Source: Bacteroidota bacterium
GTDB lineage: Bacteria; Bacteroidota; Bacteroidia; Bacteroidales; VadinHA17
NCBI GenBank assembly: GCA_003250475.1
Contig: QKGI01000047.1
Coordinates: 1-41,130 of the forward strand
DNA length: 41,130 nt
Direction of reading: 5' to 3'
The position numbers were made by a program, and so were the translations under genes. The notes under the pieces were generated by a model. It saw nothing but the letters and a program-made list of their open reading frames with translations. It was not told the DNA's origin and searched no databases. Positions 1 to 41,130 of this stretch are shown here, one piece after another (position 1 is the stretch's first letter; each line of letters opens with the position of its first letter).

Positions 1-1114
1 GAGGTCTCTCGCGTAAAATATTTATCTGGTTTTCATTAAGTTCAATCTCAACCTGTGTCCGGCAGGCGTTGGTCATCCGCGGGTGGCCGGCAACCCTTCC
101 CGCAGCAATAAAGGCTCTGTCAAGTCTGTCATTAAGCCTGAACAAAGTCACAGAATCGGCATCCACCCTGCCGTCTACGGCAAGTGAATAGCCTGTCTCA
201 TAGTGGGTGGGCAACCGTATGCTGCTTACGAAGTCAAATGCTGCCGTGCAGTGAGACAGTATAACAGTTGATGGAGTCAACCTGGTGGTATTGGCCATCC
301 ACGGAACCTTACCTGTAGAAGCTTTTACCAGCATCATACCGGCCATGGATGCCAGATCACCCTCACAGGCTGAAGGGATACCCTCAGTATTCAACTGCGC
401 AAGGGCCAGGCAGGCTGTAACCTTCCTTTTCTGCACCAGGCTGAAGCATTCCACAGCGAGGGCATCAAGGTTGCTCTCCTCTGCCATCCGGCGCAGGAGT
501 GCCAGCACCTGTGCTGCTTCCTGCAGTCCGTGAGCGTTATGCCCTGAGAACCGTTCTGTTAGTTTCGTGTCCGGCATAAGTTCTGTATAATCAGGCATTG
601 CGCTCCAGGGGATATCAACAAGGTCTGTCCCGAGTTTGTCCCTGAGGACCGCAGCCGGAACATCAGATGCCACCAGCCATTCCGAGACTGATCCTATTAA
701 CCCGGCCCTGGAGCCACTGAGGCCAGACCAGGCTGCTGCCACTCTTATCCAACGTTCAATCAGTCCGGATGCCTCCGCTTCTTCAATATCAGCCAGGACA
801 GCTAACCGGTTATTCGCGACCATCCATGCCATGACCTCCGTTGCTGCTGCATAGGCATTATTGCCCCTTATGCAAAGCAGAAGCACAGGCCTATCCGGAG
901 CTGTCAGCTCTATCGCCCTCCTTTCAGAGCCTCCGCTCATAAAGAGTATGATGTCAGGCTGCGATTCTGTCATGATAAAGCTACCTGCCGGAAGTAATCC
1001 CCGGATGATGGATGCCGACAGGGATTCAGTCTCCGCTGCAGCACCCCTGTGGGCAGCCCATGCTACCCTGACCAAATATCTGTTAAAGCCTTTTCCTGCA
1101 TTTTCCTGTGTCAT
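1..1114 (-). CDS. L-fucose/L-arabinose isomerase-like protein (COG2407 type), 3' end cut by window edge
   Basis: The reading frame opens at an ATG at 1114 on the minus strand and stays open to base 1, so about 371 residues are seen and the C-terminus is missing. The translation is a soluble alpha/beta protein starting MTQENAGKGFNRYLVR. The middle carries the stretch AVECFSLVQKRKVTACLAL and then PSACEGDLASMAGMML, the arrangement of the metal-site region of the fucose isomerase fold. No signal peptide is seen, so it is probably cytoplasmic. Family members are often distant from true isomerases and the substrate cannot be read here. Small plus-strand open frames over this region are shadows. It is divergent from the TPR gene at 1307. 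Confidence 0.75.
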   Translation of the reverse strand, partial: MTQENAGKGFNRYLVRVAWAAHRGAAAETESLSASIIRGLLPAGSFIMTESQPDIILFMSGGSERRAIELTAPDRPVLLLCIRGNNAYAAATEVMAWMVANNRLAVLADIEEAEASGLIERWIRVAAAWSGLSGSRAGLIGSVSEWLVASDVPAAVLRDKLGTDLVDIPWSAMPDYTELMPDTKLTERFSGHNAHGLQEAAQVLALLRRMAEESNLDALAVECFSLVQKRKVTACLALAQLNTEGIPSACEGDLASMAGMMLVKASTGKVPWMANTTRLTPSTVILSHCTAAFDFVSSIRLPTHYETGYSLAVDGRVDADSVTLFRLNDRLDRAFIAAGRVAGHPRMTNACRTQVEIELNENQINILRERP

Positions 1115-1306
1115 GGCATATCTCGGTTTACGTTTTAAAATTAGTGGAAAATATTGTTTTCATCAGTCTGGTCCATGGCACATATCCGGTGTCGTATTTA
1201 TCATATTGTATCCTTATTTTTTTCATGGGCTGGATTTTTTATTCAGAATTTTTATATTTACGCACTCTAAATGGATTAATCTCAATTAATAAACCGTAAA
1301 AACAAG

Positions 1307-2281
1307 ATGAAAATGAGACTAAACAGAATGATAGCAGGGCTGGTAGTTATTTCTGCAATTACATGCTTAAGCCTCAATGCCCAGGATCGTAATGAAGTTA
1401 TTTCAGTATACAATGAAGGGGCAAAGGCAATCCAGACCGACGTTCAGGCTGCAATAAAAGCATTTGAAAATGTTATTGTCCTTTCCGAGCAGGTCGGGGA
1501 GACAGCCGACGATCTGAAGCAGAAAGCCATACAGGTCCTCCCGGGTTTATATTATAAAGTAGCTGCAACAGCGTATAACGAGAAGAAGCCGACGGCTGAG
1601 GTTATTGAAGCGGCAAAGACAGCAGGAGCCATGGCAGAGAAATATGGCAACAAGACCTACAGGGATAACTCAGGTAAGATACTGGTTAACGGTTATTACA
1701 GGATGGCTACAGAGTTCTTCTCAGCCAATGATTTTGATAACGCTTTGCTTGCATTTGACAGTGTGCTGACACTCAACCCGGACCATATTGCTTCCATCTA
1801 TAATAAAGCGCTGATATACAGGAACCAGGGCAATGATGCTTCATTCGAAGAGGCTCTCGATCTTTTTATCAGCAAGCTGGATCCCGCAAAAGATGCTGAC
1901 AAGGAAGCACAGGCAAAAGGGATGGCACTCGAATATTTCCGTGCAGCCGGGTCCAAGGCCAACCAGGCAAACAACCTGGATGAGGCACTGGTCCTGCTTA
2001 ACAAGGCAGCAAAATATGGTGATGACAAGACACTGTTTTACTTCTTTGCCGATGTCTATAACAAGCAGAGTAATTTTACCGATGGGGCTGCCTATGCTCA
2101 GAAAGGCCTGGATCTGGAGACCGGTGATGCCGAAGCGAAGGCAATGTTCTACTATCAGCTGGCAGTGGCTCAGGCTGGCAAGGGGGAGACCTCCGCAGCC
2201 TGCGAATCATTCAGGAATGCCATGTACGGACCATTTGCAGAGGCAGCTAAAGCGCAGAGAACAAACATGAAATGTGAATAG
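1307..2281 (+). CDS. Secreted tetratricopeptide-repeat protein
   Basis: A 324-residue protein with a clear Sec signal peptide (MKMRLNRMIAGLVVISAITC, cleavage probably after LNAQ). The rest is helical and contains TPR-like units, for example around residues 140-175 (DNALLAFDSVLTLNPDHIASIYNKA) and 220-245 (NLDEALVLLNKAAKYGDDKT). Such proteins act as periplasmic scaffolds in Bacteroidota; the partner is not shown. The start follows an A-rich leader, with a weak TATATTTA -7-like element at 1253-1260. It is a single-gene unit closed by a strong terminator directly after the stop. Confidence 0.85.
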   Translation: MKMRLNRMIAGLVVISAITCLSLNAQDRNEVISVYNEGAKAIQTDVQAAIKAFENVIVLSEQVGETADDLKQKAIQVLPGLYYKVAATAYNEKKPTAEVIEAAKTAGAMAEKYGNKTYRDNSGKILVNGYYRMATEFFSANDFDNALLAFDSVLTLNPDHIASIYNKALIYRNQGNDASFEEALDLFISKLDPAKDADKEAQAKGMALEYFRAAGSKANQANNLDEALVLLNKAAKYGDDKTLFYFFADVYNKQSNFTDGAAYAQKGLDLETGDAEAKAMFYYQLAVAQAGKGETSAACESFRNAMYGPFAEAAKAQRTNMKCE

Positions 2282-2321
2282 ATATAACAACCTGATCGTT
2301 TAAAGAAATTATGTTTGTCAG

Positions 2322-2355
2322 ACACGGTCAGCCTCCCGGCTGACCGTGTTTTTTT
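2322..2355 (+). terminator. Rho-independent terminator after the TPR gene
   Basis: An 11-bp perfect stem (ACACGGTCAGC 2322-2332 with GCTGACCGTGT 2339-2349), a six-base loop and a run of T to 2355. It lies 40 bases behind the TPR stop codon and shows that the FtsX gene downstream is a separate unit. Confidence 0.9.
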
Positions 2356-2426
2356 ATCAAGTGCAGCAGGAAAGCAATATTGTCGTCTTTCTTTTGGTAT
2401 TTCAATCTAAACACAAGTTCCTGACC

Positions 2427-4853
2427 ATGCTTAAGAATTTTTTCCTCAACACAGTCCGAAACATGAAAAAACAGCGCGGATACGTGCTGCTGAACCTCGG
2501 AGGTCTCGTAATAGGTATAACAAGCTTCCTCTTCATTTCCTTATATGTGATTCATGAGCTTAGCTATGACCGTTTTCATTCCGGTTATGAGAACATATAC
2601 AGGCTGAAGGTGATCGGGAGGATGGCAGGCAGCGAACTCAACCAGGCTGTCACCGCAGCGCCGATGGCACAGGCGATGCTCAATGATTATCCTGAAATCA
2701 TCAAGGCCACGAGAACAAGGGGTATGGGTGAATGGCTTATCGGGTACGGTGAAAACAGGTTCAATGAAGAAGGGGTCATGTTCGCTGATTCTAACTTCTT
2801 TGACGTTCTGGACTTCAGGTTCCTGAAAGGAGACCCTGAATCAGCTCTTGTCAGACCACGGTCAATGGTCATGACCGAGGAATATGCAAGGAAGTATTTT
2901 GGTGATGCCGATCCTGTGGGACAGAAAGTGACCATGGAATCCGATACTGTTTTATTTACCATAACAGGTGTTATAGAGAATGTGCCTGATAACTCACACA
3001 TCAAATTTGACATCCTGGCATCATTGAGCACATACCCGCAGATGGCAAACAACCAGTTCTGGATCTCCCATAACTTTTATACATATATAGAGGTAGCCGA
3101 CGGCACTGACAAGAATGTCCTTCAGGAAAAACTTCAGGAGATGATCATTAAATATGTCGGACCACAGTTGCAGGAAGCTCTCGGCACATCAATCGATGAT
3201 TTCAGAAATGCAGGAAATGACTTCAGCTATGTTCTGGAGCCGTTGAAAGACATACACCTTAAAGGCGCTGTTCAGTATAATCTCGAACCACCCGGCTCGC
3301 CAAGCACTGTATTTATCTTTGCAATAATTGCATTCCTGATACTTGTGGTTGCCATTATCAACTATGTGAACCTGGCCACGGCAAAATCAGCCGGAAGGGC
3401 CAAAGAAGTAGGGGTAAAAAAGGTTTCCGGAGCCAGTAAGGCAGGACTGATTTCACAGTTCCTTGCCGAATCAGTTCTTATCGCTGCCATAGCAGGAATT
3501 ATATCGATGTTGCTGGTACTTGCACTTACGCCATCGTTCAACCAGCTGATAGGCAAGACCCTTTCCGTGAGCCTGTTCAGCGTCAACGGAGTGATAGCAA
3601 TACTGATCCTGATTCTTCTTGTAGGATTCTCGGCAGGGTTTTATCCTGCCTTTGTCCTGGCCTCATTCAAGCCGGCTGATGTCCTTAAGGGAACACTGAG
3701 CCCGGGTTCTATGTCCAAACGCCTGAGAGGCATACTCGTTGTATTCCAGTTTGCAGTTTCCATAGTCATTATTATCGGATCGATACTTGTCTACAGGCAG
3801 CTCAACTTCATGACCAGGAAAGACCTGGGGTTTGACAAGGAAAATCTCATCGTTATAAAACGGTCTGATGCTTTCTGGAGGCAGAGAGAGACATTCAGGA
3901 ACCAGGTGATGCAGATTGATGGCGTCGTGAATGCAGGGTTCTCAAGACAGGTTCCGGGGATGGAATTCAGTAACAATGCCTTCTTCCGTGATGATGACCC
4001 TGACAAGAATATGTACCTCCTGCAACAGGCATGGGTCAGCTTCGACTACCCCCAGGCACTGGGAGTGAAGCTCGCCAGCGGACGTTTCTTCTCAAGAGAC
4101 TTTGGCACTGACTCCACCTCTGTCATGATAAACGAGTCGGCTGTCAGGTTACTGGGACTGAAGGAACCGGTAGTTGGACAGTATATTACCCAGCCGGCCG
4201 GTCCGAGGGAGTTCCGCCGCTACCAGATCATAGGAGTGATGAAAGACTTTAACATCACCTCCATGCATAAGGCTATTGACCCGGTGTGCTTCTCAGTGCT
4301 CTTCCCGGGCGGAGGCGACCAGTACGCGACGCTGAGGCTCTCGGGGAAAAATATACCGGCTACACTGGCAGCCGTGGAGAGGAAATGGAAAGAGTTTACT
4401 CCTACCCAGCCCTTCCAGTACGAATTCTTTACTGATACATGGAATAACCTGTACACATCGGAGATGAAAGCAGGACGCATATTTTTCCTCTTCTCCTTCC
4501 TCGCAATCTTTATTGCCTGTATCGGACTGATAGGGCTTGTAACTTTCATGACCAACAAAAGGACCAGGGAGATAGGTATCCGTAAGACCTATGGAGCCTC
4601 TATGCCGATAATACTCAACCTGCTTATCAGAGAGATTGTTATACTTATTTCAATCTCTTCGCTGGTAGCATGGCCGCTGGCATACTACGGCTCCAGATAC
4701 TGGCTCAGCAGCTTCGCTGACAAGGCATCCGTCAGTCCGCTGATATATTTCCTGGCCTCTGTGATAGTCCTTGTTATCGGGTTCATCGCTGTAAGCTATC
4801 AAACGATAAAGGCAGCCAGCTACAGTCCTGCCAATGCTTTAAGAACTGATTAG
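2427..4853 (+). CDS. FtsX/MacB-family ABC transporter permease
   Basis: An 808-residue inner-membrane permease with two FtsX-type halves. Each half begins with an anchor helix and a periplasmic MacB core-like domain (the first has YENIYRLKVIGRM), followed by three-helix FtsX bundles around residues 290-420 (VFIFAIIAFLILVVAIINYV, then KSAGRAKEVGVKKVSGAS) and at the C-terminus (RTREIGIRKTYGAS). The duplicated REIG(I/V)(R/K)K signature is diagnostic. An upstream GTG at 2346 would put the start inside the terminator, so ATG 2427 (MLKNFFLNTVRNMKKQRGYV), which gives the normal N-terminus, is preferred. No ATPase gene is adjacent, so the ATP-binding partner must be elsewhere. The substrate is unknown. 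Confidence 0.9.
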   Translation: MLKNFFLNTVRNMKKQRGYVLLNLGGLVIGITSFLFISLYVIHELSYDRFHSGYENIYRLKVIGRMAGSELNQAVTAAPMAQAMLNDYPEIIKATRTRGMGEWLIGYGENRFNEEGVMFADSNFFDVLDFRFLKGDPESALVRPRSMVMTEEYARKYFGDADPVGQKVTMESDTVLFTITGVIENVPDNSHIKFDILASLSTYPQMANNQFWISHNFYTYIEVADGTDKNVLQEKLQEMIIKYVGPQLQEALGTSIDDFRNAGNDFSYVLEPLKDIHLKGAVQYNLEPPGSPSTVFIFAIIAFLILVVAIINYVNLATAKSAGRAKEVGVKKVSGASKAGLISQFLAESVLIAAIAGIISMLLVLALTPSFNQLIGKTLSVSLFSVNGVIAILILILLVGFSAGFYPAFVLASFKPADVLKGTLSPGSMSKRLRGILVVFQFAVSIVIIIGSILVYRQLNFMTRKDLGFDKENLIVIKRSDAFWRQRETFRNQVMQIDGVVNAGFSRQVPGMEFSNNAFFRDDDPDKNMYLLQQAWVSFDYPQALGVKLASGRFFSRDFGTDSTSVMINESAVRLLGLKEPVVGQYITQPAGPREFRRYQIIGVMKDFNITSMHKAIDPVCFSVLFPGGGDQYATLRLSGKNIPATLAAVERKWKEFTPTQPFQYEFFTDTWNNLYTSEMKAGRIFFLFSFLAIFIACIGLIGLVTFMTNKRTREIGIRKTYGASMPIILNLLIREIVILISISSLVAWPLAYYGSRYWLSSFADKASVSPLIYFLASVIVLVIGFIAVSYQTIKAASYSPANALRTD

Positions 4854-4902
4854 TTGCATTCATCGGTTTTTTAAACGCTTTTGCACAGGCTGGCACAAAA
4901 CA

Positions 4903-4940
4903 AAACCACCTGTACTTCCAGTAGTACAGGTGGTTTATTT
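4903..4940 (+). terminator. Terminator after the FtsX permease
   Basis: A 13-bp perfect stem (AAACCACCTGTAC 4903-4915 with GTACAGGTGGTTT 4924-4936), an eight-base loop, and a T-rich tail. The A-rich left side means it may also stop transcription arriving from the minus-strand cold-shock unit. Confidence 0.85.
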
Positions 4941-5001
4941 TCTTAATATCAAAGCCTTAAATAAGGCCCTTGTACGATATTTGATTCAATGCAAGTGAGT
5001 C

Positions 5002-5163
5002 TTACCTTAATTTTCTGGCAGCCATCAAAGACCGGTACCGTTCTTTTGCCTCCTCAATATTTGCGTCTTGCGCAATATATATCCTGGTCTTGTGGTTAAT
5101 TACCACTTCTTTTAACTTGGACAGATCTGGTGATTTAAATTCAGCCGGTTTCTTTTCTATCAT
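5002..5163 (-). CDS. Small conserved-looking protein of 53 aa downstream of the cold-shock gene
   Basis: A short frame from ATG 5163 to TAA 5002-5004 encoding a basic, helical 53-residue protein (begins MIEKKPAEFKSPDLSKLKEV, ends MAARKLR). It has no signal peptide or membrane segment. It lies 65 bases downstream of the cold-shock gene on the same strand, and no clear terminator separates the two, so they may be co-transcribed. The balanced coding-like composition and the position between the cold-shock gene and the terminator support a real gene. The function is unknown; a role beside the RNA chaperone is only inference from position. Confidence 0.6.
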   Translation of the reverse strand: MIEKKPAEFKSPDLSKLKEVVINHKTRIYIAQDANIEEAKERYRSLMAARKLR

Positions 5164-5228
5164 AATTATTTGTATTTCAACAGAATATTCTGCTGTCAGA
5201 ATCCTTTTTTTTATTCAGGTAAGGCAAA

Positions 5229-5420
5229 TTATGCCAACCTGACATTAACTGCATTCAGGCCTTTTTTACCCTGTTCAAGATCAAAAGTAACAACATCATT
5301 TTCCTTTATAGGTTCCTTTAATCCAGATGAATGCACAAAATACTCCTTTGGTGAATTTTCTTCTTTAATGAATCCAAATCCTTTAAACTCATTGTAAAAT
5401 TTTACTGTTCCAGTACTCAT
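5229..5420 (-). CDS. Cold-shock domain protein (CspA family)
   Basis: A 63-residue single cold-shock domain, the usual length for the family in Bacteroidota. It binds single-stranded RNA or DNA as an OB-fold chaperone. RNP1 is visible as KGFGFI (residues 13-18) and RNP2 as YFVHSS (residues 27-32). A perfect -7 element TACCTTTG sits about 24 bases upstream of the ATG. The short leader argues against the long thermosensing 5' UTR of E. coli cspA. Confidence 0.95.
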   Translation of the reverse strand: MSTGTVKFYNEFKGFGFIKEENSPKEYFVHSSGLKEPIKENDVVTFDLEQGKKGLNAVNVRLA

Positions 5421-5443
5421 TATTTGATTTTATTAGTGTGGTG

Positions 5444-5451
5444 CAAAGGTA
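5444..5451 (-). promoter_or_regulatory. Bacteroidota -7 element for the cold-shock gene
   Basis: TACCTTTG on the minus strand fits TAnnTTTG exactly and places transcription start roughly 18 bases before the ATG. No good TTG -33 element is found at 17-23 bases spacing; the upstream region is very AT-rich. Confidence 0.65.
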
Positions 5452-5596
5452 GTCAATAAAACGTAATAATACATTTATTTTCAATAAATTAAATATTATT
5501 TCGATTATAGCTGCAAATAGTGTCTTAAACTCTGGCTTTTCCGGCCTGTACTCTCGAACTTTTTGATTAGGTTTAAGTCATTATTGTATTTAGATA

Positions 5597-7057
5597 ATGA
5601 GCCCTCTCTCCCTCCTGTTGATTATCCTGGGTTATTTTTCACTGTTGATGGTGATCTCTTTCTTCGCCTCACGGCGCATCCATGATACCACATTCTTTGA
5701 CGGAGACAAGGCTTCACCCTGGTTTCTTGTCGCTTTCGGGATGATAGGCTCTGGCATCTCAGCCGTATCTCTCGTTTCAATCCCCGGAAATGTCGGCAAT
5801 AACAATCTCTATTACTTCCAGTTCATCCTCGGAACAATAGTCGGCTACCTGTTCATAGCCTTTGTATTGACGCCAATATACTACAGGCTGAAACTCGTTT
5901 CGATCTATACCTACCTTAATATCCGGTTCGGCAGCATCACCTACAAGACAGGTTCACTTTTCTTCCTGTTCTCGCAATCATTCGGGGCAGCCCTGAGGCT
6001 GTTGCTATCAATCAAGATCCTTCAGTATGCCTTCTTTGACAAATTGAATATCCCGCCCTTCATTACCATTATCGCAGTACTGATACTGATCTGGCTCTAT
6101 ACAAACAAATCCGGGATCAAGACAATTGTCTGGACCGATGCACTTCAGTCTGCATTCCTGATAACAGTAATTATTATCTCTATCCTGTCGATCAAACACT
6201 CCCTTAATCTCTCTTTAGGCGAGATGGCAGGTACCGTCACTCACCATCCTTATGCAAAAGTGTTTGACTGGGATATACACTCTGGTTCGAACTTCTTCAA
6301 ACAGTTTATTTCAGGGTTGCTAATTACAGTTGCACTGGTGGGACTGGATCAGAGTATGATGCAGAAAACCCTGACAGTCAGAAATATGAAGGATGCAAGG
6401 AAGAACGTGCTTACCTTCAGTTTCTTCATAGCGTTTGCACAGACAATGTTCCTGGCGCTTGGTGTTCTTATATATATCTACGCGGAGAAGAGTGGCATCA
6501 GCCTCGCAAAACATAACGGGCAGTTTGTCAATACCGATGAGCTCTATCCTTTGCTTACCCTTAACTACTTCGGGAAGATCGGAGCGGTGGCGTTTCTTAT
6601 TGGCGTTATTGCCTCTACGTTTGCGAGTATTGATTCCTGCATAACGGCTTTAACCACGGCCTTCAGTTATGATTTTATGAATATTGCAGATAAGCCTCAT
6701 GAATTAAGGAAGAAAATCAAGGCAAGAGTCCTTCTCGGGGTAAATATTGTCATGTTCATCATTGTTCTCTCTTTCTGGAACAGCAAAGGGGCGATAATCA
6801 ACACAATTTTCAAGACCGCAGGATATACCTACGGACCCATTCTCGGGCTGTATCTCACCGGCCTCTTTACAAGGATCAAGTTCCGGGAAAAATGGGTGCC
6901 GGTGGCATGTGTTGCAGCAGCTTTAGGAACATGGTTTCTGAACGCTTACTTTATACGGGTATTTGACTTTGATTTCGGCTTTATGAATATTTTTGTCAAT
7001 GCATTACTTACAATAATATTCCTTGTGACTATTAAAAGGAAAAATGCAGTTGCCTGA
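5597..7057 (+). CDS. Sodium:solute symporter (SSS family)
   Basis: A 486-residue polytopic inner-membrane protein with about thirteen hydrophobic segments. It opens with MSPLSLLLIILGYFSLLMVI and carries SSS-type conserved parts such as FLVAFGMIGSGISAVS near residue 47 and the IASTFASIDSCITALTTAFS region near residue 345, which matches the Na+-site helix of the LeuT fold. It is the first gene of a three-gene unit and overlaps the acetyltransferase by 14 bases. The substrate is not readable. The company of an AmiE-like hydrolase makes a sugar or cell-wall-fragment substrate plausible (compare MurT of Tannerella), but that is inference. Confidence 0.9.
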   Translation: MSPLSLLLIILGYFSLLMVISFFASRRIHDTTFFDGDKASPWFLVAFGMIGSGISAVSLVSIPGNVGNNNLYYFQFILGTIVGYLFIAFVLTPIYYRLKLVSIYTYLNIRFGSITYKTGSLFFLFSQSFGAALRLLLSIKILQYAFFDKLNIPPFITIIAVLILIWLYTNKSGIKTIVWTDALQSAFLITVIIISILSIKHSLNLSLGEMAGTVTHHPYAKVFDWDIHSGSNFFKQFISGLLITVALVGLDQSMMQKTLTVRNMKDARKNVLTFSFFIAFAQTMFLALGVLIYIYAEKSGISLAKHNGQFVNTDELYPLLTLNYFGKIGAVAFLIGVIASTFASIDSCITALTTAFSYDFMNIADKPHELRKKIKARVLLGVNIVMFIIVLSFWNSKGAIINTIFKTAGYTYGPILGLYLTGLFTRIKFREKWVPVACVAAALGTWFLNAYFIRVFDFDFGFMNIFVNALLTIIFLVTIKRKNAVA

Positions 7058-7535
7058 GGATGATATTTCAATACGGCCCACAACAGACCACAGGGAGATA
7101 GACATCTGTGCGCTTATGATGTCCAGGACAGATCCGTGGATAACGCTTGGCATGGATTACAATATGTGTCTCGAAGCTTTTGATGGAATATGCAAGGAGA
7201 TCCATATTGCAAAGGTCGGAGCTGATATTGCCGGTTTTGTTATTCTGCAGGTCTGCGGCACATTCTCCGGCTACATACAGACAATCTGCGTAGGCGAAGA
7301 TTACAGGGGAAGGGGGATAGGAACCACCCTGCTTGATTTCTGTGAAAAGAGGGTTCTGAAGTTTTCTCCCAACCTGTTCATTTGCGTTTCTTCATTCAAC
7401 ACTGAAGCCCGCCGGCTGTATGAAAAATATGGATTTAAGGTAGTAGGCGAGCTGGATAATTTTGTCAGGCAGGGCTTTACTGAAATACTTATGCGAAAAA
7501 CGGCTGGGCCGAGGGTCGGATACAAGCCCAGGTAA
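7044..7535 (+). CDS. GNAT-family N-acetyltransferase
   Basis: A 163-residue GNAT protein. The acetyl-CoA loop is visible as EDYRGRGIGTTLLDFCEK (residues ~89-106), followed by the conserved C-terminal strand-helix NTEARRLYEKYGFKVVGEL. It would transfer an acetyl group from acetyl-CoA to an amine; the acceptor is unknown. The start overlaps the end of the symporter gene by 14 bases and the stop is 11 bases before the serine hydrolase, so the three genes are probably one transcript. An amino sugar or muropeptide acceptor would fit the neighbours but is not shown by sequence. Confidence 0.9.
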   Translation: MQLPEDDISIRPTTDHREIDICALMMSRTDPWITLGMDYNMCLEAFDGICKEIHIAKVGADIAGFVILQVCGTFSGYIQTICVGEDYRGRGIGTTLLDFCEKRVLKFSPNLFICVSSFNTEARRLYEKYGFKVVGELDNFVRQGFTEILMRKTAGPRVGYKPR

Positions 7536-7546
7536 CACATAATACC

Positions 7547-8806
7547 ATGAAGCATCACATCAGGTCAGCACTGGCACTTTTTCTTTCACTGTTTATAGTA
7601 ACAAATATCAGTGCATCGGAACCAGGTGGCAGAAAGGCTGTTCTGAGAGCTGTTGTCGACAGTATCCTGGAAAGCCAGGTAAGCCTTGGCAAGATCCCGG
7701 GAGCAGTAATACAGGTAAAAGAGGGAGACCGTATTATCTGCCGGCAGGCCTTTGGTTATGCAATGAAATATGACTTCAACCATGAGCCGGTCATCCCGCC
7801 GGAGAAGATGACTGTCGGTCATATGTTCGATTTAGCGTCGCTGACAAAGGTAATAGGTACCACCACTTCCGTTATGGTACTTGCTGACCGGGGGCTTCTC
7901 AGCATTGACGACCCGGCAGGCAAATATATTCCCGCCTTTAATTCTGATGACAAGAGAGAGATCACCCTGAGGCATCTCCTCACACATACGGCCGGTCTTT
8001 ATGAATGGTATCCCCTGTACTACCTTGCTTCAGACAAAGAGGAATGCTACAGGCTTATCGGCAGCCTCCCCCTGAGGTACCCAATCGGGGAAGGACGGCA
8101 TTACAGCGACCTGGGTTTTATCATTCTTGGTCAGATCATTGAGAAGGTATCGGGTATGCCGCTTGAGACGTTTGTGAGAGATCAAATCTTTCTTCCGCTG
8201 AGGATGAAAAAAACCACCTATAACCCTCTCACTACAGGCAGGTATAAAAAAATCGCCGCCACCTCAGCAGGAAATCCATATGAAAAAAGGATGGTTTATG
8301 ATTCCACTCTCGGATACCAGGTAAAGGAGATCGATCCCCGGCAGTGGAACGGATGGAGAACCTATCTGCTCAGGGGTGAAGTCAACGATGGCAACGCCTG
8401 GTACGCCAACGGCGGGGTTGCCGGCTCGGCAGGATTGTTCTCCACTGCCGCCGACCTGCAGAAGATCGTTGACATGCTTGTAAATAAAGGGATGACGCGC
8501 TCCGGACAGTTTATATCCACGGAAACGGTGACAGCCTTCCTGACAAAAGATAAGTATAACAACGGACTGGGATGGGTAATGGATCCGGTTAACTCATTCA
8601 TGAAGGATGCCCCGGAGGGATCGTTCGGGCATACAGGCTTTACCGGTACAAGCATTGCAGTCATCCCGTCGGCGAGAGTATCGGTAATTCTCTTAATCAA
8701 CAGGCAAAATACCGGGCTGTCGGAGGAGGGTCTTTATTATAACCCTAACCAGGTGCGGATGCAGATATTCAGGGCAGTACTCAGATATCTTTCAGAGGAG
8801 GATTAA
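7547..8806 (+). CDS. Exported serine hydrolase, class C beta-lactamase/AmiE-like family
   Basis: A 419-residue penicillin-binding-fold protein with an N-terminal signal peptide (residues 1-24, ending NISASE). The nucleophile motif SxxK is SLTK at residues 98-101, the second motif is YSD at 186-188, and the third is HTG near residue 365 (FGHTGFTG). The segment NGGVAGSAGLFSTAADL resembles the conserved GGVAGHAGLFST region of Bacillus YbbE/AmiE-type proteins. The family includes esterases, DD-peptidases and MurNAc-L-Ala amidases. The upstream symporter and GNAT make a muropeptide role attractive, but no murQ, murK, nagZ or namZ gene lies beside it here. Confidence 0.88.
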   Translation: MKHHIRSALALFLSLFIVTNISASEPGGRKAVLRAVVDSILESQVSLGKIPGAVIQVKEGDRIICRQAFGYAMKYDFNHEPVIPPEKMTVGHMFDLASLTKVIGTTTSVMVLADRGLLSIDDPAGKYIPAFNSDDKREITLRHLLTHTAGLYEWYPLYYLASDKEECYRLIGSLPLRYPIGEGRHYSDLGFIILGQIIEKVSGMPLETFVRDQIFLPLRMKKTTYNPLTTGRYKKIAATSAGNPYEKRMVYDSTLGYQVKEIDPRQWNGWRTYLLRGEVNDGNAWYANGGVAGSAGLFSTAADLQKIVDMLVNKGMTRSGQFISTETVTAFLTKDKYNNGLGWVMDPVNSFMKDAPEGSFGHTGFTGTSIAVIPSARVSVILLINRQNTGLSEEGLYYNPNQVRMQIFRAVLRYLSEED

Positions 8807-8994
8807 GATTCCTAATGCTCTTCCTGACTGTCAGGGAGCCTTCCATAAGTACTGTTGTCTACGGATCTGCGGCCCGGCTTCCCGGGTAAGCTGAAAGACA
8901 CGCCGTGATCCACTATCAGGTGCTGTCACAAAGTATAGCCCTGCAGCGCATAGCACTGTCACCGGTCCTTTCCAGATGCCACTACTCTGAAGGC

Positions 8995-9057
8995 GAGAAT
9001 TACGTCCCGCCTCCGGCGTGCCGTGATTCCCGGAGACGGGCACTTACAATGAAAAGC
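8995..9057. repeat. 63-bp direct repeat, copy A
   Basis: Matches copy B (9080-9142) at 60 of 63 positions; the copies are 85 bases apart. The unit starts GAGAATTACGTCCCGCC and ends with TTACAATGAAAAGC. In this copy the outer hairpin arm is weakened (GATTCCCGG instead of GATTCTCAG). Confidence 0.85.
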
Positions 9058-9079
9058 GTCGGACTTAACATCCCTGCCT

Positions 9080-9142
9080 GAGAATTACGTCCCGCCTGCG
9101 GCGTGCCGTGATTCTCAGAGACGGGCACTTACAATGAAAAGC
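9080..9142. repeat. 63-bp direct repeat, copy B, hairpin-forming
   Basis: The second copy of the unit. Here GAGAATTACG pairs with CGTGATTCTC (one T-G wobble) around an inner CGCC/GGCG stem, giving a two-tier hairpin of REP-like design. Its last 13 bases belong to the outer inverted repeat that reaches the tRNA-Met 3' end. Confidence 0.85.
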
Positions 9143-9221
9143 CCACAGCGCCTTGCGCTGTTATGGTCTTTTTTGTTTCAGCCTGTCGCTTGAAAACAAG
9201 TTTTCAGCTCCTTTCTGAAAC

Positions 9222-9254
9222 AAAAAAGCCCTTGCACTTCGTGCCCGGGCTTTT
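9222..9254 (-). terminator. Terminator of tRNA-Met
   Basis: On the minus strand AAAAGCCC pairs with GGGCTTTT around an inner GCAC-GAA-GTGC hairpin, followed by more T and TGTTT. It begins six bases past the discriminator base of tRNA-Met. Confidence 0.8.
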
Positions 9255-9259
9255 CATTG

Positions 9260-9333
9260 TAGCGAGAGAGAGAATTGAACTCTCGACCTCATGATTATGA
9301 ATCATGCGCTCTAACCATCTGAGCTATCTCGCC
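9260..9333 (-). tRNA. tRNA-Met (anticodon CAT)
   Basis: A full cloverleaf of 74 bases. The acceptor stem is GGCGAGA/TCTCGCT (seven pairs, first G-T), the D stem GCTC/GAGC, the anticodon stem CATGA/TCATG with loop TTCATAA, the variable loop AGGTC, and the T arm GAGAG-TTCAATT-CTCTC. The discriminator is A and CCA is not encoded. The form fits an elongator methionine tRNA; a tRNA-Ile2 (lysidine-modified CAT) is less likely but cannot be excluded by eye. A broken copy of its 5' half lies 35 bases upstream, and the only good promoter lies upstream of that copy. Confidence 0.93.
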
Positions 9334-9368
9334 ATTACCATTGTATCTTAAAAAACTTCACTATTCCA

Positions 9369-9477
9369 ATGAATCATGCGCTCTAATCCCGATCCCGACA
9401 TGTCGGGATCGAGGATGCTCGTAAAACATGCAAATCACAGATTTGCTGTTTTTCGGCACCATCTGAGCTATCTCGCC
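9369..9477 (-). pseudogene. Broken 5' copy of tRNA-Met, D-loop split by a 72-bp palindromic insert
   Basis: On the minus strand the copy begins GGCGAGATAGCTCAGATGG (9459-9477), identical to the first 19 bases of the intact gene. It is then interrupted by 72 bases and resumes with TTAGAGCGCATGATTCAT down to 9369, identical to the D-loop through the anticodon. The sequence then diverges, so the 3' half is absent. It lies between the tRNA promoter and the intact tRNA. It cannot fold as a tRNA and must be a relic or an element of another kind. Confidence 0.85.
9387..9458. repeat. 72-bp REP-like insert with three consecutive hairpins
   Basis: The insert in the tRNA-Met copy. Read on the minus strand it forms AAAACA-GCAAATC / GATTTGC-A-TGTTTT (13 pairs with one bulge), then CGAG/CTCG, then the perfect 20-bp palindrome GATCCCGACATGTCGGGATC. 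No coding frame is present. The three-hairpin design suggests an RNA or cruciform structural element; no source copy is seen elsewhere in the window apart from the related palindrome core in the tRNA-Val copy. Confidence 0.75.
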
Positions 9478-9492
9478 TTCAAAACAAGGGTG

Positions 9493-9526
9493 CAAATATA
9501 AATATTTTTTCATTTTGACCGGCAAA
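9493..9526 (-). promoter_or_regulatory. Promoter for the tRNA-Met locus
   Basis: On the minus strand TTTG (9523-9526), 22 bases, then TATATTTG (9493-9500), a TAnnTTTG match. The -7 element continues TATATTTGCAC, identical to the one before tRNA-Val. It ends 16 bases before the broken tRNA copy. The 35 bases between the broken and intact copies contain no comparable element. Confidence 0.65.
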
Positions 9527-9577
9527 CTTTTTCTTTTCAGCTATTATTTTTATATTGCATGACACTCACGCTCATCC

Positions 9578-9964
9578 ATGAGAATTAAATTCGAAATTGA
9601 ATACACCCTGAACTCTCCTACACGTGTTCTCTTTGACAGGTTAAGCACTCCTGAGGGACTGGCCGAATGGTTTGCCGATAATGTAACCGTTGAAGGAGAT
9701 ATTTTTACTTTCTACTGGGACAAAGCGGAAGCAAGAGCCCGTCTTGTTTATGCAAGGGAAAACAAAGCTGTGAAATTCGAATGGCTTGACTTTGCCGATA
9801 CAGAGACAAACTTCTTCGAGTTCCGCCTTATGATTCACGAACTGACAAACGAAACAGCCCTGGTTATCACCGACCATGCAGAAGAGGATGAGATGGAAGA
9901 TGCCAGGGATCTCTGGAATACCCAGATATCCTACCTGAAAAAGGTGCTCGGTCTGACCGAGTGA
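9578..9964 (+). CDS. START-like (SRPBCC/AHSA1-type) domain protein
   Basis: A 128-residue soluble protein filling one START-like helix-grip fold. The N-terminal strand is followed by the typical TPEGLAEWFADNV segment (residues ~28-40). The middle alternates strands (FTFYWDKAEARARLVYA), and the C-terminal helix (DLWNTQISYLKKVLGL) closes the cavity. This small cytoplasmic family is common in Bacteroidota and probably binds a hydrophobic ligand or a partner protein; no catalytic residues are visible. The next gene has its own promoter 8 bases after this stop. Confidence 0.88.
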   Translation: MRIKFEIEYTLNSPTRVLFDRLSTPEGLAEWFADNVTVEGDIFTFYWDKAEARARLVYARENKAVKFEWLDFADTETNFFEFRLMIHELTNETALVITDHAEEDEMEDARDLWNTQISYLKKVLGLTE

Positions 9965-9971
9965 AAGAACG

Positions 9972-10002
9972 TTGTTTCTTTCTTGAAAATAACGTACGTT
10001 TG
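9972..10002 (+). promoter_or_regulatory. Promoter of the lptF-type operon
   Basis: TTG at 9972-9974, 20 bases, then TACGTTTG at 9995-10002, a full TAnnTTTG -7 element. The start of transcription falls near 10009, which rules out an ATG at 9983 and supports ATG 10019 for the permease. Confidence 0.75.
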
Positions 10003-10018
10003 CACCACACCCGAGACA

Positions 10019-11518
10019 ATGAAGAAAATCGATCTGTTTATGATAAGGTCGTTTATAGGACCGTTGATACTGACGTTCTTTATTGTTCTCATTATCTTTA
10101 TACTCCAGTTCCTATGGATGTATGTCGATGAGCTTGCCGGTAAAGGTCTTGAACCTAAAGTCCTTGCCGAACTGCTCTTCCAGTTCTCACTCACCTTCGT
10201 ACCTCTCTCTCTCCCGCTGGCTATCCTGCTGGCCTCGCTGATGACCTTCGGCAACCTGGGGGAGTTCCTGGAGCTCACTGCCTTAAAATCATCAGGAGTG
10301 CCCCTTCAACGCATCATGCTGCCGGTCTTTGTCTTCGCCTCCCTGCTGGCCCTGGGCTCATTCGCCTTTGCCGACTACGTGCTGCCCATCTCCACACGTA
10401 AGGCAAGAACCCTCCTCTCTGATATACGTCGTATGAGACCGGAATTCGACATACAGGAAGGAACATTCTACAACGGGATAGACGGACTAAGCATAAAGAT
10501 AACAAACAAGGATCCCGAGACAAACAGGCTGGATGGCATCTATATATACGATAACAGGGGCGGCATAGGAAACTCATCCATCATTCACGCTGACTCCGGC
10601 TATATGAGAGTGACCGGCGATGAGAGCGGGCTCATTCTGACACTGTATAACGGGCATGCCTATAAAGATATAGAAGAGAAGAACGTACCACAGGACAAGA
10701 GGAAATACCCGTTCAGGCGTGATGTGTTTACGGAACAGACAATGGTCATTGAACTGACCGGATTCGGCCTTAACCGTTCAGGAATGGATCTCTACCGTTC
10801 AAACTACGCTATGCTCAACACCTCCGAACTGACTTACTTCATCGACTCGCTCTCAGGTCGATATGCCACCAGGTCTGACACCTATTTTGAAGAGTTCAGC
10901 AAAGCGAAGGTTTTTACAGCTGCCCACTATTTCACAGGCGGGTATCATTACTACGGAGATACTACTGCAGCCAGGAAACTGGAGAACTTCAACTGCAAGG
11001 GAACCTTTGACACCCTGAATTTCATGGACAAGACGGCAACAATCAGCCGGGCCCTCTCTTTTGCCCGTGATGGCACTTCATTCATGGTTGAAAAGAGTGA
11101 GGCTTTGCTTGTGGAGGCAAAAAACCTGAAGAGATATGAGGCTGAAAGATACAAGCGTTATACCCTGCCACTGGCCTGTCTTGTCTTTTTCTTCATCGGC
11201 GCCCCTCTGGGTGCCATTATACGCAAAGGCGGGCTCGGCACGCCGGCAGTGATATCCGTACTCTTCTTCCTGTTCTATTACGTGATATCCCTCTCCGGTG
11301 AGAAGTTTGCAAAAGAATTGATAATCAGCGTTCCGATAGGAATGCTTGCTTCAACAATAATACTTCTTCCTATTGGTATCTTCCTGACTTACAAGGCCAC
11401 CACTGATGCCGCAATCATGAACGCGGAGACTTACATCATCTTTATCAAAAAGATCGGCGCCTTCTTCACCGGGATAAAACCTGAAAAGGAAAATGAAGAT
11501 TCTGGTTCTGTCGTCTAA
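10019..11518 (+). CDS. LptF/LptG-family permease (YjgP/YjgQ)
   Basis: A 499-residue inner-membrane protein of the lipopolysaccharide export ABC permease family. Three N-terminal helices (first: FIGPLILTFFIVLIIFILQF) include the conserved ALKSSGVPLQRIM coupling segment. A periplasmic beta-jellyroll-like domain follows (about residues 130-340), then three C-terminal helices (TLPLACLVFFFIGAPLGAII). With LptB it would pull LPS out of the inner membrane and pass it to LptC. The start is set at 10019 by the promoter and normal family N-terminus (MKKIDLFMIRSF). The gene overlaps the next by 26 bases; the glycosyltransferases downstream fit an envelope-glycan operon. Confidence 0.9.
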   Translation: MKKIDLFMIRSFIGPLILTFFIVLIIFILQFLWMYVDELAGKGLEPKVLAELLFQFSLTFVPLSLPLAILLASLMTFGNLGEFLELTALKSSGVPLQRIMLPVFVFASLLALGSFAFADYVLPISTRKARTLLSDIRRMRPEFDIQEGTFYNGIDGLSIKITNKDPETNRLDGIYIYDNRGGIGNSSIIHADSGYMRVTGDESGLILTLYNGHAYKDIEEKNVPQDKRKYPFRRDVFTEQTMVIELTGFGLNRSGMDLYRSNYAMLNTSELTYFIDSLSGRYATRSDTYFEEFSKAKVFTAAHYFTGGYHYYGDTTAARKLENFNCKGTFDTLNFMDKTATISRALSFARDGTSFMVEKSEALLVEAKNLKRYEAERYKRYTLPLACLVFFFIGAPLGAIIRKGGLGTPAVISVLFFLFYYVISLSGEKFAKELIISVPIGMLASTIILLPIGIFLTYKATTDAAIMNAETYIIFIKKIGAFFTGIKPEKENEDSGSVV

Positions 11519-12704
11519 ACCACCATGGCCTCCTCGTGACGGAGGTGCTGTGGCTACGCTGAGATGCATTGAAGGTCTTGCCGCCAGTGGAGCAGGAGTA
11601 TCCCTCCTCTCAATGATCACAGAGAAACACTCTCCCGGGGATGTCTCTGCTGATAACCGTGATGACGGCATACTTGAAGAATACCGGACGGTACCGGTTG
11701 ACACAGCCATCAGGCCTCTTAAGATGATTGGCAACTTAATATTCTCCCGTGAACCCTATGACCTGGCACGATTCATTTCCCCATCATATTCTCAGTCGCT
11801 TCAAGCCATGCTTTCCGGCACGAGATATGACATTGTACAATGCGAAGGTCTCCTCTTTACTCATTATGTTGATGAAATCAGAAAAGCAACTGACGCTCCG
11901 GTGATATTGAGGGCCCATAACGTTGAGCATAAAATAAGGGAAATGATGGCGGCACAGGCTCTCAACCCTTTAAGGAAAATTTACCTTAATAATCTCTCAA
12001 AAAGACTAAGCAAGACCGAGACAGAAGCTTGCAGACGTTTTGATGCAGTGGTGCCTATCAGCGAACCTGACTGCCTATGGTACAGGAACATGTGCGATGA
12101 AAAGCCGGTACTTCTCTTAGAGACAGGGATGCCGGAAGCAGAATATGTCCCCGAACAGGAGGTTGAGAACATTCGTGTCGGTTTTATAGGAGCTCTTAAC
12201 TGGCAGCCTAACATCATGGGTTTAAAGTGGTTTCTTAAACATGTATGGCCATGTGTGTCCGCCAGGATCCCCTCGGCTACTCTGCATATTGCCGGCAGGG
12301 GTGCGCGTCAGGGCGACAGGCATTGGATTCGCGGAACAAGGGTGATGTTTGAAGGCGAGGTCGATGACTCCCGGGCCTTTATGACCTCCATGAATGTTCT
12401 TATTGCACCTCTATTCGCAGGCAGCGGCCTCAGGATCAAGATACTTGAAGCAATGAGCCTCGGCCGGACAATGGTGGCAACGCCGGTGGCAGTCAGCGGA
12501 TTGCCGGTTGAAGACGGCAAAGAACTGCTTATCGCCTCCGATAGCAGCTCATTCTGTACGAAACTGACCATGGCACTTACAGACCCCGTAATGAGAGTCT
12601 CAGCCGGGCAGGCAGCAGCAAAACTTGTGAGGGAGAGATATGACAATCACCTGCATTCTGAAGCACTTATCGGTTTTTACAGGAAAATGAGCCATGGTAC
12701 CTGA
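11493..12704 (+). CDS. Glycosyltransferase, GT4/GT1-type (GT-B fold)
   Basis: A 403-residue GT-B protein. The N-terminal domain starts with MKILVLSSKPPWPPRDGGAV, including the glycine-rich loop that binds the acceptor side. The C-terminal domain has NIMGLKWFLKHVWP and the donor-binding segment APLFAGSGLRIKILEAMSLG followed by VATPVAVSGL, the position of the EX7E-type motif. It transfers a sugar from a nucleotide donor, probably to a surface polysaccharide or glycolipid; donor and acceptor are not readable. It overlaps the permease upstream by 26 bases and the GT2 downstream by 11, so translation is likely coupled. Confidence 0.9.
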   Translation: MKILVLSSKPPWPPRDGGAVATLRCIEGLAASGAGVSLLSMITEKHSPGDVSADNRDDGILEEYRTVPVDTAIRPLKMIGNLIFSREPYDLARFISPSYSQSLQAMLSGTRYDIVQCEGLLFTHYVDEIRKATDAPVILRAHNVEHKIREMMAAQALNPLRKIYLNNLSKRLSKTETEACRRFDAVVPISEPDCLWYRNMCDEKPVLLLETGMPEAEYVPEQEVENIRVGFIGALNWQPNIMGLKWFLKHVWPCVSARIPSATLHIAGRGARQGDRHWIRGTRVMFEGEVDDSRAFMTSMNVLIAPLFAGSGLRIKILEAMSLGRTMVATPVAVSGLPVEDGKELLIASDSSSFCTKLTMALTDPVMRVSAGQAAAKLVRERYDNHLHSEALIGFYRKMSHGT

Positions 12705-13866
12705 AACAATAATGGCCATATCATTATTTCTCCTTGTCTGGACATATATTATCTATCCTGTCACAGTGATATTCAGTGCATCTATTTACAGGAACCGAAA
12801 AGGGAAGGTCAGGGAGAAACGACATGCACCTGACCTGCCTTTTGTTTCCGTGCTGATGTCTCTTTATAATGAGGAAAAGGTGACAGCAAACAAGGTTCGA
12901 AGCCTGCTGAAAACCGACTATCCTGCTGACCTCATTGAATTTATCCTCGGCTCCGACGGTTCTACTGATGACACAGGGATGATTCTCAAAGATATGGCTG
13001 CTACTGACAGCCGGATCAGGATGATCCACGTTCCACAGAGAAGAGGCAAACCAGCAATGCTGAACGATCTCGCAGCCTTAGCCCTGGGAGATGTTCTGAT
13101 TATTACCGATGCCAATGTGATGTTTTCCCCGGACACTGTCAGATATCTTGCTGAGCGGTTTGAAGAATCCTCAATCGGGTTGTGCGATGCCACTGTTGTA
13201 CCGGTAACACAGGGAGAGGCAGGCATTGAGAGGCAGGAGAACCTTTACGGACGTTTTGAGACCTTCCTTAAGCGGGCAGAGGGAGAACTCTGGGGGGCCA
13301 TGCCTGGACCCTACGGTGGTTGCTATGCTGTCAGACATGGACTTTTTCCGCTGCTTCCTGAAAATACGCTCGTTGACGATCTGTTTGTAGGTCTGACAGT
13401 GCTTGGGAAGAAGTACAGGTCGGTGAATATACCTGAGGCAACGGTGATGGAAGACACCCAGCCGGATATGAGGGGGCAGTTCCGCAGGAGGGTGAGAATA
13501 GCCGCCGGCTCATTCCAGAATCTCTTCCGCTTCGGTCCCTTCCCTTCAGAAAGGATATCAGTCTCCCTTGCATTCGTTTCCCATAAGATACTGAGGTGGT
13601 TAACCCCATTGTTCCTCGTGCTTTTTTTCATGACAACGGTCATTCTTTCAGGCCGTTCCGATTTCTACCTTTGTTTGACAGCAGTTCAGCTGATTTTCAT
13701 AATTTTGTCGGCGCTGGATCTGGTGCTTGACAGGTACGGCAGGAAGATAAAATATCAGAGGTACATAACCCAGTTCCTGTTGATGAATGTAGCACTGACG
13801 GCGGGATTTGTGAAAGCACTAAGAGGGGTTAAATCAGGGTTATGGGAGCCTACCAAACGAATTTAG
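12694..13866 (+). CDS. Membrane glycosyltransferase family 2
   Basis: A 390-residue GT2 enzyme of the processive or cellulose-synthase-like type. A single N-terminal helix ([19 protein letters not shown]) precedes the GT-A domain. Motifs are [23 protein letters not shown], the DxD-like [12 protein letters not shown], the acceptor region [15 protein letters not shown], and [15 protein letters not shown], the counterpart of the QxxRW motif (tryptophan replaced). Three C-terminal helices follow. It probably builds or extends a surface glycan at the inner membrane. It ends one base before ribBA begins. Confidence 0.9.
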
Positions 13867-13867
13867 A

Positions 13868-15112
13868 ATGACACAGGATACTAATCTGAATACCATTAAC
13901 GAAGCCATCGAGGAGATCAGAGAGGGCAGGATTGTCATCGTTGTTGATGACGAAGACAGGGAGAACGAGGGCGACTTCATCTGTGCGGCCGAGCTGGTCA
14001 CACCGGAGATAGTCAACTTCATGGCCACACACGGCAGGGGCCTGATTTGCGTGCCGCTCCCCGAAGAGCGTTGTGAGGATCTGGAGCTCGACATGATGGT
14101 AGGTCACAACACCTCCCTGCACGAGACCCAGTTCACCGTCTCGGTTGACCTCCTCAGTCCAGAAACTACGACGGGCATCTCGGCAAAAGACAGGGCGCTG
14201 ACAATAAAAGCACTTGTTGATCCGGCAACGAAGCCGGCACAGCTGGGAAGACCGGGACACATCTTCCCGCTCAAATCGCGGTCCAAAGGCGTATTGCGCC
14301 GTGCCGGGCATACAGAGGCTGCCGTAGACCTCACCCACATGGCAGGGCTAAGACCCGGTGGCGTACTGGTTGAGATAATGAACGAGGATGGCACAATGGC
14401 CCGTCTTCCTGACCTGCTCGTCCTCTCGAAAAAATTCGGCATTAAAATTATCTCAATAAAAGACCTCATCCGTTATCGTCTTGGTATTGAATCAATAGTT
14501 GAGATAGGTGAACAGGTTAAACTACCGACAGAGTATGGCGACTTTGACTTTATTCCTTTCAGGCAGGTGAGCAACGGGCTGGAGCATGCTGCTCTGGTGA
14601 AAGGTACCTGGACAAAAGACGAAGCCGTACTTGTCAGGGTTCATTCATCATGCTTCACCGGTGATATCTTCGCTTCAAAAAGATGCGACTGCGGACCGCA
14701 ACTGCACAAAGCCATGCAAATGGTTGAGGAAGCCGGTAAAGGAGCCATCATCTACCTTAACCAGGAAGGCAGGGGCATAGGCCTGATAAACAAGATACGC
14801 ACATACAAGCTCCAGGAGCAGGGACGTGACACCGTGGAAGCAAACATCGAGCTTGGTTTTCAGGAAGATGAACGCGACTATGGCATAGGAGCAAATATCA
14901 TGAGGGGAGTCGGGCTGGGCAAGGTGAAGCTTATCTCCAATAACCCTGTCAAGAGGGCCGGACTGGAAGGATACGGGATCACGATTGTGGAGACAGTTCC
15001 GCTGGTCATACCGCCAAATCCTTTCAATTCCTTTTACCTCGAGACCAAGGCAACCAAGATGGGTCATACCCTGTCATGTTATAAAACGCCCACAAAAGGC
15101 GAGGATGACTGA
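13868..15112 (+). CDS. ribBA: Bifunctional 3,4-dihydroxy-2-butanone 4-phosphate synthase / GTP cyclohydrolase II
   Basis: A 414-residue two-domain enzyme of riboflavin synthesis. Residues 1-205 are the RibB domain, which makes the four-carbon unit from ribulose 5-phosphate ([14 protein letters not shown] metal and acid loop, [23 protein letters not shown]). Residues ~206-405 are the RibA domain, opening GTP, with the zinc cysteines in [17 protein letters not shown] and the NQEGRGIGL phosphate loop. Both active sites look intact and the length is normal. The rest of the rib pathway is not here. Its last 8 bases overlap fmt. Confidence 0.97.
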
Positions 15113-16061
15113 GAACCTGCCACGCATAGTGTTTATGGGAACACCCGCTTTTGCAGTGGCCAGCCTGGATGCCCTGCACAAGGCAGGCTTTCCGGTGGTT
15201 GGTGTCGTTACTTCTCCCGACAAACCGGCAGGAAGGGGTCGTAAGTTATCTGTCAGCCCGGTAAAGGAATATGCACTCGGGCATAACCTTAAGATCTTTC
15301 AACCTGAGAAGCTGCGCGATGCTGATTTCATAAACGATCTCAGACACCTGAATGCCGATATCTTCGTAGTGGTGGCTTTCCGCATGCTTCCTGAAGAGGT
15401 ATGGAGGATTCCTCCTCTCGGCACGTTTAATCTCCATGCCTCCCTCCTGCCACAGTACCGTGGAGCAGCCCCAATAAATCATGCCGTAATGAACGGTGAG
15501 ACAAAAACCGGAGTCACTACTTTTCTTATTGACAAGGAGATAGATACCGGCAACATACTTCTCGCCCGTGAAACTGCTATCGGACCCGAGGAAGATGCAG
15601 GCAGCCTGCATGACCGTCTGATGGTTATGGGCGCGACCCTGGTCATTGAGACTGCAGCGGGACTCTTTGAAAGACGGCTCAAACCGCTTCCCCAGGCAAT
15701 GCCACGGGGTCAGGAGCTTAAACAGGCTCCGAAGATTTTTCCACCCGACCTGATAATCAACTGGAGAGACCCCGCCTTCAGGATACATGATAAAATCAGG
15801 GGGCTTTCACCCTATCCGGGAGCTGTGACAACCCTCCATTCTGAAGATAGACTCATGAGAATCAAGATCTTCGCGAGCAGAGTCATGGATAATGTGACAA
15901 CTATACCCGGGACAATCATCCTGAATGACAAATCTAGGTTTATCATCTCATGTTCTGTTGGTGCCCTGGAAGTCACATCGGTACAGCCGGAAGGCCGTAA
16001 ACGGATGACCGGCGCAGAGTTTCTCAGGGGATTTGACCCGGCCGGATGGGAACTGGTCTGA
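15105..16061 (+). CDS. fmt: Methionyl-tRNA formyltransferase
   Basis: A 318-residue enzyme, the usual length, that formylates initiator Met-tRNA with 10-formyl-THF. The N-terminal Rossmann domain starts [18 protein letters not shown]. The catalytic region has [20 protein letters not shown] with the conserved Asn, His and SLLPxYRGA loop; the C-terminal OB domain begins around residue 210. ATG 15105 overlaps the ribBA stop (ATGACTGA) and gives the family's normal N-terminus; an upstream in-frame ATG at 14985 would only add residues translated out of ribBA and is rejected. Confidence 0.96.
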
Positions 16062-16071
16062 CCGGATACGG

Positions 16072-17157
16072 TTATCTTAGCCTGAGCTTCTGCCCGACGG
16101 CACACTCCGAACCCTCCTCCATAAGGTTCATCTTATAAAGCGACGAGAGCCTGATAGCATACTTTTGTGAGATGCTGTGCATGGTCTCACCCGTACTTAC
16201 AACATGTATTGCAAAACCCTGTGCTGCTTTTGTCCTCTTAAGCTGAATGTAGATTACCTGTCCGGGCTTCAGGGCAGTACCCGGGGGAAGGTCATTGTAA
16301 CGGCTTATTTCCCATGCGAGAATCTGGTATTTCTCTGCAAGCGACTCGCCTGTGTCACCCTCCTCAACAACGACGTATTTGACACCGTTGTTCTCCTGGA
16401 TTGTCCTTCGGGTATTGAGACTGATAACCTTAATAGGCTCTTCTGCTTCCGCCGGAGGAGTGATCACTGGTGACGACTGCTGATGAGCAGTATCCGTCAA
16501 ACCCGTGACCTCATTGTTTCCAGAAGGAGGTGCATTGACCGGAGCTTTCGCATCAGTGTTTTTTCCGGTTGCCACAGGCATCTTCCCCGCTGAATCGGCA
16601 ATTCCTTTCATGCCAGTGTCATACGCATGCAATCCATACTCTTCTATCTTTCTTATCAGTAGCTCCGGGTATTTGGGGTCTGTGGCATACCCGGCTTTTT
16701 TCAGCCCGTGTGCCCAGCCTTTGTAGTCGGTACTGCTCAGCCTGAAGAGATCCCTGTAACGGGAACCGTTCACCAGGAAGTCAGAATGATCCCTGTATGA
16801 ATCCTCAGCCGACTTATATGCCCTGAAGCATTCTCCCCTTCGATTGTCATCATGGTAGATCCTCCTTCCCCTCCAGTCGTTATGACATTTTATCCCGAAA
16901 TGGTTATTGCCCTTTGTAGCCAGTGTGCTCCGCCCGTAGTTCGACTCAAGCATGCCCTGTGCAAGAGTAATGCTTGCAGGTATCCCTGTCCTCTTCATCT
17001 CACTAACAGCCAGAGAGCTGTACCTGTTCAGGTAATCGATCGCATAGGAGGGCGTTGGACCCGATGGTGCAACGGTTCGTGCCGCCCTGCGTGTTGAACT
17101 GCAGGAATAAAGCAACAAAATCAGCAGAAGGAATGTATAACGGGTGAGATTTCTCAT
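16072..17157 (-). CDS. Glucosaminidase (GH73) lipoprotein with two LysM domains
   Basis: A 361-residue predicted lipoprotein with lipobox LLYSC, lipid Cys at 19. Residues ~40-175 form a GH73 peptidoglycan N-acetylglucosaminidase domain with the catalytic acid in AQGMLESNYGRS (Glu71) and the typical NNHFGIKC segment. A low-complexity linker (~180-255) follows. Two LysM domains occupy about 258-306 (VVVEEGDTGESLAEKYQI) and 313-361 (HVVSTGETMHSISQKYAI). It likely cuts or remodels peptidoglycan while held at the membrane, possibly in division. It is convergent with fmt, 10 bases apart, and has a promoter 15 bases upstream. Confidence 0.93.
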   Translation of the reverse strand: MRNLTRYTFLLLILLLYSCSSTRRAARTVAPSGPTPSYAIDYLNRYSSLAVSEMKRTGIPASITLAQGMLESNYGRSTLATKGNNHFGIKCHNDWRGRRIYHDDNRRGECFRAYKSAEDSYRDHSDFLVNGSRYRDLFRLSSTDYKGWAHGLKKAGYATDPKYPELLIRKIEEYGLHAYDTGMKGIADSAGKMPVATGKNTDAKAPVNAPPSGNNEVTGLTDTAHQQSSPVITPPAEAEEPIKVISLNTRRTIQENNGVKYVVVEEGDTGESLAEKYQILAWEISRYNDLPPGTALKPGQVIYIQLKRTKAAQGFAIHVVSTGETMHSISQKYAIRLSSLYKMNLMEEGSECAVGQKLRLR

Positions 17158-17171
17158 CAGAAGAGTTTTGA

Positions 17172-17204
17172 CAAAAATATAAAAATGTCTGTAGCCTCTG
17201 CAAA
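17172..17204 (-). promoter_or_regulatory. Promoter of the LysM glucosaminidase gene
   Basis: On the minus strand TTTG (17201-17204), 21 bases, then TATTTTTG (17172-17179), matching TAnnTTTG. The -7 element lies 15 bases before the ATG. Confidence 0.65.
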
Positions 17205-17407
17205 TCCTAACGCCACAGTAAAAATATTATTACTTTTATTGCGCTATAAGTCACTGTTATTGCATATGAAACAGATATGTTTCCCGGAATATGACCTGGC
17301 TCATAAACAGAGAGGAGCGAATCTTGATTTAGTTAGGGTTAATAACGGTGACGCTTTACCCTTTGCAGGGACGAGCTTTCAAACCAAGGCAAATAAATCT
17401 CATTACT

Positions 17408-17893
17408 ATGAAGAAGAGAGAACTTAGTATCTCTTACCTGGAATATAAGGGAACAGATGAGCTTTCTGAAGCTGACAGGCATCTGGTAGAAGAGGCAAAG
17501 ACTGCAGCCGCCGGCGCCTATGCGCCCTACTCGCATTTCATGGTAGGCGCTGCCATTGAGCTTGATGAGGGCACAGTAGTCAGGGGAGCCAATGTCGAGA
17601 ACGCCGCTTTCCCGTCAGGGAGCTGCGCTGAGAAGACTGCCCTGTCATATACGGTAGCGAACTTCAGTGATAAAAAAGCCAAGGCAATTGCCATCGTCGC
17701 TTTTTCTGAAGGGGAACTGACAGATGATCCGGTACCCCCATGCGGTAACTGCCGTCAGATGCTTATTGAGGAGGAACAGAGGCTGGGTAGCCCGATAAGA
17801 GTTATTCTTGCAGGTAAAACAGATGTTATTATCCTTGACAACTGCCAGTCGCTCATGCCTCTCAGCTTCACCCGCACCAACCTCCGGAAATAA
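17408..17893 (+). CDS. cdd: Cytidine deaminase
   Basis: A 161-residue zinc enzyme that turns cytidine or deoxycytidine into uridine or deoxyuridine in pyrimidine salvage. The zinc-binding and catalytic motif appears as GSCAEKTAL (Cys and proton-shuttle Glu) and the second zinc site as PPCGNCRQM, with AYAPYSHFMVGAA before them. The first ligand is Cys (C-A-E), as in the homotetrameric form. Start ATG 17408 (MKKRELSISYLEYKG) is used; an in-frame ATG at 17348 adds a poor N-terminal tail. It stands alone, convergent with rprY. Confidence 0.95.
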   Translation: MKKRELSISYLEYKGTDELSEADRHLVEEAKTAAAGAYAPYSHFMVGAAIELDEGTVVRGANVENAAFPSGSCAEKTALSYTVANFSDKKAKAIAIVAFSEGELTDDPVPPCGNCRQMLIEEEQRLGSPIRVILAGKTDVIILDNCQSLMPLSFTRTNLRK

Positions 17894-17978
17894 GAGTTAC
17901 AGGTACACAATCCCGGTGCCTTTAGCCCTGCAACAGTACTTCCTGCCCTGCACTCCTGAGTCATAGACTGCAAGAGGT

Positions 17979-18025
17979 GGTCCGATCCGCCAGCTTGCGG
18001 AGAGGGAGCCAGATTGCAGGGATAG
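17979..18025. repeat. 47-bp interspersed module, copy 1
   Basis: Begins GGTCCGATCCGCCAGCT and ends AGATTGCAGGGATAG. It matches 21943-21989 at 45 of 47 positions. The other copy contains the perfect palindrome CCGCCAGCTGGCGG; here one base (T for G) breaks it. It lies between two convergent genes, next to an AGACC-type array, and has no coding frame. Confidence 0.9.
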
Positions 18026-18045
18026 CAAGAGAAAAGAACGCAAGC

Positions 18046-18127
18046 AGACCTAAGACCTTCAGACCTCAGACCTCAGACAGAGCCACGCATTGCGTGGCGA
18101 CAGACTGCAGACCTTAAGACCTTACAG
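18046..18127. repeat. Short-period AGACCTNA array behind rprY
   Basis: A run of 7-8-base units such as AGACCTA, AGACCTTC, AGACCTC, AGACCTC, broken by the near-perfect 17-bp palindrome GCCACGCATTGCGTGGC (18082-18098), then AGACTGC, AGACCTTA, AGACCTTA. It begins a few bases past the rprY stop codon. It is not CRISPR-like because there are no unique spacers. Confidence 0.8.
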
Positions 18128-18132
18128 TCTTT

Positions 18133-18831
18133 TTACTCCTGCTCCCCTATTATCAGCTGGAACCCGCTTCCGTGAATATTCTTGAGCATGATCTGCGGGT
18201 CATCACTCAGGTATTTGCGAAGCTTGGTAACATAGACATCCATGCTTCTGGCAGTGAAATAGTCGTCTGTGCCCCATATCTTCTTCAGTGCCGATTCCCT
18301 GCTCACCAGTGCATTGGGTGAAAGGGCAAGCATCTCCAGTAACTGCCCTTCCTTCGGCGAGAGCTGTCTCTCCTGGTCACCAATTGTCAGGGTACGCAGC
18401 CTGGCATTGAACAGGTACCTGCCTATCTCATACACGTCCCTCGATCCGTCATGCATATCTCTCCTGGCAATGATGGCCTTTATCTTGCACAGGAGTATAT
18501 CTGTATCAAAAGGCTTGGTGACATAATCATCCGCCCCCACCCCATAACCACGGAGCAGGTCCTCCTTAAGCTTCTTTGCTGTCAGGAAGATTATAGGTAT
18601 GGCAGAGTTCATAATCCGTATCTCTGAAGCTATCGTGAATCCGTCTACATGCGGCAGCATCACGTCGAGGATACACAGATCATACACACCCCTGCGGAAG
18701 GTATCGACAGCCATTTTACCATCGTCGACAAGGTCAACTTCATAATCATTTATCTCCAGGTACGATTTTAGGACTGACCCGAAGCTCACATCATCCTCGA
18801 CCAGGAAAATCCTTGCGCTCTTGTTTTTCAT
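18133..18831 (-). CDS. rprY: OmpR-family response regulator, RprY type
   Basis: A 232-residue two-domain regulator. The receiver domain has the acidic pair in FLVEDD (residues 13-14), the phospho-acceptor Asp56 (CILDVMLP) and the Lys in FLTAKKL near 106. The C-terminal winged helix (about 130-230) has LSPKEGQLLEMLALSPNALV and the recognition region SMDVYVTKLRKYL. It overlaps rprX by 4 bases (ATGA), so the pair is co-translated. It closely resembles RprY of Bacteroides. A phased TAAC array upstream of rprX is a candidate binding site. Confidence 0.9.
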   Translation of the reverse strand: MKNKSARIFLVEDDVSFGSVLKSYLEINDYEVDLVDDGKMAVDTFRRGVYDLCILDVMLPHVDGFTIASEIRIMNSAIPIIFLTAKKLKEDLLRGYGVGADDYVTKPFDTDILLCKIKAIIARRDMHDGSRDVYEIGRYLFNARLRTLTIGDQERQLSPKEGQLLEMLALSPNALVSRESALKKIWGTDDYFTARSMDVYVTKLRKYLSDDPQIMLKNIHGSGFQLIIGEQE

Positions 18832-20375
18832 GCCCTTGATTCGGTCTTGTATGGCAAAAATACAGTAAAAATACTTCCCTTTCCCTGTTCGCTCTCAACA
18901 GAGACTGTCCCGCCATGTGCATCAGTGATAGCCTTCACATAATTCAGTCCCAGGCCGAAGCCCTTGACATTATGAATATTGCCTGTCGTCTCCCTGTAGA
19001 ACCTCTCGAATACCCGGTGCTGCACAGCCTTGCTCATTCCGATGCCTTTGTCAGCCACGATGAGGAAAATGCCGCTTTCGTTACTGCGTGTCGTTACTGT
19101 TATCTCAGGTGCACCCTCGGAATACTTGTTCGCGTTGTCGAGAAGGTTATGCACCAGGTTGCGGAGATGCTCACTGTCGCCGCTGATAATACTGTCTTTC
19201 GCATCCAGGTGACGGTTTATTACTCCGCCTTTATCGTTTACCTGTATCTCTATGGTCTCGATAGCCTGGATGACAATATCGTGAATGTCGGTCTCGTCGA
19301 AAACAAAATCCATCTCATGCTTGTCAAGGGTGGCTATCTGGAGGATAGTCTCAACCTGCCTGTTCATTCGCGAATTCTCCTTCTTGATCATGCTGATGAA
19401 GTGACGCACCTTGTTTTCATCAGCTATCACCCTGCTGTTGGCAATAGTGTCAGCCGCCAGTGAGATGGTGGCAAGAGGCGTCTTGAACTCGTGAGTCATA
19501 TTGTTGATAAAATCAGCCTGCATCTCCGAGGTCTTCTTCTGCCTTATGATGAACCACAGGCTGAGGGCGAAAGTGGAAAGTATGATAACCAGGAACAAAC
19601 CGGATCCGCCAAGCATAAGCCCCATAGAGCCTAAAACATAGTTTGTCTTTCGCGGGAAGACCACAGATACCGTTTCTCCCTTTCTCAGTAGTCCTTCAGC
19701 AAAAAGATTGACCTTGTACGGACTCTCCCTGAAATCCTTCGGCTTAACCTTCGAATAGACGCCGTCAATGATCGAGTCACCCCTGATCAGGACAAATTCG
19801 AAAGGCGTAACTATCCCTGATGCTGCCAGCTCCCCCTCCAGGGTATGGAGGAGCTCTTCCTTGTTTACTGTCATGTTTCTCTCCCACACGAACATCTCGG
19901 AAACCAGCTGATTGCTCATCGACTGAAATTCGACTGCCTGCTGTTGTGCCCACCGCATGTATTCGTCCGAACCGACAACTATGCTGTTCTGCATCGTCTG
20001 GGCCTGCTCGCGCGGGACCTTCATCCTGACCGGGGGATTATTATTCTCGGAAACGATAATCTCAACAGAATCTGCATCTGATGAGGTCTTGCTCTGGATA
20101 GTAAAACTTTCAGAGGCTACACCTGGCTCTGCTGTGCGCTTAATTGCCTGGGGAAGAGCTGAATATCCTCTTATGAACATCTCGTTCAGGAAATTCATCC
20201 TTCGGTTCGTCTCCATCGAACGCACCGTGTTGCGAAGACTGTTAATAACGAAAAAATCAAACTGTTCGCTTTGTGCCTTTACCGAATTGATGATCCAGGT
20301 AGCCTGTACCCATATAATCACCATAATGGATACTGCCATCAACAGAATCAGGCCTGTGAATTTCCGCTTGTTCAT
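18828..20375 (-). CDS. rprX: Sensor histidine kinase, RprX type
   Basis: A 515-residue membrane kinase. The first helix is at residues ~8-28 and the second at ~250-278, enclosing a periplasmic sensor of some 220 residues. No clear HAMP domain is seen; the DHp helix follows directly, with the phosphorylated His295 in NNMTHEFKTPLATISL. The ATP domain has the N box HNLLDNANKYS, the G1 box VADKGIGM and the G2 segment GFGLGLNYVK. It partners with rprY downstream. A TAATTTTG element (20380-20387) lies only 5 bases before the ATG, so the mRNA may be almost leaderless. The stimulus is unknown. Confidence 0.92.
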   Translation of the reverse strand: MNKRKFTGLILLMAVSIMVIIWVQATWIINSVKAQSEQFDFFVINSLRNTVRSMETNRRMNFLNEMFIRGYSALPQAIKRTAEPGVASESFTIQSKTSSDADSVEIIVSENNNPPVRMKVPREQAQTMQNSIVVGSDEYMRWAQQQAVEFQSMSNQLVSEMFVWERNMTVNKEELLHTLEGELAASGIVTPFEFVLIRGDSIIDGVYSKVKPKDFRESPYKVNLFAEGLLRKGETVSVVFPRKTNYVLGSMGLMLGGSGLFLVIILSTFALSLWFIIRQKKTSEMQADFINNMTHEFKTPLATISLAADTIANSRVIADENKVRHFISMIKKENSRMNRQVETILQIATLDKHEMDFVFDETDIHDIVIQAIETIEIQVNDKGGVINRHLDAKDSIISGDSEHLRNLVHNLLDNANKYSEGAPEITVTTRSNESGIFLIVADKGIGMSKAVQHRVFERFYRETTGNIHNVKGFGLGLNYVKAITDAHGGTVSVESEQGKGSIFTVFLPYKTESRA

Positions 20376-20405
20376 GCAGCAAAATTATACATATAAAAAT
20401 AGACG

Positions 20406-20451
20406 TAACCGGTTTTAACTTTTTGTTAACCAGTTTTAACCTCATTTTAAC
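20406..20451. promoter_or_regulatory. Five helically phased TAAC half-sites: candidate RprY operator
   Basis: Five direct repeats end in TAAC at 20409, 20419, 20430, 20440 and 20451: GTAAC, TTTTAAC, TGTTAAC, TTTTAAC, TTTTAAC. The spacings 10, 11, 10 and 11 bases match one DNA turn, the arrangement bound by OmpR/PhoB-type dimers. The array lies between rprX and the divergent gene at 20509, and its ends sit about 30-40 bases upstream of both predicted starts. The plus-strand promoter lacks a -33 element, which fits activator dependence. Confidence 0.7.
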
Positions 20452-20473
20452 CCCCGGGCCGGTGCTTTTGAAT

Positions 20474-20481
20474 TATTTTTG
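20474..20481 (+). promoter_or_regulatory. -7 element of the RprXY-divergent gene
   Basis: TATTTTTG matches TAnnTTTG and lies 28 bases before the ATG. At 17-23 bases upstream there is only GC-rich sequence (CCCCCGGG) and no TTG. Confidence 0.65.
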
Positions 20482-20508
20482 TCATGTTATCCTCAAGAGA
20501 GTAAACAA

Positions 20509-20979
20509 ATGAGAAAATCGATCATAACAACAGCAGCCATAATGGCAGTTCTTCTGATCTCCGGTGCTACAGGTTCTGCACAGGATAAGAAGCAGATCGA
20601 AAAGCGTATCACTGTCGTCTCGGTGAACGAAGACGGAGTCACCAGGGATACTACAATAATACAGAGCGACACTATTCTTTTTGAAGACGGCAACCTGATT
20701 ATTGACACCAGGGAAGGCAAAAGGATGATACATAAACCAGGTGAAAGAAGCCGGATGGTATGGACCACGATAGACGATGACTTCTCCACTCCGCTGCCGG
20801 CTCCGGGAAGGATGACGGACCAGATGAGAGTAGCCCGCCTGGGCCGTGAAAAGATGGATGGGGTCATGTATCACATATCTGTTGACGGTGTGATGGTAAC
20901 AATAAGGGCCCCCGGGGAAAAGTCAAAAGAGGCCGATCAGATTCTTGAAGAGGTAAGGAAGATATTGATGAAGAAATAG
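20509..20979 (+). CDS. Small exported protein divergent from rprXY, function unknown
   Basis: A 156-residue protein with an N-terminal signal peptide (MRKSIITTAAIMAVLLISGA, cleavage likely after GSAQ). The mature part is charged and strand-rich, with repeated short beta segments (ITVVSVNEDGVTRDTTI, DTILFEDGNLIIDTREG) and a final helix (ADQILEEVRKILMKK). I do not recognise the family. ATG 20509 is chosen because it starts the signal peptide; an in-frame ATG at 20479 lies on top of the promoter. Its position and the shared operator suggest that it is an RprXY target, perhaps an envelope-stress or sensor-modulating protein. Confidence 0.8.
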   Translation: MRKSIITTAAIMAVLLISGATGSAQDKKQIEKRITVVSVNEDGVTRDTTIIQSDTILFEDGNLIIDTREGKRMIHKPGERSRMVWTTIDDDFSTPLPAPGRMTDQMRVARLGREKMDGVMYHISVDGVMVTIRAPGEKSKEADQILEEVRKILMKK

Positions 20980-21062
20980 TTTTTTCAGCTGCTATGACCC
21001 TTCCACCAGGGAAGCAGCATTCATAAGGTGGTTGATTTAGGTTAGTTTTGGGTTAGTAAGAG

Positions 21063-21095
21063 AAGAGGTGCGGCAGAGGCGCCTCTTTTCTTTTT
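21063..21095 (+). terminator. Terminator after the small exported protein gene
   Basis: AAGAGGTGC (21063-21071) pairs with GCGCCTCTT (21079-21087) over nine pairs, one T-G, with a seven-base loop and a TTCTTTTT tail. It lies between convergent genes. Confidence 0.85.
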
Positions 21096-21109
21096 ACTGT
21101 ATCTTTCCG

Positions 21110-21796
21110 TCAGACATTTTTAAACAGCTTCCAGGTCCTGTCATCAGGCAGCGGAGCTTCGACACTGATCTCCTCCTTCTTCACAGGATGAATGAAAGAC
21201 ACACGGCGGGAATGAAGTGATATACCACCTCCCTCATTTGATCTTTTTGCCCCGTACTTAAGGTCGCCCTTGACCGGACAGCCGGCGGCAGCCAGCTGTG
21301 CCCTTATCTGATGGTGCCTGCCGGTATGAAGGTCGATCTCAAGAAGATAGAACCTTTCCGAACGTGCTAGAATGCGATACGACAATTCCGCCAGTTTAGA
21401 GCCCTTTACCTCCCTGTCAAAAGCATATGACTTATTCTGCTTCTCATTCTTCTTGAGATAGCTCCGGAGGGTACCCTCATCCTCCGGTGGTCTTTCAGTG
21501 ACTATTGCCCAGTAGTGTTTTTTCACCTCCCTGGTACGGAAGAGCTCGCTGAGGCGTGACAATGCCTTGGAGGTGCGGGCATATACAACACATCCGCTCA
21601 CCGGCCGGTCAAGCCTGTGAACCACTCCCAGAAAGACATCCCCCGGCTTATTGTACTTCTCCTTAATGTAAGCCCTGACGATGTCGTCCAGAGGCTCATC
21701 ACCCGTGCCATCGCCCTGCACAAGATCAGATGATCTCTTATTTACAATTATTATATGATTGTCTTCGTAGAGTATTGCCGGCTGGTCTTTTTTCAT
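21110..21796 (-). CDS. RluA-family 23S rRNA/tRNA pseudouridine synthase
   Basis: A 228-residue enzyme that isomerises uridine to pseudouridine in structured RNA. It opens with the family's ILYEDNHIIIVNK, the catalytic motif is GVVHRLDRPVSGCVVYA with the essential Asp near residue 63, and the late motif is DLHTGRHHQIRAQLAAAGCPVKGD. It lacks an N-terminal S4 domain, so it belongs to the short RluA/RluC-like group; the target uridine cannot be told. The C-terminal end is close to the terminator of the convergent gene. Confidence 0.93.
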   Translation of the reverse strand: MKKDQPAILYEDNHIIIVNKRSSDLVQGDGTGDEPLDDIVRAYIKEKYNKPGDVFLGVVHRLDRPVSGCVVYARTSKALSRLSELFRTREVKKHYWAIVTERPPEDEGTLRSYLKKNEKQNKSYAFDREVKGSKLAELSYRILARSERFYLLEIDLHTGRHHQIRAQLAAAGCPVKGDLKYGAKRSNEGGGISLHSRRVSFIHPVKKEEISVEAPLPDDRTWKLFKNV

Positions 21797-21916
21797 CTTT
21801 TTAAAACTTGAGTTCCTGCTGGTTGACTATTTCAGGATTTACTGTATGATCATGCCACTTTGTTCTCCTGTAACTTCCCGGCCTTACTGTCTCAAACCCC
21901 CGCTGTGCTCCATCAT

Positions 21917-22053
21917 GACCCCAGACCTTCAGACCTCAGACCGGTCCGATCCGCCAGCTGGCGGAGAAGGAGCCAGATTGCAGGGATAGAAAGACCTCAG
22001 ACCTTCAGACCACACGACTGCAAGACCGCAAGACCGCAAGACTGCAAGACATT
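21917..22053. repeat. AGACC/GACTGCAA array behind panB
   Basis: CAGACCTTCAGACCTCAGACC precedes the 47-bp module (in pieces: AGACCTTC, AGACCTC, AGACC), and behind the module come AGACCTC, AGACCTTC, AGACC, then four 8-base units GACTGCAA, GACCGCAA, GACCGCAA, GACTGCAA. It ends five bases from the panB stop codon. No coding frame; a 77-codon plus-strand frame through the repeats is spurious. Confidence 0.85.
21943..21989. repeat. 47-bp interspersed module, copy 2
   Basis: The same module as 17979-18025, differing at two bases. It carries the perfect palindrome CCGCCAGCTGGCGG and is embedded in the AGACC array. Confidence 0.9.
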
Positions 22054-22057
22054 TCTT

Positions 22058-22873
22058 TCAGTACTGCTCCTTTTCATTAGGAAAATCGCGTGACCTCACA
22101 TCGGCTATATAATTATGCACAGCCCCTTTTATCTCATCGTGAAGGTTATGGTATCTCCTGAGGAAACGGGGAGAAAACTCCAGGTTAATTCCCAGCATAT
22201 CATGCAGCACCAGCACCTGCCCGTCAACCAGCGGTCCGGCGCCGATACCTATTATAGGCACCTTTACTGCCTCGGCTACATCTCCTGCCAGCGAGGCAGG
22301 TATCTTCTCCAGTACAATGGCAAAACATCCGGCTTTCTCGATGATCTTGGCATCCTCCTTCAGCTTCCGTGCCTCTTCCTCCTCACGGGCACGCACAACA
22401 TAGGTTCCGAACTTGTGTATCGACTGTGGCGTAAGTCCGAGGTGACCCATGACAGGTATGCCTGCTGACAGGATGCGCTCAATAGATTCCACTATCTCGC
22501 GGCCTCCTTCCATCTTCACGGCACTGGCTCCCGTCTCTTTCATTATGCGTATCGCCGAAGCCAGGGCCTCCCGGGAATTACCCTGGTAAGTGCCGAAAGG
22601 AAGATCAACGACAACCAGCGCCCTCTTTACACCCCTGACAACGGATGCGGCATGATAGATCATGTTGTCAAGGGTGATGGGAAGGGTGGTCTCATAACCA
22701 GCCATAACATTCGATGCCGAGTCCCCCACCAGGATGACATCAATGCCCGCTTCATCAAGTATCTTTGCCATAGAATAATCATAAGCGGTAAGCATCGCTA
22801 TTTTCTCACCCTTAAGCTTCATCTCGTAAAGCACATGGGTGGTCACTATCTTTACAATCTTTTGTGCTGACAT
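22058..22873 (-). CDS. panB: 3-methyl-2-oxobutanoate hydroxymethyltransferase
   Basis: A 271-residue (beta/alpha)8 enzyme, normal length, that makes ketopantoate from 2-ketoisovalerate and methylene-THF, the first committed step to pantothenate and CoA. Typical parts are [40 protein letters not shown] (metal Asp), [26 protein letters not shown] and [20 protein letters not shown]. The frame is open to 22987, but ATG 22873 ([19 protein letters not shown]) is the usual N-terminus and lies just after a TAGCTTTG -7 element, so it is preferred. The gene is divergent from dnaK. Confidence 0.95.
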
Positions 22874-22896
22874 ATCCCGTCTTGATTTTTCCTCTG

Positions 22897-22904
22897 CAAA
22901 GCTA
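22897..22904 (-). promoter_or_regulatory. -7 element of panB
   Basis: TAGCTTTG on the minus strand, 23 bases before the ATG, matches TAnnTTTG. No TTG is present at the usual -33 spacing. It would lie inside the coding region if the start were at 22987. Confidence 0.55.
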
Positions 22905-23106
22905 CAAAATATGACGGGTTTTAATATTATATGCTTTTCTTTTAACCCGGCCTGCCTTTTTGTCATAACACTGAAAAATAATTCCACCTGCCTGATCAGT
23001 CATTCATGACATAATTTCATAATATCCCGCACAGGCACCCTGTGGCACAAACATTGTCACTTCAAGGAGTATCAGAAAAGAAATTAAAGTATAAATAAGT
23101 ATAACA

Positions 23107-25026
23107 ATGGGAAAAATTATCGGTATTGACCTGGGAACCACGAACTCATGCGTTTCAGTAATGGAAGGTAATGAGCCGGTGGTGATACCCAACAGTGAAG
23201 GCAAACGCACCACCCCTTCGGTGGTTGCTTTTCTTGAAAACGGTGAACGCAAAGTGGGTGACCCTGCAAAGAGACAGGCTATAACCAACCCCCGCAAGAC
23301 CGTTTCATCCATCAAACGTTTCATGGGAAGGAACTTTGACGAGGTGACAAATGAGATGAAGAAACTGACCTATGAGGTCATACGCGGTGACAACAACACC
23401 CCCAGGGTGAAGATTGACGACCGTAATTATTCACCTCAGGAGATCTCCGCCATAGTCCTCCAGAAGATGAAGAAAACTGCTGAGGATTACCTTGGGCAGG
23501 AGGTCACTGAAGCCGTCATTACCGTTCCGGCATATTTTAATGACTCACAGCGCCAGGCAACAAAAGAGGCCGGTGAGATAGCCGGGCTGAAGGTTAAGCG
23601 TATCATCAACGAGCCTACTGCAGCGTCACTGGCATATGGTCTTGACAAGAAAGCTCATGACCTCAAAATTGCTGTATTCGACCTTGGCGGCGGTACCTTT
23701 GATATATCCATCCTTGAGCTGGGTGACGGCGTCTTTGAGGTCAAGTCGACCAATGGTGACACTCACCTCGGCGGCGACGACTTTGACAACATGGTCATCG
23801 ACTGGCTGGCAGACGAGTTCAACAAGGAAGAGGGTATTGACCTTCGTAAAGACCCTATGGCACTTCAGAGGCTCAAGGAAGCAGCAGAAAAGGCCAAGAT
23901 CGAGCTCTCAAGCTCGACAAGCACAGAGATCAATCTCCCTTACATCATGCCTGTCAACGGTATTCCCAAGCATCTTGTCAAGACCCTCACAAGGGCACAG
24001 TTTGAGAAACTAACGGATAAGCTTCTTAACTCGGTCATCGAGCCGTGTCGCAAGGCGCTTGATGATGCAGGGTTAAAGACCTCGGATATTGACGAGGTAC
24101 TGCTTGTCGGCGGTTCAACACGTATCCCTGCCGTGCAGCAGATAGTTGAGAAGTTCTTCGGTAAGGTACCCTCCAAGGGTGTCAATCCTGACGAGGTCGT
24201 TGCCGTCGGTGCTGCTATCCAGGGAGGTGTTCTCACAGGCGAGGTCAAGGATGTGCTGTTGCTTGACGTTACACCCCTATCCCTCGGCATAGAGACCATG
24301 GGTGGTGTCATGACGAAGCTCATTGAATCCAATACCACCATCCCCACCCGCAAAACCGAGACCTTCACCACGGCAAGCGATAGCCAGCCGTCGGTAGAGA
24401 TACATGTCCTGCAGGGGGAGAGACCTATTGCTTCCGGCAACAAGACCATCGGGAGGTTCCATCTCGACGGCATACCGCCTGCCCCGCGCGGTATACCTCA
24501 GATAGAGGTCACCTTTGATATCGACGCCAACGGGATCCTTCATGTCTCGGCAAAAGACAAGGGTACCGGCAGGGAGCAGAGGATACGCATTGAAGCATCA
24601 TCAGGACTGAGTGAGGACGAGATACGTCGTATGCGTGACGAAGCCAGGGCCAACGAAGCCTCTGACAAGGCTGCCAGGGAGATGGCCGACAAGGTCAACG
24701 CTGCAGACAGTATGATCTTCCAGACAGAGAAACAGCTGAAAGAGTACGGAGATAAAATACCTTCCGATAAGAAGGGCCGCATTGAAAATGCCCTCGGTCA
24801 GCTGCGTGAAGCTCACAAGAATAAGGACCTGACAGCCATTGACCGTGCTCTGTCAGAGATCAATGCCGCATGGCAGGCCGCCTCAGAGGATATGTACAAG
24901 CAGACCCAGGAAGGCGCCGGACAGCAGGCCGGACCACAGGCAGGCCCCACAGGCAACGACAATGGCGGCACTAAGCCTGGCGACGATGAGCAGGTGACTG
25001 ACGTCGACTTCGAAGAGGTCAAGTAA
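23107..25026 (+). CDS. dnaK: Chaperone DnaK (Hsp70)
   Basis: A 639-residue Hsp70, full length. The ATPase domain begins [18 protein letters not shown] and has [13 protein letters not shown] and [14 protein letters not shown]. The substrate-binding domain follows from about residue 385 ([20 protein letters not shown]), then the helical lid, and a Gly/Gln-rich linker before the acidic tail [10 protein letters not shown]. It refolds proteins with DnaJ and GrpE, which are not encoded in this window. Upstream there is no CIRCE element; a small hairpin CACAGG/CCTGTG at 23030-23044 lies in the panB-dnaK gap. Confidence 0.98.
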
Positions 25027-25044
25027 TCACTATATATATAACCC

Positions 25045-25085
25045 AAGAAAGCCGTGGCAGCGTAAGCAGTCACGGCTTTCTTTAT
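25045..25085 (+). terminator. Terminator of dnaK
   Basis: AAGAAAGCCGTG (25045-25056) pairs with CACGGCTTTCTT (25071-25082) over 12 bases, followed by a short T tail. It separates dnaK from the next operon. Confidence 0.85.
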
Positions 25086-25118
25086 GTGGCAAAAGGATGA
25101 TATGCAATACCTTTTCAC

Positions 25119-25126
25119 TATTTTTG
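25119..25126 (+). promoter_or_regulatory. -7 element of the MORN-subtilase-xse operon
   Basis: TATTTTTG fits TAnnTTTG and lies 17 bases before the ATG at 25143. The -33 side is weak. Confidence 0.6.
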
Positions 25127-25142
25127 TACTAAACTGTTTACC

Positions 25143-25919
25143 ATGATAAAGCGCTGGTTAATTATCCTGTCAATTTTTATAAGTCCTGCAATAATCTTTT
25201 CACAAAACCTGACCGATTCCGGAGGCAAAAAGCAGGGCCCGTGGGTCAGAACGTACCCCAACGGCAAAGTGATGTATGAGGGTACCTTTAAAGATGATAA
25301 GCCCATAGGTATCTTTAAGCGTTACACCGAAGAGGGAACACTCCAGTCCGAATTGACATACAGCGAGAAACAAAACGAGGCTACAGCTGTTTTCTTTTAC
25401 CCTGACGGCGTCAAAGCTGCCGAAGGCCTGTACATAGACCGTAAAAAAGAGGGGTTATGGAAATTCTGGTCGGCGACGCAGCCCGCCTACCTCATCAGCG
25501 AAGAAAATTATCACCACGACCTTAAACATGGCCTGTCCAGGAAATATTATCCTGACAGTACACTGGCAGAGAAGGTGACGTGGGATTCAGGCAACCGTAC
25601 CGGTGAATGGCTCCAGTACTATCCCGATGGCACCGTCTGCCTGCGGGCGGAGTATCTGGCTGGCAAACTTGAAGGTCCGTTCTCATACTACCATCCCAAC
25701 GGCAAGCTCTATTACGAGGGAACATACAGGGAAGACCTGAAGTATGGCGACTGGATGATATTCAACGAGGATGGTTCACTGAAACAGATCATATCCTATA
25801 AGGATGGTGTAGCCTCCGATCCGAAACTGGCCGAACAGGAAACGAAATTCCTCGATGACCTTGAGAAGAACAAAGGCAAGATAGAGATAGCTGACATAAC
25901 AGGCACAATAATAAAATGA
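25143..25919 (+). CDS. MORN-repeat-variant protein (YwqK-like), exported
   Basis: A 258-residue protein with a signal peptide (MIKRWLIILSIFISPAIIFS) followed by six or more ~23-residue MORN-like hairpins: WVRTYPNGKVMYEGTFKDDK, AVFFYPDGVKAAEGLYIDRK, WLQYYPDGTVCLRAEYLAGK, FSYYHPNGKLYYEGTYREDL. The tail is charged and helical (AEQETKFLDDLEKNKG). Automated pipelines often call such proteins antitoxins, but the exported form here without a toxin neighbour argues against that. It overlaps the subtilase start by 4 bases, so the two are translationally coupled and may act together in the envelope. Confidence 0.85.
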   Translation: MIKRWLIILSIFISPAIIFSQNLTDSGGKKQGPWVRTYPNGKVMYEGTFKDDKPIGIFKRYTEEGTLQSELTYSEKQNEATAVFFYPDGVKAAEGLYIDRKKEGLWKFWSATQPAYLISEENYHHDLKHGLSRKYYPDSTLAEKVTWDSGNRTGEWLQYYPDGTVCLRAEYLAGKLEGPFSYYHPNGKLYYEGTYREDLKYGDWMIFNEDGSLKQIISYKDGVASDPKLAEQETKFLDDLEKNKGKIEIADITGTIIK

Positions 25920-27565
25920 CCTTCAGGTGCTTCATATTAACATCTTCCCTTTTTATCATATCTGCCGGCAGTCTCACCGGACAGACACCATACCTGGCTG
26001 ACGCCACGGATAGCTATCTCTACCGGGTTTTCTTTACTGATAAAAACGCAAGCATCTGGGATTTTACCCGGGAACAACTCCTGTCCCCGGCTGCAATCAG
26101 CAGGAGGGAGAAATACGGGATAGATACCCCTGACATGGATGACCTGCCCGTAAGTGAGCAATATATCAGTGCAGTGATACAGCACGGACTGGCATTCAGG
26201 TGTGCCTCGAAATGGATGAATACAGCTCTGTTTGCCTCCTCTGTACCCATGGATGAAAATGTCCTGATGCAGCTACCCTTTATAAGCCGGGTACAGATGG
26301 TAAAGCATCCCGCTGATCCTGCCAAGGGGATATACAACAAATACGGCATGACAGTTGCCGGCAATGATGGTGAGGCCTATGACCCAAGGGGGCCCCTCAA
26401 TGGCACTATGCTTCATCTGTCGGGTTTCACGGGGAAGAATGTGATGATAGCTGTCCTTGACGCAGGGTTTTATAACGCCGATGTTATTGAGGCTCTTGAG
26501 CCTCTCCGCAGCAGAGGGGGTATTGTCGCCACCCATGATTTTATAACTGGATCCGGCTTTGTTTACGGTTACCATAATCACGGCACCTCCGTACTCTCTA
26601 TCCTGGCAGGCCAGCTGCCAGGTATTATCGCCGGGACTGCTCCCGGGGCTGACTACATGCTGCTCCGTACTGAAGATAACACATCAGAGTACCCGGTCGA
26701 GGAAGACTACTGGGCTGCTGCAGCCGAATATGCCGACAGCGCCGGTGCGGATATCATAACCTCCTCACTCGGGTATTTCACCTTTGATGACCCGGCGATG
26801 GACTACTCGTTTAACGATATGGATGGCAACACCACCTTTGTTGCCAGGGCAGCAGACAAAGCAGCCTCGAAAGGGATACTTGTTGTCTCCAGTGCCGGCA
26901 ACGAGCGTAATAAAGAATGGATACGGATAATTAGTCCTTCAGATGGCGACAGCGTTTTGTGCGTGGGGGCCATAAAACAGGATCTTTCCATCTCGGACTT
27001 CTCATCAGCCGGTTACTCATCTGACGGCCAGGTCAAGCCTGATGTCGTGGCACCCGGTACAGGCTTACCCATCCAGTTCGAACAGGGTGTCTGGTACCTC
27101 GGCAGCGGCACCTCTTTTTCGTGCCCGGTCATAAGCGGTCTCTCTGCCTCACTCATGCAGGCAGTCCCCGGCGCCTCGCCAGCAGAAATAATTGATGCCC
27201 TGCATGAGAGCAGCGACAGGTTTAACAACCCTGACACGCTATACGGCTATGGAGTGCCTGACTTCGTCGAGGCCCTGAGGATTCTTGAGGATCAGTATGT
27301 CTACAGGCCTGAGGTGATAATGACTGCAGGTCCCAATCCGTTCTTTGACGAAATAAACCTGTGGTTCCGCGAGCCGGCAGGAAGCCTGACCATTACTATC
27401 ACCGGCACCAACGGCAACCTGATAAGACAATGGCATTACCCTGTCTATGCCGCACATTCAATAAGGCTTGACCACCTCGATATTATCGGACAGGGTGTCT
27501 ATCTCCTTAAAGTAGTGACTGACGAGGGTGAACGAGTCTTCAGGATGATCAGGCTAAGGCGATGA
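25916..27565 (+). CDS. Secreted subtilisin-family (S8) serine protease with T9SS type-A tail
   Basis: A 549-residue preprotein. A signal peptide (to about residue 22, SLTGQT) and a pro-region with LSPAAISRREKYGI precede the peptidase domain, with catalytic Asp in IAVLDAGF (~181), His in HNHGTSVLS (~220) and Ser in SGTSFSCPVISG (~400). The C-terminal 75 residues form a type-A sorting domain (AGPNPFFDEINLWF ... GVYLLKVVTDEGERVFRMI), so the enzyme should leave the cell through the type IX system and be bound to surface lipopolysaccharide. It overlaps MORN and xseA genes by 4 bases each. Confidence 0.93.
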   Translation: MTFRCFILTSSLFIISAGSLTGQTPYLADATDSYLYRVFFTDKNASIWDFTREQLLSPAAISRREKYGIDTPDMDDLPVSEQYISAVIQHGLAFRCASKWMNTALFASSVPMDENVLMQLPFISRVQMVKHPADPAKGIYNKYGMTVAGNDGEAYDPRGPLNGTMLHLSGFTGKNVMIAVLDAGFYNADVIEALEPLRSRGGIVATHDFITGSGFVYGYHNHGTSVLSILAGQLPGIIAGTAPGADYMLLRTEDNTSEYPVEEDYWAAAAEYADSAGADIITSSLGYFTFDDPAMDYSFNDMDGNTTFVARAADKAASKGILVVSSAGNERNKEWIRIISPSDGDSVLCVGAIKQDLSISDFSSAGYSSDGQVKPDVVAPGTGLPIQFEQGVWYLGSGTSFSCPVISGLSASLMQAVPGASPAEIIDALHESSDRFNNPDTLYGYGVPDFVEALRILEDQYVYRPEVIMTAGPNPFFDEINLWFREPAGSLTITITGTNGNLIRQWHYPVYAAHSIRLDHLDIIGQGVYLLKVVTDEGERVFRMIRLRR

Positions 27566-28818
27566 ACACACCGGAGAAAATAACACTTGCCGAGCTTCAG
27601 GGGCTCATCCGCGACAAGATCTACGAGAGCCTTCCGGGATCTTTCTGGGTTATTGCCGAGATAGCCGAAATGAAAGTGCATACTGCCGGTCACTGTTACC
27701 TTGAACTCACCGGCAGTGACACCCCCGGTGGCAGGGTGTCAGCAAGGGCAAGGGCAACCATCTGGGCCTCAAAATACAGATCGCTGAACACACTGTTCAC
27801 TGCCACTACCGGCATTCCCCTCAGGGAAGGGATAACCATCCTGTTTAAGGCAACCGTCGAGTATCATGAACTCTATGGCCTCAGCCTCAATGTGACAGAC
27901 ATCGATCCTGCCTACACTGCCGGCGATATGGCTCTGCGGCGTGAGGCAACAATCAGGAGGCTGACCGAAGAGGGGGTGTTAAATATGAACCGTGAGCTGC
28001 CGCTGGCTCCCTATACAAGGAGTATCGCAGTTATCTCATCATCCGGGGCAGCAGGTTACCGTGATTTCACCGAACACCTGGCAAACAATCCTTACGGCTA
28101 TGTTTTCAGGACACAGCTGTTTGAAGCATTAATGCAGGGAGAGGCAACAGAAGCATCTGTGATAAATGCCCTGAATTCAATATCAGATGAAACGGAAGAA
28201 TATGATGCGGTAGTGATAATACGCGGAGGAGGCTCAACAACAGATCTTAGCTGGTTCGACAGCTATGAAATAGCATTCCATGTAACCCAGTTCCCTCTGC
28301 CGGTACTGACAGGGATAGGTCATGAAAAAGACCTCTCTGTCACAGACATGGTGGCATGGAAATCACTTAAGACACCAACTGCGGTGGCCGGTTTTCTTAT
28401 TGAAAGAACCATTGAGTGTGAGAACAGGATAATCAGTATGGCAGAATCACTCACCACAGCAGCCATGGACGCAATTGATTCCGCCGGGGAACAACTCTCT
28501 TCCATGCAAAACCGTATCGCTGCCACCGCCAGGCTTGTGACAAGGGTTAAACATGAGAAACTTGGATATCATATTGAGATATTACGACGGTCAGGAAAAA
28601 ATGTCCTGCGTTCGGTAAAAGAGATAACCGACAGGCTCGAAAACTCCCTGCATCATCTTGATCCGGCCGGAGTGATGCGAAGGGGCTTTACACTCACTTC
28701 AAAAGACGGGAAAATAGTACTTTCACATGAAGATCTGGAACCTGGAGATACCATCACTACCCATTTTATTAAGGGGAAGGCATCCAGTACCATAAAACAC
28801 ATAACAGACAATCAATAA
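27562..28818 (+). CDS. xseA: Exodeoxyribonuclease VII large subunit
   Basis: A 418-residue catalytic subunit of ExoVII, which degrades single-stranded DNA in both directions. The N-terminal OB fold contains GSFWVIAEIAEMKVHTAGHC. The catalytic core has RSIAVISSSGAAGYRDF, AVVIIRGGGSTTDLSWFDSY and LTGIGHEKDLSVTDMVAW, with the conserved Arg-Gly-Gly-Gly and Gly-His motifs. A long helical region follows (about 285-370). The start overlaps the protease stop by 4 bases. It is transcribed with xseB two bases downstream. Confidence 0.96.
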   Translation: MNTPEKITLAELQGLIRDKIYESLPGSFWVIAEIAEMKVHTAGHCYLELTGSDTPGGRVSARARATIWASKYRSLNTLFTATTGIPLREGITILFKATVEYHELYGLSLNVTDIDPAYTAGDMALRREATIRRLTEEGVLNMNRELPLAPYTRSIAVISSSGAAGYRDFTEHLANNPYGYVFRTQLFEALMQGEATEASVINALNSISDETEEYDAVVIIRGGGSTTDLSWFDSYEIAFHVTQFPLPVLTGIGHEKDLSVTDMVAWKSLKTPTAVAGFLIERTIECENRIISMAESLTTAAMDAIDSAGEQLSSMQNRIAATARLVTRVKHEKLGYHIEILRRSGKNVLRSVKEITDRLENSLHHLDPAGVMRRGFTLTSKDGKIVLSHEDLEPGDTITTHFIKGKASSTIKHITDNQ

Positions 28819-28820
28819 CC

Positions 28821-29018
28821 ATGGCAAAGAAAGAGATCGGTTTTAATGAGGCTCTCAAGGGTATCGAAGATATTCTTAAGAATATTGAAGAAGGAGAGCC
28901 GGATATTGACAGGCTGTCTGAAGATGTAAAAAAAGCTGCAGACCTCATAAAAATATGCCGTAAGAAGCTCCGGGAGACCGAGGCAGAAATCAACGGGATA
29001 ATTGAAGATCTGAAGTGA
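28821..29018 (+). CDS. xseB: Exodeoxyribonuclease VII small subunit
   Basis: A 65-residue helical protein, normal length, with the family pattern FNEALKGIEDILKNIEEGEP followed by SEDVKKAADLIKICRKKL. Several copies bind each XseA to give active ExoVII. It starts two bases after xseA ends. Confidence 0.94.
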   Translation: MAKKEIGFNEALKGIEDILKNIEEGEPDIDRLSEDVKKAADLIKICRKKLRETEAEINGIIEDLK

Positions 29019-29044
29019 AGATACCCTGTCTGCCATGAATCAAG

Positions 29045-29072
29045 GAAGGCTGTCTCTTGCGAAACAGCCTTC
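29045..29072. terminator. Bidirectional hairpin between xseB and trxA
   Basis: GAAGGCTGT (29045-29053) pairs with ACAGCCTTC (29064-29072) over nine bases with a ten-base loop. A T-run is lacking on both sides, so termination is likely but weak. It sits 27 bases past xseB and between convergent genes. Confidence 0.5.
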
Positions 29073-29202
29073 AACTCGAAACCCTAACCTAAATTCCAGA
29101 AAACTAACTCTTCTGTTAGAAAACTACCTTCAAGAATTATAACGTTCAAGGTACATTAATGTTTCGTGAAATAGCAAAAAAAGTTAAATATTTATCAACA
29201 AT

Positions 29203-29565
29203 TTAGTTTTTTTCTATTCCAAATATATCTTTGAATGCTTTTTCAAAGACATCTTTTGGCAATGCACCCATTGCCATCTGAGGCTGACCTTCCATCGGGA
29301 CAAAAAGCAGTGATGGTATGCTTTGTATGCCAAAGACAGATGCCAGCTCCTGTTCTGCCTCAGTATCAATCTTATAGACATAAAGCTTGCCGTCATACTC
29401 TTTGGAAAGCTCCTCAAGTACAGGGGCCACCATTTTGCAGGGTCCACACCAGTCGGCATAAAAATCAATTATACACGGCTTGTCCCCGGCATATTTCCAT
29501 TCTTTGTTCTGTTCGTAGTTAAATACTTTCTCAAGAAAAGTGTCTTTTGTCAAGTGTTCTGCCAT
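29203..29565 (-). CDS. trxA: Thioredoxin
   Basis: A 120-residue cytoplasmic thioredoxin with the active site WCGPCK (residues 39-44) inside DFYADWCGPCKMVAPVLEEL and the cis-proline segment SIPSLLFVP. No signal peptide. It is slightly longer than E. coli TrxA at the N-terminus. It reduces protein disulfides with thioredoxin reductase, which is not nearby. It is divergent from the nucleotidyltransferase gene, 151 bases apart. Confidence 0.94.
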   Translation of the reverse strand: MAEHLTKDTFLEKVFNYEQNKEWKYAGDKPCIIDFYADWCGPCKMVAPVLEELSKEYDGKLYVYKIDTEAEQELASVFGIQSIPSLLFVPMEGQPQMAMGALPKDVFEKAFKDIFGIEKN

Positions 29566-29676
29566 ATCTATTGTTTTAATTGTTTAACAGCTTTTTACAT
29601 TTATTGTTCATAGTTAGCAATTGCCGTGCCGACACTTCCGGAACATCGATTTTTCTTTAAGTTAGCCCATAAATTG

Positions 29677-29684
29677 TAATTTTG
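29677..29684 (+). promoter_or_regulatory. -7 element of the CCA nucleotidyltransferase gene
   Basis: TAATTTTG fits TAnnTTTG, 32 bases before the ATG at 29717. A TTG at -33 spacing is not seen. Confidence 0.5.
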
Positions 29685-29716
29685 TCACCGGTTACGGTTA
29701 ATTTGTCATACTGATT

Positions 29717-31129
29717 ATGAATATTTTCCCTGATGACAGGATTTTTGAGATAGTCGCCCGCGTGGCTGACAAGGAGATGACAGAGGCATATGTTATCGGC
29801 GGGTATGTGCGTGATCATATCATGGGGCGCGAACATCCCGACAAGGACATTGACATCGTCGTGCTTGGGGACGGACCGGCCATGGCAAGAGCCGTTGCAA
29901 AGGAGATCAGTCCTGACATTAACGTGACCGTATTCAAAACGTTCGGAACGGCAATGTTTCACTACCGGAACTATGATATTGAGTTTGTCGGGGCCAGGAA
30001 GGAATCTTATTCAGAAGACTCGCGCAAGCCGTCTGTCAGGCCGGGCACGCTGGAGGATGACCAGAACAGACGTGACTTCACCATCAACGCGCTCGCTATC
30101 AGCCTTAACAAGCATAACCCGGGTGAGGTCCTTGATCCTTTCGGAGGCATTGATGATATCCGGGAAGGTATAATACGCACTCCTCTTGACCCTGACACCA
30201 CATTCAGTGATGACCCACTCAGGATGATGCGTGCCGTCCGGTTCGCAGCACAGCTGGGATTCCGGATCGCTGACACCACACTCGAATCCATTGCCCGCAA
30301 TGCAGAGAGGATTAAAATAGTATCGGCAGAGAGAATCAATACAGAGCTCAATAAAATTATGGCTACCGTAAGGCCATCTGCCGGATTTCTCCTGCTGGAC
30401 TCAACAGGATTGTTATCTCTGATCCTTCCGGAAATAGCACGTCTAAAAGGTGTGGAAGACCAAGATGGGAAAGGTCATAAGGATAATTTCCATCATACAC
30501 TCAAGGTGCTTGACAATGTGGCAGAGGTAAGTGACGATCTGTGGCTCCGCTGGGCAGCACTTCTTCACGATGTGGCTAAGCCCGCTACGAAAAAGTTTGT
30601 TCCTGGTACCGGATGGACATTCCACGGTCATGAATTCCTTGGCTCGAAGATGGTGCCGGAAATATTCAAACGGCTGAAACTACCCCTCAACGACAGGATG
30701 AAATACGTAAAAAAGCTGGTGGGGCTACACCTCAGACCTATCTCGCTTGTCCAGGAGGAGGTGACTGATTCAGCCGTCCGCAGGCTGCTTTTCGAGGCAG
30801 GTGATGATATTGACGATCTGATGATGCTATGCGAAGCAGACATCACCTCTGGCAACAGGATGAAGGTCCGGAAGCATCGTGAAAACTTCGCGCTGGTGCG
30901 CTGTAAACTGAAAGAGATAGAGGAAAAGGATGCCGTGCGTACTTTTCAACCGCCTGTCCATGGCGAGGAGATAATTGCCACCTTTAACATAGCTCCGGGT
31001 CCGGTAGTAGGGATAATAAAAGCTGCCATCAAGGAAGCTATCCTTGACGGAGTCATCCCGAACGAACACGAGGCTGCCCGGGAGTTCATGATAAGGAAAG
31101 GGATAGAGCTGGGATTAAAACCCGGTTGA
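29717..31129 (+). CDS. cca: CCA-adding tRNA nucleotidyltransferase with HD domain
   Basis: A 470-residue class II nucleotidyltransferase. The active-site head has YVIGGYVRDHIMGREHPDKD followed by DIVVLGDG, with the Asp pair in DIDIV; then RRDFTINALA, DPFGGIDDI and DPLRMMRAVRFAAQL, which bind the NTP. From about residue 260 an HD domain appears (HHTLKVLDNVAEV and LRWAALLHDVAKP). Neither tRNA in the window encodes CCA, so such an enzyme is needed. A poly(A) polymerase or tRNA-repair role is the alternative. Its last 15 bases overlap the end of the convergent gene. Confidence 0.9.
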   Translation: MNIFPDDRIFEIVARVADKEMTEAYVIGGYVRDHIMGREHPDKDIDIVVLGDGPAMARAVAKEISPDINVTVFKTFGTAMFHYRNYDIEFVGARKESYSEDSRKPSVRPGTLEDDQNRRDFTINALAISLNKHNPGEVLDPFGGIDDIREGIIRTPLDPDTTFSDDPLRMMRAVRFAAQLGFRIADTTLESIARNAERIKIVSAERINTELNKIMATVRPSAGFLLLDSTGLLSLILPEIARLKGVEDQDGKGHKDNFHHTLKVLDNVAEVSDDLWLRWAALLHDVAKPATKKFVPGTGWTFHGHEFLGSKMVPEIFKRLKLPLNDRMKYVKKLVGLHLRPISLVQEEVTDSAVRRLLFEAGDDIDDLMMLCEADITSGNRMKVRKHRENFALVRCKLKEIEEKDAVRTFQPPVHGEEIIATFNIAPGPVVGIIKAAIKEAILDGVIPNEHEAAREFMIRKGIELGLKPG

Positions 31130-32119
31130 ACGGGACGGATGCTCTACAGTTATCAATACCGGGAGATGATCTGAATATCCACCCACCCATTTAAAACCAT
31201 AATAGGTGGGGAAAGGCTTTTTCCCCGGGTAGAGGGGATCTTCTTCCAGGAGAAAAGGAGCATCAGCCAGCCTGAATGACAGAACATCGGCATAAAACGA
31301 CCCTGATCCATCCGTCATTGGGGAGGAGATGAGTATCTGGTCTATCAGTTCCCAGGTGCCCTGGTACCTGTATGAACCTCCGCTGCCCGGCGGTAAATGT
31401 CCGGCGGCATTGATAAGCCGGTTATTTCCTGTCATGATCTTCATGACCTCCTCTGAGGCGCCCGAGTTGAAATCACCCATAACAAGAATTGATGCCCTGC
31501 CCGAAACAGAGAGGATGGAATCCGTCTTGGTCCTGACAAGCATCGCCATCTCCTCCCTGGCGCCCTTTGCAGCAAGGACCCCTCCCCTTCTTGAAGGAAA
31601 ATGACATAGTATCACATGCAGCGTGTCGCCGGAGGTGATCGTCTTAACATACAGGAGGTTTCTCGACTCAAACGGCTCATCCTCAGGCCTGGCCGGGACC
31701 CAGGACCTGACCTCCATTATCCTGAAACGGTCACGGTCATAAAGCAGGGCCAGGTCAATACCTCGCCTGTCAGGAGATTCCCTGTGGACGATCCCGTAGT
31801 TACCGGCTGAAAGTACTGTGCCATAGGCAAGGTCTCTTACCACACCCTCATTTTCCACCTCACATAGCCCTGCCAGTCCCGGCAGCTCCCATTGACCGGC
31901 AGCAGCAATGGCCTGTGCCAGGGCGTTAAGTTTTTTCCTGTATCTGCCTGTCGTCCAGCGCCTGTCACCCCCGGGAAGAAACTCATCATCATTTGTCGTA
32001 CTGTCGTTTACAGTGTCAAAGAGGTTCTCAACATTGTAAAACATGACACTGAAATCCTGTCCCCCAGCCTGCCTGACAACGGTTAACCCAAAAAAGATTA
32101 TGAGAACAGTAACTTTCAC
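31115..32119 (-). CDS. Exported endonuclease/exonuclease/phosphatase-fold protein
   Basis: A 334-residue protein with a signal peptide (MKVTVLIIFFGLTVVRQAGG). The fold motifs are in order: FYNVENLFD (metal Asn), LAGLCEVEN (metal Glu), RRGIDLALLYDRD, HVILCHFPSRRGG, ILVMGDFNSGASEE (catalytic Asp-Phe-Asn) and GGYSDHLPVLI (final Asp-His). The active site is complete. Substrate may be DNA, phosphodiester lipid or sugar phosphate. It follows the beta-helix lipoprotein gene by 32 bases on the same strand, with a repeat array in between. Confidence 0.88.
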   Translation of the reverse strand: MKVTVLIIFFGLTVVRQAGGQDFSVMFYNVENLFDTVNDSTTNDDEFLPGGDRRWTTGRYRKKLNALAQAIAAAGQWELPGLAGLCEVENEGVVRDLAYGTVLSAGNYGIVHRESPDRRGIDLALLYDRDRFRIMEVRSWVPARPEDEPFESRNLLYVKTITSGDTLHVILCHFPSRRGGVLAAKGAREEMAMLVRTKTDSILSVSGRASILVMGDFNSGASEEVMKIMTGNNRLINAAGHLPPGSGGSYRYQGTWELIDQILISSPMTDGSGSFYADVLSFRLADAPFLLEEDPLYPGKKPFPTYYGFKWVGGYSDHLPVLITVEHPSRSTGF

Positions 32120-32126
32120 TTTATTT

Positions 32127-32153
32127 GTCTGAAGGTCTGAAGTCTGAAGGTCT
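32127..32153. repeat. Short AGACCTTC array between two genes
   Basis: On the minus strand AGACCTTC, AGACTTC, AGACCTTC, AGAC. It begins inside the stop codon (TAG) of the beta-helix gene and fills nearly the whole 32-base gap to the next start. It is the third array of this kind in the window, here without the 47-bp module and in the opposite orientation. Confidence 0.8.
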
Positions 32154-33540
32154 AATTTTCTACACTCAGTTCCATCTGTTGTCTCTCATAAGCTCCTATA
32201 TCCGGACCTGCACCTGTCGGCCGTGGCTTATTTCTTATGTCATAAGGCCAGGCGACCGATTCCGATTTGCCGGCCTTATCGATCAGGGGTGACAATGTGT
32301 CAGGCCTGAAGTCATAGGCGGCTTCATTAATGAAACGGGGCAGCAGGCCGGTGATAACCTCACGGAAGAGAGACCCGGTATACCACGCACTGCTGATGGT
32401 GTCAACCTTTATCAGGGAGCTGTCAGCCCAGAAGCAGAGGGAGGCCTCGGCAGATGATCCGTCAATAAATAGTTCGTTTTCTAGTGTACCTGTAATAACG
32501 GAGTTAACAACTGAGACGTCAGGCAACCCGCCCTCTCCCCGACCCACAAACAATACAGGTTCATATCTGTAGCCATACTCCCAGCGGCCATTCATGGTAC
32601 AATGGATAAAATCGTAGCTGCCCCCTTCTGTCAGAGAGACTGTACTGAACCCGGAATGCGCAAAAACGCTGTTGATGGCAAGGATATCAGCATTCCGGGC
32701 CACCAGCGACGCCACTGAGTTGTGCATCAGCATCGCACCATTCATTACCATGCCTGGTGTATCAGATTCACTCCCTGTCACTTCAACCGCTATCCCGGCA
32801 TTTCTTATGTCGGTATAATCCAGAATGTTGTTCCTGCTGGATCCCAGGAACCGTAATCCCTTCCATCGCCCCGGAACATCCCTGTACTCCTCCTCCAGCC
32901 TGTCAGTGGCCAATATGACCCGTTTATCGGGTAGCCCAAGGCAATGGACTGATCCGGCCACATTAATCCCGGCACCATGATGAAGGTAAACACGCGTCCC
33001 GGCATTCATGGTAAGTGTTGCCAGGGTGTCAATGAAAAGGGATCCGCTTATTACATATGGTTTGCCTTCACTCCAGGTTACATCTGAATGAATATCAGCA
33101 TCAACAAGCCATATATCCTGGCCCCATGCCTCAAGAATGATCTTCCCGGGATAAGTTCCTGAAATAAAATTCACCGAATCAATGACAGCCACAGGCATAT
33201 CTCCGCCGGAGGGATCAATTGTCACTTCAACAAAGATGAAGATGCTGTCACCAGACGCCAGGATAATATCTTTGTTTTCTGATGATGGCTTTCCGTTTAT
33301 GTTCAGCATGAAGGGCGAGTCATCCCCGCCGCCCAGCCATATACGGTCAATCAGTAAAGGGTCACTCCCCGGATTGATAACCCTGCATTCCATTGTTGCC
33401 GATCCAAGCCCTGAGAAGACTGTGTCAAAGGATATCGTATCCGCCGAGAATGAGAGCCTCCCGGATACAGGGTTGCCATATGGGTCACATCCCAGACAGG
33501 CTGCAGCAATAAACAAATACAGTGTGATCTGCCTCATCAA
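32152..33540 (-). CDS. Right-handed beta-helix repeat lipoprotein
   Basis: A 462-residue predicted lipoprotein (lipid Cys at 15 or 18 in AAACLGC). Residues ~25-150 look like an Ig-like domain (TMECRVINPGSDPLLIDRIW), and from ~165 the chain is built of parallel beta-helix turns (RWKGLRFLGSSRNNILDYTD, NADILAINSVFAHSGF). The end PTGAGPDIGAYER is the closing motif typical of such outer-surface proteins. It overlaps the PorP/SprF start region by 4 bases, so it belongs to the adhesin operon. It may be a surface glycan-binding or anchoring component; no catalytic residues are evident. Confidence 0.83.
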   Translation of the reverse strand: MMRQITLYLFIAAACLGCDPYGNPVSGRLSFSADTISFDTVFSGLGSATMECRVINPGSDPLLIDRIWLGGGDDSPFMLNINGKPSSENKDIILASGDSIFIFVEVTIDPSGGDMPVAVIDSVNFISGTYPGKIILEAWGQDIWLVDADIHSDVTWSEGKPYVISGSLFIDTLATLTMNAGTRVYLHHGAGINVAGSVHCLGLPDKRVILATDRLEEEYRDVPGRWKGLRFLGSSRNNILDYTDIRNAGIAVEVTGSESDTPGMVMNGAMLMHNSVASLVARNADILAINSVFAHSGFSTVSLTEGGSYDFIHCTMNGRWEYGYRYEPVLFVGRGEGGLPDVSVVNSVITGTLENELFIDGSSAEASLCFWADSSLIKVDTISSAWYTGSLFREVITGLLPRFINEAAYDFRPDTLSPLIDKAGKSESVAWPYDIRNKPRPTGAGPDIGAYERQQMELSVEN

Positions 33541-34529
33541 TATTTGTTAATCCACCTGTATCTCCTCGGGTTGTCGCCGAAGCGGGCCAGGAAAGTCAGC
33601 TCGTGAGTACCATAGGTATAGCTGCGAATCTCTGAGAAGGTGAAGTCAAATGCATAACCAACATAAAACCGGTCGACTTTCAGACCGGCCAGGAGTATAA
33701 CAGCATCACCGGTACGGTATGACAAACCCAGCCAGTAATCCTCCTTGTAATAGACCCTGCCTGTCAGATCCAGCTGCACAGACTTGAAGATCATGTCTGA
33801 CGACTTCAGCATAACTGATGGTTCTATCACCCAGTCAGTGCCGGCATAAAACTTCACTCCTCCTGTGAGAAAGTAGTGACCGAGCTCCGAATGACCATTT
33901 TCTCCACCGTTACCTATCATAAACGCTCCCCTGAACAGGTTCGTCATTGAGAAGCCGGCATAATATCTGCGTGTCATGTAGCTTACCCCGAAATTGGCAT
34001 CCGGAATATAAACTACCTGGTCATAGTTATTCAGGAAATCATCGCTGACATCGTCAGGCATCACTGCCCCGTTAATGTCGACAAAATACTGGTATGCGCT
34101 GAGGGAGAGACCGAAAGAGAGCTGCCGGTCAATTCCTACAGGGAGATGATAGGCATAGGCCATCTGCAACCCTGTCCTGTGCATTATGCCGTTGTGGTCT
34201 GAAAAGAGATAACCTCCCAGTCCAACCCGTCCTCCTTTGGTTGGCCTGTCTATCCTCTTCCTTACCGCTGTTGATTTGGTGATATAACTGTCATTCAGTA
34301 TCCTTGTCTGGAATGTTGCGGCATAGGTGCTCGGAGCCTCCGGGAAGTTAAGCCACTGCTCACGGACAGTCAGGCCGACAGTTGTATAATAATCACTGCC
34401 TGCATATGATGGATTGAGCAGGAATCCGTTCATGATGTACTGGCTGTACATCGGGAACTGCTGTGCGTGCAGCGCAGGAATAACCGCCAGAAGGCCAGCA
34501 ACGGCAAATATTCTAAGTCGTTTTATCAT
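33537..34529 (-). CDS. Type IX secretion PorP/SprF-family outer-membrane protein
   Basis: A 330-residue protein with a signal peptide (to ALHAQ) followed by the family's N-terminal signature FPMYSQYIMNGFLLNPSYAG. Alternating strands (VGLGGYLFSDHNGIMHRTGL, YYAGFSMTNLF, YWLGLSYRTGDAVILLAGLK) fit a 14-stranded beta-barrel. Members bind and anchor or help export one particular SprB-type adhesin, and are usually encoded directly downstream of it, exactly as here. The start follows the adhesin stop by 140 bases. Confidence 0.93.
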   Translation of the reverse strand: MIKRLRIFAVAGLLAVIPALHAQQFPMYSQYIMNGFLLNPSYAGSDYYTTVGLTVREQWLNFPEAPSTYAATFQTRILNDSYITKSTAVRKRIDRPTKGGRVGLGGYLFSDHNGIMHRTGLQMAYAYHLPVGIDRQLSFGLSLSAYQYFVDINGAVMPDDVSDDFLNNYDQVVYIPDANFGVSYMTRRYYAGFSMTNLFRGAFMIGNGGENGHSELGHYFLTGGVKFYAGTDWVIEPSVMLKSSDMIFKSVQLDLTGRVYYKEDYWLGLSYRTGDAVILLAGLKVDRFYVGYAFDFTFSEIRSYTYGTHELTFLARFGDNPRRYRWINKY

Positions 34530-34668
34530 AATAGAATATGATTAATAAGGCATGCTGTAACACACATATGATTCATCCTGTAACAAATAGGGCTTCGTCG
34601 GTTCAGGTCTCCGGTCCTTTGTTGCGATTCAGAACATTGGTGCTTCATTTTTCCTTACGGTTATCAGG

Positions 34669-37600
34669 TTATTTGCTTATGATTGAGATGATTCCCGTAC
34701 GTGGTTCGGAACCGTCATTGAGGTGAATGACATAATGATATGAGTCGTTCGGCAGGACTTTGCCGTTGTAAGTACCATCCCACTCGTCAGTTGCATTGCG
34801 TGAGTGATAAACCAGCTTGCCCCAGCGGCTGTAAACAAATACCTCAGCATCGGGGTACAGGTCGGCATTTCTCAACTGCCACGTATCATTCCGGCCATCA
34901 CCATTGGGGGTTATTATCTCGTATACTCTCAGACAGTTAATACCCACCACATCTACAGTTACATTGAGCGTCCGGGTGCAACCGTTAACGTCAGTGACTA
35001 TCACCTGGTAATCGCCCGGTAACAAAGCAGTACGGTCCTGAGTGGTAGCCCCGTCATTCCAGAGATAGGTGAGAGTACCGGAGCCGCCCACAACTTCAAG
35101 GTCAATAATACCGTCAGGAGTATCCGGACAGCTGGCAGGCAATGTGTTGTAGGTAAGCGTCATTGCATCAGGGGGTGTCAACACATAATCGTTAATAAGA
35201 ATACATCCGCTTATGTCAGTTATTGTCAGTGTGTAGAGTCCCGCCCTCAGGAAAGAGATGTCTGACTCTGTGGAGACAAACCCGTCCGGTCCGCTCCACA
35301 GGAGTGCCAGCGGAGGTGTGCCTCCTGCTACAGTCACGGAAATTGACCCGTCAGCTGATTCCGGACAGGTGACACCATAGCCCCAGTAGTCAGACAGCGT
35401 CTCGCTGGTGATGATTATCTCATCCGGCTGGGTGATAGTCTCGGTGAAGCTGTATGAGGCACAACCATTAAGGTCAGTAACTGCCAGAGAGTATGTTCCT
35501 ACTGTCAGACCGGTTATGTCAGGTGACGAGGATGTCCAGCCTGAAGGCCCGCTCCAGCTGACATCATATGGTTCCGTACCGCCTTCAAGAGTGACGTAAA
35601 CGGCACCGTCATTACCGGCAAAACAGGTCACGTTGAATGTGCTGTCTAAGACAGCAGTGAAGGGCAAGGGCTCAATAACCTCCAGTGTGGTGCCGGCAAC
35701 ACATCCCTTTGAATCCATCACTTCAAGCATATATGTCGCGGCTGCCAGGCCGGTGAAATCGCCGGATGGCTGGAACGGCGCTCCGTCGATGCTGAAAGCA
35801 TAAATCCCTGAGCCTCCCGAAGCGCCAATATGTATCTCGCCGTCAGTAAGACCGACACAGCTGATATTATCCAGGGATAACACCTCAAGTACAGGTAACG
35901 GATTGAGGGTGATAACAGATGAAGATGTGACCGTACCGCATGTCCCTCCGCCCACAACCTGCATGGTAAGTGTTACTGTGCCGGCAGAATAATCGGCAGG
36001 GCCGAAGGTATAATAGGGATTATCAGCCGAGATGTCGTCAAAGGTGCCGTCTCCGCTGCTGGACCATGTCATTGTTCCACCACTGTGGGAAGCTCCGGTA
36101 ACCTGGTAGCCGGTAACAGAGACGCAGACTTCTCCCCCGGCACCGGCATCAGCAACCGGGGCGGTGGTAAAGGTTATTACAACATCATCAGCTATGGTGC
36201 CGCAGGTGCTGGCTGTAACTGTCATTGTAAGCGTCACGGGACCTGCATCTGCGGAGCCGAAAGTATACACGGGATTTGCGATGGCAGGATCATCGAATGT
36301 GCCGTTGCCGGACGTGGTCCATAAAATAGTCCCGTTCGATGCTGAAGCATCCGTTAGCGCGACATCGGCAGTACCGGAGCAGAGATCCTTGTCTGCACCG
36401 GCATCGGCTGCCGGTATGCCTTCAAAGGTAAGGGTCATCGCGTCAGTAAGTGTCTCCGGACAACCATTGATCTTGTTACCGGTAAGTGTAAGAGTCACCT
36501 CTGTGAGGTCTGTCGCACCACGGGTATAGATGGGATTGATAATAGACGGGTCACTAAACGAGCCGGAACCGGAGGTGGTCCAGAGGAGACTCATGTTCGA
36601 AGCCGAAGCACCGGTTATGTTGTAGGTGGCATCGGTGACACATATCTCGTCATCAGGCCCGGCATCAAGTGATACCGTGAACGGGTCAGTGACCGTGATG
36701 ACAGAATTACATTCAGCTGTATTGCCGCTGGCATCGGTTACGGTAACTGTTATTGTCACGCTGCCCAGGTCGGCACAGGTAAATGTCGATCTGCTCAGAT
36801 CCACTGTAGCGACAGAGCAATTATCAGTCGGAGGCCCGGCCAGGATATCAGAAGGAACGATTACAGCATTACCTGTAGCGTCAAGGCTGACAGAAGCGTC
36901 AGAACAGCTCACCACAGGGGCTTCGGTATCATTGACGGTCACAGTGAATACACATGTCGAAACCATCCCGTCATCATCGGTAGATGTGTAAGTAACGGTG
37001 GTCAGCCCGACAGGGAAAGTGGCACCAGGGAGGTGTGTTGAGACCATCGGTGCACTGGATACCGGAGGTGTCCAGCTAACAACAGCAGAGCATAAGCCCG
37101 GATCATTGCCGGTAACAATATCGGCAGGACAGCCTGTTATGACAGGAGGATCGTTGTCATTAACGGTGATGGTGACATCCTGCGCCGCCAGACCGTCGAA
37201 GTTATTATCAGAAAGAGACTGGTTGACAGTTACAGCTATTATATCCGTCCTGTCAGTATCAAGGGCATCCTCGATGGCAGTGACGTCAACCACTACAGGC
37301 ACATCCCAGTTTAGAGAAGTAAATGTCACCTGTGAAATGTGGGTGACATATACCGGTGCGGCATTGAGAAGATCAAACACCACATCTGTCTCAGGCTGGG
37401 CAGTGAGCACTATTGTGAACTGACCGGCAGGGCCTCCCTCATCAATGGTGAGAGCAAGCGGATTCACGACGAAACCTGCCAGATCATCATTGGTTACATT
37501 GACGCTGACCGATGCTGTTACACCATCATAGCCATCGTATGAAAGGGCATCATTGACGGTAAGACTGATCGTGGTTGAAGCATCCGGGATGGTGTTGTTA

Positions 37601-40464
37601 TCCACACCGGTTACTGTTATTGTCCGGGGAATATTCCAGTCGAGACCTGTGAATGTCAGCTGGGAGAGGTCAATGGTAGCTACTGCTGTATTGTTGCTTA
37701 GAAGGTCTATTACAACACTCCCTGAAGCAGGAGCCGCTGACAGTGATACGGTGAATGTTGCTGTTCCGTTTTCTGCAACCGTAACGGATGATGGATTGGC
37801 AATTATTGCTGCAACATCATTGTTCACGATGGTTACAGGGATTGATATATCAGGCAATGGATCAAACGGATCATCGGAGAGAGCATCGTTAACAGCAATG
37901 ATGACATTGTCAGTCATATCTCCGAGAATGTCGTTCTCTGTTGATTGCAGAGTGATCACCTGGTGGCTTGCGTAGTTAGAGGTGTTGAAGGTCAGGGTTA
38001 CCGGATCAACTGTAAGCAGACCTGCCATCACTGTTGAGATATCCAGTGTAACAGACCCGGCAGGAGCATTTGAGAGCCACACCTCGATAGTGGCTGTCGA
38101 TCCTTCATCCATGGTAACGGAGGAAGGTGAATATAGTATTGCAGGAATATCGTCGTCGATGATTGTAACTGTTGCAGGTGTTGGATCGACCGTAACGACA
38201 GGAGTACCTGATACTCCTGTGACCGTAACCGTCACCGTCTCGTCGCCCTCAACAACCAGGTCTGCAACAGGGGTCAGGGTGAGGTCATATGTAACCGCAC
38301 CGGCAGCCATCACAAAAGAGCCTGGCAGCGCATTATAGTCAGTACCGGAAGACGCGCTACCTGAGACTGAATATGACACAGTACGGGCAGTGGAGACCGG
38401 ATTTGTGAAGGTAAAGGTAAATGTCCCCGTCCCGGATGCGCCGGGTCCTCCCTCAAGAGCATCGGAATCGGTGGCAGTGACGCTCACGGTTGAGTTATCA
38501 TCGTTAAGGATGGTGTATACGGAACTGAGTATTGTGCCGGCCTCTACAGTCACAAAGGTGTTGAGGTTAAGGTTCACAGTCTCGTCAGGCTCTACGATAA
38601 GATCTCCCAGGATGGTGAGCACCGAGGCCGGTATCGGGATTAAAACAGGAGTGGTATAATCGCCTGCCGGGATAGAGACAATATTTACTGCCTGAGACCA
38701 GTCTGACGAGGAGGCAGTGCCGTTAGTCACCATCAGGATAAGACTCCCGGGTGAACTTATGATGCCTCCGCTGACCACTATCTGTGGCGCTGTGACACTG
38801 CCTGCGGCGTCGCCTTCAGGGCCCGAGGCTGTGGCTGAGGAGAACGAAACGGTTACATGATCATCATTAAGTATAGTGTATGTATAGCTGTTCTGACTAC
38901 CTATTGAGAGTCCTGCAGAAGGATTGGAAAGACCTGCAATGATAGTTTCGCCGGGCTCAACAAGATCATCGTCGATAATAGTGATATCGAATGAACCGGT
39001 TACAGATCCTGCAGGAATAAAGACAGTTCCCGGGGCAAGGATATAGTCAGCACCGCTGGTTGCTGTCCCGCCGGTAGCAGCATAGTCAAAAGAGATATCC
39101 GATGCCTGCGGGTAATTGAGATAAGCCTGGACCGTCACACTGGTAATATTCTCGAGTCCTGAAGCTGAAGGAACTGTAAAATTAACCTCAGGTCTGAAGG
39201 CGATTATGGCAAGATGGTCACCGTCGGTAATGTTCATATCGACAGTGTAGCTTCCTGCGCTAAGGGTCAGGAGGTGCATGGTGGCGCCTGATGTGAAATC
39301 ACCGTCAGCGTCAGTAAGGATTCCCAGCATAGGATATCCGGACGGAAGGGATGGCAGAGAAGATGAAGGGATGCTTATTGTCACCGTGCCCGCATCACCT
39401 GTCTCATCAAACCTCCACTCCCTTGCCAGGCGGAAGGTTCCGGGTGCTGGCACCTCGTCAGTAGTCCACGTCCCTGCATCGCCCCTGTCATGCCCAAAAA
39501 AGAGATACTCTCCCTCGGAGAGATCCGTCGGCGATGTGACTGACAGCATACCTGTCGACCAGGCATTTGTAAACAACGTGCCGTTAAAGGCAGCTAATCC
39601 CGAGACATCATGTGAATGGGTCAACTCCCACTCAAAATGATCATCAGCTATGGGTAACAGATACTTTGCCCCGAGGTTGTTCTGTAGCACAATCCTTTCA
39701 GCATCATTAAGTTGTCCTGAGAAGACGGCTATCTCCGTCATGTCCCCATTGAAAAAGCCGGCCGGATCAAGAGTGCCGTTCATCTGGGTAGCACCCAGCA
39801 GGGCAAAATTCGAGACAAGAGAAGGCACAAAACCCGATGATGAGCTTCCGGTAAGCGGGGTGCCGTTAAGGTAAGCCCCGTATGCGGAGACAGAAGCACC
39901 GGATGGGTTAGTGTAATATATTATTTTCCAGTCCCCGGCTGTGTGACCGTCATCGAACACCTGGTCATGGCCATTGAACCTTACTGCGTCAGCATACTCA
40001 AGTCCATAGCTCCTGACTGCATTTACTCCACCTACGCTCTTCTGACCCATGTAAAGGCCGCCGTTCTGTTCATCAGTACCGGTTGTATTCCTGGCAACGA
40101 TAACCACCGTGGCGGCATCAGAACCTGATATGCCCAGCGACCCGTTATAACCGAGGAAGTCTCCTCCCACGCCGCCCTGGTCTGTGAATGTAACTGCGGG
40201 ATAACCATTTATAACGTCAAGAGTGACCGAAGGAACCGTCTGGCCCATTATCACTGCGCCGAAGTCGCGCATGTGCCCTGACAGATCATACCAGCTCGTT
40301 ACAAAATAGAGTGGCTGGATAGCAATAAGACTGTCTGACCGTAGCCAGAGCTGTGTATTGGTAAAGCTGCCCACACCTCCCGGGCCCACCTGTGCTTCCG
40401 CTGTCAGTGGCAGCAGTATCAGGAGTGATGCAAGGGTAATGGTTAACAAACGGGTTTGTTTCAT
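34669..40464 (-). CDS. Giant T9SS type-B secreted adhesin with Calx-beta, HYR, PKD-like and SprB repeats
   Basis: A 1931-residue protein. The signal peptide (MKQTRLLTITLASLLILLPL, end AEAQ) sets the start at 40464; an ATG 45 bases upstream would bury it. Residues ~25-290 are a LamG-like region (DUF8202-type) with TQLWLRSDS. From ~425 come three Calx-beta domains (each ending ILNDD or IIDDD), three related ~115-residue cadherin-like units to ~1105, an HYR domain to ~1190, an Ig-like unit, three PKD-like units (~1265-1525; WTTSGSGSFSDPSIINPIYT type), four SprB repeats (~1530-1840), and the gliding-type C-terminus ITPNGDGRNDTWQLRNADLY to the end. It should be exported by the type IX system and held by the PorP/SprF partner downstream, serving adhesion or gliding. 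Confidence 0.92.
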   Translation of the reverse strand: MKQTRLLTITLASLLILLPLTAEAQVGPGGVGSFTNTQLWLRSDSLIAIQPLYFVTSWYDLSGHMRDFGAVIMGQTVPSVTLDVINGYPAVTFTDQGGVGGDFLGYNGSLGISGSDAATVVIVARNTTGTDEQNGGLYMGQKSVGGVNAVRSYGLEYADAVRFNGHDQVFDDGHTAGDWKIIYYTNPSGASVSAYGAYLNGTPLTGSSSSGFVPSLVSNFALLGATQMNGTLDPAGFFNGDMTEIAVFSGQLNDAERIVLQNNLGAKYLLPIADDHFEWELTHSHDVSGLAAFNGTLFTNAWSTGMLSVTSPTDLSEGEYLFFGHDRGDAGTWTTDEVPAPGTFRLAREWRFDETGDAGTVTISIPSSSLPSLPSGYPMLGILTDADGDFTSGATMHLLTLSAGSYTVDMNITDGDHLAIIAFRPEVNFTVPSASGLENITSVTVQAYLNYPQASDISFDYAATGGTATSGADYILAPGTVFIPAGSVTGSFDITIIDDDLVEPGETIIAGLSNPSAGLSIGSQNSYTYTILNDDHVTVSFSSATASGPEGDAAGSVTAPQIVVSGGIISSPGSLILMVTNGTASSSDWSQAVNIVSIPAGDYTTPVLIPIPASVLTILGDLIVEPDETVNLNLNTFVTVEAGTILSSVYTILNDDNSTVSVTATDSDALEGGPGASGTGTFTFTFTNPVSTARTVSYSVSGSASSGTDYNALPGSFVMAAGAVTYDLTLTPVADLVVEGDETVTVTVTGVSGTPVVTVDPTPATVTIIDDDIPAILYSPSSVTMDEGSTATIEVWLSNAPAGSVTLDISTVMAGLLTVDPVTLTFNTSNYASHQVITLQSTENDILGDMTDNVIIAVNDALSDDPFDPLPDISIPVTIVNNDVAAIIANPSSVTVAENGTATFTVSLSAAPASGSVVIDLLSNNTAVATIDLSQLTFTGLDWNIPRTITVTGVDNNTIPDASTTISLTVNDALSYDGYDGVTASVSVNVTNDDLAGFVVNPLALTIDEGGPAGQFTIVLTAQPETDVVFDLLNAAPVYVTHISQVTFTSLNWDVPVVVDVTAIEDALDTDRTDIIAVTVNQSLSDNNFDGLAAQDVTITVNDNDPPVITGCPADIVTGNDPGLCSAVVSWTPPVSSAPMVSTHLPGATFPVGLTTVTYTSTDDDGMVSTCVFTVTVNDTEAPVVSCSDASVSLDATGNAVIVPSDILAGPPTDNCSVATVDLSRSTFTCADLGSVTITVTVTDASGNTAECNSVITVTDPFTVSLDAGPDDEICVTDATYNITGASASNMSLLWTTSGSGSFSDPSIINPIYTRGATDLTEVTLTLTGNKINGCPETLTDAMTLTFEGIPAADAGADKDLCSGTADVALTDASASNGTILWTTSGNGTFDDPAIANPVYTFGSADAGPVTLTMTVTASTCGTIADDVVITFTTAPVADAGAGGEVCVSVTGYQVTGASHSGGTMTWSSSGDGTFDDISADNPYYTFGPADYSAGTVTLTMQVVGGGTCGTVTSSSVITLNPLPVLEVLSLDNISCVGLTDGEIHIGASGGSGIYAFSIDGAPFQPSGDFTGLAAATYMLEVMDSKGCVAGTTLEVIEPLPFTAVLDSTFNVTCFAGNDGAVYVTLEGGTEPYDVSWSGPSGWTSSSPDITGLTVGTYSLAVTDLNGCASYSFTETITQPDEIIITSETLSDYWGYGVTCPESADGSISVTVAGGTPPLALLWSGPDGFVSTESDISFLRAGLYTLTITDISGCILINDYVLTPPDAMTLTYNTLPASCPDTPDGIIDLEVVGGSGTLTYLWNDGATTQDRTALLPGDYQVIVTDVNGCTRTLNVTVDVVGINCLRVYEIITPNGDGRNDTWQLRNADLYPDAEVFVYSRWGKLVYHSRNATDEWDGTYNGKVLPNDSYHYVIHLNDGSEPRTGIISIISK

Positions 40465-40728
40465 AGCGGTCAGGATCGGTTTCCTAAAACATATCGTACT
40501 ATATATCAAACAGTTAAGTCAACAATCCAAAAGTATTCGCGATTGAATTGTAACTCATTAGCAGTCAAAAAGTACCAGAAGCTAATATATATAAATTTCA
40601 ATTATCGGTATCATTCCCTGGTGATGTATAATTAACACAGTTAATAACATGACCATTAGAGATCACGAATGGTTGCTTTGTTAAAAACTGCAACTGAAGG
40701 GAGGTTGGATTTTATTTAATTCAGGCCC
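40465..40728. other. AT-rich gap between adhesin and tRNA-Val locus
   Basis: About 260 bases without a credible gene. It must hold the adhesin promoter; TATGTTTT (40483-40490 region, minus strand) is the nearest TAnnTTTG-like sequence but mismatches the last base. No repeat or RNA structure is apparent. Confidence 0.5.
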
Positions 40729-40758
40729 TTGTGTAATTAAAAATAGAGCTTATATTTG
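40729..40758 (+). promoter_or_regulatory. Promoter of the tRNA-Val locus
   Basis: TTG (40729-40731), 19 bases, then TATATTTG (40751-40758): an exact Bacteroidota housekeeping promoter. It lies just upstream of the broken tRNA copy, and no second promoter precedes the intact gene. Confidence 0.8.
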
Positions 40759-40771
40759 CACTCTCTTTTGA

Positions 40772-40840
40772 AGGCGATTAGCTCAGTTGGTTCAGAGCAT
40801 CCCGACTTCCAGTCGGGAGGGTCGTAGAGCAAGTGGGCGT
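40772..40840 (+). pseudogene. Broken tRNA-Val-like copy with exchanged anticodon arm
   Basis: The first 26 bases (from GGCGATTAGCTCAGTTGG through TTCAGAGCA) equal the intact tRNA-Val, as does GGGTCGTAG after the anticodon arm. The arm itself is different: CCCGA-CTTCCAG-TCGGG, with TCC in the anticodon place (a glycine anticodon), and it forms the palindrome ATCCCGAC...GTCGGGA. After GTAG the T arm and 3' acceptor strand are missing (AGCAAGTGGGCGT), so no cloverleaf can form. Possible origins are a chimaera with tRNA-Gly(TCC) or insertion of a REP palindrome. Confidence 0.8.
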
Positions 40841-40847
40841 AAAAATA

Positions 40848-40922
40848 GGGCGATTAGCTCAGTTGGTTCAGAGCACCTGCCTTACAAGCAGGGGGTCGTA
40901 GGTTCGATTCCTACATCGCCCA
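40848..40922 (+). tRNA. tRNA-Val (anticodon TAC)
   Basis: A complete 75-base cloverleaf: acceptor GGGCGAT/ATCGCCC, D stem GCTC/GAGC, anticodon stem CCTGC/GCAGG with loop CTTACAA, variable loop GGGTC, T arm GTAGG-TTCGATT-CCTAC, discriminator A. CCA is not encoded. It lies 7 bases after the broken copy and must share its promoter. Confidence 0.95.
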
Positions 40923-40930
40923 CGAAACAG

Positions 40931-40960
40931 AAACCCCACCGGTGACGTGGGGTTTATTTT
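40931..40960 (+). terminator. Terminator of the tRNA-Val locus
   Basis: AAACCCCAC (40931-40939) pairs with GTGGGGTTT (40947-40955) around a seven-base loop, then ATTTT. It ends just before the ATG of the nuclease gene. Confidence 0.85.
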
Positions 40961-40961
40961 T

Positions 40962-41130
40962 ATGTACAAACTCTACATTTTATATTCCCATAAAATAGAT
41001 AAATACTATATCGGATATACAGCCGATATAGACCAGAGACTGCGTAAACACAACAATGCCTCGAAGGGTTTTACAAACACAGGCAGACCATGGATACTGG
41101 TCTACTCGGAAGACTATGAAACAAAAAAGG
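40962..41130 (+). CDS. GIY-YIG nuclease-family protein, N-terminal part only
   Basis: An open frame from ATG 40962 to the window edge, 56 residues seen. It begins MYKLYILYSHKIDKYYIGYT, where LYILYS and YYIGYT are the two strands of the GIY-YIG fold, followed by the conserved Arg in DQRLRKHN. Short single-domain proteins of this kind (about 80-100 residues) are common in Bacteroidota and may cut DNA; their roles are mostly unknown. It starts directly behind the tRNA terminator. Confidence 0.9.
   Translation, partial: MYKLYILYSHKIDKYYIGYTADIDQRLRKHNNASKGFTNTGRPWILVYSEDYETKK

Follow-up and report, generated by a model that had tools for sequence, protein, structure and literature searches.

The stretch of DNA analysed here (41,130 nucleotides; hereinafter, the window) is the entire contig C46 of a 3.47-Mb assembly that is 97.8% complete. 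It encodes two tRNAs, both identified by ARAGORN and Rfam, namely tRNA-Met(CAT) on the minus strand and tRNA-Val(TAC) on the plus strand. The tRNA calls and repeat matches confirm the claim of an earlier note on this DNA that both loci share the same order of elements, that is, a promoter, a palindrome-interrupted 5′ copy of the tRNA (hereinafter, copy A) and the intact tRNA (Table 1). In both cases, the homology of the copy begins at the mature 5′ end (nucleotide (nt) 1 in Met, nt 2 in Val), and that of the Val copy ends in the T-stem. The two loci differ in the affected site, the Met copy having an insert at the D-loop and the Val copy having its anticodon arm replaced by a hairpin. A downstream copy of tRNA-Val (hereinafter, copy C), if any, would fall past the contig end that truncates the GIY-YIG endonuclease gene.

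Table 1. Features of the tRNA-Met and tRNA-Val loci in the window
Feature	Position	Strand	Remarks
Promoter -7 box TATATTTGCAC, tRNA-Met locus	9490..9500	-	Exact match; 17 copies genome-wide
Displaced 5′ copy A of tRNA-Met, nt 1-20	9458..9477	-	100% identity
71-nt insert, D-loop of Met copy A	9387..9457	-	Ends in palindrome ATCCCGACATGTCGGGAT and CGGGA terminus
Met copy A continued, nt 20-37	9369..9386	-	100% identity
Spacer between Met copy A and intact tRNA-Met	9334..9368	-	
Intact tRNA-Met(CAT)	9259..9333	-	ARAGORN, Rfam
Promoter -7 box TATATTTGCAC, tRNA-Val locus	40751..40761	+	Exact match
Displaced 5′ copy A of tRNA-Val, nt 2-28	40773..40799	+	100% identity
Hairpin TCCCGACTTCCAGTCGGGA replacing the anticodon arm, Val copy A	40800..40818	+	
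Remainder of Val copy A (variable loop and 5′ T-stem)	40819..40827	+	Breaks off before the T-loop
Intact tRNA-Val(TAC)	40848..40923	+	ARAGORN, Rfam; identical to the lone tRNA of the empty site in congener G062
Probable terminator hairpin of intact tRNA-Val	40931..40955	+	By reading
GIY-YIG endonuclease ORF, truncated by contig end	40962..41130	+	Starts 38 bp after tRNA-Val

The -7 box occurs exactly twice in the window, once at each locus (expected number, 0.01), and the earlier note took it for part of a logic shared by the two loci. It turns out to be a frequent, ordinary promoter box, with 17 occurrences in the genome, including those 5′ of Ala(GGC), Thr(CGT) and Ser(TGA), for none of which was a copy detected by the self-copy test described below; it is therefore ruled out as a mark of common origin.

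Downstream of tRNA-Met (window positions 8995-9142), a 63-nt sequence is directly repeated (two units, 95%). By reading, terminator-like units are likewise arrayed in this genome 3′ of tRNA-Cys, Gln(TTG) and Ser(CGA).

Broken tRNA copies and GIY-YIG genes in the genome and across Bacteroidota

Partial tRNA self-copies in the genome to which the window belongs (hereinafter, the own genome) exceed chance. With matches of at least 14 nt at 95% in flanks of up to 600 nt, intact tRNAs being masked, a partial self-copy was detected near 12 of the 40 distinct tRNA genes (13 tRNA-flank pairs) compared with 22 of the ~3,120 non-self pairs, and these 22 matches sit in flanks that already hold a copy. 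Among the loci that we read, Ala(TGC), Val(CAC), Val(GAC), Cys, Met (C30) and Pro(TGG) have 5′ copies with a hairpin; 3′ copies that contain a hairpin or are truncated accompany Lys(CTT), Gln(TTG), Ser(CGA), Pro(CGG), Met (C30) and Val(GAC). D-loop inserts resembling that of the window Met copy were recognized, by reading, in the Met (C30) and Pro(TGG) copies. Each of the three GIY-YIG genes detected in this genome lies next to a tRNA that has a broken copy: one is located between Val(GAC) and its 3′ copy, another between the 5′ copy of Pro(TGG) and the intact Pro(TGG), and the third is the gene that follows Val(TAC) in the window.

Two other tRNA loci of the same genome show peculiarities of their own. 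Upstream of tRNA-Leu(CAA) (L051), nt 3-18 are repeated in the inverted orientation near a short direct partial copy, possibly a fold-back event. Identical tRNA-Ser(CGA) genes with shared upstream sequences lie near contig ends on different contigs (L054 and L055) and are perhaps one repeat split by the assembly.

The GIY-YIG gene is about 80 codons long and encodes the catalytic domain only (PF01541; 4.6e-17 for the C30 protein and 1e-10 for the window fragment), with no added DNA-binding domain. The conserved catalytic positions Y5, Y16, G18, R26 and E63 are invariant in 11 GIY-YIG sequences. By sequence profile, the closest solved relatives of the nuclease domain are UPF0213 and SLX1, the SLX1 chains being larger (183-324 residues).

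Copies of tRNAs in which a hairpin replaces the anticodon arm recur across Bacteroidota. Scanning for the pattern AGAGCATCCCG-N4..30-CGGGAGGGTC yielded at least 118 stretches, and the 80 loci that were analysed, 71 of them from Bacteroidota, contain 110 hairpin copies that usually adjoin an intact tRNA and sometimes form tandems; at least one match outside Bacteroidota, the archaeal L063, has no tRNA nearby. The exact pattern was found in 12 of 149 genomes of the class (none for the reversed control), which is a lower bound because the pattern favours TCCCG hairpins. Together with the self-copies in the own genome, this recurrence bears out the suggestion of the earlier note that the two window loci reflect a recurrent process. 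Although these loci were picked by the hairpin alone, 44 of the 80 contain a GIY-YIG gene. All 58 GIY-YIG matches share the strand of the hairpin copy, and 57 of them are at most 500 bp from such a copy; no GIY-YIG was found in the other 36 loci, some of which are cut by contig ends. The order intact tRNA, GIY-YIG, hairpin copy was observed in 22 loci, 5 of these with an additional hairpin copy ahead of the tRNA, and the order hairpin copy, GIY-YIG, intact tRNA in 3, with many other loci cut by contig ends; in three loci (L117, L127 and L133), the unit of GIY-YIG and copy is repeated.

The association is also apparent from the nuclease side. A GIY-YIG profile constructed from 11 rows gave 126 matches, distributed over 42 of the 60 genomes searched in the class, and the best 90 of the 126 loci were examined. 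At 63 bits and above, 31 of the 36 GIY-YIG genes are within 300 bp of a tRNA, always on the same strand, with a median gap of 40 bp, and four of the remaining five lie at most 450 bp from the end of the fetched stretch. The fraction of tRNA-linked genes is 4 of 20 at 55-63 bits and 4 of 34 at lower scores, and in a control zone 600-900 bp off the GIY-YIG gene, incomplete at some loci, a tRNA was found at 0 of 36, 0 of 20 and 1 of 34 loci of the three score classes, respectively. GIY-YIG splits into a tRNA-linked subfamily and a largely unlinked remainder, the split by score being partly by design because the profile was built from tRNA-linked members. For many isotypes, partial copies of the same tRNA are present on the far side of the GIY-YIG gene. 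A perfect TCC..GGA palindrome lies beyond GIY-YIG at 16 of the 31 tRNA-linked loci (2 of these 31 with only 7 nt inspectable) vs 37 of 1,220 control windows, and also at 4 of the 5 high-scoring loci with no tRNA in reach. This co-occurrence with broken tRNA copies, at the hairpin loci, in the own genome, among the high scorers and at the Met locus of three congeners (see below), lends weight to the earlier proposal that a GIY-YIG nuclease might be the agent.

In a tree of 61 GIY-YIG sequences with an adjacent tRNA (49 after and 12 before the intact tRNA; 19 isotypes; 81 columns; 32 of 58 inner branches unresolved), 29 isotype changes are required compared with 42.2 after shuffling, and none of the 200 shuffles gave a number as low. 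The sequences associated with Val(TAC), Met, Lys, Asn, Ser(TGA), Leu(CAA) and Gly cluster, several of these groups spanning more than one host family, and those associated with Ala, Asp, Arg(TCT), Val(GAC) and Phe are scattered. Thus, the GIY-YIG clades appear to tend to follow the tRNA isotype, the shuffles speaking to the clustering and not to its cause.

The broken copies are truncated at uniform points, as judged from the 70 of the 110 hairpin copies that are measurable, the homology from AGAGCA to the variable loop being forced by the search pattern itself. Among the 41 copies A, 31 start at nt 1 and none extends past nt 62; the end falls at -4 to +9 nt of the T-loop GTTC in 40 of them, and GTTC was not found in the remaining one. 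Of the 29 copies C, 23 start at nt 12-22 and 17 reach the 3′ end; one, in L103, lies between two tRNAs and extends to nt 1. The earlier note had placed the entry of a REP-type element at the D-loop or anticodon arm, with a functional tRNA kept behind it. Both sites and the retained intact tRNA stand, the T-loop has to be added, and the REP-type element does not hold for the window palindromes, which are single-copy.

Occupied and empty alleles

Within the genus, the interval from the promoter to tRNA-Met is readable in 8 genomes. Copies A with differing hairpins are present in the own genome, G062, G069, G070 (2 copies) and G066 (at least 2, with a run of N), and degenerate copies A in G060 and G065; G067, in which only 123 nt 3′ of the tRNA are covered, has no 5′ copy. 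A profile search identified GIY-YIG on the tRNA strand in G066, G069 and G070 (54, 53 and 250 bp after the tRNA), and none in the Met-locus stretches of the own genome, G062, G060, G065 and G067. In G066, the GIY-YIG gene is followed by a copy C with the same hairpin as the copies A of this genome; no clear copy C was seen within the 190 nt read in G069 and G070. The presence of GIY-YIG at the Met locus of three congeners raises the probability of a homing element and lowers that of a REP-type origin. Most simply, the window Met locus is an A-only footprint, an element site where the nuclease has been lost or was never fixed.

The window Val locus is an occupied site. In the congeners, there is no copy at this locus in G062 and G067; copies A are present in the own genome, G065 and G066, and in G060, G061 and G070 the contig breaks off close to or within tRNA copies. 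The Val-locus stretches covered contain no GIY-YIG apart from that of the own genome; copies A with no GIY-YIG in the stretches searched are thus those at the Val locus of G065 and G066 and at the Met locus of the own genome and G062. The tRNA-Val of G067, a more distant congener, differs from that of the own genome, to which the tRNA of the empty G062 site is identical.

Occupied and empty alleles in close relatives are found also for Ser(TGA), in addition to the occupied Met sites of G066, G069 and G070. In G055, a member of another genus, tRNA-Ser(TGA) is followed by a terminator, then by GIY-YIG and finally by a copy C that is interrupted between nt 36 and 37 by a 22-nt insert, whereas G080 and G013 have a single tRNA identical to that of G055 and no GIY-YIG in the stretch covered. 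The terminator after the G055 copy C matches the terminator after the single tRNA of G080 in 41 of 47 positions (0 of 1,000 shuffles as high), whereas the match of the terminator after the intact G055 tRNA is weak (28 of 39; 18 of 1,000 shuffles). The element thus lies within the original gene, the 3′ end of which was pushed downstream. The second empty site, that of G013, matches neither of the G055 terminators.

The 3.2-kb Ser(TGA) stretch of G055 (L291/L217) has 165 own-genome matches, a large dispersed repeat family; most of the matches, among those listed, are to the part downstream of the element.

Origin of the displaced copies

We consider it fairly probable that the window loci represent footprints of small homing elements of the free-standing, SegB-like GIY-YIG kind that reside in chromosomal tRNA genes of Bacteroidota. 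At the level of sequence, the architecture of the loci, the association of GIY-YIG with the broken copies, the partial tracking of isotypes, the empty and occupied alleles, the displaced terminator and the covariation of the palindromes (see below) all point in this direction. Under this scenario, the GIY-YIG nuclease would cut inside a tRNA gene, as SegB of T-even phages does, and recombinational repair would place the nuclease gene beside the tRNA, with one complete tRNA restored from element-borne sequence and the rest of the original tRNA displaced as a broken copy. Copy A would then retain the promoter and the sequence from nt 1 to about the T-loop, and copy C would begin at about the D-loop and include the original 3′ end and terminator. 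Repeated cutting and repair between direct repeats could give rise to tandem arrays and to the match between broken and intact copies, and the palindromes at the former tRNA loops of the broken copies most likely replace or mark the cut sites. We infer the cutting, homing as the route of spread and the cause of the hairpins from these patterns.

Several observations complicate the picture. No GIY-YIG was found at 36 of the 80 hairpin loci or with the copies A named above, the sequences of five isotypes are scattered in a tree in which most inner branches lack resolution, and the empty G013 site does not match the displaced terminator. The intact tRNAs are identical between the own genome and G062 (Val) and between G055 and both G080 and G013 (Ser), so that a nuclease cutting the tRNA of the empty site should also cut its own, unless the flanks or structure decide. 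Furthermore, given the lack of an added DNA-binding domain and the structure-specific activity of the nearest solved relatives, UPF0213/SLX1, sequence-specific homing is not assured.

The last two observations bear on a serious rival that overlaps with the homing scenario and differs from it in what is cut, and that we regard as possible, albeit doubtful. The hairpins could be the recognition sites of the nuclease, such that extruded cruciforms in the broken copies are cut by a structure-specific, SLX1-like GIY-YIG enzyme, with the hairpin copies serving as the mobile ends of the element and the host tRNA escaping cleavage. The kinship with UPF0213 and SLX1 and the sameness of the intact tRNAs in the empty and occupied alleles compared are in line with this possibility, and so, in part, is the structure of the hairpins. 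Their sequences differ among congeners, with palindromy kept. Pair 1, next to the fixed TCCCG/CGGGA stem, is a Watson-Crick pair in 92 of 93 cases (shuffles: mean 57.9, largest 70) and is never G-T, which suggests that palindromic DNA is kept or made and favours DNA palindromes over RNA helices. This argument is weakened by pair 2 (72 of 85 Watson-Crick; shuffles: mean 34.5, largest 50), which includes 5 T-G pairs, as RNA pairing would allow; pair 3 is Watson-Crick in 24 of 46 cases (shuffles: mean 16.9, largest 25). Cutting confined to hairpins would, however, leave the first invasion of a hairpin-free tRNA unexplained.

REP/REPIN and the Rickettsia palindromic elements are short palindromes inserted at many places. 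By analogy, REP-type or other mobile palindromes might enter tRNA loops, with only the insertions in duplicated tRNAs surviving and the GIY-YIG genes acting as hitch-hikers or helpers, an explanation that appears unlikely to us. Some hairpin types are indeed repeated: palindromes of the type TCCGCC..GGCGGA occur at 43 places in the own genome vs 8 for the reversed control, and in 9 of 20 stretches read, as well as at window position 21950, the palindrome is located inside a dispersed non-tRNA repeat frame, which, by reading, is also present within the Met (C30) and Leu tRNA copies. Given that such dispersed palindromes are in some cases found inside tRNA copies, a hairpin element may contribute to the latter. 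The two window palindromes, by contrast, are each single-copy in the genome, unlike those of REP/REPIN and the Rickettsia elements, and the hairpins change in sequence from one congener to another yet remain palindromic. The core ATCCCGAC/GTCGGGA, in which the earlier note saw a candidate REP family, has to be abandoned in this role, given that the class TCCCGA..TCGGGA, with 22 occurrences vs 16 for the reversed control, is hardly above the background. Furthermore, a REP-type origin leaves unexplained the position of GIY-YIG between the intact and broken copies, the uniform truncations and the displaced terminator.

The dispersed non-tRNA repeat consists of the near-constant frame CCTGCA..GGCTCCTTC..CGGCCC with a variable hairpin in the middle and is embedded among short repeats of the GGTCTGAAGGTC type. 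It was found at window positions 21930-21990 and in L345, L346, L348, L349, L350, L354, L356, L360 and L364.

It is quite improbable that the copies A are functional RNA leaders (decoys or antitermination elements) of the tRNA transcripts that are kept by the host. They are located between the promoter and the intact tRNA, as expected of leaders, and at some of the hairpin-copy loci the spacers contain what we take to be a boxA-like motif; however, some congeners have no copies A, the copies at one and the same locus can be repeated, degenerate or absent, and the downstream copies C carry the same kind of hairpin. Ordinary tandem duplication of tRNAs followed by decay, with the palindromes arising at random, is highly improbable. 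The degenerate copies in G060 and G065 and the existence of tandem arrays would fit such decay, whereas the uniform truncation points, the covariation of the palindromes, their excess over the control windows and the presence of GIY-YIG at the breakpoint would not. Finally, 3′ partial tRNA copies at a short distance are the usual att remnant, and some tRNAs of the own genome have 3′ copies only, but remnants of tyrosine-integrase islands with tRNA attachment sites hardly come into consideration: 5′ copies are equally common in this genome, a single small ORF separates the copies at the GIY-YIG loci, the hairpins replace the anticodon arm, and there is no integrase among the 10 window proteins scanned (part of the ORFs of the window).

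Related systems and implications

Mitochondrial double-hairpin elements are short, palindromic and thought to be mobile; to our knowledge, they have not been tied to a displaced tRNA copy with an adjacent GIY-YIG gene. The closest parallel to the homing elements proposed here appears to be SegB of T4 and T6, a homing endonuclease of the GIY-YIG family that is free-standing and belongs to the tRNA region of these phages (PMC13096335, PMC2988022). According to the accessible text of PMC13096335, the T6 SegB cleaves inside tRNA genes and is required for the segmental amplification of tRNA-Tyr, and SegB is often found near tRNAs of many isotypes in phages. The SegB motif given there, RAWTSGAAC, seems, by reading, to be the complement of the T-loop GTTCSAWTY, where the copies A break off (PMC13096335). 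The likeness lies in the domain and the position of the gene, a GIY-YIG nuclease gene adjoining tRNA genes; cleavage in tRNA genes and tRNA amplification are reported for SegB. As far as the accessible part of the SegB survey goes, it is concerned with phages, whereas the elements described here, about 80 aa in size, are found on bacterial genome contigs. Unlike SegB as portrayed in that part, they lie against a tRNA, their clades tend to follow the isotype, and they are bordered by displaced tRNA copies with a palindrome at a loop. A different parallel comes from the mitochondrial DNA of Endoconidiophora, where atp6 and cob contain homing endonuclease ORFs and the host gene is partially duplicated, the nuclease ORFs of cob being located between the intact gene and a duplicated C-terminal segment (PMC6279837, in its accessible part). 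These cases differ in involving protein genes, organelles and degenerated ORFs, and the same part of PMC6279837 describes neither a tRNA target nor a hairpin-replaced copy.

Free-standing GIY-YIG homing nucleases linked to tRNAs have thus been described in phages; in the open-licence literature (titles and the beginnings of abstracts), we found no description of tRNA-adjacent GIY-YIG genes with hairpin-bearing tRNA copies on bacterial chromosomes or of cellular elements with hairpin-marked displaced tRNA copies. As a tentative and rather speculative extension, these loci might represent a phylum-wide class of mobile elements that combine a minimal structure-specific GIY-YIG nuclease with tRNA copies armoured by hairpins. 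Such an element would have its own recognition and end structures in the palindromes at the D-, anticodon and T-loops, rapidly rewritten yet palindromic, letting it cut, amplify and move with the working tRNA unaltered.

If the homing scenario is true, minimal homing nucleases would repeatedly parasitise the chromosomal tRNA genes of a major bacterial phylum, which would account for puzzling tRNA fragments and for small GIY-YIG genes, and the link between SegB and tRNAs in phages would extend to cells. A testable question also follows, namely how a nuclease spreads through an essential gene that is left unchanged in sequence, and why palindromes stand in for tRNA loops in the discarded copies.

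Carriage by phages was considered and rejected. The hairpin pattern occurs on 3 viral contigs, with GIY-YIG in one of these (L365) and none in the stretches covered of the other two. A tblastn search of phages with one Lys-type GIY-YIG retrieved one phage, in 2 records. The IMG/VR contig L365, classed as viral, contains hairpin-bearing tRNA-Lys copies, an intact tRNA-Lys, a GIY-YIG gene and a downstream copy.
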